This document shows positions 1 to 64,000 of a DNA stretch of 64,000 bases, in pieces; within the stretch, counting starts at the first letter, position 1; each line of letters opens with the position of its first letter. The DNA is from Wuchereria bancrofti (Eukaryota > Nematoda > Chromadorea > Rhabditida > Onchocercidae). Location of the stretch: contig SSBO01000016.1 in NCBI GenBank assembly GCA_005281725.1, positions 37,768-101,767 of the forward strand, in the 5' to 3' direction. The notes under the pieces were generated by a model. The model searched no databases and was not told the origin of the DNA. It was given only the letters and a program-made list of their open reading frames with translations. A program made the position numbers and the translations under genes.

Positions 1-2307
1 TTGTGTAGAAAATATACAAATAATATTAAGCAAAAAAGGCGAATTATGCTATCTATTATTCATTCATTTCGGAATTCATATAATTAATTTTTCTCCTTTA
101 ATTACATTTTCATTCTCTCAGTAAGTTAATATTTTAGAAAAAAAATACAAATTTGTCATTCATCTTCATTTGTATCTAATATTATACAGATAATTCCTAA
201 TTTTTTCTCAGTTAAGATTTTTTTTTAATTAAGAAAAAAAAGGAGAAAGAAAATGAAAAAAAGATTAAGAATTATTTGAAACAATGAATATAAAGCTTTA
301 CATATTTCTTGGTTAACATTCTAGGCTATAATTTATATGATACATTAAGGCTGAAGTCTTAATAAATCATAGAATGAGAATGACGTTTTCATATTTATCA
401 AAAATCCAAAAGTTTCAGAAAATTTTGTTGCATATTAGACGTATTTGTTATCAAAATGTTCTCTCTAAAAAAATATAAATATTATTAGTTACCATTATCA
501 TATAAAATAAACATTTGTCATTGATAAATATCTATTATTACTTATCTTTTAGCCATAATAGATGAAGTCTGAGTGATTGGTGATTAGAATGTTTCCTAAT
601 TTAAATATGTATTTTAATGACAAATTGATTGCTGAATGAAAATCATCGGCTATTTTCGGGAATTTATGAAATTTGATTTAAAAAGTGCTGCCAACAGCAG
701 AAACAAAAACAAAAAAAAAACAAAAAAAAAAAGAAAACAGGGAAGATAATAAAGGAAAACATCATAAGTTTATTTTTCACATAAGGAACTAAACTACGGC
801 AGCATCAAAATTTATATTTTTACTAAGATTTAAAAAATATATTTTATCTTTCGGCAACATAACCGCCTTATTTATTTATTTTCTTACTTTCTTGTTTTTT
901 CTTTTTAAACTATCAACGAAAAAAAACGGATAACGAAAGTTATAATAAAGCTAAAGTAGCTGTGCTAATAGTAATAGCAATAGAGAATGAAATAATATTA
1001 TTAACAACAATGATACATGCATTCAATAAACGATTTAAAAAAAAAATTATCGGTAGTGATAGGATGCTAAAATTATCGCAGCCAATTTTAAGTAAAAATA
1101 TCTAAAAACTTTATTGAATTTGTTATTCCTAGTTATCTTTTATAATTAAAAAGAAATGAAATTACAATATTGTATGGAAATAACGCAAATTTAACTTGAT
1201 AAATTATTTATTTTTATCATAAATGATAGTTTATTGATAAATGAATTTTGCTAACATATCAGCGATACATTAATAAAATTATTTATTTTTTTTATTTTTC
1301 TCCATTTTATTATTTTTTCCATTTTAATTATGCTTTTCATATAAATATTTTAATCGTTAAGATTAGAATAGGATTTTTTTTTTCTTCGTAATTCATTGCA
1401 ATAGATATTCATCCATTAATTTGTTTTCAAATAGCTAATTATATTAAAAAGTTAAAAAAAGAGATGTTAGTCACTTAATCAATCGATTGATCAGTTTAGA
1501 CGTAAATTAAATCTACCATTTATCATCCAAAAATATAAATTAGTAATTAAAGAATTATTTTTCAGCTTTTTTTCAATTCCGCTTTTTGTTTCCGGACGTT
1601 TAGAAAGGAATAAAGGTAGAACAAATTTATTCACCCCAAATATTTCTCAGTTTTCTGGCTAATACATCAGCTTACGAGGTGTACTGTAACATGTTGTAAT
1701 CACTGGTGAAATTTTTGCAGAAAAAGAAATTATCAAAATTAACCAAAGAAAAAAATAATGATTTAAGCATCCAAATGTATTTTCTATAGCATTCAAAATA
1801 AAAGATGAAAATATGTAGTAGTTTCAAGTCGTTTTATTGTAAGGAAATAAAAATTTGAGGAATATTAGTATAGCTAATTAATTAATGAAGCATCTTGAAA
1901 AAAACACTATCAATTATATTACAAACAAATTTTTGTCTTAATATAAAATTCATATATATTATAATACATATATTGTTGATTCCGCAACAAAATTTATAAT
2001 AATAATAGTAATAATAATAACACTAATAATAATTTAGCATGTAATTATTAAATGCACAAACCTGACAATTAATTTATATATGGAAAAAGTTAGTAAAATT
2101 TAAAAATAAACTTTGTTTTTGATTCAATAGCAAAATTAATAATAACAATAATATTTTAGCATGTAATTATTAATTGTACAAATTTGCATATTTAATTTAT
2201 ACATGAAAAAAAATTTTTTTTTTTGTTGCATTAATTTAATCGTTACAATTATTATTTCTATTTATTGATTCATAAAAACATATTTGAAGAGTAGTGGTTG
2301 TTGCCAA
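1..2307. other. AT-rich spacer with an imperfect tandem duplication
   Basis: No open frame with coding character was seen on either strand. The stretch consists of homopolymer-rich AT sequence. Around 1975-2095 and 2115-2215 the same arrangement occurs twice: a run of AAT triplets, the shared 18-mer TTTAGCATGTAATTATTA, then a similar tail ending in TTAATTTATA. The copies have diverged by many substitutions and small indels, so this is an old local duplication rather than an assembly effect. Confidence 0.6.
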
Positions 2308-3182
2308 ATGTCAAAAATTGAAGGAAATAGTAATGGAAATGTCACTGGTCAGGATGGAATGGAAAATACGTTTACAAGTAAGTAGGTGTATACTTTTTTT
2401 ACTTAAATTCCATCGATTTTTACACACTAAAATTCCCACTGGAGAATTTTAGGTGCCTTCTTTACATTTTTTTCTAATTATTTTATTATTAAATAATAAA
2501 TCATTTCATTTTTCTTTTGCAGAGTGTTATTTCTTTTTTTTAAAGAGTGAATATAAGATGACAAGAAGAAATTTTTAAACCAAATATTTATGATTAAAAT
2601 CCCTTTAAATTTTAACTTAGTTTTTTTTGTTGATATTACTGGAAAACATTAGTTTCATAATTTTAATAATATTGTGATAAGAACGAAATTATTAGAGGCA
2701 CAATAATAATAATATTTAATTAATAATAATAATATTTAATTAGAAATCGGAATTTCATTTTCATAATATAAGAAATGCAATAATGGATGAATAATGTTAT
2801 AATAAAATTGAAGAAATTATTTTGAAATAATATTGATTATAATGTAATTAGTTGAAATCAATAAAAGATTGATTAAGCATTTAAAAATTATTTGAATGAA
2901 AAAAAAAAGGAATGAACTAATTGATGGTATAATACTTCAGGTGTTGGATCAATTGATGAGGATAATAATTGTTTAGAAAAATGTGACAAAATGCCAAAAA
3001 TGAATGACGCAACATCTCAAATGCTATCAAATCGAAAAAAATTAGCAGAAAAAAAATTTCAAATATTTAACGGAAATAAAAAAGCATCATTTATACGTGT
3101 TATACATTTTGAAGAATCTGTTCGTGTTTACATACCAAAGAGAGCGTTTAATTATATTATTTTGATTTCGAGTAATACTTAA
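2308..3182 (+). CDS. Hypothetical two-exon N-terminal coding segment
   Basis: Exon 1 is 2308-2377, starting with the first ATG (MSKIEGNSNG...), and ends in phase 1 before GTAAGT. Exon 2 begins at 2941 after TACTTCAG and joins in frame (AGT codon, ...TFTSVGSIDEDN...). It stays open to a TAA at 3180-3182; alternatively it leaves at GTAATA near 3172 (phase 1). The predicted product is Ser/Asn/Asp-rich at first, then basic (SNRKKLAEKKF), then FIRVIHFEESVRVYIPKR. No family is recognised. It may be the 5' part of the same gene as the RING-CH exon at 7403, since strand and order agree, but the linking exons are not visible and an assembly break lies between them. Confidence 0.4.
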
Positions 3183-4931
3183 ATTTTAGTTTATTTTTTA
3201 CGCATAGTATTAATTTTTGTTTGACACGTTTAGTGTTAATTTTCTCTTGTAGTACAATATTATTGTTTTTGTTGTTCCCTTCTTCGTTTTCTTAAGAAAA
3301 TTTAAAATAATAATCTTTTAAAATATCAGAAATATCACTCGAATTTTTTAGTTTCCTTTCTTCTTCCCTTCTTTCCCTCTATAATTTTCTCACGCGTTAA
3401 ATTAAGGAAATTAAAAAAAAAAAAAACTTCAGTGGTATTACTGATTAGAAATGTTTGAAATAATGATCTGAAATGAGGAACACGTTTACATATAAATATA
3501 TGATTTTTAAAATTCTAACATAGTAATGCAAATACTTAATTTCATAACTGCTCCGGAAAAAATATAGCTTCGTTCTTTTTCTTGGCGACCTAAAAATAGG
3601 TTAAATTATAACTTACAAAAATTTTATATATATTCGTAAGTATAACATTTCTTATCCAACTAATAACATAAATTCGTTATTATTATATTTTCAATACTAT
3701 CACATAGGACACGTGGAAAAAACTCCGAAAAATTGATTATTAATCCATTTTAAAGTTTTCGAAACATATTTTTTTTTTTTGTTAATGGTAGATTAAAACA
3801 AAAATTTTATATATATTCTAAGTATAATATTTTTTATCCATCTAATATAAATTAAATTGTTGAGTAAATTTAATGAAAATTAAATTAATTAAACTAAGGA
3901 TGTGATATTATGATACATTGATATACATTGACGTGTAAATTCACGCTTATATACGTGTAGAGATAGCAAAAATTAAAAAAAAAACGGAAGAGAAAAAGCG
4001 GAAATGTAATTGAATTGTGTCCATGTTTTGGCATCTGTTTCAATTAATTTTATGCGTGTCATCAAGAAAATGAAATACTTACAATTACAATGATTTCGTT
4101 TCGCATTTCCTTTTGAAATGAATGCAACGAGAAAAGTGGAAATGAGTTGAATCAGAGGGAAGAAAAAAAAGTGAGGAGGATAAGTTATAAATGAATAATT
4201 GTAAATGAGAAAAGTAGTTAGATTAGTAGATAGACAAAACAGTTTTGTTGTTATTCATTTTAAATGAAATTGTTAACAATTTAGCTAGCAAAAAAAAAGT
4301 AAAAAAAAATAGAAAGGAATATTTGCAAAATATTTTAATGATCAAATTTTTGATACAAATAGAAAATTCCATGAATATTTAAATATATATGCATATATAC
4401 ATATTTCAGCAAATAAAAGTAAATTTTGAAAAGTTACAATGTCAGTTGCAAGTTCTAATTAAATAACGAAATGTAAGAATAAGAATTAAAACAGAATTTG
4501 ATTTTTCTTTTAATGACCAATATAAATTTTGTTCTGTTTAAATGTTTTCATAATTTCAAACTTCATATTTTGCTTAAGTGACAAATTTTACATTTCTTTA
4601 AATGATGATAGAATTTTAATTTTTTGATTACAAACATAACATTTGATAAGATTATGATATGAAAATATATATGCTTCATTCTGTCTCTGAAAATATTGGG
4701 AAAATGTTTCCAACTTTTCTCAACTGAGTGTTTAGTTGGAAAAAAAAGCTGAAGCAATAAAAATAATTCATGTTGAAAACTGACCAAAGTAACAAATAGA
4801 AAAACAAAAGGTTAAAAAAAAGAAAAACAGTATTAAAAATACAAATTGAAATGAGAAAAAAAATTATTTTTTGATGTACTTTGGAATATTTGTACGATTA
4901 TGTTAGAATTTACCTTTAAAAACTGAAGCAA
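3183..4931. other. AT-rich intron or spacer with a decayed duplication
   Basis: No supported exon. A motif of about 60 bp (AAAATTTTATATATATTC, then AAGTATAA, then TTATCCA.CTAAT) occurs near 3620-3680 and again, diverged, near 3800-3850. This fits the general pattern of old local duplications in the spacers of this window. Confidence 0.5.
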
Positions 4932-5409
4932 TCAACAAATATGCTACAGAAGAAAAATTTCTACTTTCCGGAATTAATACCAAATTTTTTCAAAAAAAGA
5001 AAAAAAATTTTGCATTGAATGAAAATTCATTTTTGTTTTTTCTATTAAGCTAAAAATTTTCATATGAAATAATGCAAACAATTAAAGCTCACCGAAAACC
5101 GTATCTGATTCATCTAACACGGAAAAAGAGCATGCCGTATATGTCAGTCGGAAACGGGTAAACTTGTTTGACCATGTGCCGGAACGGCAAATTTTTCAAA
5201 TTTGATTACCTTCCTTTTCCTGTATCTGCTACGCATAATAAAATTAATTGACAACATACTCAATAATTAATTTTATGATATATTAATACTTATAATTTAA
5301 TTATGTGATATTTTATAATTTAATTATTTAATTATTATTATATTTATAATTTAATTATTCCATTCATTACATTCTTTTTTTACAATCACTGAAGCTAAAA
5401 ATTTACAAT
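4932..5409. repeat. Copy 1 of the sequence repeated around the N at 5410
   Basis: Bases 4956-5409 recur in the same orientation at 6202-6655 (offset 1246), and 4932-5409 recurs as an exact reverse complement at 5723-6200. The copy ends exactly at the N. Collapsing it, with the true locus reading 4932-5409 straight into 6656 onward, would remove 5410-6655 as redundant. The matches appear exact by eye, which points to an assembly artefact rather than ancient repeats. Confidence 0.85.
5088..5148 (+). other. Candidate exon inside the repeated block
   Basis: After AATTAAAG at 5087 a stretch of clearly higher GC content is open in two plus-strand frames for about 60 nt, up to a possible donor CGG/GTAAAC. 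One frame reads SPKTVSDSSNTEKEHAV then YVSRKR; the other reads HRKPYLIHLTRKK. The opposite strand is also open in one frame over the same block. Identical copies lie at 6334 onward and, inverted, around 5984-6044. I cannot decide the strand or frame. It could be a missing exon of the RING-CH gene or a conserved non-coding element. Confidence 0.22.
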
Positions 5410-5410
5410 N
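5410..5410. other. Single N (assembly join)
   Basis: A lone N separates copy 1 of the repeated sequence from the outer end of a long palindrome. A single N is a placeholder rather than a sized gap. Confidence 0.9.
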
Positions 5411-6967
5411 CTAAAAAATATACTAAATCAATTAATTTGTTCATTTGATATAAACTAGCTACAATTAAAAAAATGATTGAGTTTTCGTCTATCTTAACTT
5501 AGCTAATTAAATATATCGAATTGAATATTTAAGTAATAATTTATTAGATTAAATACATTAATTAAATATGTCAAATATATCTAATTAAACATAACTAATT
5601 ATATCAAATGTATCGGACTAAACGCAACGAATTAAGTATATTAAATATATCAAATTAATTAAAAATGAAATTGAAAGTTTGTTGAACATATAAATCTATT
5701 TATTACATCATAACTCATTTAAATTGTAAATTTTTAGCTTCAGTGATTGTAAAAAAAGAATGTAATGAATGGAATAATTAAATTATAAATATAATAATAA
5801 TTAAATAATTAAATTATAAAATATCACATAATTAAATTATAAGTATTAATATATCATAAAATTAATTATTGAGTATGTTGTCAATTAATTTTATTATGCG
5901 TAGCAGATACAGGAAAAGGAAGGTAATCAAATTTGAAAAATTTGCCGTTCCGGCACATGGTCAAACAAGTTTACCCGTTTCCGACTGACATATACGGCAT
6001 GCTCTTTTTCCGTGTTAGATGAATCAGATACGGTTTTCGGTGAGCTTTAATTGTTTGCATTATTTCATATGAAAATTTTTAGCTTAATAGAAAAAACAAA
6101 AATGAATTTTCATTCAATGCAAAATTTTTTTTCTTTTTTTGAAAAAATTTGGTATTAATTCCGGAAAGTAGAAATTTTTCTTCTGTAGCATATTTGTTGA
6201 TAATTTCTACTTTCCGGAATTAATACCAAATTTTTTCAAAAAAAGAAAAAAAATTTTGCATTGAATGAAAATTCATTTTTGTTTTTTCTATTAAGCTAAA
6301 AATTTTCATATGAAATAATGCAAACAATTAAAGCTCACCGAAAACCGTATCTGATTCATCTAACACGGAAAAAGAGCATGCCGTATATGTCAGTCGGAAA
6401 CGGGTAAACTTGTTTGACCATGTGCCGGAACGGCAAATTTTTCAAATTTGATTACCTTCCTTTTCCTGTATCTGCTACGCATAATAAAATTAATTGACAA
6501 CATACTCAATAATTAATTTTATGATATATTAATACTTATAATTTAATTATGTGATATTTTATAATTTAATTATTTAATTATTATTATATTTATAATTTAA
6601 TTATTCCATTCATTACATTCTTTTTTTACAATCACTGAAGCTAAAAATTTACAATTTAAATGAGTTATGATGTAATAAATAGATTTATATGTTCAACAAA
6701 CTTTCAATTTCATTTTTAATTAATTTGATATATTTAATATACTTAATTCGTTGCGTTTAGTCCGATACATTTGATATAATTAGTTATGTTTAATTAGATA
6801 TATTTGACATATTTAATTAATGTATTTAATCTAATAAATTATTACTTAAATATTCAATTCGATATATTTAATTAGCTAAGTTAAGATAGACGAAAACTCA
6901 ATCATTTTTTTAATTGTAGCTAGTTTATATCAAATGAACAAATTAATTGATTTAGTATATTTTTTAG
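5411..6967. repeat. Long perfect inverted repeat (fold-back), 766-bp arms and 25-nt loop
   Basis: Position 5411 pairs with 6967 and the pairing continues to 6176/6202. The arms are 5411-6176 and 6202-6967, with 6177-6201 as loop. The left arm starts directly after the N. The loop plus the inner left arm is the reverse complement of 4932 onward, so the left arm is simply the same locus read backwards. A fold-back (chimeric) contig end is the likely cause; a genuine hairpin or palindrome is the alternative. Confidence 0.85.
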
Positions 6968-7402
6968 ATCTTAATTAGTGTCTCTCTTTTTTTTTCATGC
7001 ATTTTATAATTTATGACCTTAAAAAAATATAAACGTGTAAAACGTATAAAACTTAGAAGGTAAAACGTATAAAATATAAAAAAACTTGAAACGATTATTA
7101 ATTTCATCATATAAATCATTAAACATCCCATTCTATTTAATTTAATTAATGATAATTTTGCTTATGAGTTTTGCTTAAAAATAATAATTGTTGCATTAAA
7201 AAAAATTTTCTTCAATCTGTCTAATCAAATAATTAATAAATTATTATTTAATTGATTCAAACATATTTTTTTAATAATAATTTATATTATTATTTATTAT
7301 AACTCATTTTTATTTTCAATTGTAACAAAAATTTTTTATTTAAAAGAAAACAAAAAACAAACAGAAAGAAAGTAAGCGAAAAAAAGAAGTGCTGATTGTT
7401 AG

Positions 7403-7543
7403 ATGGGCGATATTCACAAGCATTGCTTAAATGAATGGTTACTTCGATTAAACAATAATGATCGATGTGAAATTTGCAAAGAAAAATATTTGAAATCAGT
7501 AAATATCTTACAACCAATGTGGAAATGGCAAAATTTGAAATGA
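7403..7543 (+). CDS. RING-CH (MARCH-type) E3 ubiquitin ligase, exon with second half of the finger
   Basis: After ATTGTTAG the frame reads MGDIHKHCLNEWLL..., then NDRCEICKEKYLKS. This is the second half of a RING-CH (C4HC3) zinc finger: H-x2-C (HKHC), a 13-residue spacer containing the conserved Trp, then C-x2-C (CEIC). Family members are usually membrane-anchored E3 ligases that pass ubiquitin from an E2 to membrane proteins. The exon either ends at 7498 before GTAAATATC (phase 0) or runs to a TGA at 7541-7543. The first half (C-x2-C...C-x-C-x-G) should lie on the preceding exon and is not visible between 3.2 and 7.4 kb, where the assembly is broken. Transmembrane exons would be expected downstream; 9980-10151 is a candidate. 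Confidence 0.65.
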   Translation: MGDIHKHCLNEWLLRLNNNDRCEICKEKYLKSVNILQPMWKWQNLK

Positions 7544-9979
7544 CAAATTGAATGACGGTTAGATCTTTGATCATTTTAATTCTTTTTTTTCCTTTAAACT
7601 TTAGAAATTAAAATAACGATTAGATTTTCTATCATTTTAATCGTTTTTATCTTTAATCTTCAGATAGAAACAAATGACAAAATATTTTCCTAAATTTTTC
7701 CCGTGCTCAAATTTATCACAAATTTTACTTATAATTTAATTAGAGATATCCTCTGCTAAACTTCGAATTAAGAGAAAAAAAAAATTTTTTAAAAAATGGA
7801 AAAACAAACAAATATAAAAAACAATCGAATTGAAATATTTACATATAAACATATAATAATATTAAAAACATAATAAACATAATAATACTACCTTTTTGCA
7901 TTTGCTTTGTGACGTCAAAGATTTGATTAATTAACTTTTGAAATAAAAAATTTATTTAACTAACTTTTGAAATTAGAAATTTTTTTCAATTGTAATTCCC
8001 ATGAATACGATTTTTTTTTAACTTTTGACAGAATCTAAAGTTTTGCAAAAATCTTCTAATTGTTTTGCAAAGTGAATTAGAATTAGATATTAAATTATTC
8101 AATCAGAAATTATGAAAATTTTTTAACTGGTAACAATTGAAACAAATAAATTTTTAATGATTTATCAAAACTGCCATCGATAATAGCAGTTAATGACTAA
8201 TGACACCAGTTAATATTACTAATTAATGATACTGACTTTGTAATTAATTAATCAACTATTAAAATTACTTTGATATTTTGTCAGTAGAAAATGCAAAAAG
8301 CAAAAAGATGAAATATTCATACTTCAATATCTCTTTCAACTAATTCCGATATACAGGTGAGTTTGAGGAAATTCAATCAAATTTTCCAGTCTTACATATA
8401 AATTAGAATGTTCTTAAGCGTAAATTTAAGATGCTTGAGAAATTTGAAGCTCTCAGATCCTTTCTAATTGTTGCAAAAATTGGTTGGACTAAACTATTAG
8501 AATTGTTTAATGATAATTGGCTTAATTTTAGCTTAACACATTGCAAAAAAAAAAAAAATTTCTTTCTTTTTTTTGCAAAATTTTTTTCAGCTTTTCATTA
8601 TTTTTCTTTTAAAAATGAATTTAAAAAAAATGCTATTTTCATTTCTTATCAAGTTTGAAAAATTCAAAAACATAGCAACCTTTTAGATTTCATCTAGATG
8701 TGTGAGCTTTTTTATACATTTAAAATTATAATGCATTCATACTTTAAAAAAATGTTCAAAGCTGCAATTTACCATAATTGTTCAGTTGTTTGCAATAAAA
8801 TTTTATTAAATAAAATCAGTTCAAAAAAAGTTTTTTTTTCTTGTAACTTTAAATAGCAAAAAGAATGGAATGAAAGTTAAATGAAAAATATTTGTGCTAA
8901 CAAAGTTGTTAAATGTAAAATTTCTAGCCAAAATATATAAGTTTACAAGCTAAGAATTATGAATAAAATATCAGAAAAAGATTATCCATAGGCAAAAAAT
9001 CATTTTTTTTAATCATGTTTATTAGTACAATGAAATATTAGAGTATAAAATAATGAATAGAAATTGAAAAATGAGCGGAATAATTAATGAAATTGTTGAT
9101 GTATTAGAAATTAGGAAAAGCATAAAATTTAGAAAAAGTTTTTATTAGAAAAATTCATCAGAAAAAGCATAGAATTTCTAAATTTACTTTTTTTTTCTAA
9201 TGAATATTACACGAAAAAATCAGTTTTAATTTTACAGCACATAAATAATATTCTTAAGTGATTCATTTCAACAAAAAATTGATTAGTTTGGAAATTTTAT
9301 TGATGAATCAATAAATACAATTGATTTGGTAGGGTTGATAATAAGTAATTAAATATTTTAAAAAACTTGCTAATAAGTTTAGCATTAATAAGATAGCAAT
9401 TAGATATTATTAATATATCTAAAAGAATACAATATCTGATTTTAGAATATTGTTAAATCATCATCGGTAATTTGCTTATCAATGTGTTTATGATATATGA
9501 TAACACTTACTATTGAAAGAAAATTTTTTGATCGAATTTTCATAGCTGGTTTATCACCACGTTCATCTAATATAGCACGTATACGTAAGTGTATATTTAC
9601 AGTACTAGAATTATTTAATAATAAGTTAAAGTGATGCTTTTAGCATTTTATTCTAATCAAACGTTCTCCTTTTTTTTTTTTTAATTAACAAAATGATATA
9701 CTTATCATTTTAATTGCACAGAACATTTATAATTTATGTTAAATTTTTATAAAATTTTATTTCAATACTTCATTTTATCTTATTTCTCAACATGACAGAT
9801 TAACAATGAAATTATGGAATAAATTATTAGTATCATTTAGCTCCTAAATAAATAAATGAATATATCAATAATTGAAAAGTAGCAAAAACCCAATTATAGA
9901 ATAAAATTATAGTACCATTTTGCTCCTAAATAAATACATAAATATATCAATAATTAAGAAGTAGCAGAAATTTTTTTAG
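7544..9979. other. AT-rich intron or spacer; imperfect tandem duplication at 9819-9970
   Basis: No firmly supported exon. Near 9546-9584 there is an exon-like stretch (TTTTCATAG before it, reading GLSPRSSNIARI, then GTAAGTG). Its end phase does not fit the next candidate exon at 9980, so I leave it unassigned. At about 9819-9970 a unit of roughly 76 bp containing GCTCCTAAATAAATA and ATATATCAATAATT occurs twice in tandem with scattered differences. Confidence 0.4.
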
Positions 9980-10151
9980 AATCCATTTTATTAATAATTT
10001 TAACATTATTTTATTTGTAACACTTTTAATTATATCAACACCAATTGGTGGTTTGACAAATATTGCTATGCGTATTTGGCATTATGTTAATAAACAACGC
10101 GCTATACGCTTTATTGATTTTGATATTAATAAAAAAGCAATTAAATATTGA
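9980..10151 (+). CDS. Candidate terminal exon with a membrane segment
   Basis: After TTTTTTTAG the frame reads through a hydrophobic segment (NIILFVTLLIISTPIGG), then NIAMRIWHYVNKQRAIRF, and stops at TGA 10149-10151; 56 residues remain. Exon entry is phase 2. A hydrophobic span followed by a W/H/Y/R-rich cytosolic tail would suit the C-terminal membrane part of a MARCH-type ligase, and strand and order agree with the RING-CH exon at 7403. The link is inferred only; similarity to a specific family is not established. Confidence 0.35.
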
Positions 10152-11627
10152 AATTTGATGAATTTTCATGAAATCACTTATCATTTCATACATAAATATT
10201 CCTCATTCTAAACACTAATAAATTTTAAACCGACATTCAACGGTAATTAGACATTTCTGAACAACAAAATATTTACCAAAGAAATTTTTTTGTCACAAAA
10301 AGTTATAAAAAAAGCTTTTCAGAAACTTGAAAAAAACATCCGTTAACCACTTGATCAATGACTATGATATTTACTCCTTTTCATTGTAGATAAAAAAAAG
10401 AAACAAAATTATGCTGTGATACATAACTGATTAATTAAACAAATTAGTTTTATAAAATAGCAAAATAATTTGCGAAGATTTATTGAATAAAATAAATCAA
10501 ACATTTCAAATCTATCTTCAAAATTATAGAATTAATAAGTGAAAGTTAGAAAAAAATAAGGCATAGGAATGATAAGTAAAAATAATAATGAATATAATTC
10601 ACAATGATTTGAAAGTTTAGAGGAAATTATGAATAAAAGAAAATAAATCAACAAAGAACGACTGAGTTGTATTATTCTTAGGAAAGAAACCAGGAAAAAA
10701 AGTGTATGAACTAAGGAACCAAAAAATCTATGCCACTTATGATCTTTTACTGTGATAACACAAAAATTTTCCATAGAACATTTTTTTAATCAATTTTCAA
10801 TTTGAAGAAAAAGCAAAGGATAGCAAAATTTACATATCATTGACCCAGTAGAAAAGAATGTAATGTAAAAAGTTTGGCATAATTGCATAAGCTGTAATTC
10901 AAACTGTAATATGAATTGATATTGGCAGTAAAGTAAGAAAATGATACTTTTGAAAATGATACATTCATCGCACCGATGTTTTACTTTTTTTTAATCTAAT
11001 GAAAAAAATTAGTAATTATATTGAAATTTTCATATAATCTAGTATAATGTGTTAATTTGATTTGGATTACGTACGAAATTATTACAGTTTGAAAAAAAAA
11101 ATCATAAACTTTCAAAATTAGAATAGGGAATATTGAATTTTGTCAATTAAAAATTAAAAAAGCAAAAACAACATTTCACCAAAAACATTACGAAATGATT
11201 AATCTTTAATAGGATATTTTTGTGCCAAACTTATATATTCAATGAACTAAGTCAAAATTAAATCAGAACAATCAATCAAACCATATTTAAACAAATTTCT
11301 GATAAAAAAAGTGACACAATCAGAAATCCATTTATACTTAAATATACTATTTGATTTTTTACTAATGTATTGCATGCTAGCTGTAAAATACTTTTTGCTA
11401 ATTTCTAAAATTAAAAGGAAAAAACTCCATCTTTCTCATCCTGATAATGCTAAAAGATATGATAAACTTGTAAGCAAGAATAAATCACTCAGAAAAGAAT
11501 GATGAACTAATAAAACAAGTGATAATGCAACATTTACGTATGAATTAAGATAAGTTTCAAAACAAAAAGAAATATGCAAAAAGCAATTATTTCCGATATA
11601 AATAATCCTGAATAAATAATATTTTCC
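10152..11627. other. AT-rich spacer between the + strand exons and transaldolase
   Basis: Convergent intergenic region. Nothing recognisable. A 63-codon open frame at 11311-11502 has no splice, start-context or family support. Confidence 0.5.
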
Positions 11628-14600
11628 TCATAGAACTTTATCAATTAGACTTTCCATTGCTCGAGCATCTGCTGCAAAACGACGTATTCCATCAGCCAAA
11701 AGATCCGTTGCCATTTTATCTTCATTCATTTCATACCGAAACATCGGTTCGCTAAGTGTAAACTTTTGTATTTTAAATGATTTGGCTGCAAGAGTTCGTT
11801 TTTTTTTTTCTTTTTTTTCCAATATATTACATTTATATCAGTGACAATCAATTTGATAAAATATTTCTTTTTAAAGAAATCAAAAACAGAACATAGTCTT
11901 CCATGAAGAAATTCATAGATATATAAAATGTATAAATATATACCTTTTTCTGGACTTAAAATTACAGGAACATTTTCGTGGTCAATCGATAAATCTTTGA
12001 GCAATGCCGCACTGCAAAAAAATAAATAAATTTTACAGTTTGATAAGAAAGATCTCTTAAAGACGAAGTATTGTATTTTTAGAACTTTACGTTGACAAAA
12101 AAAAGAGGTACAGTGCTTCCTACCTGATCGTCATTAAATCACAACCAATAAGACCTTTGATTTCATCTACGTTACGAAATGATGCTGCCATAACTTCCGT
12201 TTTATAACCATATTTCTTGTAATAACTATAGATTTTTCGAACATTCTAAAGATATTTGAAGATTATTCAAAAATCAGTTGGTCAAAAAAAAAAAAAAAAA
12301 AAAAACAGAATAAGGAAAATTTACATCTTCCTTCTGTCTTGAAATATTTAATTTCTAAAAGCAAGTTTCAAATTTAACTCAAACAAAATTAGATAATATG
12401 AGACCTGAACACCAGGATCCGTTTCACGATTATAATCTTTCGAATCTGTATTTTTTAAATACCAATCACGAATTCGGCCAACAAATGGAGAAATTAGTGT
12501 TGCATTCGCTTCGGCACATGCGACAGCTTGATAAATGTTAAATAGTAACGTCATATTACAGTGCACGCCGTGTTTACTCTCAAGTACGCTGACATTGAAA
12601 AATTTGTTAATATACGAAAAGAAATAAATTAAAAAAAAAATAGAATCTGATCACAACCGGGATTAGTAATGGGTAAAGGTAGATAGATCTGAATATATTT
12701 TCAAAAAACTAAGATAATGCATAAGTCATTCACTTATAAAAATACTACCAGAAATGTGAAATATTTGATGAGCAGAATAGACATATTAAATGGAATTCTA
12801 AAAGACCTAAAAACCACGTCCAGATATAATCATACAACCGTTAGGAAAATGTTTCATCTGTCCACTGGAATAAACCAATTAATTGAATTGCACTTAAATA
12901 ACCAAAGAATCTCGTTAGAGATTGATTGCTTTTTTTTAAATTGATAATAAACAAATCTGTCTGTCATTATTTAGGATTAGCAAATGAAATGTATAAAATT
13001 AGTGAAGTCATGAATAATAGTAATACAAATGTTCCTGTTCCTGCATGTCTGATATATAATGAACTAACCGAGCAGCTTGAATGCCTTCCCAAGTTGAGGG
13101 TAATTTTATTAACACACGTTCTTTTGTAATTGTTTCTTCTTCGTATAGCTTTATAATTGTCAGTGCTTTTGCAATTTGTGCATCTTTATCAAAGGCTAGC
13201 CTAAAAGTAAAAAAGAATAAAATTCACCAAAAATATGTTTTATAATGAAAAAGAATGGAAAATTATGATAAAATTAATTTCATTTAGCATCAATTTAAAA
13301 GAATGATCACTATTTAACATTAACCCGGAAAAGGAGTACTAAGTACTAAGTAAAAATAAAAATAAAACAACAAAAACTGAACAATATGTAATAGTAAGAT
13401 GAAAACACAAAAAAAAACAGATTTATACCTGGCATCGACTTCTGTTGAAACACGTCCAGGAACAACGCTTAATACTTCTTTTCCCATCAAAACCGCTATT
13501 TTTTCCATAGCCAAAGCACGTAACTGCAGAAGTTTTGGAAAAAAAAAATCATCGATAAGAATTAATTTTGAAAGAATCTACTCTTTCAATCATATCGATG
13601 AATTTCATGGTCAGAATCTTTTCTAAAAAATTAATAAAGAAAAGTGTTCAACGGTTCATGCAGTCATATTATTATCATCTAAATAAATATTACACAATCG
13701 GATGTTCATACTATTAAATATATCGAAAGAAAACTATGTTTTAATGATTTATAAACTTCATAGTTATGTACGAATTCAGAAAATACTTAAAACTGTTTTC
13801 AGAAAAGCCTTACTTCTTCACGACTTAATGATGAACCGAATTTTTTCGCATATGCAATGCCTTCATCCAGAAAACGCTTATAACCATCAAGTTTTGATGC
13901 TGCCAGTAAAATGGATGGATTTGTTGTAGCATCCACGGCACCGGCCTGTTTCATTACTGCGGAAAAAAGAAGTATTAAAGTATTATTTTAAAATAAGAAT
14001 TTATACGAGTGGAACATGACCCTTAAAATATTGCGTTTGAATCAAGAAAAAAAAAATTTCATGGACAGAGATTTATCTAAGTCTGTAGTTTGCTCAAATG
14101 AAATTTGAGATTAAAATATTTTCTTTTTTTAAACCAGAATTATATGAAAATAAGATTTTTGAAATAATAAACTAATGTTCCAGAAAATCTTAATAAAAAG
14201 AGAAACCACTATTTCGCCCCGCTTTCTTCATTATTCTATTCCAATTCTACCCTATCTTTCATGTTCTATTCTACTCCTATTCTGCACCGTTCTATCCTAT
14301 TCTATTTCCTGTTCTTCCTATTGTTCCTGTTCCGTTTTCTTATTCTACTCTCTTCTATTCCTATTCCTGTTTCTGTCCTATTCCATCCGATTCCCATTCC
14401 TATTCTATTCCATACTCACTATCCCATCCCATCGCAGTTCCGTTTTAACTCCTATTTAGTTCCATTCTGTTCTCCTCCGCTTCGTTCCTCCAGTTCTATT
14501 CTGTCCTATTCTAATTCTATTCTATCCTACCCTGTTCTGTTCTATCCTATTTTCTGTTTTTCCCTATTCTATTTCATACATCTTTCCACATCCATTTCAT

Positions 14601-14824
14601 TTAGTTTCATTCATTTTACTCTATTATGTTCTAGCCTTGCCTATTCCAATTTTCATTTTCATTCTCATCTATTTTTATCTTTCCGTTATACTATCAGAAA
14701 TTGAAGATTAGCGCAAATTACATCTCTTTTTCTCCAAAAAAAAAAGATTTACTTAACCTTTAAAATCGACACAGTCTGCGACAACTTTTGTCGACAATTT
14801 CATTTGTTCTAAAACTGACGCCAT
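11628..14824 (-). CDS. Transaldolase
   Basis: Complete eight-exon gene, every junction in phase: 14824-14758, 13956-13814, 13523-13429, 13200-13069, 12588-12405, 12245-12124, 12011-11944, 11785-11628 (969 nt, 322 aa plus stop), close to the usual 315-340 aa. The enzyme moves a dihydroxyacetone unit from sedoheptulose 7-phosphate to glyceraldehyde 3-phosphate in the cytosolic non-oxidative pentose phosphate pathway. Visible landmarks: VVADCVDF with the N-terminal Asp (D17), [36 protein letters not shown] with the Schiff-base lysine (about K134), [28 protein letters not shown] and MAASFRN. The C-terminus is [19 protein letters not shown].... Start: first ATG after a TTTTTCAG site 8 nt upstream. 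It lies head-to-head with the SPT3 gene. Introns are typical AT-rich ones; intron 1 carries a pyrimidine-rich pentamer tract. Confidence 0.96.
14215..14700. repeat. Degenerate pyrimidine-rich pentamer tract (TATTC-like)
   Basis: Within intron 1 of transaldolase the plus strand is almost purely C/T/A, built of variants of TTCTATTC, CCTATTC and TCCTATTC over about 480 bp. On the transcribed strand this is GAATAGAATAGG-like. The low-complexity composition keeps two overlapping plus-strand frames open for 94 and 147 codons; these are not genes. Confidence 0.85.
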
Positions 14825-14832
14825 ATTAATGT

Positions 14833-14834
14833 CT
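14833..14834 (-). promoter_or_regulatory. Probable spliced-leader acceptor of transaldolase
   Basis: On the minus strand a run of T ends in TTTTTCAG, and the ATG follows 8 nt later with no other exon visible upstream. This is the arrangement expected of an SL trans-splice site in a nematode. A cis-spliced non-coding exon further up is possible. Confidence 0.55.
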
Positions 14835-17217
14835 GAAAAACAAAAAAAGATTGTCAAAATATTAATTATTTCCAAATGTAATAAAATTTAAAACGATAAC
14901 CAATTATTAAAATTTTGATTTTTTCCTAAGTATAATATTTTTAAAATTCTAAGAAAATTTCTCTTCTTAAGTTTAATGTTTTATTTTTAGTATAAGAGAA
15001 CTTACAAAATCTACCAAATACTTATCACATGTGTTGATGAAATTATTATAAATCTTTAAAGCAATTAAAATTTTTTGCATAAAAATTTGCATTAAAAAAT
15101 TATCAAAATTTAGGTTATTTGAAAGTTCATGATAAATATGGAATAGATTTCATAAATTTAGATTAAATTTTGTGCTCCCAAAAGAAAAGGAAGTAAATAT
15201 TTCAAGAAGTTTTTAGTGACTATAAATTTAAATTTTGATTTTTTTTTCAAATTTCTTTAATTTCTTATACCAAAAGAAAAAACACACAATTATTTTCTCC
15301 TTGGTAGTTCATTTTAACACTACGTCGCTTCTTTTTCTGATATAAAAAATCAGAGAAGTAAATCAAAATTTTAAAGAAATGATAACTGAAGAAACTGAGA
15401 AAACGAAAAATTGAAACTGCAATCGTTACTACTTTTCTAATATTTCTTTTCCTTCTTTTCCTTCATATTTCTATATATTTAATTATATTTTTTAGGTTCC
15501 GTGTCAAAGACTCGCAAGAACAAAAATAGTAGAATAGCAGAGAGAATATATGAAGAGGATAAAAATAGCACAGAGAAACAAATGGTACGATGAAATGGTA
15601 TGAAAAAGGAATAGAAGGAAAGAATCGGAAAAACAAAACCGGAAATTAAATTTGCTTCGGGTTTCGTCAAAATTTTGCGAACAACAAATAAATTAGTAAG
15701 CTAATGATGATGCAGCAGAACTCCTAGCCTTAATTTTCTGGCTTTTTTTTTGCAACTCGATCCAGTACCTGACACATTTGCAATGAACGGAAAGGGTGGG
15801 TAGGTTATCGGTTTACCGGTTACCGGTGCTTTTATTAGGTTTTATGGGTTTTTATCATTAAGGAATGTTTCTTTTTAATCTTTCATACACTCTTTTATCA
15901 TCAAATGTTTATCATTCTATTATGTCTGCCCATTTTGTTAACTGAAATCAATTTAGCCTCATCAAAATATTTTATCATTTTTTAACGATGATTTTTGCCA
16001 AATTAGCATCAATTTTTAATCTTTACTTTCACATATTTGCTCGTATTATTGACGTTTTATCGATTTTTAAGTGAAAAATTTAATTTAAGCCAACTGTTTA
16101 AGCTAATGTTTAGTGCGTGTAATAGCAGATGAAAGGAATGATACGATATTATTCTTGCTGAACAATTCTTATCATTCTTAGATATGTATAAAATGCAAAT
16201 TTAATAAGTAAGAAATTCGTATTACTAAATGAAAAAATGATTTTAGATACAAAAAACGAGAGAGAGAAAGAAAAAGAAAAAGGAACAAAAAAAGACTAAA
16301 ATAAGTCAAAAGAGAGAGAGAGAGGGACAGAGAGAATAAAGCTAAGCTAAATAAGTTTTTAATTAAATAAATAAAATATTTCATGAATAGATGAAATAGT
16401 TTGAAATATTTCTCGAAAAAATGAAGTATTTCGAAATGTTTCTCGAAATAAAGCCATTCAAGGTTTAAAGAAATGTTAAATGATGAAGAAATTTTGTACC
16501 AGTAGGGCAGGTATAATTACTAAAACTTTCTCGTCTCATCGTTTTTCTTTCTCTTCTTTTCAATGATAATTTCTCTTATCAGTTGACTGATTGATTTTGT
16601 GTTGACACTAATAAAAGTTTGATCTTTGATCACAGTTTTATTTTAAATGACTGAAGCAAAAAAAAGGAAAGACCGGTTTTTCTTTCTAAGGCATATTTAT
16701 AAAATATTTAAGTAAAATTGGGTCTTTGTCGATACTTTATCATTTCAAATATCACTATTTCTAATGCCTTAAATTGCTGTTATTCATTTTAATATTTTAT
16801 GATAATTCTCGGTTGCTGTATAATTTTCTTCATTACCTTTATTTGTAAAATGCCAAATTCACATTTAATTTATCATTATCACTTCCTTCAATCTATATCT
16901 CTTACTACATCGTTTAATTCAAGTCGTCAATTAAATATTGGAGAAGCTAAAATATTTGTTTCATTTTTTGTATTTCCATTACGTTATATATTCAAAAAAA
17001 GAAAAAAAAAACAAAAAAGCTGAAGAACTGTAAGATTGTGGGATAAATTCTATCAATTTTTCGTTTTCAATCAATTAATTTCTTATCTTCATTTTCTGCA
17101 TTCCATAGAGTAATAAATTTAAACTAATTGCTTCTCTTATTGATGAAGAAATTAAGATTAGTATTGTAAAATTCATCAAATTAATATTTAAGTCTTTGAA
17201 TATGCTTTCTTTTTTGT
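14835..17217. other. Divergent promoter region between transaldolase and SPT3
   Basis: About 2.4 kb separate two head-to-head genes. Notable contents are a GC-richer patch near 15700-15835 containing the self-complementary ACCGGTTACCGGT, and an AG dinucleotide run at 16311-16325 within a purine-rich stretch from 16257. No exon was recognised; short open frames here lack splice and family support. Confidence 0.5.
16257..16335. repeat. Purine-rich (AG)n microsatellite
   Basis: GAGAGAGAAAGAAAAAG is followed by AAAAG repeats and an uninterrupted (AG)n run at 16311-16325, then GGGACAGAGAG. It is a simple-sequence tract in the divergent intergenic region. Confidence 0.85.
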
Positions 17218-17219
17218 AG
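17218..17219 (+). promoter_or_regulatory. Probable spliced-leader acceptor of SPT3
   Basis: GCTTTCTTTTTTGTAG precedes the first exon. The exon has stops in frame before the first suitable ATG (17285), so the acceptor probably receives a spliced leader rather than an upstream coding exon. Confidence 0.5.
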
Positions 17220-17284
17220 CTGCCTGATCAATCAATTGGTTGATTGGTTTGAATGGATGGACGAATGATTTACTAATTCATTTA

Positions 17285-19858
17285 ATGAATGAATGGATAA
17301 ATGATCAGGAAATGTGTGATCAAAAAACGATAGCTTACACTTCGGTTCCGGGAGATATTTATGAAATTGTTGGAAAATTAATGTTTGCCTATGGTGATGA
17401 AGCTGAACCAATTGAAATGTAAGTTATCAATCTAGGATTTAAATTTATTCCATAAAAATTATATTTACTTCTAGTGATCTATTTCGCGGTGTTAAAATCA
17501 TTTGTTAAATAACAGTGAGTAATTTTGCATGATGTCGGACCTCGTAATTATTGCGCTTTGTCCATTTTCCCAAGTTTTAAACATTTTTGAATACTTCCAA
17601 AAGTTATCAATCTATTAGCGTGTTGTTTATCTGTATTTCTTGAATTGTGTTTGCATTCTATATTTTTGTTTACCTCTCCTACATTTTACATATCTTTACT
17701 TAGTTTATGCTATTAAGAAATGAAATCTCACACATAACTATTTCAATTCTCAATACGATTATATAATTATTTCGTTGTATTCAACCTTTTTTTTCATTCT
17801 TTACTTTAATTAGATTGCTAAGATTTCTCAATGTCTTACCACACTTTTTTGTTTATAATGAAAGAAGAAAAAGGTATAATGAAAGAATAGACACTTTTAG
17901 ATGTCAACAATACGTCATCGATATTTTACGTAATCAGATGATAGATACAGTAAATAGAGCCAAGAAATGTGCAACATTGCGAGGGTGAATTTTTTTTTGT
18001 TTTTTTTTCTTCAGATTTGTTTACTTTTCACACTTTTTTAAAGTCTTAAAGTTCGTTTTTAATTTCGATTTTTCTACAGCCGTAAAAGAATCGAATGTGT
18101 TGATTTATTATTTCTTTTACGCAAAAAACCTTTTCATCTTGGTCGGATTTATCGTATGGCTAAAGTAAGCAATTCATAAACATTTTTTTCCTCCAGGATA
18201 GTATTTTAAAAAGGAATTTATCTTTTAAAGAATTCTCACATTCATGTTGCATATATTTTTGTAATTATGAAAATTATCTTTATGTCATTTGAAACTGGAA
18301 TCTAATAACTGAAACAGTACCATATATTATATATTTTCTTGGAAAAGAGTTTATGACTAATTAATTTTCGAAAATGATTCGCTGTTAGTCTTTTAATTTT
18401 CATAAGTGAATTTAAAAGTGATAGGAGAAAGGACATTTAATAATGAGTTATCATTAGAGATGAAATGGAACTCGTATAATGTCATTTTTATATTGAAAAT
18501 TAAAAACTGTATTGACTTGAAGAAAAGAAAAGTAAAGTAAATTTTTTCAGTCGGCTGATTTATTAAAAGGTTTCAATGAAGATTATGAAGCGGATTGTGA
18601 TATTCTGGCTGAAGTTCCCAGTACTAGTTCAGATTTTTGTGGAAAAGAGTTTGTCATTAATTAATTTTCTAAAACGATTTGCTGTTAATCTTTTAAATTT
18701 ATTTCACAAGCAACTTAAATATTTTAATGCAACTTTAGTGAATAATATAAATATTAGATCTTGCGTTGTAAAATATGAAGCTTTATGTTTGCTTATGACT
18801 ATTATTTTATTGAAATGTCCTAGTGATCACTAAAAATATGTAATTAGCCAAACTGTATAATTAGCTTTATATACAATGGGGTATTTTTTACTACAAAATA
18901 GTTGTAATAATTTGTAGTAAAGTTGCTACCAATTGACTTGTTAAATTCAATATTGAGCATTTTATTGATAAATATGACTAATAAAGATTTATAATATTAA
19001 ATAGTTAACGAAAATATGTCAAAATAATCTTTTTCAGTTTAATGTAAGAGAAAAGTTACTTATGCAGATTGCTTATTTATATTCTATATTCTATTTTAGA
19101 GCACAATCAATATATGATACTGTTGGATTATTCGATGTGACGGGCGAATTACAGAGATATTTAAAAAGTGATGTAAAAGTTGATGAAGAAAAACGTGAAC
19201 GATTGAAACGATTATCAGAACGTACGGCATTGATGGATGAAGATGAGTATAAAGATTATACAATAGCAAGAACATATAGTTTCTGTGCTGGACATGGTGT
19301 TAGGTATTAGTCAAATATTCAAATTTACTTTTGTAACTTTAAAATTTTAAAATTCAAATCTAATTTTATATCATAATATGCTGCAACTATGATTATCTGA
19401 ATAAAAATACACTAATAGCTGAAGAATCATAATTCAACAATTAAATTTCTTTTAGAAAGCTTTCAATTGCCTATCCAATATGCAATTGAGTGTTTATTAC
19501 ATTAGATACTTGAATGAATAATGTTTGAAAAATGGAATATTTAGACAAAAGATGAAATTATGTTTAATTCAGTTTCTCTATAAATTGCAGGAAAGCAAGA
19601 ATTAGTCGATTTTTGAAATGGTTAGGTGATCCTGAAATTGCTGCAAATGCTTTAATGATTTTGAACTATATTGCATGTGAAATGATCTGCTCAATGGTTG
19701 AGGGTGCATTATGGTCACGAAAAGAAGAGGGAAAGAATCATTTCGTTGATATTTATCCTTTCAAAGCTTTGCAACCGAGACATTACGAAGAATCGTTACG
19801 AAAAAATAAAGCATATATGATTGGTGGTAATATTATTTTAGGATCATTTCAATATTAG
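17285..19858 (+). CDS. SPT3-like SAGA subunit (histone-fold transcription factor)
   Basis: Six exons in phase: 17285-17418, 17901-17984, 18080-18164, 18551-18648, 19100-19303, 19591-19858 (873 nt, 290 aa; human SUPT3H is about 317). SPT3 helps the SAGA coactivator deliver TBP to promoters and has paired histone folds. Fold 1 (about residues 18-105) reads IVGKLMFAYGDEAEPIE, NQMIDTVNRAKKCATLRG, then CVDLLFLLRKKPFHLGRI. The family-specific middle follows: VTGELQRYL, EKRERLKRLSERTALMDEDE, RTYSFC. Fold 2 is ISRFLKWLGD then ANALMILNYIACEMICSMVE. Using the acceptor at 17901, the stretch from GD to LRG is 37 residues, as in the human protein. An upstream acceptor at 17814 would add 29 codons in frame. 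Exon 4 leaves at the unusual donor GTTTGT. Transcribed away from transaldolase. Confidence 0.9.
18338..18713. repeat. Diverged local duplication spanning an SPT3 exon-intron edge
   Basis: About 70 bp at 18338-18410 (GGAAAAGAGTTTATGACTAA, ATTAATTTTCGAAAATGATT, CGCTGTTAGTCTTTTAA) resembles 18638-18710 (GGAAAAGAGTTTGTCATTAA, then a similar tail). The downstream copy contains the last codons and donor of SPT3 exon 4; the upstream copy lies in the preceding intron. Confidence 0.75.
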
Positions 19859-20057
19859 CCTTTTAGTCTAACATTATTTTTTGAAATATCGTTTTCAATG
19901 AAAAAAATCTAAAAAAATGTAAGGAATATTGGTGTGCAAACAACTTGAAGAAAATGTTTTATCATCTCTGTATACGACAATTTTTATAGGAATGTTGCAA
20001 GGAGGAAAAGGAAAAAATCATGTTTGTAGCTTGTAAATAACTGAATTATTCGTCCTT

Positions 20058-20063
20058 AATAAA
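20058..20063 (+). terminator. Poly(A) signal AATAAA for SPT3
   Basis: AATAAA lies 200 nt after the SPT3 stop codon on the same strand, the first canonical hexamer in a suitable position. Confidence 0.4.
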
Positions 20064-21587
20064 AACAATATTTATTTTGAGTTTGAAATATTGTGATATA
20101 TATTTCCCTTTACTTATTTTTTCACATTTGTTTATGTTAAATACATTTGAGTTTAAATAAAATTTCTCTTGTATTTCATTTGAGTAAAGTCACTGATGAA
20201 TGAAGTCTTTTCATTTGCTAATTCTACATAGCTGAAAAAAATTTTTTTTTTCTTTAAAATGGGACAGGTTTCAAATATAAATAAAAATATTGTAGATCTT
20301 TACTAAAATTAATACATTTGAAATAGGCTTAAATAAGGAAATGAAATATCAGTGAGAATAGTGAAATGAATTAAAATAAATGAAGCAATTTAAATTGAAG
20401 TTAACAAAAAGAAAAGGATAAAGAAGCATAACCATGAAGAAATATGATAGTAGAAAATATAAAAGCAAAGTAGAAGTATAACATTAATATTCTAATTCTG
20501 CATATTCTGTTTGCTATTATTAATAAAGCCGCATGGTTGTTTGATTGCAATTTTTACGTAAGATATTTTTGAAATGAGAAAGTTGCGTTGGAAATGAGTT
20601 ATAAAAAAATTTAAACTAAATCTATTTTTTCTTTTTGTATGCAAAGATTTCTAAAAAAAAAAGTTACTTAAGAGTTCAATTATGTTTCAGTAATTATTAT
20701 CTTTGGTTCGTTTCATAGATCATATGCTCAATATTACTCCAACATGCATCATCTTATTTTTTGCTTCATTGCATTGAATTATTTAACTTAGAAATTTTAA
20801 TTTAATAATTACAATTTAAAATTATGGATGAAAAAAGAAAGTTGTTGTCATTTAATGTCAAATAAATTATCAATCTTAGTCTTTGTTATCCTAAAATATA
20901 TTTATTATACAAAGGCATTATTGATTAAGCGCACCAAAATAGATAAGAGAACCGGATAAGATTTATTATAGAATATAAAAGAATCTAAATTAATTATAAT
21001 AATTTCTTTATCGATATATTCAAAAATTATGAACTAATAAGCAAGCCATGAATGTATGAATGTAATAAATGAAGCCAACCGATCCTATCCTATCTGCTTT
21101 CCACCAAAAACGGCAACAATCTACTCTCTCATGTCAATTATTACAAAACTCATTATACAATTTCAAGTCATTCAGTCCTGTAAATTATTCCTTCCATTTT
21201 TTTCTTTCTATTTAGTTATATCCAGCAAAAAAAAGAAAGACTATAATTTACTTTGTTATTATTGAGTTAATTAATATTTTACTGATTGACTTAACATATA
21301 TATATATGATTATTCCAAATGATGTCATACATGATTAATTGGTTTTTTGATGCTATAATACAATATTTTATTTTTATCTTTTCTGTTTGCAATAAATTAA
21401 AAGTGAAAATGCTATTCATAGGAAAGCATCAAAAGCAATAATTATAATTATCTAACATAAGCTAGCGCTAAATTATGAATAAATAAATTTTAATTATAAT
21501 ATTTCCAAGTAAGAAATTAATTCTTGTTACAACTAACATTTGAAATAAATATAGTAATTATATTAATGTGAATAATTTTTTTTATAG
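20064..21587. other. Spacer between SPT3 and the K2P channel; first channel exon probably here
   Basis: The first confident channel exon (21588) has no ATG in frame, so a start exon must lie upstream. One candidate is the ATG at 20824 (MDEKRKLLSFN) ending in phase 0 before GTCAAA, which would join correctly. It is too short to trust. Otherwise the region is AT-rich with a small TA run near 21299-21308. Confidence 0.3.
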
Positions 21588-24500
21588 AAAAAAAGTGAGG
21601 AAAATTTGAAATCATTACAACATATATCCGATGAATCTATCAAATGTTGCCATCAGAAATCGAACAAAACAAAATCTTTATTCAAACGTTTTTGTTCTCA
21701 ATTACAGGTTCAAATAAAAAATGACATTTTTACACTAAAATAAAGAGATGATTGTTAATTTGTACTTATTAAAACTGACAGTTAATTAAATAAAATTGTT
21801 TGTTCATTTTTGTTTTTATTTTTTTTACAATAACAAATCGAGAAGAAAAATAAGCATTTAAATAGTTTGTATATTTTTGTGATGATAGATGATAACTATA
21901 ATTGTATCATCTCATTAGTTCAGAGTTATACTTACAGTAAGAAATAATTTTTTATTGTAGAAGCTACAGCTGTGCCATCTTTTTTCTTATCTATTTTTTC
22001 CTTTTAAACTCATTAAATTTCTTTTATAAAATGATAAAAAATGATAATATCAAATGGTAACTAAATAATTTTACAATTTACAGCATATCTATAACAGATC
22101 CATTGTTCATTCGACATTTCCGGTTTTCATCTTGATAGCTTATTCATTCTTCGGTGGTTTAATTTTTTATTTGATTGAATGTCCCACTGAACGATTAATG
22201 TTAAATCAGAAGAAAGTATACTTTGATTGGGAGGAACATTCCATGCATCAAATTATACTAAATATTGAAAAAGTAATACGACAAATTCGATTCAAATATG
22301 GCAATAATCGATTTGAACTTAATGAAAATATTCGAGTTTATAAACGTTTTGCATTAAATGGAATTGATAAGGTTATTTGATTATTATTTCTAGCTTTGAG
22401 TTTTTAAATGATTAATTATGGTAAAATTTGTACATCGGTAAATATTTATCATTATGGTGGAATTATTTGTTAAATATTAATGTATCAATCATATATTGCT
22501 TAGAAAAGTAAAGTCAAGAAATAAACGTTATAGGCTGTTTATTGGTACATTCTAAATATGTATCATTTATCGGATCAGGAAAGTTATAAAGCTAAAATAT
22601 TACAACCACAATATCCGGAAATTATATGGCTCAATCACTTTAGTAATAATTTTGGTCAAATGTATGCCCTTCGAAATTATACTGAACAGGTAACATTACT
22701 ACAAATAAATAACTTCTACATCTACCAAATATTGTCAATCTGTTTTACACTTTTTGAATTTTAATTAGATAAAGGTATGATAATATAGACTTAACAGATG
22801 ATAAGAAAAATTATTTGTACTATCTCAAGATTGTAGAAAATCCTTATCCTATCTAAGCTTATTTCTTATCTTGTTAAGCGTTGTATCATAATTATGCCTA
22901 AAATTAAAATATTTTATTATTCAGTAGAGTATTATAAATATTTTTCTTGTCAATCATATTACTGTTTTTTTATCTCTTTTATATCAGTTCATATATTCAA
23001 ATTAAAAGTAAAAATAATTATATTTTTGTTAACTAATAATCTACTATTATACATAAAATAGTCAGATCATTGTGCAAATGATTTTGAGAAAAGAAAACGA
23101 CTTTTTATTATTTCGTGCATAAAAATATATAAAAAATAAATTAGATTTCAAATTTAAATGTTAAGAATTTAAAAGTTAAATTTGATAATTGGTACGTTTT
23201 TAATTACTTTTTACAAGTTTCCAGCTGTCATTAAGATATTGGGAAATTGCGCTAGAAGAAAATGTTAGTCCAATTGTTGTGCGCCGTAAAATGAACGCTG
23301 CACTGTTTCGTTTCAAAACATTAACTGGTTTAACTCATCTCTTTACTCCAACTTGGACATTCTGGAATGCAATGTTTTTAGCTGGTAACTATTCTAGTAC
23401 ATTGATAAAAAAATGATAAATGATAGAAAAGATAACTTCTGATTATTTTTGTTATAATCAAGTATAGTAGATAAATATCTTTTGTATTATACCAAACACT
23501 TTTGGCATACCTTATTTTTCTATACTTTACTTTATGCTCAGTTTTCATTTTTTCATAGTTTTTATTCACTTTTTTTTGAATTTTTGATTCAATTAAAATT
23601 TTTGCCAACATTTTTAATAAAAAGAATGAAAAAAAAATTATCGCGAAGAATTTTGCTAACATTTTTAATAAAAAAGAAGAAAAATCTCTCCTTTAATATG
23701 AATTTAATATTTTTACTCATGATTTTCTGAATTTTTAGCTGGGCTTTTTAGCTTCTCTTTAAAGAACAATTAATAAATAATCTTAAAAGTGTAATTTTTG
23801 AAATAATTATTTAAAAAAGGAAATTCCAAATTTATTTTCACAAAGAATGAAAACCGTTCAATTTATTGATGTGATACGGTGTGATTATGATTATGATATA
23901 ATACTATGTAATATGATATGATGTGATATAATAATATATGACATAATATATATATGGTGTGATATATGATGACATGATATATGTTATGATATGATACAAG
24001 TGGATATCAAAATATTTAGTGACAACATACACAACGATCGGTTATGGTAATATAACAGCTCAGAGTAAACTTGGTAGATTAGCGGTAATGTTGTATGCAA
24101 CAATCGGTATACCACTTGTATTAATGATTCTACATAAGCTTGGTCGACAATCATTTCGAGTTTTGGAACGATTTTGGATTCAATTTATGAGGTCATTACT
24201 ATTTCTATTTTTAAAAATTAAAGTGTAAAAATTGACGACAAGTCGAATCAAATAAAAAATAAACATATCGTAACAAAATAATCAATAATACAAGCTAGTA
24301 ACAGATAGTAAAAAACGCCAATAAAATGATTAAGAAATTAAATCAAAAAAGCAAATAAAATGATAGACAAAAAATTAACTATGAAATTATAATTTTTTTT
24401 TTTGAAAAATCAATTGTACTAAGGCTATAATTAAACATTTTAAGGGTTATACATAGTTTTGAGTTGGAAATTAATTTAATTTTAACATATAAGAATAGTT

Positions 24501-27500
24501 TAAAATATGAGATTAGTTCATATAAGAATAGTTTAAAATTATTTATTACTGAATTAGTAATCCATAATAAATCTTGTAATTAGTAATTGATTTAAATTTT
24601 ATCAATGAATAATAAAACAACAAAATGTTCACATCTAGTAATAACATTATTTCAAATAAATGTTTTTAAAATTTAAAAAAGAATTTAAATAAATGTTTGT
24701 AAAACATTTTAAAATATGAATAATTGATAATGGATTGTATGTGTAAACTACTAAAAATCTTATCAATTGATAGTAATAACAAGACATTATGCTTATTATT
24801 AGCCATTTTTAAAACATAAAATAAAATTTTGCAACTTTTTTCTTCCCTTATTTTCAATTACAGTTTAATGGAGCACATAGCATGGATATGTTGCGGTAAA
24901 TCAATAAAAAAGAAAAATCCGAAATCATTTCATGATGGCAATATTTCATTATTATTACCAGTAATTTTTTTAGTTTTAAAAATTTCTTTTTGAAAATAAT
25001 TTTACTGTCTTCTACTTCTATTTAATCATCATTTATGGATAACATATTCACATGTTTGCTTATAACCGTTTAATCTATCTTCCACTTACATTCATTTAAA
25101 TATCCGTTTTTCGATATTACTTAACCAACCGTTTGATCCATGTTCGTTTAATCATCCGTTTCTATCTTGTTCATTTGTTCGGTTTTCATTTTTGTTTTCA
25201 CGTACGAATAACTCTTCAATCCTTTTGTCATGTTAACTTTTTCTCCAAAAAAAAAAAAAACGTAACCCTTTATTTTCACATTTAAAGTCTTATGTCTTAC
25301 ATACTACCAATAACTTGGCAGCAATACTTCTTAATTTATATAACACAGTTTTCTAACCTTTGGTATTGTATTTCTTAACGAGCAGAAAAACTGAAGTTAA
25401 CAAAATTCCATTCCATTTATATCTTTCATATTTTTTAAATTATCAATCGATTTTATCCAGTTGATCACAAATGAAAATAGTAATTATTACGCATAACATA
25501 ACTTTTTAACTTAATACTCATTTTTTTTTATTAAAATTTATTATTCATTTATTCATTCTATCATTGTTCTATGAATACATCAAAACTTTTTTAAGATTGG
25601 TATTACTATAGGATGGGTATTTATATGTGCTGCAGTTTTTTTAAAATTCGAAAAAGATTGGGATTACTTCAAAAGTTTCTACTTTTTCTTCTGCTCACTT
25701 ACTACTATCGGTTACGGTTAGTTAGTTAAGTATACCTATTACTAATGTTATCTAAATTTTATTCATTATTACTTATTGGTTCTAACTTTTTAAAGAATTT
25801 TTTAGGCAAAAATTTCAGGTTATATTTTTTTAAAGTAAAAAAAAGAATTTTTAAGGCATATATTTTGAAATGAAATTTGCAGAGGTTTAACTTAAATTTC
25901 AACATAAATTACTAAATTGTTAAATTTGAAATATTTTTTAGGTGATGTAACACCAACAAATTCGATTGATATGTTTGTTATATTTGGACTGATAATGATT
26001 GGACTTGCATTATTTAGTATGTGTATCAATGTTCTTCAAATTAAACTCGAATGGTTGTTTGAAGAATTGTTGGTGACACTGCTGGAGGAATACAAACAAA
26101 AAGGTGTCCCGGCCGAAAGAATAAATGTTCCGGTAAAGTAAATTTGTTATCTTTATCCTTAATTATTGACTTTTGAGCTACCGGATTAACGATCAAATTT
26201 AATGAAATGTTATTTATTATTGATTAAGAAATTGTAAATGATATAAAATGGCATTATCATGAATCATACAAAGCAATCTTTGAAATATGTACAATTACTG
26301 TTAATAATTAATTCATTATTTTTATGATGTAAACATTTAGATTATACATAGTCACAACATAAACTTAACAAATATCTCAGCTTATAATTTAGGAAGCAAA
26401 ATTTTATTGATAGAATTTCTAAATAAACAAATGAAAAATTTACTGCATTGAAAAAGAAATCCTTTTCATAAGTAATGTTGCTAAGACCTTTTAATAATTT
26501 TTAAAATGATAAATTAATACCAAAAATGGTAAAAATTTTGAAATCTTGTCAAAAATATCAAATAAGAGCTATATTGTTGTCCGTTTTTTTTATTTTGCTT
26601 TTAAAAATTTTTAATGTCAACTTTTATCTAAGAAAAAAAGAGAATAAAAATTAAGTTAATGAATTCGTAGTAATTAATTTTTGCTTAATTTTAGAACAAA
26701 ATAGATTTTGTTTCTCTATGGCGTATGTGGCGTAAACGAAGACGTCAACCAAAAATTCAGCGTAAGGATACATTCGCAAATACCATATTACCACGAATCA
26801 AACGTGATCGCCGAGCACTACTAGAGCATATACGTCATGCACTCTGCATGGTACTTTATTGCTTTTTTTTAAACAGGTTTTTAAAAATAGATAGTTTTCT
26901 GAATTCATCACAATGATTTTAGATTATATACCACGATTATGCATGTTGTGATTATGATTATTATTATTTTGAACTACCTAATTTCTAAAGTATATAATAA
27001 GGATGCATAAGAGAATTGATGTATAAACGAAAATAATGCAATGAATGTTTTATTTCTATAAAATATTTCACTTTTTTTTGGAAGCAACTAAAAACTTATC
27101 AAGCTAAAAATGATCCGGTTTTAATTTTAGAAAAAAATTTACGCGTATATTAATAATTTAACTTTAATCATTAGTGCTTCAATTATACCTTCTCATTGCA
27201 ATTTTTTTAGCATCTAATTTTTGTCATATATTGGAAAAGCGGAATTATTAGTATTTAGAAAGGATGCTGGGAAAAATAATAATGATAACAATGTTAACAA
27301 CAATAATTTCAGGTAAACAAAGGTACCCAAACTGATGAACATATTGTTCAAGCATGTATAAATATGGGAAGTAAAAAATATTTCGATGCAGTATCCTGGC
27401 CTGATTTATCAATGCTACCTGAAAAAGAAAATGATGCACTTCCTGTTAGAGTCAAAAATATGGAGAATATTGAGTTAATTTTTAAATTTAATGACATTTT

Positions 27501-30500
27501 AAAAATTTTATGATTGATATTACTATAAATTATTCTGTTCGACAAAAATATCAAAAATGCAAATTCAATTTAATTTAATTATTTCAATTTTTCAAATAAA
27601 ATTTCTAGCATTTTTCGACTGTAGTGATAATGAATTATAAAATGGATGATTTTTGTTTGAAATATATGTATGTATAAAGTATATATTTAATTTCGATCAA
27701 TAGTACGAACTGAATTTTCCAACTTACTTTACTTTTATAGTCATCAAGTAGTGATTGTACCACCGCAGGCGTATGAATCACAAGAATTATGTATGACAAC
27801 AGTTAAAGACAGTTCACATATGTTACGGAATACTTCAATTCCAAGTTTGTCGTTGTAAATTGAACACAATTCATTTTCAATTTTGCTTTATTATATTAAC
27901 AAATTTAACTAATAGATATTTCAATCTTAATTTATAGTGTTATTTGATTAAACTAAGCTAATAAATATTTTGCTTCAGCTTTACTATGAAACGAATTATA
28001 ATTCTCACATACCGAAAATTTTTACTTCATATGTGGTTGTAGCATGATTCTATAATATGTAGGAGCAATTTTCTATACTGAAAAAAAAGCAGAATACACC
28101 GATTAAATTAAGCAATTAATTAATCAGTGAAGACAATGGTCATGCAAATTAGTGAAATAAATTTTTGATCTAAAAATTAAATAATTAAATTATGAAGAAG
28201 ATATAAGAAGTAACNACGAAAATAATGCAATGAATGTTTTATTTCTATAAAATATTTCACTTTTTTTTGGAAGCAACTAAAAACTTATCAAGCTAAAAAT
28301 GATCCGGTTTTAATTTTAGAAAAAAATTTACGCGTATATTAATAATTTAACTTTAATCATTAGTGCTTCAATTATACCTTCTCATTGCAATTTTTTTAGC
28401 ATCTAATTTTTGTCATATATTGGAAAAGCGGAATTATTAGTATTTAGAAAGGATGCTGGGAAAAATAATAATGATAACAATGTTAACAACAATAATTTCA
28501 GGTAAACAAAGGTACCCAAACTGATGAACATATTGTTCAAGCATGTATAAATATGGGAAGTAAAAAATATTTCGATGCAGTATCCTGGCCTGATTTATCA
28601 ATGCTACCTGAAAAAGAAAATGATGCACTTCCTGTTAGAGTCAAAAATATGGAGAATATTGAGTTAATTTTTAAATTTAATGACATTTTAAAAATTTTAT
28701 GATTGATATTACTATAAATTATTCTGTTCGACAAAAATATCAAAAATGCAAATTCAATTTAATTTAATTATTTCAATTTTTCAAATAAAATTTCTAGCAT
28801 TTTTCGACTGTAGTGATAATGAATTATAAAATGGATGATTTTTGTTTGAAATATATGTATGTATAAAGTATATATTTAATTTCGATCAATAGTACGAACT
28901 GAATTTTCCAACTTACTTTACTTTTATAGTCATCAAGTAGTGATTGTACCACCGCAGGCGTATGAATCACAAGAATTATGTATGACAACAGTTAAAGACA
29001 GTTCACATATGTTACGGAATACTTCAATTCCAAGTTTGTCGTTGTAAATTGAACACAATTCATTTTCAATTTTGCTTTATTATATTAACAAATTTAACTA
29101 ATAGATATTTCAATCTTAATTTATAGTGTTATTTGATTAAACTAAGCTAATAAATATTTTGCTTCAGCTTTACTATGAAACGAATTATAATTCTCACATA
29201 CCGAAAATTTTTACTTCATATGTGGTTGTAGCATGATTCTATAATATGTAGGAGCAATTTTCTATACTGAAAAAAAAGCAGAATACACCGATTAAATTAA
29301 GCAATTAATTAATCAGTGAAGACAATGGTCATGCAAATTAGTGAAATAAATTTTTGATCTAAAAATTAAATAATTAAATTATGAAGAAGATATAAGAAGT
29401 AACAATTGTTATGAGAAAATGAAAAGAAAAAATAAATTCGTGAATGAAATAAAATGCCTACAAAAATGAATAATTCTTTTTTTGGCAATGAAAAAATTTA
29501 CGGCTTATCTCAGTTTTATTTTCACGTATTAGAAATATAACAATATTGGTTGATTTCTCCTTTTTTTTGCTTAATTTTTTAACAAATTCAGTTGAACATT
29601 TGTATATATGATATTTTATCACTTTTCTTTAAAACGAAGAAAAAAAAGTGAACTAAAGGAAGAAATTAATCAAACTTAAGGTAAAGTTTATTAACATTTA
29701 TTTATTAATATTTATTAACCTTAAAGTATTTATTAACATTTATCACTCCTTCAGATGATCAGCAATCATCTTCAATAGATAAATCACAACGGTTATCATT
29801 TGTTAAAACAACAGAAAGTATTCCACTTTTGTCACAAACAATGAATACATCTTACATGTATACAACACCAAAAGCAAGACGAGTAATGTTTTTTTTTTTT
29901 CTTTTTTCTTTTTTTCAAAATTAAAAATCATATGAAAGGTTTTTTTTTTAATTAAAGACGTAATTTTTCAATTTACTAAAGCTATAAATACATCCTTATT
30001 ACATTGGCTTTATTATTTTATTAATAATATCAATTATGATACCAATAATTGATTGACGTGCTTGATATCTTACAATACAAGTTTATAATTTCGCAAAGTT
30101 TTGCTCTAATTTAAAATTAATGAAAGCATGCTATTCCTGATATACCATGGTGGCTTGCACTGAATAAATTTCACGACTCTTAATTTACATATTAGTCTAT
30201 TTTAAACAATATTGTAGTAGTATACTTATATTGACAAAATTATATTGGTATATTTTAAATAGCATATTAATATCATTTGGTTGCTAAACTGTTAAACTTT
30301 AAATAATATACTTTAATATGCTTAAAATTACGTCCAAAATTATTTCATACAATATATTAATTTAAATTTCATACTTTTAGTAACATCTAAAAATGCACTT
30401 TGATATATTTTATAATTTAGTCTAAATCATACATTTCAAATAATTTCCGAATTTTTTTCTGGTACACTACAGATATATACTGATGAATTGCATCGATTGT

Positions 30501-30610
30501 TAGCCGAAGTGAAAGCACGAATTGATGATTGCCGCGCATTGACAGATAGCAAAAATGATATACAATCGGATGACATTGGACAATCTTCAACCAATGAGAA
30601 GAATTCTTGA
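21588..30610 (+). CDS. Two-pore-domain potassium channel (TWK/K2P family), 5' end missing
   Basis: Thirteen exons join in phase: 21588-21707, 22084-22371, 22534-22689, 23225-23384, 24020-24191, 24864-24960, 25596-25716, 25942-26132, 26695-26850, 27313-27473, 27741-27844, 29755-29882, 30473-30610 (663 aa; start exon not identified). K2P channels pass background K+ current and set resting potential in nerve and muscle. Numbering from the first visible residue: M1 about 51-73 (FPVFILIAYSFFGGLIFYLI), pore 1 TTYTTIGYGN about 243-252, M2 LAVMLYATIGIPLVLMIL, M3 IGWVFICAAVFL, pore 2 LTTIGYGD 366-373, M4 IFGLIMIGLALFSMCINVLQ. The M1-P1 loop is about 150 residues against a usual 60 or so. The C-terminal tail is long, hydrophilic, Ser/Thr-rich. 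Exons 10 and 11 occur a second time at 28502-28662 and 28930-29033 because of the duplication at the N; they total 265 nt, so using both copies would shift the frame. Confidence 0.93.
23877..24000. repeat. TGATAT-type simple repeat in a K2P intron
   Basis: A run of variants of GTGATAT, ATGATATG and ATATATGA lies immediately upstream of the pore-1 exon (24020). It is low-complexity AT/G sequence. Confidence 0.7.
27027..28214. repeat. Exact 1188-bp duplication, copy 1 (contains K2P exons 10-11)
   Basis: Bases 27027-28214 are repeated at 28216-29403 (offset 1189) with no difference seen, and only an N lies between them. The copy includes channel exons 27313-27473 and 27741-27844. Identity through introns argues against an old tandem duplication. 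Confidence 0.93.
28215..28215. other. Single N (assembly join)
   Basis: A lone N separates two identical 1188-bp copies. Confidence 0.95.
28216..29403. repeat. Exact 1188-bp duplication, copy 2
   Basis: Second copy of 27027-28214. It repeats channel exons 10 and 11 at 28502-28662 and 28930-29033. Either copy 1 or copy 2 should be removed when the locus is modelled. Confidence 0.93.
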
Positions 30611-30655
30611 CATATTTCCTTTTTTCTCTCTTTGAATGCAAATGATTATCAAGGA

Positions 30656-30661
30656 AATAAA
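30656..30661 (+). terminator. Poly(A) signal AATAAA for the K2P channel
   Basis: AATAAA lies 46 nt after the stop codon at 30608-30610, in the expected place for 3' end formation. Confidence 0.45.
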
Positions 30662-31789
30662 AAAAAGAATACAAATACAATTAAAAAAATTAGATAAAGA
30701 AAATTATACTTTCAAAAAAGCATTTTTGCAAGTAAATATGAATTTCTACAATTATTCATTTTGATCAAAACTTCCGTCTTAGCGACTTCTTACTATATAA
30801 TTCATGTGACAGATGAATGTAAATTATACAGAATACTATAAAAGAGAAAGGAAGAAACAATTTTCGATGAAAAATGAAATAAAACAAGATATAAAACCGA
30901 AATATTGTTCAATTTGACATTACTCATTTGATAAGAAAATGATAATAAGCGATGAAACTTAGCTTTTATCATGGGAATAAATAAATAATACCATTCATAC
31001 TGGATGCTTGTCTTTGTGATAAGCATTTGTAATCTTCATTTATGTTATTTGTAACATATGCCTTGATAATTTTTAAATGTTGGTCGATAAATAGAGCCGT
31101 ATCAAATATAAAAAATTATCGAAAAAAAAAAGAACATTTCATGAATTAATACAGAGTTTAATTTCTTCATTCTTTGGTTTTTATTTTTTATTTTCTTTTT
31201 TTTTCCGGACCCATCAGAATTTTTTTAGATTGTTGAAAAATTCCATATATCACTGAAGGACTCTTGAACAATTGAAAATTATTTAATTTGATGGAAAAAT
31301 TTCTTCATCTAAATTGAATTAATTAGTAGAAAAAAAAATTTAATCATCCCACTCGAATTAATCACTCAAACTCCAAAACGGGACGAAAAAAACTGGACTC
31401 TACACTCTTCATCAATTCCTCTTCACATACTATCTCACTTCTCCCACATTTGTCTGATCGCCTCGTTCAAAAAAAGTCTCATAATGCGGATGTGAAGGAA
31501 ATTTTTGAATTGAAAATTCTGCCGGTAAAAATGGGTGTGAGTGGTAGGTGAGTTGGAGTTTTTTTCATTAGTGGTTGGTTATTCGTCGCAGGCTCTACTG
31601 GTTAGTTTGCCGGTTCATCTGCTAGTTTTTTTCCATCGTAGTGGCATTATCAATAGATGCGGTCGATACGCAGATTTATTTATATTGTAATGAAGAAGGT
31701 AAAAGAAAATAAGTGAATGAATATGGATGCTTTTTAAATGTCCATTATTAATACTCGTTAAACGCATACTTGAAACGTAAAGATATTGC
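30662..31789. other. Spacer upstream of the Aurora kinase
   Basis: No exon seen. The last 450 bp before the gene are less AT-rich (31,340-31,640), as expected for a promoter and 5' flank. Confidence 0.4.
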
Positions 31790-31791
31790 AG
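31790..31791 (+). promoter_or_regulatory. Probable spliced-leader acceptor of Aurora kinase
   Basis: AAGATATTGCAG is followed after 10 nt by the initiating ATG at 31802. No upstream coding exon is needed. Confidence 0.5.
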
Positions 31792-31801
31792 AATTCCAAT
31801 A

Positions 31802-33624
<1,823 letters not shown>

Positions 33625-35769
33625 CAAATGATACCAGTCGAGACAGGGCCAAATATGGTGCAGTTATTTAAATGGCAATGCTGCGAACGATGAAATAATT
33701 AGAATTAAAAAACAATAGATATCAAAATAATGCTTCATGTTTCCCAGAAAATTCGGTGTTTCGATAAGAGTAGAATATGGTTTGAGTTCCATTTAAACAA
33801 AATTCTTTGCTAGAATAGAGTTAATTTTTCTTTTTAAAGTTTTGATATATATGTGTAATATCATTGCAAAATTCACAATTTACTCTATTTCCAGCTTATT
33901 TAGCATTACACTGTTCGTATTTGATTTTTAAGCAATTTATCTTCCTATGATCGCTTGAAATTGATTATTTATTGAATATCCACCATATTTATTTTCAATA
34001 TATATTGTCGATGCTAAACGACATAAAGGCAAACATTTTTTTATGATAGACATCTGATTTTCATTCAGTTCAACCCGTTTTGTAGTTTTTCTTTCCATGT
34101 TACTATTTTCGTAGTCTTTTTGCTTTCATGCGATCACAAAGATGAGCATCAAGTAATTAATATCTGTTGTAGAAAGCTATATTCAGCAATTTTTCCTTCC
34201 CCGTGTTTGAACACCTATTTGACAGCTTTGTTTACATATTTGGTAGCTTGATTCTCCACATGATACATGTCTATTAGTTTTTTCTACTTTGAAAGATTTT
34301 ATAATTTCACAAAGCAGTAAAAAAAAGAGACTGAATTAATAAGCTTCACGTCAAACGAGTGAATAAAGTGGGTATCCAAAATGGACTATTTGCAGTAAAC
34401 TTCATATAAATGCATTGGAGATTACATCAAGGTGGAAGGGGAGAAGGGGAAAAAGAATTAATACTCTTTATAGATTTCTATAATTTCATAGATGATGTTA
34501 CAATACTGAATTCTGGAAGATTAGCGGTGTAAATTGAAGCCTATCCTTGAAGTAGAAGAAAGGTAAGGTATTAAGATATAAATTTGGTAATTGAAATTTA
34601 ACTGTTTGGATTCTAAATGGTCGGAATTTGAAACTTTGAAAAAAGTTCGGACAGTAATTTCCATAACAATATGATAAGGTTAACTGTTAATCAGATAGGC
34701 CTGACATCCAATATACTTTACCTTAGATTAAATTTGTTTCCTTGTTTTTTTCTTTCCTTTTCATCCGTGAATTTATAATCATGCTTCTGATATGGAATGG
34801 GAATCAATATATTATTACGTATATTATTATGCAGAATAAAATGATAGTGATGCAATGCATTTGACAATTTTAATTGAACCATCATCCGTTTTTTTGCCAA
34901 AATTCATAATTTTTATATACGCTTGAGAAATTATTTCTTTTTCTCTTTTTTGTGTGTATATTTTATTTGTAGCATCCAAACTGATTATAAATTTGTGAGT
35001 ATCAGATGTAGAGAAACTTAGAAATGGTGCAAAACTGATATGTTTATTAAGCTAGTAGTTGTATTTTTCTTCAGTTATTATCATTTCCTAACAAATACTT
35101 GTTCTTTGAATATGGGTTTTTTCTTTTTTTTTAAATTAAAAATAATTACAATTGATTCATACTGTTACATATTGCAATATTTTCTCCCCTGTTGCTTTTA
35201 TTATTAATGTATTATTGGTAGCTTTGAGTAAACACATGGAAATTTTTACGATTCATTAGCTAAATTAAAAAGAAAATAGCGGCCAGGATTGAATTCCATT
35301 GAATTATGAATTCTACGATTTGGAGAGATGGGACGTAATCTTAAGGTGGGTGCAAAGCTGTTGTAGGTAAGGCGAGGTTTTAACATGAATTCTTTTCCGC
35401 GGTATAAAAGTGTTAAAATTGGAGTACAATTTGATATGAGGTGACTGACCGTCATTTGCCATGAAAATGATAGGATTGGTGGAGGGAGGAGGATTTTCTC
35501 TCTCACATAAGGTTATTTGGTCTTCTTTTAGTATTAATCAAGCGAAAATATTTGTATTTTTCGTGTGTCATTTGTTTAATTTTAATTGAATATATGTGAA
35601 AATAGAAGTCCATTTTTTGTTTTTTTTAGCGATTAATTAAAAAATAAAGTGCATTTTATTTGTATTCAGAGCGCGCGTTTGTAAGTCTTTGCAGTTTTGT
35701 TTCTTTTTTTATTTTTCTCTTTGTTTTTATTTTTTGCTTTTAAGAGGAAAAAAAAGTATTTTACTTTTT
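33625..35769. other. Spacer between Aurora and MRTO4
   Basis: Holds the Aurora 3' UTR and the MRTO4 promoter flank. No exon recognised. Minus-strand open frames at 34718-34900 and 35246-35506 have no splice or family support. Confidence 0.45.
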
Positions 35770-35771
35770 AG
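35770..35771 (+). promoter_or_regulatory. Probable spliced-leader acceptor of MRTO4
   Basis: GTATTTTACTTTTTAG precedes a 41-nt leader and the ATG at 35813. The pattern matches the other gene starts in the window. Confidence 0.45.
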
Positions 35772-35812
35772 GAAAATATAGAAGCGGACATAACAAATTT
35801 ATACCGTTGAAG

Positions 35813-37750
35813 ATGCCAAAATCAAAACGTGAAGTAGATGGTAATTTTCTTATGAATTTGACCTATGCTGTAAATTTTTTTTTACTACAAATAGCAATCA
35901 TTTAGATGGCATGTGATGGTACTTCTGCATAATGTGATAACATTATTTAACTTTTATTTTATGGCAATTTTTCTCGTATCTATTCAGGTATGCAATAAGA
36001 GAGTTTCTGAGCACTTATACATTTTGATGGAAGATTTCATAATTTTTTGTCTTCTTTTCCGCACAACTATTCCACTAACATTTTGATAAAATACAAAGAT
36101 CAAAAAAAAAAAAAAAAAAATGACTTTTGATGAAGATAGGAGAAAGGATTTATAGTTTTCTCTTTACTGTTTCTTTCTTTTTGCTTTTCAACTTTTCATT
36201 ATTACGTTGTGATTTCCAGTGTCATTAACTCGGGTAAAGAAAAAAACGAAGGAAAAGAAGATCAAGTTGGTTGATGAAATACGAAAATGTGTTGATACAT
36301 ACGAGCATTTATTTCTTTTCAAAATTGAAAACATGCGTTCTTCTAAATTTATTGAAGTAAACTATAAGTCTTTTTGAATCATCTTTTGTAAACTAGATTG
36401 CATTTAAATGTTTTTGCTTCATTACTTTAGCTGTATACCAAAGTCAGTTTGGTTGTAAACCCTGGTGGCTTCTAGCTAATCAGGAAGAATTTTATTTAAA
36501 ATATTTGACTCTGAATATCATTATATTCTAGCTTGTAGTAAATGTGGGGACTCCTGGGAGTTTTCCTTTTTTCACATTAAAAAGAATATTCAGCTAAGAA
36601 GCTTGAAGGAGAATTTGGTATAGGGATTTATTTTTTGGTAATTTCACGCGGTTTTTTTTATTGATTTTTACCAATAGTTTGGAACGTGTGAAGTGAAAGT
36701 ATTTCCTTCTCTTGTTATTTTCAGATTCGGCAAAAATATAAGAATAATTCACGTTTCTTCTATGGCAAAAATAATGTTATGGCAATTGCGCTGGGCAAAA
36801 CTTCATCCACAGAATATGCGCGTGGATTGAATAAGGTTGGCATTTTCCTGTTGAGAATGAATAGATTTTGGAATATTGCAATTTTAATTTTTGAAAAAAT
36901 AGAACACAAAAGAATTTCAATTTATGAATGTATGGAGATATTCAGTCCATATTTTTATATTAATTTTCCTTAAAGATCAGTGGTTTGTTGAAAGGAGAAT
37001 GTGGTTTAATGTTTACAAATGAAGATCATGATAGTGTTAAAAAGTAAGTTATCTTTTTTTTTTTTCTTTTTTTTTAAAGTTGTTAGTAGGTCGTTATGTA
37101 TCGTTTAGAATTTTCGTGAATTCTTTTATGAAAGATTCACCTACAGCAAATCCTACTCTGTTGCTTAGCTTTTTTTGAAATTTTTGAATTTTCTGAAATA
37201 TCCGTTGTATTTCAGATATTTCAATGAAATGTATATGTCAGATTTTGCTCGATGTGGTCAAACTGCAATTAGTACTGTTGAGCTGTGTGAGGGACCGCTA
37301 ACGCAATTTCCGTTTTCTCTAGAACCACAGCTCAGGAAGCTTGGCTTGCCAACTAAACTGGAGAAAGGTAAGATATTATCAAAAGTTTTGTCTTAGTACC
37401 ATTAAGCCTTGGCTTTTCTGTCATATAATAATTTTCTGGGGAATCTCGTAGCTTTATTACATGTTCTGATATTAATCGTATAGCATGCAATCATGGCTAT
37501 TTTCCAATGAATGATGTATCTCTTCGAGATGTTCCTTCCTTCCTCATCCAAAAGTTCAGTTGCAAAATACTCAAATTAAATTTCAGGTGTAGTGACATTG
37601 ATATCTCATTACGTTATTTGCAAAGACGGTGATAAATTAACCGCTGATCAGTGCAGGTTATTGAAACTTCTTAGTTACAAGATGTCTACATTTCATGTTA
37701 AACTTTCTGCTCACTGGTGCAAACGCACGGGTTTCACTTACATTACCTAA
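35813..37750 (+). CDS. Mrt4/MRTO4 ribosome assembly factor (P0-like)
   Basis: Six exons in phase: 35813-35840, 36220-36356, 36725-36835, 36976-37043, 37216-37367, 37587-37750 (660 nt, 219 aa; human MRTO4 is 239). Mrt4 is a nucleolar paralogue of stalk protein P0; it holds the P0 site on pre-60S particles and is exchanged for P0 late in maturation. Visible: start MPKSKREVDVSLTRVKKK, DEIRKCVDTYEHLFLFKIEN, MRSSKFIEIRQKYKNNSRFF, YGKNNVMAIALGKT, LLKGECGLMFTNED, FARCGQTA, LEPQLRKLGLPTKLEKGVV. The C-terminus is the TADQCRLLKLLSYKM region. There is no acidic P-protein tail, as expected for Mrt4 rather than P0. The ATG is the only one giving the conserved N-terminus. The next + strand gene begins 0.9 kb downstream. 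Confidence 0.95.
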
Positions 37751-38621
37751 TATATTTTTGAATGTTATTGTCTTCCTGTTGAAATACACTTCTAATGTAG
37801 AATGCTAGAACCTTAATATACATTAACTATGATAACTTTTCAAATTTTATTTCCTATTAAAAAAACGACCGATTTGTTGTCCTGATGGATATGAGAAAAA
37901 ATGTCTGGTCTCCCATTCTAAAGTATAATAAATTCAAATTCAGTTTTGCTTCGAACAAGTTATTTTCGCATCGTTTTTTCGATATCATTTCTCCACTACT
38001 GTGGTTTCTAATTTTTGAAAAGATTTTCAGACTTCCGAATTTTCTGTTGCCATTTTATTTAGAAAATAGACATATAAGTCGTTGGTCTTTTTTTCTTTTT
38101 TTTTCAATACTGCTCACTAGAAGTTTTTTTTTCTTTGTTGTTGTTACTACCTAATCATCTGCCACAGATCTGTAATATTATGTGTGAAGATGAAATAAAT
38201 GATTACAAATAATTATGAAATATGCAAATAACATGAAGGTGAAATATTTCCTAAAGTGCACAGTAGCAAATGTTATATATCAATATTGCTATTTGAAAGA
38301 GGATTTCAGACGGAAGAATACGAAACCGCTGGTTAGTGGTACGATATGGATTATTTTATATTTCATATCTTTTAAAGATTTCAAATTAAGCAAAACTAGG
38401 AAGATTTGTATTATAAAATGTTAAAGCAAAGAGATAAAACAAAGATTGCGCATATAAAGATTTGATTTCTTTATGTGGATACTATGAGTGAGTGCAATTG
38501 ACTTTCAAACTAGAGTATACTATTGAATCTCGAGAATATTTTATTCTTTAGTAGTGGATTATTATATTACTGCTTTGAATTGGTAATTTCATTTTTTTTT
38601 TCTTTTGGTTCTATATCTTGT
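37751..38621. other. Spacer after MRTO4 with a decayed exon copy
   Basis: Contains no intact gene. At about 38277-38340 lies a degenerate copy of exon 2 and flanking intron of the next gene (see separate entry). AATAAA near 38191 may serve MRTO4. Confidence 0.5.
38277..38340 (+). pseudogene. Degenerate duplicate of exon 2 of the downstream membrane-protein gene
   Basis: The stretch TATCAATATTGCTATTTGAA, AGAGGATTTCAGACGGAAGA, ATACGAAACCGCTGGTTAG parallels TATCAATATTGCCATTTCAA, AGAGAATTTCAGGCGAAAAA, ATACGAAACCACCGATTAG at 38880-38939. Translated in the same phase it gives RKNTKPLVSG against RKNTKPPISNG in the live gene. It includes the acceptor site but no matching downstream donor, and it lies 600 bp upstream of the intact exon. 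It is best read as a decayed local duplication; an alternative upstream exon cannot be excluded. Confidence 0.7.
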
Positions 38622-38623
38622 AG
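38622..38623 (+). promoter_or_regulatory. Probable spliced-leader acceptor of the membrane-protein gene
   Basis: GGTTCTATATCTTGTAG is followed by a 37-nt leader and ATG at 38661. It lies 870 bp beyond the MRTO4 stop on the same strand, so it could be an independent promoter or an operon-type downstream site. Confidence 0.4.
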
Positions 38624-38660
38624 TTCACGGAACATAAGGGCAAGTGTTAGTGGTGATGAT

Positions 38661-40070
38661 ATGCGGAGCCTTTCGACTATTCTTAAAAAAGTTTTAAGGT
38701 TAGTAGTAATTTTTTTCTTTTTGCTCAAAAATTAGAATCAGTGTATGGTTTTTTTTTTTTTTGGATTAAAACTATGAATATGGAATCTTTGGAATTATGT
38801 TAGATTATACAACTTCTGGAACATGGACAAATTTAGGACGCGTGATGTGTATTATGATATCATTTGATGAATTACATCTTATCAATATTGCCATTTCAAA
38901 GAGAATTTCAGGCGAAAAAATACGAAACCACCGATTAGCAATGGTCCATCTACTACTACTACTATTACTATTCAAAAACAACCACAAACAGCATTCGTTC
39001 CTACCAGTAATACTTTTGTAACTTCTTGTTTATACATGCCTATAGATTTTATTGTTTTTTTTGCGAGAGAAAATGAAAAGTTCAGATATTGATAATAACC
39101 TTATCAATGGTAGATAATGGATCTGAGAAAATAGTTTAATAGCTGGTACAGTGAACTATTTTTGTAGAAGTCAGTACAAGCCTATATTCGAGGTGTTAAT
39201 TACTATTGGAAATGTAAATAAACTAGGAATGTAAATAAACTAAAAATCACTGTAATAAAAATTGTTATGAAATATTATGTATGTATATATATATATAATC
39301 GGTAACTGAATTAATTATTGAAGAATTAATTATTGATTAATATTTATATCGAATTTTGTAAGATATTGCATTAAATAATTTCAACTGATGAAAATCTAAT
39401 TACTTAAAGAAATGATGTAGCCTTTACTCTAGAGTATTGAGAAACTTGGATCTCTTCATCTAGTTTTATTATGTTTCAGAAATTTCGAGGCACACGGAAA
39501 ACTTGAAATTCAGTGAGAGCAAGGCTTATTTTGGAATTGATAAGCGAAAACCACTAGATGAGGTGACAGTAGTAGCTTCACAGTCCTATCTGGAAGTTTG
39601 CAATTCTGCAGCTCATAAACGAAAAGTAACAGCGTCATTTTTGAGCAGTTTTGCGGTAGTATGTTTCTACTTCTGGTATTCTAGGTAAGTGATTTACCGA
39701 TCAGAAATGTTTTTACTTGCAATTGCAGTAAGCGAAAAACTGGATTAATGAATTTAATGATGTAATGAGAAATATTTATGAATGCAATTTTTTTTTTATG
39801 TCAATTCTTGTCTTTCATTCATTCATATGCATAATATTTCCACTGATTGCACTACATAGATGCTTCTTTAGAAAGGATTATGATGGATTTCTGAATTCTC
39901 CTAAATACGAAGTAGTGCCAACTCTAAAAAGGTACGCTTTACGCAAACAAATAGAGGAAGCACGTAAAAGAGGAAAAGATACAACATATTTAAAGGCGGC
40001 GTTGGACTATGTTGATGTGGAGGAAGCTATTTACCGAGCTGAAGAGGGTGCTTTTACGCTTGACATTTGA
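38661..40070 (+). CDS. Unrecognised single-pass membrane protein
   Basis: Four exons join perfectly in phase: 38661-38698, 38912-39006, 39480-39684, 39860-40070 (549 nt, 182 aa). Function not recognised. N-terminus MRSLSTILKKVLRRKNTK is basic, hydroxylated and free of acidic residues, as in many mitochondrial presequences (inference only). A Thr-rich stretch (STTTTITIQKQPQTAF) follows, then a charged region (FSESKAYFGIDKRKPLDEV). One transmembrane segment lies at about 96-116 (SFLSSFAVVCFYFWYSRCFF). The C-terminal 65 residues are charged and probably helical (RYALRKQIEEARKRGKDTTY, AALDYVDVEEAIYRAEEGAF). An AATAAA at 40183 suits its 3' end. The model rests on phase consistency and coding-like composition. 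It is the promoter-distal neighbour of MRTO4. Confidence 0.75.
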
Positions 40071-40182
40071 ATTTCATTATTTTATATTGTTAGTGACTAC
40101 CACCGAAAATCTATGTTAGATTCGGAAAAGATATTTTCAAGACTCTACAGTCATGTAGCTCCTGTAATTTAGAATATCAGAA

Positions 40183-40188
40183 AATAAA
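40183..40188 (+). terminator. Poly(A) signal AATAAA for the membrane-protein gene
   Basis: AATAAA lies 113 nt past the stop codon at 40068-40070. Confidence 0.45.
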
Positions 40189-41794
40189 TATTGACATGAC
40201 CCTGCTGGCAACCACCGATAGTTTTAGTGCAGTATACTGTAGCTTAAATTCAATATTTCACTGACTACCTAGTCCACGTGACTTCAGAGATTATTCCACT
40301 ACATTCGTCTAATAAGAGTTAAATTTCGTTAATGGTGAACAGGTTTGGGATGCTGCCAGGCTAAGGCCTTAATTGGACGCAAAGTTCAGACCCTGGCTAG
40401 TAATCGATATTTCGGCATCTGATGCCACGAGTTTTTATCGCATAAGGCGTTAAAAGCGTGGAATCATCCCCTGACTTTTGATTCTTCCGTCTTAGGTTTA
40501 TTCTGTAGTAGCAATTTGTCGAGAATCTCGAGAGATATTTTTGATTATGTAGTATTTTGAATTTTTAGCTATCCAGTAACCAAAGATTTACACCCTATGC
40601 ATTCAGCCTCGCTCATTTCAAAACACAATTTTTTGCTTACATTTTTAAGGATCACAATGACTTTGTCTGCCTATCATTTAGCAGGATAATTCTAGATGAT
40701 CTTTATGCCGTAATTTTCCATACTAGGGAAAGGATCAGTCTCTCATTACTGCACTATATTAATGACGTCTATATATACGTTTGTGTCAGAAAATTTGACG
40801 AAATATTTTATAACTTCAAATTTAACGAAAAAAAAAAGAAGCACTCGGCACCAACTTTTAACCATACATTCCCTCTTACAGCATTTAAAACTAAACAAGA
40901 CATTGCAATAGAGTAAAACGGCGACTAAGGAAACAGCGACTCTTTCTTACGGCATCTTTTCATAGTCCTAAAAACTGTCGGAAATGTTTCGAATTTGGGA
41001 TAGAATGATATAAAATTTGAAAGCTGAACAAAAAAAAAACGAACGTTAGCACACGGATTTAGATGTAAAGAGGACGCTGTAGCAAAGTCAGCTAACCGGG
41101 AGGAATTCCCATAAAAAAACAATTATATAGAAATCAAAGCATAAAGATCAAAGATACCCAAGATTTCCGGTCGGTGAACTCATAAAAGAAAAATTGCATA
41201 TTTTGCCGTGATTTTAATACAAAAAGCCCATCAAAAAAGGTGAACAAAATATTGAAAATCTACATACGTCACTGTGAAGAGATTTTGATGTTGATCATTC
41301 GCCTCAAACAACAAGAACGGCAGAAAAAGGAACGAAACCTGGAAGATTTTCCGGAAAATCTTTTACTAATTATAAAAAGACATAAAACCGCAGTTAGTAT
41401 TGCACTGTAGCAATTGCTAAAATAATTTTTTTTTTTTTTTTTTGTAAAAAACTTGCACGTATTGCCTAGTCAGTTGATCAAAGCAGTATGCAAAGTTTTC
41501 TGATGCAAGCAGCGGAAAGATATGAGGGATGGAAAGAGAGTAGAAAGAGGGAGAGGGGAAAACAAGAAGCCATAATAAACGAGGATGCCAACACTCACAT
41601 GTTTCAAAAGGTGTCAAATCTAGAAATATACATGAAAACTACTCCTTGAAAATTACTGCAAATCTGTATACCTTTCAAAACCAAATCTGGAACAGCAAGG
41701 TTAAAACATTATCATTCTATGGCTTCAGTAATTTTCTGGAAAGGCTTTCATACGACGATAACTTCGAGATCATGTTGGCTTTCTGATGTGTACC
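40189..41794. other. Convergent spacer with a GC-richer, palindrome-rich block
   Basis: Lies between the membrane-protein gene (+) and the NADAR gene (-). From about 40290 to 40530 the sequence is markedly less AT-rich than any other spacer here and holds short palindromes: GGCATCTGATGCC, AAGGCCTT and TCTCGAGA. No tRNA fold or long open frame was recognised in it. A 40-codon frame at 41288-41410 (MLIIRLKQQERQKKERNLED...) is open but unsupported. Poly-T occurs near 41427-41442. Confidence 0.45.
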
Positions 41795-44477
41795 TCAGTT
41801 TGTCATACTCTCTGCTTTTGTCGGACTATCCAGTTTCAGTGTTTGCATGGCTACCATCATGATCGGATCTGTTAGAGGTGGCTGTGTTGCTTGTGTTGCT
41901 TTAAACTGTAGGAGCTGTTGACGAACCTGGAACTTGTCAATCGATAAGGCCTGATAAGCAGTAGGACTCATAAGCGCTGCTGGATACAAAGTTGTCACAG
42001 TTAGTTACGGAATTACAGAAGGTTACATTTCCATTCTCATCGTACCATTTATCACAATTAAAACACATTTGAAAGAGAATGCCTCAAGGTATACTTCATA
42101 TTTTGAAAAAGAAGAAAAACCGTTCAAAACTCTTTTTTTTTTGTTAAAGAAGAAAATGAGAATCAACCAGTTATTGAAATGTTTTATCGTTCCTCTGGAT
42201 ACTTAAACTTAAAAAGCGAAGAAAAAAAAAAACCTTCATGTTGATAAAGCCAAGAATATTTTTGCCTTCTCCTACTAGTGGAATGTACATCAATGTTCCA
42301 TTATCTATTTTGGTCGGAATCTGCAAAAGCGCGAAGATGATTTCTTCTACTTTTGCTAACTTGAAGTTGTACGGATCAACCTTTTATTCTGCGACGGCTC
42401 ATCCGTTCAATACTTACCGTTGTTGTGGATAGTAACAGAGAAATTTCCAATGTTCTGAAACGTACCACACAACGTATTGCGAATAAACATAAAGAAAAGT
42501 AGTAGTAACCAGTAATGAAGAAGTAATATCCGGGGAACGGATTTAATAAATACAGATGAATGACTTGCTGAATAGAAGAGGATGAAACATGTAGCTAGTG
42601 AGTATCACGCAAAGATTGACAAATACAGATGATAGGGAAGCATTAAATTATAAGATAAGAAGCCAATAAACATCATCCTGGTAAATGCAAATACCGACCT
42701 AAACACTAAACACAAGTATTCACCTAAGTATACACTCGTAAATAACAAGAAAAAAACAAAAATACCTTAATTATTTGACCATTATGATTTTTCGCCCATT
42801 CTAACATCTTCTCTTTGTCGCAACCCGTAGCAAAGATATTATCCCGTTCGTACGTATGTGCAAGCAATGCATTACCTGTTTCCAGAAGTTTCGCGCGAAG
42901 TTGAGGATTTTGTACAAATTTGTGTACTATTGCATGATGTAGCAGCACTGGACCCTGAGTACGCTTCCATTCTTCCACCTGAAAAATCCCTTTTAGAACA
43001 ACAAAAAAAAAAAAACCAGACTGAATTGTTTACGAGTGAAATGAAATGAAAATTTTGAAGACTTTTGAGCTATCAAATATTCGCTAGCTAACCTGAAGCT
43101 ACGATTCTGAGATTTTATTAAAAACAAAAGCAAAACATATTAAAATTCCAGATTTAAATGTCCGCCACGTGTCTTTTTACAGATAAAATTTAATTAAACA
43201 AAAAATCAGTGCAAAAGTAGCACTATTAATTAATTATACCTTTTCTATTGAAACGTTAGCTGAACGCAACAATTTTTTTGTGTGAGTTTTAATCAAACCA
43301 GCATTATGTATATTACGAAGCTGTGCAGCAAATCGTGCACCACCCAATGTATACAATTTACAAGCTTGATAATAGTGTTCCACGCTCGGATACTCATGTC
43401 CATCCACAGTTAGCGTAACCTGTTGTAGGAATTAACAAAATTAAAAGTGATATTTTTCGTTACGAACAAGAAAAAAAAAAACCTTCCTTCGAATAGCCTG
43501 ATTAGTGCTAGAACAGAAACTCAGGACATAGGGTATGGATATTTTGCGTTTTGATCTTTCGAATGAAGTTCATGAGATATAATAAGGACGTAATCACATG
43601 GTCGATAAAACGCCTATTCAACTTGATATAAGTGGTATGAAAGGATCGGGAGAATGGTGAAATTCATGGATTATAGTGGAAGAGTAGTTAGTGCATTAAA
43701 GGAAAAAAGCTGTATAAAACCGACCGGAAATAAATTTGAGAGGAAATGCTGACGACCGCTAAAACAAATGACTTCATCGACATCTACTTTGTAATCATCC
43801 GTATCCACATCGATTGGGACATCTTCAACCTGAAATTGTGAAATTTACGAGATTAGAAATAGTCGTGGAGTTGAGGTATACTTCGGTTAACCGGAATCAG
43901 CTGATCACTTGAGATAATGGTACTTCTTCTGCGCTTTTTCAACAATAATAATAAGCAGAACATATCCTAAGCAAAAACTTACTCAAGCTTACTTCCATAA
44001 TGAGAAGTTTTTACAACATTCTTAAATAAAAAACACGCTAAGAACTTACAGGAGGTGGAGTAAGCGGTTTTGGCGGTGAACGCGGTTCCATTTCTTTCCT
44101 TCCGCCTTCAAAACTAGTATACTGTCGCCCACCTGCTTTATCCGTGGTAAAATCGATATTTTTTCCGCGATAAACTCCCTGAAACAATCAGTTATAGTGA
44201 TATACAGAAAGATTAACAAGTTTTTCGTCGCTGATCCTTAGAAACAACCCATTTAAGAAACCATACTCTTAGTAGAATTCAATACAACTAGGAAATATTT
44301 GAACAAAAAGTCCCAATCCAAATAACGAAATTTTAGCAGCTTACTTACATAGTAGTAAGCTCGCGGTGACCACGGTTGCGTAAGTGGCGCCAGTCCAGAT
44401 GTATCGCCTTGCCTATGACGTCGCGCAGCCTTTTCTCGTGCAATTTCCATCGCTTTAATGGATGCAGGCGTTGACAT
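41795..44477 (-). CDS. NADAR-domain protein (YbiA/ADP-ribosyl-guanine glycosidase superfamily)
   Basis: Exons 1-6 join in phase: 44477-44349, 44178-44050, 43829-43725, 43419-43240, 42978-42766, 42320-42234 (281 codons). NADAR enzymes cleave N-glycosidic bonds; some act on riboflavin intermediates (YbiA) and others remove ADP-ribose from guanine. Residues 1-108 are a basic, then Pro-rich extension (RSPPKPLTPPP). The domain starts at CFSGRQHFLSNLFP and continues VDGHEYPSVEHYYQACKL, IVHKFVQNPQLRAKLLETGN, LLAHTYERDNIFATG, ending GEGKNILGFINMK. The usual Trp-Gly of the RD-x-W-G motif is replaced by FA. Last exon: after TATCCAG the frame with good coding character (ALMSPTAYQALSIDKFQVRQ...) ends at TGA 41795-41797 but is one base out of phase with exon 6. 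The phase-correct join gives only QRL and a stop at 41968-41970. A small unseen exon or a one-base error could explain this. Start: first ATG after GGTTTAG. Confidence 0.85.
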
Positions 44478-44491
44478 CTCCACACAATCCT

Positions 44492-44493
44492 CT
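44492..44493 (-). promoter_or_regulatory. Probable spliced-leader acceptor of the NADAR gene
   Basis: Minus strand GATGGTTTAG precedes a 14-nt leader and the ATG at 44477. No further upstream coding exon was recognised. Confidence 0.4.
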
Positions 44494-47400
44494 AAACCAT
44501 CAGTTATGAGAAAAACGAGCTCAAAAATGTGTAACGTCGTGTAAATTTACGACATAACAAACATGAGATTCAAATGGACTTTGTAAGCCTGTAAAAAAAT
44601 CTGTGACTTGATCTGAACTCTCCAGGTAAAAATTATTTTATTAAAGAATTAGATGAAAAATATGTTTCAGAATTTGAATGCTTTTGCTGCTCAAAGTTGA
44701 TTTAATAATTGCAAAAGAGTAAAATCTAAAACTAGCTAAATATCTTGCCAAAATATCATATATGCTTAAAGTTTGAAATAAAATATCTACGAGAATGATA
44801 CGAAATTTAGAATTCTATCAAAAAATTTAGAAACAGTGAAATAACAAAAATTACTTGTCAGAAAATTTTCTCAATTTCAAAATTATACCACAAAAATAGA
44901 ATACTGATCAGATCCAGTGCGTTTATCGGTTATTCATATGCATTAGAAATATCTTAATAATGCTTTAATTTGATCAGTCCATGAATTAGATTTAGAAATT
45001 AATTTCATCAATCTATGAATCAGATTCGCAAAAATTCAATCCTCAAATCCGTCATGTACTACCATAATCCACACATCAAGAAATTTTACATTACACTCAG
45101 TGCAACTAATTCCACGAATGGCTAATTAACCGGAAATACCACAGCAGACAGAAACTCGACCTATGACCCCTACAGTAGAGACCATTCCCTAGCCACAAGA
45201 CACCACCAACTAACCGTATCACCTCTCGTATATTCAACCAAATACTATCGTTACATGAACATGTCTCAAATATAGCAGCACTTTTCGATAGCATATGTCA
45301 CTCATTTGAATGTCTTACGGTAATTTCATGTTTTGTATTATTACGCCTACACGTTTGAATTGAATTATCGATATACATTCATAATTAAATGTCAGAATTG
45401 AGTTAATCGGGATGTATTTATGCCTAAATATTTGAATTGAATTAATCGGAATGTATTTACACTCACACGCCCAGATTGAATTAATCGGGATTTGAAATGA
45501 ATTAAACGGAATATTTAAACTCACACGTTCGAACTGAATTACATGGAATATATTTATAATTACTGAGAAAAACACTATTGTAGGTTTTAAGTGCTATTAG
45601 CTATTTGACCAGCGAAAGAGATGAAAATTCATGATTAAGAAATCGCAGCTTGTTCAGCAAATTATCAATTATCTATTTTGCTTCTATTTTGTTTTTCAAA
45701 TAATCAATATAATAGCATAGTAATGAGAGAGATATAATTAAAATAATGAATGGACTTAACTTGAGGAGTAATAAATAACGATGACAAAACATGCACACAT
45801 GTCACAATGCTAGTGTCAGTGGTTGCATTTGCTAATAGCACATAGTTTGCTGCAAATAAAGCAAAATGTAAATTTTGCAGTCCATTTAAAATGGTTTCTT
45901 CGAGAGTATACGTGAATGACTTGTATTCGTGGAATTTTAATTGATTATTATTTGATAACAGAGTTAGTTATCATTTTGAATTTCTTGTATTCATGTCATA
46001 TATTCAAAATGAAAATTAAGGCAACATGCTGAAAGATATCTGCTAATTAAAGTAGCAATTTATAATCATAAATAAGCAAGTATCAATGATTTATGCAGTA
46101 TCATTAGTTTTCCAACAAGTTCAATTGTAAAATTTCACATTTATAACATTAGGAGATTTTTTTTTGACTAAATTTTGAAATTTAACTAATTTTTGTATTT
46201 ATGAATTATTTTATATTACTGTAAAATAGAATAACAACCTAACATCATTCTTCCAGTTAAAGTCTATTTCTACAAACATGTTGATATTTGATGAGCTAAT
46301 CATTATAATTGACTGATCATTTCAGGAAATACATCTGTTATTAACTTTTTTTTAAATGAGCAATTTAAAACATGTATAAAAATTTTAATCTGTTAATGAA
46401 ACTATGAAATAAAATCAGATTTTAACACAGAATTTTAACACTGAGTCAGCATCACGGTATAATGAATTAATTCGAAATACTCTAACGCTTTGAAATATTT
46501 TGAAATAATTAAAAATACTTCATATATTTCTATCAATTTTTCTTCTATTTAACAAAAAAGAAAATAAAAAACTTGAATTTTCTTTATTTTTTTATGTAAT
46601 ATTAAATTAATTGTTCTTTGTTTCAAAAAAGAAAGAATTTGTCTTTTTTTTCATTTTATATTACATATGGGAAAAAAGAAAAGAAAAAAGGAAAAAAAAA
46701 ACAACAATTAAATGAAGCAAACTCATCGGAAAATTGATAATATTTAAAAGCATATCGATGATTAATTAACATTCCCATGAGTGTAATTAAAGGAAATCAA
46801 ATTGTTCCGTTATATTGAACATTTTAAAAATAACTTTCAGAAAGAACTTTTTTTCACTTCATTTTTATTATTTAATCTTAATCTAAGGAGATAGGACTAA
46901 AATTAATTTTTAATTTGTTAATTACTTCATTAGTTTTGTTATACATTTGTTTTCTTTTTCTATCAGAGATTACATAAATAATTCAATTAAGCTAGGCTTA
47001 TTTATTTTATCGGTTAAGTTAATTTCATTTCTTTCTTCTTTTACCTCATCATTCGTATGTATCATTTATTTGCACATTGTTATTTTTTAATTATAGTATC
47101 ATGTATTATTTGGCTGAATTTAGCAAATTACATTTAATCAAAAATAATACATTCATTAGAAAAACAATATTTACTGAATGATCAACGTTATGTGATCGTT
47201 TCTTGACGTGAAAAGTCCTTTTTTTCTTCTATTATTGTACAATAAATGGCAAAGCATTTATAAATGAATAAAATATCTTCTTCATTACAAAGAATATCAT
47301 AATATTATTGTCAAATTTAACATCAACAAAAATAAGAGTAATAAAAATAGTATGCAAACAAATCAAATGGTAGGCGGTATACGAATACATTAAAAAAAAG

Positions 47401-47705
47401 CATATCAATGTATTAAATATAATTTAAGCGTTTATTTATTTATGTATTTTGACTGTAAGATATAAGAACAATACGTATATGCATATTATTGACATATAAA
47501 CATGAAAATAATGCATAAAAAAGTGTAAAATTATAATTTTTACTAGAAGAACGAATTTTAGGAAATTATAATTAAAGAATCAAATGCTTTAAAACTGGGC
47601 ATGTAGTGAATTAGATGAAGAGATGAATTCAATTTGATTATATTGAATGCAAAAGATTAAGATTAATCAATGATGACAAATTAATTAACAGTGCATTATT
47701 AAAAG
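44494..47705. other. AT-rich spacer upstream of the NADAR gene
   Basis: No exon recognised. It contains a GC-richer patch at about 45050-45300, a plausible promoter flank or unrecognised element with no supported frame, and a degenerate tandem repeat at 45340-45560. The rest is featureless AT-rich sequence. Confidence 0.5.
45340..45560. repeat. Degenerate tandem repeat (unit about 45-50 bp)
   Basis: Variants of ACACGTTTGAATTGAATTA followed by ATCGGAATGTATTTA recur about five times with substitutions and length changes. The repeat keeps a minus-strand frame open (86 codons with recurring IPINSI), which is a repeat effect and not a gene. Confidence 0.8.
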
Positions 47706-48473
47706 TGATGAAAAATTAAAACTTTTAAAAAATCATGTTAATTACTTATGATAAATGAATTTTAACGATTCATATTAATTACTTCAATATTTTTTCAAAA
47801 AAAAACAAACATAAAGAATGGTTAATCTTTAAATTCTAATCTTACTATGAAGTATGCAATATTTCTCGCAATAATGTCACATGAATTAGCATTGCACAAT
47901 GCAACTGATGTTACTTCAGAAAAAAACGATTGCAAAGTGATACCAATTATTAATTATTTTATTGTATACCAAATTTTGAAATGCAAAAAATATTCATAAA
48001 AATGATAGATATACCATTTTATTATAACTATATTCTTCATAAAAATAGAAAATTAGCAAAAATAATTTAGGAATTTAGTCAAATCATATTTAAGGTAAAT
48101 AAGTTCTCTAGATCAATTTCCAAAGATTATGCGTTCACTAATAGTATATTAATTAAACAAATTTTGTTGGAAACTTATTTCAAAATATTTTTAGAATAAC
48201 AGATTTGAATTTCGATGAAGATTAGCGCAATTAATATTAATAAATTAGCATTCTTTTTTCTTAAAACTTCAGATAACAAAGATTTTTATCAGCAAGAATG
48301 TTGGAATTATTAATTTAATTTACAAAGATTTAAAGAAAGACAAAATTATTCCTAATAACATGCAATTTCTCATAGAGATCTAACCCCGCCAAAGAGAATT
48401 ATTTGGGAGAAATTTCAAGAAAAATCCTGAAGGAAAATAATAGTACGAAAAATATTTATATGGTATCATTTAT
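47706..48473. repeat. Exact 768-bp duplication, copy 1
   Basis: Bases 47706-48473 are repeated at 48475-49242 (offset 769) with only an N at 48474 between. No gene is affected. Confidence 0.92.
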
Positions 48474-48474
48474 N
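48474..48474. other. Single N (assembly join)
   Basis: Lone N between two identical 768-bp copies. Confidence 0.95.
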
Positions 48475-49242
48475 TGATGAAAAATTAAAACTTTTAAAAA
48501 ATCATGTTAATTACTTATGATAAATGAATTTTAACGATTCATATTAATTACTTCAATATTTTTTCAAAAAAAAACAAACATAAAGAATGGTTAATCTTTA
48601 AATTCTAATCTTACTATGAAGTATGCAATATTTCTCGCAATAATGTCACATGAATTAGCATTGCACAATGCAACTGATGTTACTTCAGAAAAAAACGATT
48701 GCAAAGTGATACCAATTATTAATTATTTTATTGTATACCAAATTTTGAAATGCAAAAAATATTCATAAAAATGATAGATATACCATTTTATTATAACTAT
48801 ATTCTTCATAAAAATAGAAAATTAGCAAAAATAATTTAGGAATTTAGTCAAATCATATTTAAGGTAAATAAGTTCTCTAGATCAATTTCCAAAGATTATG
48901 CGTTCACTAATAGTATATTAATTAAACAAATTTTGTTGGAAACTTATTTCAAAATATTTTTAGAATAACAGATTTGAATTTCGATGAAGATTAGCGCAAT
49001 TAATATTAATAAATTAGCATTCTTTTTTCTTAAAACTTCAGATAACAAAGATTTTTATCAGCAAGAATGTTGGAATTATTAATTTAATTTACAAAGATTT
49101 AAAGAAAGACAAAATTATTCCTAATAACATGCAATTTCTCATAGAGATCTAACCCCGCCAAAGAGAATTATTTGGGAGAAATTTCAAGAAAAATCCTGAA
49201 GGAAAATAATAGTACGAAAAATATTTATATGGTATCATTTAT
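48475..49242. repeat. Exact 768-bp duplication, copy 2
   Basis: Second copy of 47706-48473, directly abutting the N. Confidence 0.92.
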
Positions 49243-49813
49243 TGCATTGATAATTATTTCATGCAGATAATTATCAATAGTATTTGGTGTCATATCAGTT
49301 TATGACATGAAATTTGCGCTCGTTGCAAAAACTTGGAATGTTTTTTTCTCTTATTATACCAATATCTTCATAGCATACAAAAAAAAATTTTAATATTTCT
49401 TTTTTTTTCTTTTTTTTAGAAAGAGTAACTTCTTTTACTATTTAAATAAAGAATTCTACTAATTTAAATACTTTATTCTTTCAAATTTTTCAAACAAACA
49501 AAAAGGAAAGAAAGAAAGAAAGGAGAAAAGAACGGGACAAAAAGAGTGGAAAAAAATAAAAATATAATAGCATTGTTTGTTCTTTTTATCTTTTTTTTGA
49601 AATGAAAAAAATTGAAACGGAAAAAAAATTAAAAATAATCGCTTATCTGTTAAAACAAACTAAGCAGCTTTTTCTCAATCATCCAATAATTTAAAAAATT
49701 TCAAAAAAATCAATGCAGACAGACAGAACAGAACAGAAAGTTTGCCAAATGATCATTCATTTGGATGTGACTCATTCAGTGTCAATTGTGAAATTTTTAA
49801 AAGTTACTTTCAG
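49243..49813. other. AT-rich spacer
   Basis: Purine- and pyrimidine-rich low-complexity sequence (GAAAGAAAGAAAGG near 49508). Nothing gene-like seen. Confidence 0.5.
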
Positions 49814-50948
49814 AAAGACATTTTATTGAATGTGGTAAAAAAATAAAAAATAAAAATAAAAGGAGAAAAATTTACTTTATGCGTGCATTGCATCATAATA
49901 ATTATTTGCTTTTTGTTTTCATTTTTAATTTGATAAAAAAAACTGATAAACTGATAGAAATAGGTGATTTGAAATAGCTATTATTATTTCAATTATTTCT
50001 ATTTTTTTAACTTAATTTTAATATATTATTTTGAGACTTATTGTATATTATTGTTAAACTTAGTTGTAGATCATTTTTAAACTAGATTTTTTACAAAATT
50101 TTTCTAAAATAGAAATATTAGCATTAATTATCCTAATTCAATATTATTTTCTTATTTCTAATTTTCAGATTTTAATCAGTTCTTTCTTTTTTTCCATCAT
50201 TTTACTTTTGTATGCAACGAATATTATCAGTGAAGCTATTATCAGCAAATAATTATAAATCATTTTTCGCCTTCTCTTTCTGCAATAATTAATTTCATAA
50301 GCATAGTGATATTTTTGCATAATTAAAACTGATAATAATATGCAAAAGATATGAATATTTTGAGAAAATTTTCCTAACAGTTTATTTCCTTTTTTCCTAT
50401 ATAAAATCCCAATAATCAAAATTTGAAATTAAAAAATTAAATCAACTTTTCTTTTTAAGAAAAGGAAACAAAAACTAAGGATATGAACTGAATTTGTATA
50501 TTTAATAAAAAGAAAATTCTCTTTTTCTTTCTCTCTTTCTCTTTTGTTTTTACTTCTTCAATACTGAAGCGCAATTAGTAAGAAGTAAATTACATAAGTG
50601 AAATAAAAAAATAATTGAAAAAATTTGTCCGTTTGAAATATTTTGAAAAACAACAAATAAGAAGAAATATTGCTTACACATAATAAAAAAATTAACTGAG
50701 CAAAGTAAACTTTTCTTTTCTTCTAAATTTTTTTGTCACAAAAAAAAAGTGGAATCGTTAAATATATGAACAGAGAAGTATTTTATCATTCAACGAAAAG
50801 CAGAACAACAAATAGCATATACAAATGAAAGAATTGATAATTTGTAAGCTAAACATCAAAAGCGGCAGTGGTATTAGTGACATTTACACATTTCAACAAG
50901 TAGATATGAAGAGTATAATTAATCTTTAATTTATTATTCTTTCATAAA
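49814..50948. repeat. Exact 1135-bp duplication, copy 1
   Basis: Bases 49814-50948 are repeated at 50950-52084 (offset 1136) around the N at 50949. The 84-codon minus-strand frame present in both copies has no supporting features. Confidence 0.92.
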
Positions 50949-50949
50949 N
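50949..50949. other. Single N (assembly join)
   Basis: Lone N between two identical 1135-bp copies. Confidence 0.95.
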
Positions 50950-52084
50950 AAAGACATTTTATTGAATGTGGTAAAAAAATAAAAAATAAAAATAAAAGGA
51001 GAAAAATTTACTTTATGCGTGCATTGCATCATAATAATTATTTGCTTTTTGTTTTCATTTTTAATTTGATAAAAAAAACTGATAAACTGATAGAAATAGG
51101 TGATTTGAAATAGCTATTATTATTTCAATTATTTCTATTTTTTTAACTTAATTTTAATATATTATTTTGAGACTTATTGTATATTATTGTTAAACTTAGT
51201 TGTAGATCATTTTTAAACTAGATTTTTTACAAAATTTTTCTAAAATAGAAATATTAGCATTAATTATCCTAATTCAATATTATTTTCTTATTTCTAATTT
51301 TCAGATTTTAATCAGTTCTTTCTTTTTTTCCATCATTTTACTTTTGTATGCAACGAATATTATCAGTGAAGCTATTATCAGCAAATAATTATAAATCATT
51401 TTTCGCCTTCTCTTTCTGCAATAATTAATTTCATAAGCATAGTGATATTTTTGCATAATTAAAACTGATAATAATATGCAAAAGATATGAATATTTTGAG
51501 AAAATTTTCCTAACAGTTTATTTCCTTTTTTCCTATATAAAATCCCAATAATCAAAATTTGAAATTAAAAAATTAAATCAACTTTTCTTTTTAAGAAAAG
51601 GAAACAAAAACTAAGGATATGAACTGAATTTGTATATTTAATAAAAAGAAAATTCTCTTTTTCTTTCTCTCTTTCTCTTTTGTTTTTACTTCTTCAATAC
51701 TGAAGCGCAATTAGTAAGAAGTAAATTACATAAGTGAAATAAAAAAATAATTGAAAAAATTTGTCCGTTTGAAATATTTTGAAAAACAACAAATAAGAAG
51801 AAATATTGCTTACACATAATAAAAAAATTAACTGAGCAAAGTAAACTTTTCTTTTCTTCTAAATTTTTTTGTCACAAAAAAAAAGTGGAATCGTTAAATA
51901 TATGAACAGAGAAGTATTTTATCATTCAACGAAAAGCAGAACAACAAATAGCATATACAAATGAAAGAATTGATAATTTGTAAGCTAAACATCAAAAGCG
52001 GCAGTGGTATTAGTGACATTTACACATTTCAACAAGTAGATATGAAGAGTATAATTAATCTTTAATTTATTATTCTTTCATAAA
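50950..52084. repeat. Exact 1135-bp duplication, copy 2
   Basis: Second copy of 49814-50948. Confidence 0.92.
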
Positions 52085-53310
52085 TTTATAATCAAAATTG
52101 TACTCAAAAATTTAATAATCTTCATTTTAATTTTTTTCCATTTTTCCAATCCGTAAGACATATGAAGAAAAGAAAAAGAAAAAGAAAATTTGAGAAATTT
52201 AATTTAGAATTATTTCCAATAAATTATCATTGAAATATAATAATGTGATAAAGATTGAAAATTTTCTTGAACATAAATTTTTGAAAATTTATAAAATGTG
52301 ATTTAGTGAATGGTGGAAAGTCGCCATTGTTATAATTTTTGAAATGATCTAACTTATAAGATTAAATAAAAAAATAAAAAATAAAAAAAATAAAAAAATA
52401 ACAAAAAAAAAATTCAATAAATAAAAAGAAAATAAATGGTATTATGAAGTTGGATATGTTAAAATATACTAAATACACGAAAAAATATTAAAATACACGA
52501 AAAATTCGTGACAGTACTTTATCAGAACCAATTTTAAGTGTTATGAAATAGAACATTAATAAATAGTAGTCGCATAAATTCGTAAAAGTTTTTTCCACTA
52601 ATTTATCATTAAATTTGTCTTTAAGATATAAATGAAGAAAGAAGGATGGTAGTGATAAGAGTTAGATTTAATCATAAGAAATAAATCAAAGGATAAAATA
52701 AAAGAAAAAAGAGAAGTTAATTGGTAAATACAAATAATAAAAAACACATACAAGCATAAAAACAAATAAATAAACAAACAAACAAACAAACGAGAGAGTA
52801 ATAAGTGGAAACTACATGAAAAAATGAAAAAAAAAAACGAAAAAAGAAAAAATTGACAATGATAACGATTAAAATTCAAAATTCACAAAACATTTCATTT
52901 TTCGCATATTTTTCATCGCATATATATGTAATGAATGTGTTGTGCAATGATTATCATTAATATATTCAAAATTTTAGATTTAAATAAAAAGTAAAAAAAC
53001 AAGCACCGTTTGTATAAATGAATAAATGATTGTATCTGCCTATTTTTTGAGGAAAATAATGAAAAAGAAAAATTTGGCTACTCAATCTAGCCAAATGTAA
53101 ATGAGTAAATGATAAATTTTTTTCCATTTATTAATTTTTTAATTCCAATAATTCAAATTCGCTTTTTTTTCTTGAAATTTATCAGATGATATTTGAAAAT
53201 GGATAAATAGTCAAATTTGCAATGATAGAATAACTTTTTCGAAAAATTCCTTAAAAATATTTTATTGTTTATTGCCAAGATTTTATCAGTTATTTTATAG
53301 GTGCGCATCC
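52085..53310. other. AT-rich 3' flank of the proteoglycan gene
   Basis: Low-complexity A-rich sequence (AATAAAAAAATAAAAAATA near 52363, AAACAAACAAACAAACAAAC near 52772). It presumably holds the 3' UTR of the minus-strand gene ending at 53311. No exon recognised. Confidence 0.5.
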
Positions 53311-56300
53311 TTAATGAAGTAATAATGGTACCCAAATAATAATAATAAATGCAGTTAGCACAGATAATGTTGGACAATCGGTAGATCCAACTTCTGGCGG
53401 TTTAGCAATAACAGGCGGCCTGGTTGGTAATTTAGTTTCCAACGATGGTTCTGTAAAATTTATTTTCAAATAAATTCAGAGCATTTTACACATCAATAAT
53501 GTTGCATCTAAAATGTAAGAAAAAATGAAAACTTAATATTTTGTTGTAAAATTTCTTTATGAATTCAAATTTTTATATTTCTAATTAATAATTTAATAGT
53601 AAGTATCAAAATTATAGATGAAGTAAAATTAATGTGTGGTAAGTTAAGGTATTCGTATAAAATAGCATATCGTGGTATGATAAAAAAATTTCTTCCAAAA
53701 TTAACGAAAAACTTTTTTTTTCTTTTAATATTATCCAAAGTAAATTGTTTGTAAGACAATGTAACAAAAAGCAAAAGAAAAAAATTTCAACAAAAAAAAA
53801 ATTTGCTCTAATTTTTTAGATTGTACGTGAGTGGCAGAGAAATAACCATATATTTTGAATAATCAGAAATACGATTTATATTATTCATTCTATTACTATC
53901 ATTCATATCATATCAGCAGATACGATCATCGTCGTTAGGATGATAATTTTGTAGCAATCGAGGAGAAAAAAATATATAACGTAAGAAAAAAAAGTGAATA
54001 AATTACAAATAAATGCAATTGTATTACTAACTGCCTGGTCTGTGTAAAATTTGAATTAAAAATATAGAATATTATATTTGATAATTATCACATAATTAAT
54101 ATTCTGCAGTGTAATTAATAGTTATCATTTAATTAATGTTATATTATTTAATTAAAGTTATTTCATACTATGGCATATGCGAAATAAGGTTATACTCAAC
54201 AGCTATCATATAATTAGTATTATTTTTTGTTGTAGTGCAAATTAAATAGTGGTATAATTAACATTTATAGAAAAATAAATCATAAATATTGCTTGAACTT
54301 AAAATTTTTCTTAATTTACCTAAGTTATCCCTTTTTTTATTCTCTCGTATAAAAGTTAGCATGAAATTTCAATTATATGTCTCATATCATTTTTTTTTCT
54401 GCTGAGAAATAATCACTTTGTATTCGAAAATTTGTTTTAATTTTTGATTCGCAAATCTGATTAGTTAGTCTAATTAATTAATGTTGGTAGCATAAGGGAA
54501 AGTGTCATTGAAATTTACTAAGGTCTGATTTGAATTTCAAAATTGAATATTAGAACTACTGATGAAGTAACTGATAAAGCAAAATATATAACCTTGATAA
54601 GTAGTAGTAGTAATTCGATCGATTAATCTCGTATGCCGGCTATCTTCAGCAGATGTAATAATTGGTGCTATAGCATGTTCCTGATCTTCTTCCGTATCAC
54701 CGGATCCTTCATTTTGACTACCTGAACCTTCACCGCCTAAATCCTCATCATCAGACCATTCTATCATACTATTGCTACTTCCTGATCCTTCTATGTTTTC
54801 CATCACTTCCTGTAATTACAAAAAAAACGCCTCAATTAACTATCATTTCCAATATAAAATGATAATAAAAATGTAACATCTTATTACATAAATGAAACTA
54901 AATAGTTTGAAATGTTATCATATCAAATTTTAAAATAATTTGTTAACACATATTTAAGCAACTAATTACCGTTTAATTAGTTGTTATTAACCTAAAATTT
55001 AACTCCTCAACATTTTCATGTATTATCACTCCATTTTTTTTCAGTTTACAATCTAATTCTTTCTTCCCGAAAAAAATTTATACTTTTGCTTTCGAAGCAC
55101 ACACACACATATATATATATACACTACACTTATCATTCCAGAAACCGGATCCAGAAATTACGTTTCCTATTATTTTTTCTCTCATATCTGTGTTATTTTA
55201 TATTTACATGATAATGTATACTTCTTTTTTTCCTTCGTTTTTTTTTCTTTTTTTTTTAAAAAGATAGAAGCCAATATATTCAAATCAATCGCCGTTTGCT
55301 ATTTTTTTCTTTCTTTTTCAGATGAAAAAATATGAAATGGCTACAAATATGTATAATGCAAATTGAGGATAAATGTAGGAGAAAAAAAAAAGAAAAGGTT
55401 ATGTATTGACAGAAGATATTATGAGGATCAAATAATAATGGTATATATTACCGCAGAGAATTGATAAAAGCGGGACAATAATGATTCATGGTCCATCTAT
55501 GGAATGTTATTAACGTAAAAGCCGAAAAAGTTTTTTCTTTTTTTTCCGTCTCGTTTACGATGCTTTCAAAGTGTATGTACAAAAGATGCTAATATTACAA
55601 ATTTATTTTCAACTATCTTGCTTGATATTTTTTTAAAAAAAGAAAAAAACAGACATGAAAAAATATTTTTTCTTTACAAATTCCTTCTCTTTAACTTTTT
55701 CTTTCTCTCTCCCTCTTTTCCCTCCTTCTTCCTATTCTCATAAACTCTTTCTTTCCTTATCCTTCCTCGTTTCAATAATCCAAATTTTTGATTTTAAAAA
55801 AATACAAAATAAAACTAATCTAATATATTGCATATACCTAATTAAATATATATTCTTAGATACTTGCTTAAAAATAACTAGAATTATTAAGAATTCCAAT
55901 TTGAAGCTTTTTAGTGAAGTAATGGTAACAATTATATTATTTAGGAACGTATAAATGGATAAAACATCCGAAATATCTTTGATGAATTCCGTTTCCTAAT
56001 GCTACAAAATTACTACATTAGAAAATCTTATTCTTTTTGTTTATTCCATACTATCATAATTTAATAACAGAATATTTTCAAAATGACATTGTTTGAATTT
56101 CAGAAAATATCTTCATTTCGATAAAAAGATTTCTAAAAAAACATATCGAAAAAAACCTTTTAAGAAGAAAAGGAGAAATAAGAGAAAATATTTGGTAGAT
56201 TTAAATATTCATAATATTAATAATCATTAATTCCATTATTTATTAGAAACAGACACTAGACACATTTGAAATAAAAATAATTATATAATTAATACAAATT

Positions 56301-59024
56301 ATAATTAATATAATTATATAATTAATCCAAACACTATCAATCATTTTCATATCTTAAATTGTGCAATTTATAATCATACCGTGTGGTATGGTATATTATT
56401 TTATATATTAAGATAATATATTACATCACACTGCACAGTTTGTTGTATCTAACCACATCACTTTGATAGCAATAAATAAAACTTGCATTGAAGAAAATAA
56501 GTTATTAGTTTATCTCAACTTTTCTTTCTTAAATTGCAGTTAAACTATTATTTTTATATTTAAATTGTACAATTTATACTCACACCGTATTAGTTTATCC
56601 CAGCTATTCTTTCTCAAATTTCGGTTAAACTGTTTTAGAAGATCATTACCTTTTTTGATATGATAAAATATTTAGTTAATTCGCTCATTAGTATTTGTTT
56701 ATTCATTAAACCATAATTAGTACTAGTTAGTAACACTTCTACCCAATAATATAAGAAATGGTGTTAGTCATCACCTTTTTTTCTTTAAATTAATTGATTT
56801 TTTATAGCATCCTTTTTCATGATCAGGCTGATTTCGACTGTTTTGATACAAATTCTTCTGTTAATTTGTATATTTTTGTAAATTTGTTTAAATGACCAGT
56901 TTAAACAATCTAAAATTTCTTTTTGATTGAATTTAAGAAAATATGAATTGATAATTTGTAGTAAAACTTAAAAAAAATGTCGAATAAAATCTAAAAGAAA
57001 TACAACAATCCGGAAAATAGGACATTTAGAATCATTTCTCATCATCTAACGATTAATTTTTTCTTAAAATGAAGTGAAAAAAGCCTCAGATTGTTTAAAT
57101 TAATATCAAAAAAGGAACCAATTAATAACAAAACTCACATGATCTAGTTTTAAAAAAATCACATAATGAAATTAACCAACAGTGAATTCAAATTTTGACA
57201 TTTTTTTTAAAAAAAAATGGCTATGAAATATCAGTACTTAATGTTTCTTTAAATTCAAGAAAAAAAGAAGCTTCAGATTACTTAAATTGATCAAAATGAT
57301 TATTTTAAGTACAAGCCAATAGCACTAGCGCTTTTTCCGTTTAATATTTCCTTACAAGTAAAAGTATTTTTGAGTTTTTTGACTTTTTCAAGTAATTGAT
57401 AGCAATTAAAATGTTCAAAGGAAAAAAAACGAAAGAAACCGCTAACAAAACTAAGTTATTCTTTCCAAAAACGTCACGTTTTCGATTGAAATAAGCGAAG
57501 GAACAAAAACTTTTATCGTTTAATTTAAAAAAAAAGAAAGAAAAAAAAAACGAAAAGGAAAGTCATACGATNGTATCTAACCACATCACTTTGATAGCAA
57601 TAAATAAAACTTGCATTGAAGAAAATAAGTTATTAGTTTATCTCAACTTTTCTTTCTTAAATTGCAGTTAAACTATTATTTTTATATTTAAATTGTACAA
57701 TTTATACTCACACCGTATTAGTTTATCCCAGCTATTCTTTCTCAAATTTCGGTTAAACTGTTTTAGAAGATCATTACCTTTTTTGATATGATAAAATATT
57801 TAGTTAATTCGCTCATTAGTATTTGTTTATTCATTAAACCATAATTAGTACTAGTTAGTAACACTTCTACCCAATAATATAAGAAATGGTGTTAGTCATC
57901 ACCTTTTTTTCTTTAAATTAATTGATTTTTTATAGCATCCTTTTTCATGATCAGGCTGATTTCGACTGTTTTGATACAAATTCTTCTGTTAATTTGTATA
58001 TTTTTGTAAATTTGTTTAAATGACCAGTTTAAACAATCTAAAATTTCTTTTTGATTGAATTTAAGAAAATATGAATTGATAATTTGTAGTAAAACTTAAA
58101 AAAAATGTCGAATAAAATCTAAAAGAAATACAACAATCCGGAAAATAGGACATTTAGAATCATTTCTCATCATCTAACGATTAATTTTTTCTTAAAATGA
58201 AGTGAAAAAAGCCTCAGATTGTTTAAATTAATATCAAAAAAGGAACCAATTAATAACAAAACTCACATGATCTAGTTTTAAAAAAATCACATAATGAAAT
58301 TAACCAACAGTGAATTCAAATTTTGACATTTTTTTTAAAAAAAAATGGCTATGAAATATCAGTACTTAATGTTTCTTTAAATTCAAGAAAAAAAGAAGCT
58401 TCAGATTACTTAAATTGATCAAAATGATTATTTTAAGTACAAGCCAATAGCACTAGCGCTTTTTCCGTTTAATATTTCCTTACAAGTAAAAGTATTTTTG
58501 AGTTTTTTGACTTTTTCAAGTAATTGATAGCAATTAAAATGTTCAAAGGAAAAAAAACGAAAGAAACCGCTAACAAAACTAAGTTATTCTTTCCAAAAAC
58601 GTCACGTTTTCGATTGAAATAAGCGAAGGAACAAAAACTTTTATCGTTTAATTTAAAAAAAAAGAAAGAAAAAAAAAACGAAAAGGAAAGTCATACGATT
58701 AAATTAAACAACGATGAATTTAAATATTGCTATTTCTTTTAACTGGAAATTAAAACTGGTTAAAATAAATTGCCAATAAAAATCTATTATTCAAATTCTT
58801 TTCAATAATTTTAAAAAAAAAGGAAAATATGTGGAAAAATTGTAAGCTATATTCCATTGATTTTTTTTTTCTTTTCGCTTTCCTTTTCTATATCTATTTT
58901 AACAATATTTTAATCTATAATTATCTGACCAATGATGAAATGCAAATGTTATATGCAATTTAAATTTATTTTTAACATGTGAACCAGGTCGCATTCGTTC
59001 ATTTCGTCATCATTGCATGTCCAA
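53311..59024 (-). CDS. Proteoglycan core protein, probably glypican, 3' exons
   Basis: Minus-strand exons in phase: 59024-58985 (tentative, 40 nt), 55496-55452, 54809-54593, 53450-53311 with TAA stop. Glypicans are GPI-anchored heparan sulfate proteoglycans that shape Wnt, BMP and Hedgehog signalling at the cell surface. The 54.6-54.8 kb exon has three Ser-Gly clusters in acidic context (IEGSGSS, GGEGSGSQNEGSGD), the classic glycosaminoglycan attachment pattern. The last exon has a Pro-rich stalk (KLPTRPPVIAKPPE), then STDCPTLSV and a hydrophobic end (LTAFIIIIWVPLLLH) with no cytoplasmic tail, as in a GPI-anchor signal; a syndecan would have a cytoplasmic EFYA end. The tentative first exon reads WTCNDDEMNECDL, compatible with the Cys-containing C-lobe of glypicans. 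The 5' part (signal peptide, Cys-rich core) is not found and probably lies beyond the window. A 1127-bp assembly duplication sits in the 55.5-59 kb intron. Confidence 0.68.
55098..55124. repeat. (CA)n(TA)n microsatellite
   Basis: CACACACACACA followed by TATATATATATATA, in an intron of the proteoglycan gene. Confidence 0.9.
55497..56444. other. AT-rich intron sequence, nothing recognised
   Basis: Contains a T/C-rich run at 55676-55760 that keeps a plus-strand frame of 99 codons open. It has no other coding feature and is treated as intron of the minus-strand gene. Confidence 0.5.
56445..57571. repeat. Exact 1127-bp duplication, copy 1
   Basis: Bases 56445-57571 are repeated at 57573-58699 (offset 1128) around the N at 57572. 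Confidence 0.92.
57572..57572. other. Single N (assembly join)
   Basis: Lone N between two identical 1127-bp copies. Confidence 0.95.
57573..58699. repeat. Exact 1127-bp duplication, copy 2
   Basis: Second copy of 56445-57571. Confidence 0.92.
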
Positions 59025-59634
59025 CTATAATCATTATAAAATGTTATCATGTGATATATTATTAGAATGTAATAATGTATAATAATGGAATTAATCATCC
59101 CTTTTTCAATATCAAACTACAATCAATACGAAGAGGAAATATTTGTTCAATATTTTTTATGATAACGATAATCCTATGAATTGTTTATGCATTTATACTT
59201 TCTTGAATGAATGTTTAAAGATCAACTGATTCTGGGATAGAATGTATATAAAGTAATCCGGAAATTAAATCTTCTATGTCATCTTACTTAATTTCGTAAA
59301 GAATTTCATTTCTTATTCCAATCTTTCTTTACTTTCTCATTTCTGTCTTATCTCTTTTTTTGGCATATTGTTAATAAATTTTTATTTGGTAATCATAATG
59401 ATTTCGAGCAAAATCGATTAATCAATCTATAAATCTATCTTTCAGTACTTTATATTTTATATACATGTTAGGTTACTTTATTTATAGTTAGCATAAAGTA
59501 ATAAGTACATATGCATTGTTATCAATATTTTATAAATTGTTTCCTAATCATACAATTCTATTTCTATTATAGTACTTAATGATAATTACAGTATAAGTTG
59601 ATTCGAAATAGGAAAAGATTTAAATTTTAGTGAA
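59025..59634. other. AT-rich sequence, nothing recognised
   Basis: Either further intron of the proteoglycan gene or intergenic. No coding or RNA feature seen. Confidence 0.5.
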
Positions 59635-61299
59635 ATTTTTGTACTATCAAAATAATAAATAAATAATGCATATTGACAAATTATCCTAATTTTTCTTATT
59701 TTCTTTCTTTTTTTTATAAATATTTATCGGTTTTAATTTTTTTCTTTTTATGTAAATCTTAAAACAAACAACGTATAAGTGATAGCACAGAACGAAATGA
59801 ATGAATAAAGTGTAAGGGTAATTTAAAATTTAAATAAAATTGTTTTTAAATTACAAAAAAAATAGCATTTGGTTGTTTTTTTTATTCATTTATTTATTCA
59901 TTTATTCGCATTATCTAACATGTTGAATAAATAATTACACTGTAAAAAAAGGGAAAAAGAAAGAAAGAAACGAATCAGAATGATAATAAAACATTTATGT
60001 AAATATATCATTGAAAAAAGTTTCCAATATCGTTTGGTTGCTTTTTATTATTTCTTCTTCGAATTTTTGGTTTTCACTTTTTTTTCAACTTTTTTGTAAA
60101 ATTTTTAAAACCAACAAAGATATATGTATGTATGAGTGTGTATATATGTGACATCATTTTGTTGTCTTTTGGTTTGTTGAAATAAATGACATTAGAAAAG
60201 GGTTATCTGTCAGACAGATGACACGAATGGAACGAATAGAAAAAAAAATTCCGTTCATTATCGCCGCTTTGATTCTCTCAAAGCTTTAATAATGTCCCGA
60301 GAAAAAGAAAAAAAAAACTGATTGCTCTTTCGATGACATTACAGACTAATCTTAAACAGTACTTTGTTCTTTTCTCTCTATCTCCTTGTTCCTTCTTCTA
60401 ATTCATCTCCATTAAAATAGTATTATTAATTTTTAATAATTATCCTTTTTAAGAAAGGTGACGAATGAAAGAAGTTCATAATGGATGAAAAAAAAATTGA
60501 AAACATTATTAGGAATAGATGAAACGAAAATAATTGATAAACTTTTATCCTTATAAAAATTCTCAAATAGTTGTTTAATCAAATAAATAAGAAATAAAGA
60601 GACGAACTAATTAATTGGTTAATAATTAATCCTTGTAAAAGTTCAGATTGAGATTTAATTAATGAAAAATAGAAAAGGATGGTCTATTTTTTTGAAGAAA
60701 AAAGGATGTTGACTTAATATTCGGTTATCTTTGAATCAAGAAATATGCAGCATTTATGTGATGAATTAATCGAAAATAAAATTTAATGATTTATATGCAT
60801 AAAATTATTTTATTTTTTATTGGTTTAGAATTATTTATCCTAGAAAATTTTACCAAATTTGCCAAATGAGAAATAAATTTTTTCCTCCTTTTTTACTAAG
60901 ATCATCGATGACATTTGTTTTGATGTCAATAAAGACGAAAGTGGAGAAAGGAGCGTGATTAAAAAATAAGAAAAAAACCGGAAACCAATTTATTCGCTTT
61001 TTATTTTTTTTAATAATAATGCTGTTAATAATGTTTTTCTTGATTCCAAACATATATTTCAAGTTGATTTCATATTTTAAATATCTAAATCAGTCCCTCA
61101 ACATTTATTTTACCCCTCCTCAAAAATTATCTTTACAAACAAACAATAACATAGGAAGAATACATGAAAAGTTGGTAATTTAATTTAATTGAACAGGTTT
61201 AAAGAAAAATGTTGGAGTGATTATACACGCGGAAAACAAAAATATTTTATTTGCCAAAAAATCATAAAAAAAATGTTAAGTATGATTAAAAAGAAAAAA
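59635..61299. repeat. Exact 1665-bp duplication, copy 1
   Basis: Bases 59635-61299 are repeated at 61301-62965 (offset 1666) around the N at 61300. It is the longest of the N-flanking duplications. Confidence 0.92.
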
Positions 61300-61300
61300 N
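61300..61300. other. Single N (assembly join)
   Basis: Lone N between two identical 1665-bp copies. Confidence 0.95.
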
Positions 61301-62965
61301 ATTTTTGTACTATCAAAATAATAAATAAATAATGCATATTGACAAATTATCCTAATTTTTCTTATTTTCTTTCTTTTTTTTATAAATATTTATCGGTTTT
61401 AATTTTTTTCTTTTTATGTAAATCTTAAAACAAACAACGTATAAGTGATAGCACAGAACGAAATGAATGAATAAAGTGTAAGGGTAATTTAAAATTTAAA
61501 TAAAATTGTTTTTAAATTACAAAAAAAATAGCATTTGGTTGTTTTTTTTATTCATTTATTTATTCATTTATTCGCATTATCTAACATGTTGAATAAATAA
61601 TTACACTGTAAAAAAAGGGAAAAAGAAAGAAAGAAACGAATCAGAATGATAATAAAACATTTATGTAAATATATCATTGAAAAAAGTTTCCAATATCGTT
61701 TGGTTGCTTTTTATTATTTCTTCTTCGAATTTTTGGTTTTCACTTTTTTTTCAACTTTTTTGTAAAATTTTTAAAACCAACAAAGATATATGTATGTATG
61801 AGTGTGTATATATGTGACATCATTTTGTTGTCTTTTGGTTTGTTGAAATAAATGACATTAGAAAAGGGTTATCTGTCAGACAGATGACACGAATGGAACG
61901 AATAGAAAAAAAAATTCCGTTCATTATCGCCGCTTTGATTCTCTCAAAGCTTTAATAATGTCCCGAGAAAAAGAAAAAAAAAACTGATTGCTCTTTCGAT
62001 GACATTACAGACTAATCTTAAACAGTACTTTGTTCTTTTCTCTCTATCTCCTTGTTCCTTCTTCTAATTCATCTCCATTAAAATAGTATTATTAATTTTT
62101 AATAATTATCCTTTTTAAGAAAGGTGACGAATGAAAGAAGTTCATAATGGATGAAAAAAAAATTGAAAACATTATTAGGAATAGATGAAACGAAAATAAT
62201 TGATAAACTTTTATCCTTATAAAAATTCTCAAATAGTTGTTTAATCAAATAAATAAGAAATAAAGAGACGAACTAATTAATTGGTTAATAATTAATCCTT
62301 GTAAAAGTTCAGATTGAGATTTAATTAATGAAAAATAGAAAAGGATGGTCTATTTTTTTGAAGAAAAAAGGATGTTGACTTAATATTCGGTTATCTTTGA
62401 ATCAAGAAATATGCAGCATTTATGTGATGAATTAATCGAAAATAAAATTTAATGATTTATATGCATAAAATTATTTTATTTTTTATTGGTTTAGAATTAT
62501 TTATCCTAGAAAATTTTACCAAATTTGCCAAATGAGAAATAAATTTTTTCCTCCTTTTTTACTAAGATCATCGATGACATTTGTTTTGATGTCAATAAAG
62601 ACGAAAGTGGAGAAAGGAGCGTGATTAAAAAATAAGAAAAAAACCGGAAACCAATTTATTCGCTTTTTATTTTTTTTAATAATAATGCTGTTAATAATGT
62701 TTTTCTTGATTCCAAACATATATTTCAAGTTGATTTCATATTTTAAATATCTAAATCAGTCCCTCAACATTTATTTTACCCCTCCTCAAAAATTATCTTT
62801 ACAAACAAACAATAACATAGGAAGAATACATGAAAAGTTGGTAATTTAATTTAATTGAACAGGTTTAAAGAAAAATGTTGGAGTGATTATACACGCGGAA
62901 AACAAAAATATTTTATTTGCCAAAAAATCATAAAAAAAATGTTAAGTATGATTAAAAAGAAAAAA
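61301..62965. repeat. Exact 1665-bp duplication, copy 2
   Basis: Second copy of 59635-61299. Confidence 0.92.
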
Positions 62966-64000
62966 GGGACAATAAAAAGGAAGTTGAAAAAGATAAGAAA
63001 AGAAAATGCAAAATAAGAAATTACTGATTTATTCATTTCTTTTCAATTAAATTAAATATTTTATTCGTTTCAAATCAGCAGAGAAAAATGCCATTCAAAT
63101 TATCGATCATAAATTACTTTGACATAAAAAAAAAGATTTATGGAAAACTTTTTATTCATTTTATCAACACTAAAATGACTCGGAGTTACTATCAGATTGA
63201 TAATTTACTCAATTACTATTTATGTTTCAATTTACTCAACAAATTTGTTTTTATAATTTTATTCGTTGAAAGCAAATGCGGCTATAAAAATTGCATTTTT
63301 TATTGATTGGCCCTTTTTTTCATCCCTAACTTCAGTTTATATTATAAAATATATTGTTTTCAAAGGAAAAATTATTTTATTGCAGAAGAAAAAAGCATCC
63401 AAAATAAAAAAAATAAATAAAGATTGAAATAACAATATTTGTTGAGTAAATTAATAATATTGGAAATAATATTGTAAAATAATAATAATGCTAGTAATAG
63501 TAAAAATAATATTGTTAGCAAAAATAATATTGTAAGGTAGGAAAATCATTAAAATAATATCTGTAAAACTAGTGATAATAAAAGAAAAATGTAATAGTAA
63601 TTGTAAATAATAATAATAATAATCATGATGATAACAAGAAAATAGTTATCTTTTTTTTATTATCACTTACACTATTCTTTTACACTATTTTTTACACTCT
63701 TTTTTATTATCATTAAAGGAGGAAGAAAAATCATAATCATATGATTAATAATAATAAATAATAATGGTAAGAACAATAAAGAGTAAGAATAGTGTAAATG
63801 ATAACACACATTCGAAAAATTTATTTGGGAAGGAAAAAAAATTCTACAAAAAAAAAGGAGCGAAATTATCCTTAACAGCAATTTCAGCGATCAAAAACCA
63901 TAAAATATACTACCATATGAATGATCGGGAGAATTTTTCTTAGGAACTTTTAGCTAGGAAAAATTTTTAATATTTCACAAACTGATCGCTTCATTTATCA
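62966..64000. other. AT-rich sequence with AAT-type simple repeats
   Basis: AATAAT and TAATAATA runs are frequent from 63430 to 63770. No supported exon; the 72-codon plus-strand frame at 63088-63306 has no family or splice support. Confidence 0.5.

Follow-up and report, generated by a model that had tools for sequence, protein, structure and literature searches.

Repeats at single-N joins in a filarial nematode assembly: almost certainly contig overlaps left unmerged

Single-N joins and the copies beside them

The window, that is, the whole stretch of DNA analysed here (64 kb; C16:37768-101767), is part of C16, a 202,767-bp contig in a filarial nematode assembly of 86,486,585 bp (86.5 Mb) and 108 contigs. 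We searched the window for genes, a search that genes in short exons may have escaped, and found that no ORF reaches 200 aa, that the 10 ORFs scanned, out of 26 stop-to-stop ORFs with 90 aa or more, have no Pfam match, and that there is neither an Rfam match nor a tRNA. Some other sequences of the assembly were also noticed. Mitochondrial COX1 insertions exist in nuclear contigs (L005 and L006; C12 and C76), and the COX1 of L005, read in the mitochondrial code, is 98% identical to a cluster named for Brugia timori, the best among the 120 matches listed of 7999, which makes Brugia, or a near relative of it such as Wuchereria, the probable origin of the genome. On C16, an element of about 515 bp (144948-145462, in L018) has about 40 listed copies genome-wide with 90-99% identity, 40 of 174 candidates having been scored, and no Rfam match was found in L018.

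The window contains six single-base Ns, located at 5410, 28215, 48474, 50949, 57572 and 61300, which are to the base the six positions given in the original prediction. At five of them the end of the left sequence is repeated exactly as the start of the right one. The longest such overlap is 1188 bp at 28215 (left copy 27027-28214, right copy 28216-29403), 768 bp at 48474 (47706-48473 and 48475-49242), 1135 bp at 50949 (49814-50948 and 50950-52084), 1127 bp at 57572 (56445-57571 and 57573-58699) and 1665 bp at 61300 (59635-61299 and 61301-62965), the same five lengths that had been predicted for exact copies around five Ns. All of these copies lie on the forward strand, with the N between them as a strandless join marker, and in the assembled letters the identity is 100% in five of five direct pairs (768-1665 bp). 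No overlap of this kind exists at 5410, where self-comparison finds the left contig end (4956-5409, forward strand) copied exactly at 6202-6655 (454 bp).

Positions 200-63799 were scanned for exact repeats that abut and have a minimum length of 50 bp, with a look-back of up to 3 kb. With a one-base separator, five such repeats were found, all five at an N, while the same scan found none without a separator, so abutting repeats are confined to the five direct Ns and are not a general property of the window sequence. The ungapped self-comparison gave nine matches, eight of which (454-1667 bp) each touch one of the six N joins, and the ninth is a match of 57 bp at 84%. Altogether 7134 letters are redundant (5888 at the five direct joins, counting copies and N, and 1246 at 5410), which agrees with the prediction that about 7.1 kb could be removed.

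Since the copies are adjacent and identical, they might be taken for true recent tandem duplications, one of them inverted, each with one unknown base at its junction. This has practically no probability: exactly one N splits every pair, and the scan found no abutting pair free of N. Further evidence against it comes from contigs C8 and C12, described below.

We also read C16 over positions 1-161767 (all but its last 41 kb), which contain 21 N runs, namely 19 single Ns and two long runs (2406 and 3511 bases). No repeat was found at the two long runs. The left end is repeated on the right at 18 of the 19 single-N joins, fold-back and imperfect cases included. Outside the window, 12 of the 13 single-N joins in this range have a repeat, with 93-100% identity. 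In eight of the 13 an exact repeat starts at the N (1573, 1465, 1619, 1194, 1613, 1713, 1696 and at least 1581 bp); the join at C16 156354 has an exact overlap of 1677 bp shifted by 5 bases, those at 128952 and 154676 are 99.5% and 99.9% alike, and that at 132217 is 93% alike with 32 gap positions. No repeat was found at the single N of C16 151429. Similarly, on C9, C76 and C12, i.e. outside C16 and C8, no repeat was found at any of three single Ns, two of which have one flank shorter than 900 bases. Some single Ns thus come without a repeat, and the presence of an N alone does not prove an overlap. Within C16:123953-128952 (L016), three single-N joins in a row have overlapping copies of one end sequence in common, so that a single place may be covered by more than two contigs.

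The three non-identical joins outside the window (99.5%, 99.9% and 93%) would fit a heterotype false duplication, in which a single locus is represented twice at each N, by its two alleles one after the other. This reading is extremely improbable, and we reject it, because the five direct pairs in the window are 100% identical over their whole length and the eight stretches searched between C8 and C16 show 100% identity as well.

Counterparts on contigs C8 and C12

Eight queries from the window or from C16 were searched, six of them at the joins and two further out (C16:2000-3500 and 144767-146267), and each was found on C8, on the minus strand, with 100% identity. C8 covers the queries at 5410 and 61300 as two overlapping pieces, because a join of its own falls there. 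Judged from these eight stretches, which are spread over roughly 2 to 146 kb of C16, the sequence of C16 (2000-146267) seems to have been placed a second time, redundantly, in the assembly, its counterpart being part of C8 (657034-798343, minus strand). This would refine the original reading, in that C16 as a whole, and not its joins alone, appears redundant with C8.

At all six sites C8 crosses the place of the window N with one copy, which was seen in letters for five (5410, 28215, 50949, 57572 and 61300) and by coordinates for one. At 28215, both C8 contigs that meet there carry the single-copy junction of the unit at 28216-29403, while at 50949, 57572 and 61300 the junction is traversed in letters by short C8 pieces. 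For 48474, C8 matches 47200-48473 and then 49400 onward, and the 157 bases between the two matches are what a single copy requires.

C8 has joins of its own near these places, and in window coordinates (left end / right start) they lie at 4587 / 4429 with an overlap of 159 bp, 29627 / 26748 (1691 bp), 50122 / 47667 (1687 bp), 52336 / 49507 (1694 bp), 59030 / 56204 (1699 bp) and 59862 / 59608 (255 bp), of which the overlaps of 159 and 1691 bp were computed from letters and the other four were derived by hand from coordinates. An extra N join of C8 falls at window 7454-7620 (overlap 167 bp), where the window has no N. Both the breakpoints and the overlap lengths on C8 differ from those of the window at all six places. 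Breakpoints that shift between two otherwise identical versions are the behaviour of contig ends and not of duplications; the breakpoints of a genuine tandem duplication would stay where they are, and on this ground tandem duplication is rejected. C8 belongs to the same assembly and is therefore not a fully independent witness. The overlap lengths also cluster around 1.6-1.7 kb (1687-1699 bp in four of the six C8 joins and 1613-1713 bp in seven C16 joins), a pattern that may point to an upper bound imposed during assembly or end extension.

A diverged homologue on C12 bears on two of the joins. The stretch C12:13619700-13622900 (L061; 3201 bp, no N) matches window 47083-52243 with 84-89% identity and crosses the joins 48474 and 50949 in letters, with one copy each of the units that the window repeats at 48475-49242 and 50950-52084 (two of two joins examined). 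With both joins collapsed, this part of the window would be expected to measure 3256 bp, compared with 3201 bp in L061. Being diverged, L061 is a natural sequence in its own right rather than one more placement of these contigs, and its single copies speak against tandem duplication at these two joins, as the single-copy passage of C8 does at every junction. The C12 matches near 57572 (window 56000-57571; C12 13.62-13.64 Mb) have 76-92% identity and are broken and partly inverted, and were not used as evidence; at 28215 and 61300 no C12 match is among those listed.

The homology between the window and C12 may possibly reflect an X-Y relation or an old segmental duplication. C12 has 24,139,319 bp (24.1 Mb) and is the longest among the contigs whose lengths were seen, the others having at most 12.7 Mb; its size is close to the 24.9 Mb that the excerpt of PMC6925183 gives for the longest B. 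malayi scaffold, which is presumably X. On the strength of the 84-89% homologue and the size of C12, the cleaned region could be related to a segment of X as its male-specific, Y-linked version, although we regard this as rather unlikely. B. malayi Y contigs are reported, in a passage of PMC7181701, to be high-copy and hard to assemble, and Y linkage, if true, would explain the fragmentation and the double scaffolding of the region.

The fold-back at 5410

The right contig at 5410 opens with a fold-back of 791 bases (5411-6201, reverse strand), which consists of 766 bases and 25 more read backwards. Its letters result when 4931-4955 and 6202-6967 are put end to end and reverse-complemented: the segment 5411-6176 and the forward arm 6202-6967 are exact reverse complements of each other (766 bp), as are 4931-5409 and 5723-6201 (479 bp). 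After the turn, the contig reads forward from 6202 with the same sequence as from 4956 onward, and the first part of the forward arm, 6202-6655, repeats the left contig end. This is the inverted plus direct arrangement that had been noticed at the sixth N. When the fold-back arm is set aside, an ordinary contig-end overlap of 454 bp remains.

In C8, the base equal to 5409 joins directly onto the equivalent of 6656 and the sequence is then identical for 965 bases up to the next N of C8. A diverged homologue on C55 (79% identity over the query, in pieces of 81-88%) is also collinear through the site, and the inverted arm is absent from both contigs there. Two C55 stretches, 4756-5705 (L057) and 15669-16618 (L058), lie 10.9 kb apart and do not differ in a single letter over the 3950 bases compared, so the C55 homologue counts as one witness. 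As far as their letters tell, this pair is perhaps another false duplication.

For this join alone, a real inverted repeat (palindrome) present on top of an unmerged overlap was considered, as the arms are perfect over 766 bp. It is very improbable and was rejected, since C8 passes from 5409 to 6656 and on through its 965 bases uninverted and the C55 homologue is likewise collinear, with no inversion in either. Fold-back (inverted) chimeras occur in amplified or long-read libraries. The contig at 5410 resembles them in that it opens with its own following 766 bases in reverse complement and skips 25 bases at the turn, and the fold-back is presumably a chimera of reads or library. The original reading is refined at 5410 in that the right contig starts with a fold-back which C8 lacks.

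Unmerged contig ends and known false duplications

In conclusion, the repeats are almost certainly an assembly artefact, in which overlapping neighbour contigs were left unmerged with one N between them and, at 5410, the right contig also starts with a fold-back. The left end equals the right start exactly across five of the six markers, and across the sixth after the 791-base fold-back. Unmerged overlapping contig ends with N as a join marker are also what the original prediction had proposed, and this reading holds well with the single copies found on C8 at six of six joins (48474 by coordinates only) and on C12 at 48474 and 50949.

The joins are best explained by the following course of events. 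The ends of neighbouring contigs cover the same 0.45-1.7 kb of the genome, and the scaffolder ordered these contigs and judged the gap between them to be zero or negative. The overlap was then left unmerged and one N written between the contigs; at 5410, an inverted stretch, presumably chimeric, at the start of the right contig hid the overlap. Both the scaffolding step or program responsible and the cause of the non-merging are here what we infer.

The finding matters as quality control only. About 7.1 kb of the 64-kb window is false duplication, and together with the apparent redundancy of C16 and C8 it would inflate sequence counts, repeat content and copy-number estimates here.

The artefact at the six Ns is of a known and ordinary kind. 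Scaffolders such as SSPACE, LINKS or BESST mark a negative gap by a single n. In the sections concerned of Ko et al. 2022 (PMC9516828), in which read depth and read k-mers are used for classing false duplications, a gap that separates the members of a duplicated pair within a scaffold is named as a sign of false duplication. The joins resemble the homotype false duplication described there: the copies are identical and share a scaffold, separated by a gap, which is one N in six of six cases, and no allele-specific differences appear in the letters of five of five direct pairs. They differ from that description, as far as those sections go, in that the copies here are overlapping ends of neighbouring contigs, the gap is exactly one N, and the classing was done by sequence alone.

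The joins are also similar to unmerged negative gaps in scaffolding, since adjacent contigs overlap within a scaffold here too; overlapping contigs are called negative gaps in passages of PMC8849508 and PMC5368935. A gap closer that extends contig ends, as described in part of PMC2884544, is by analogy a possible source of such overlaps. According to the relevant passages of PMC8849508, LRScaf is prone to artificial duplication of contigs, and every tool discussed there other than SMIS attempts a merge of the contigs where the gap is negative, whereas the overlaps in this window were left unmerged.
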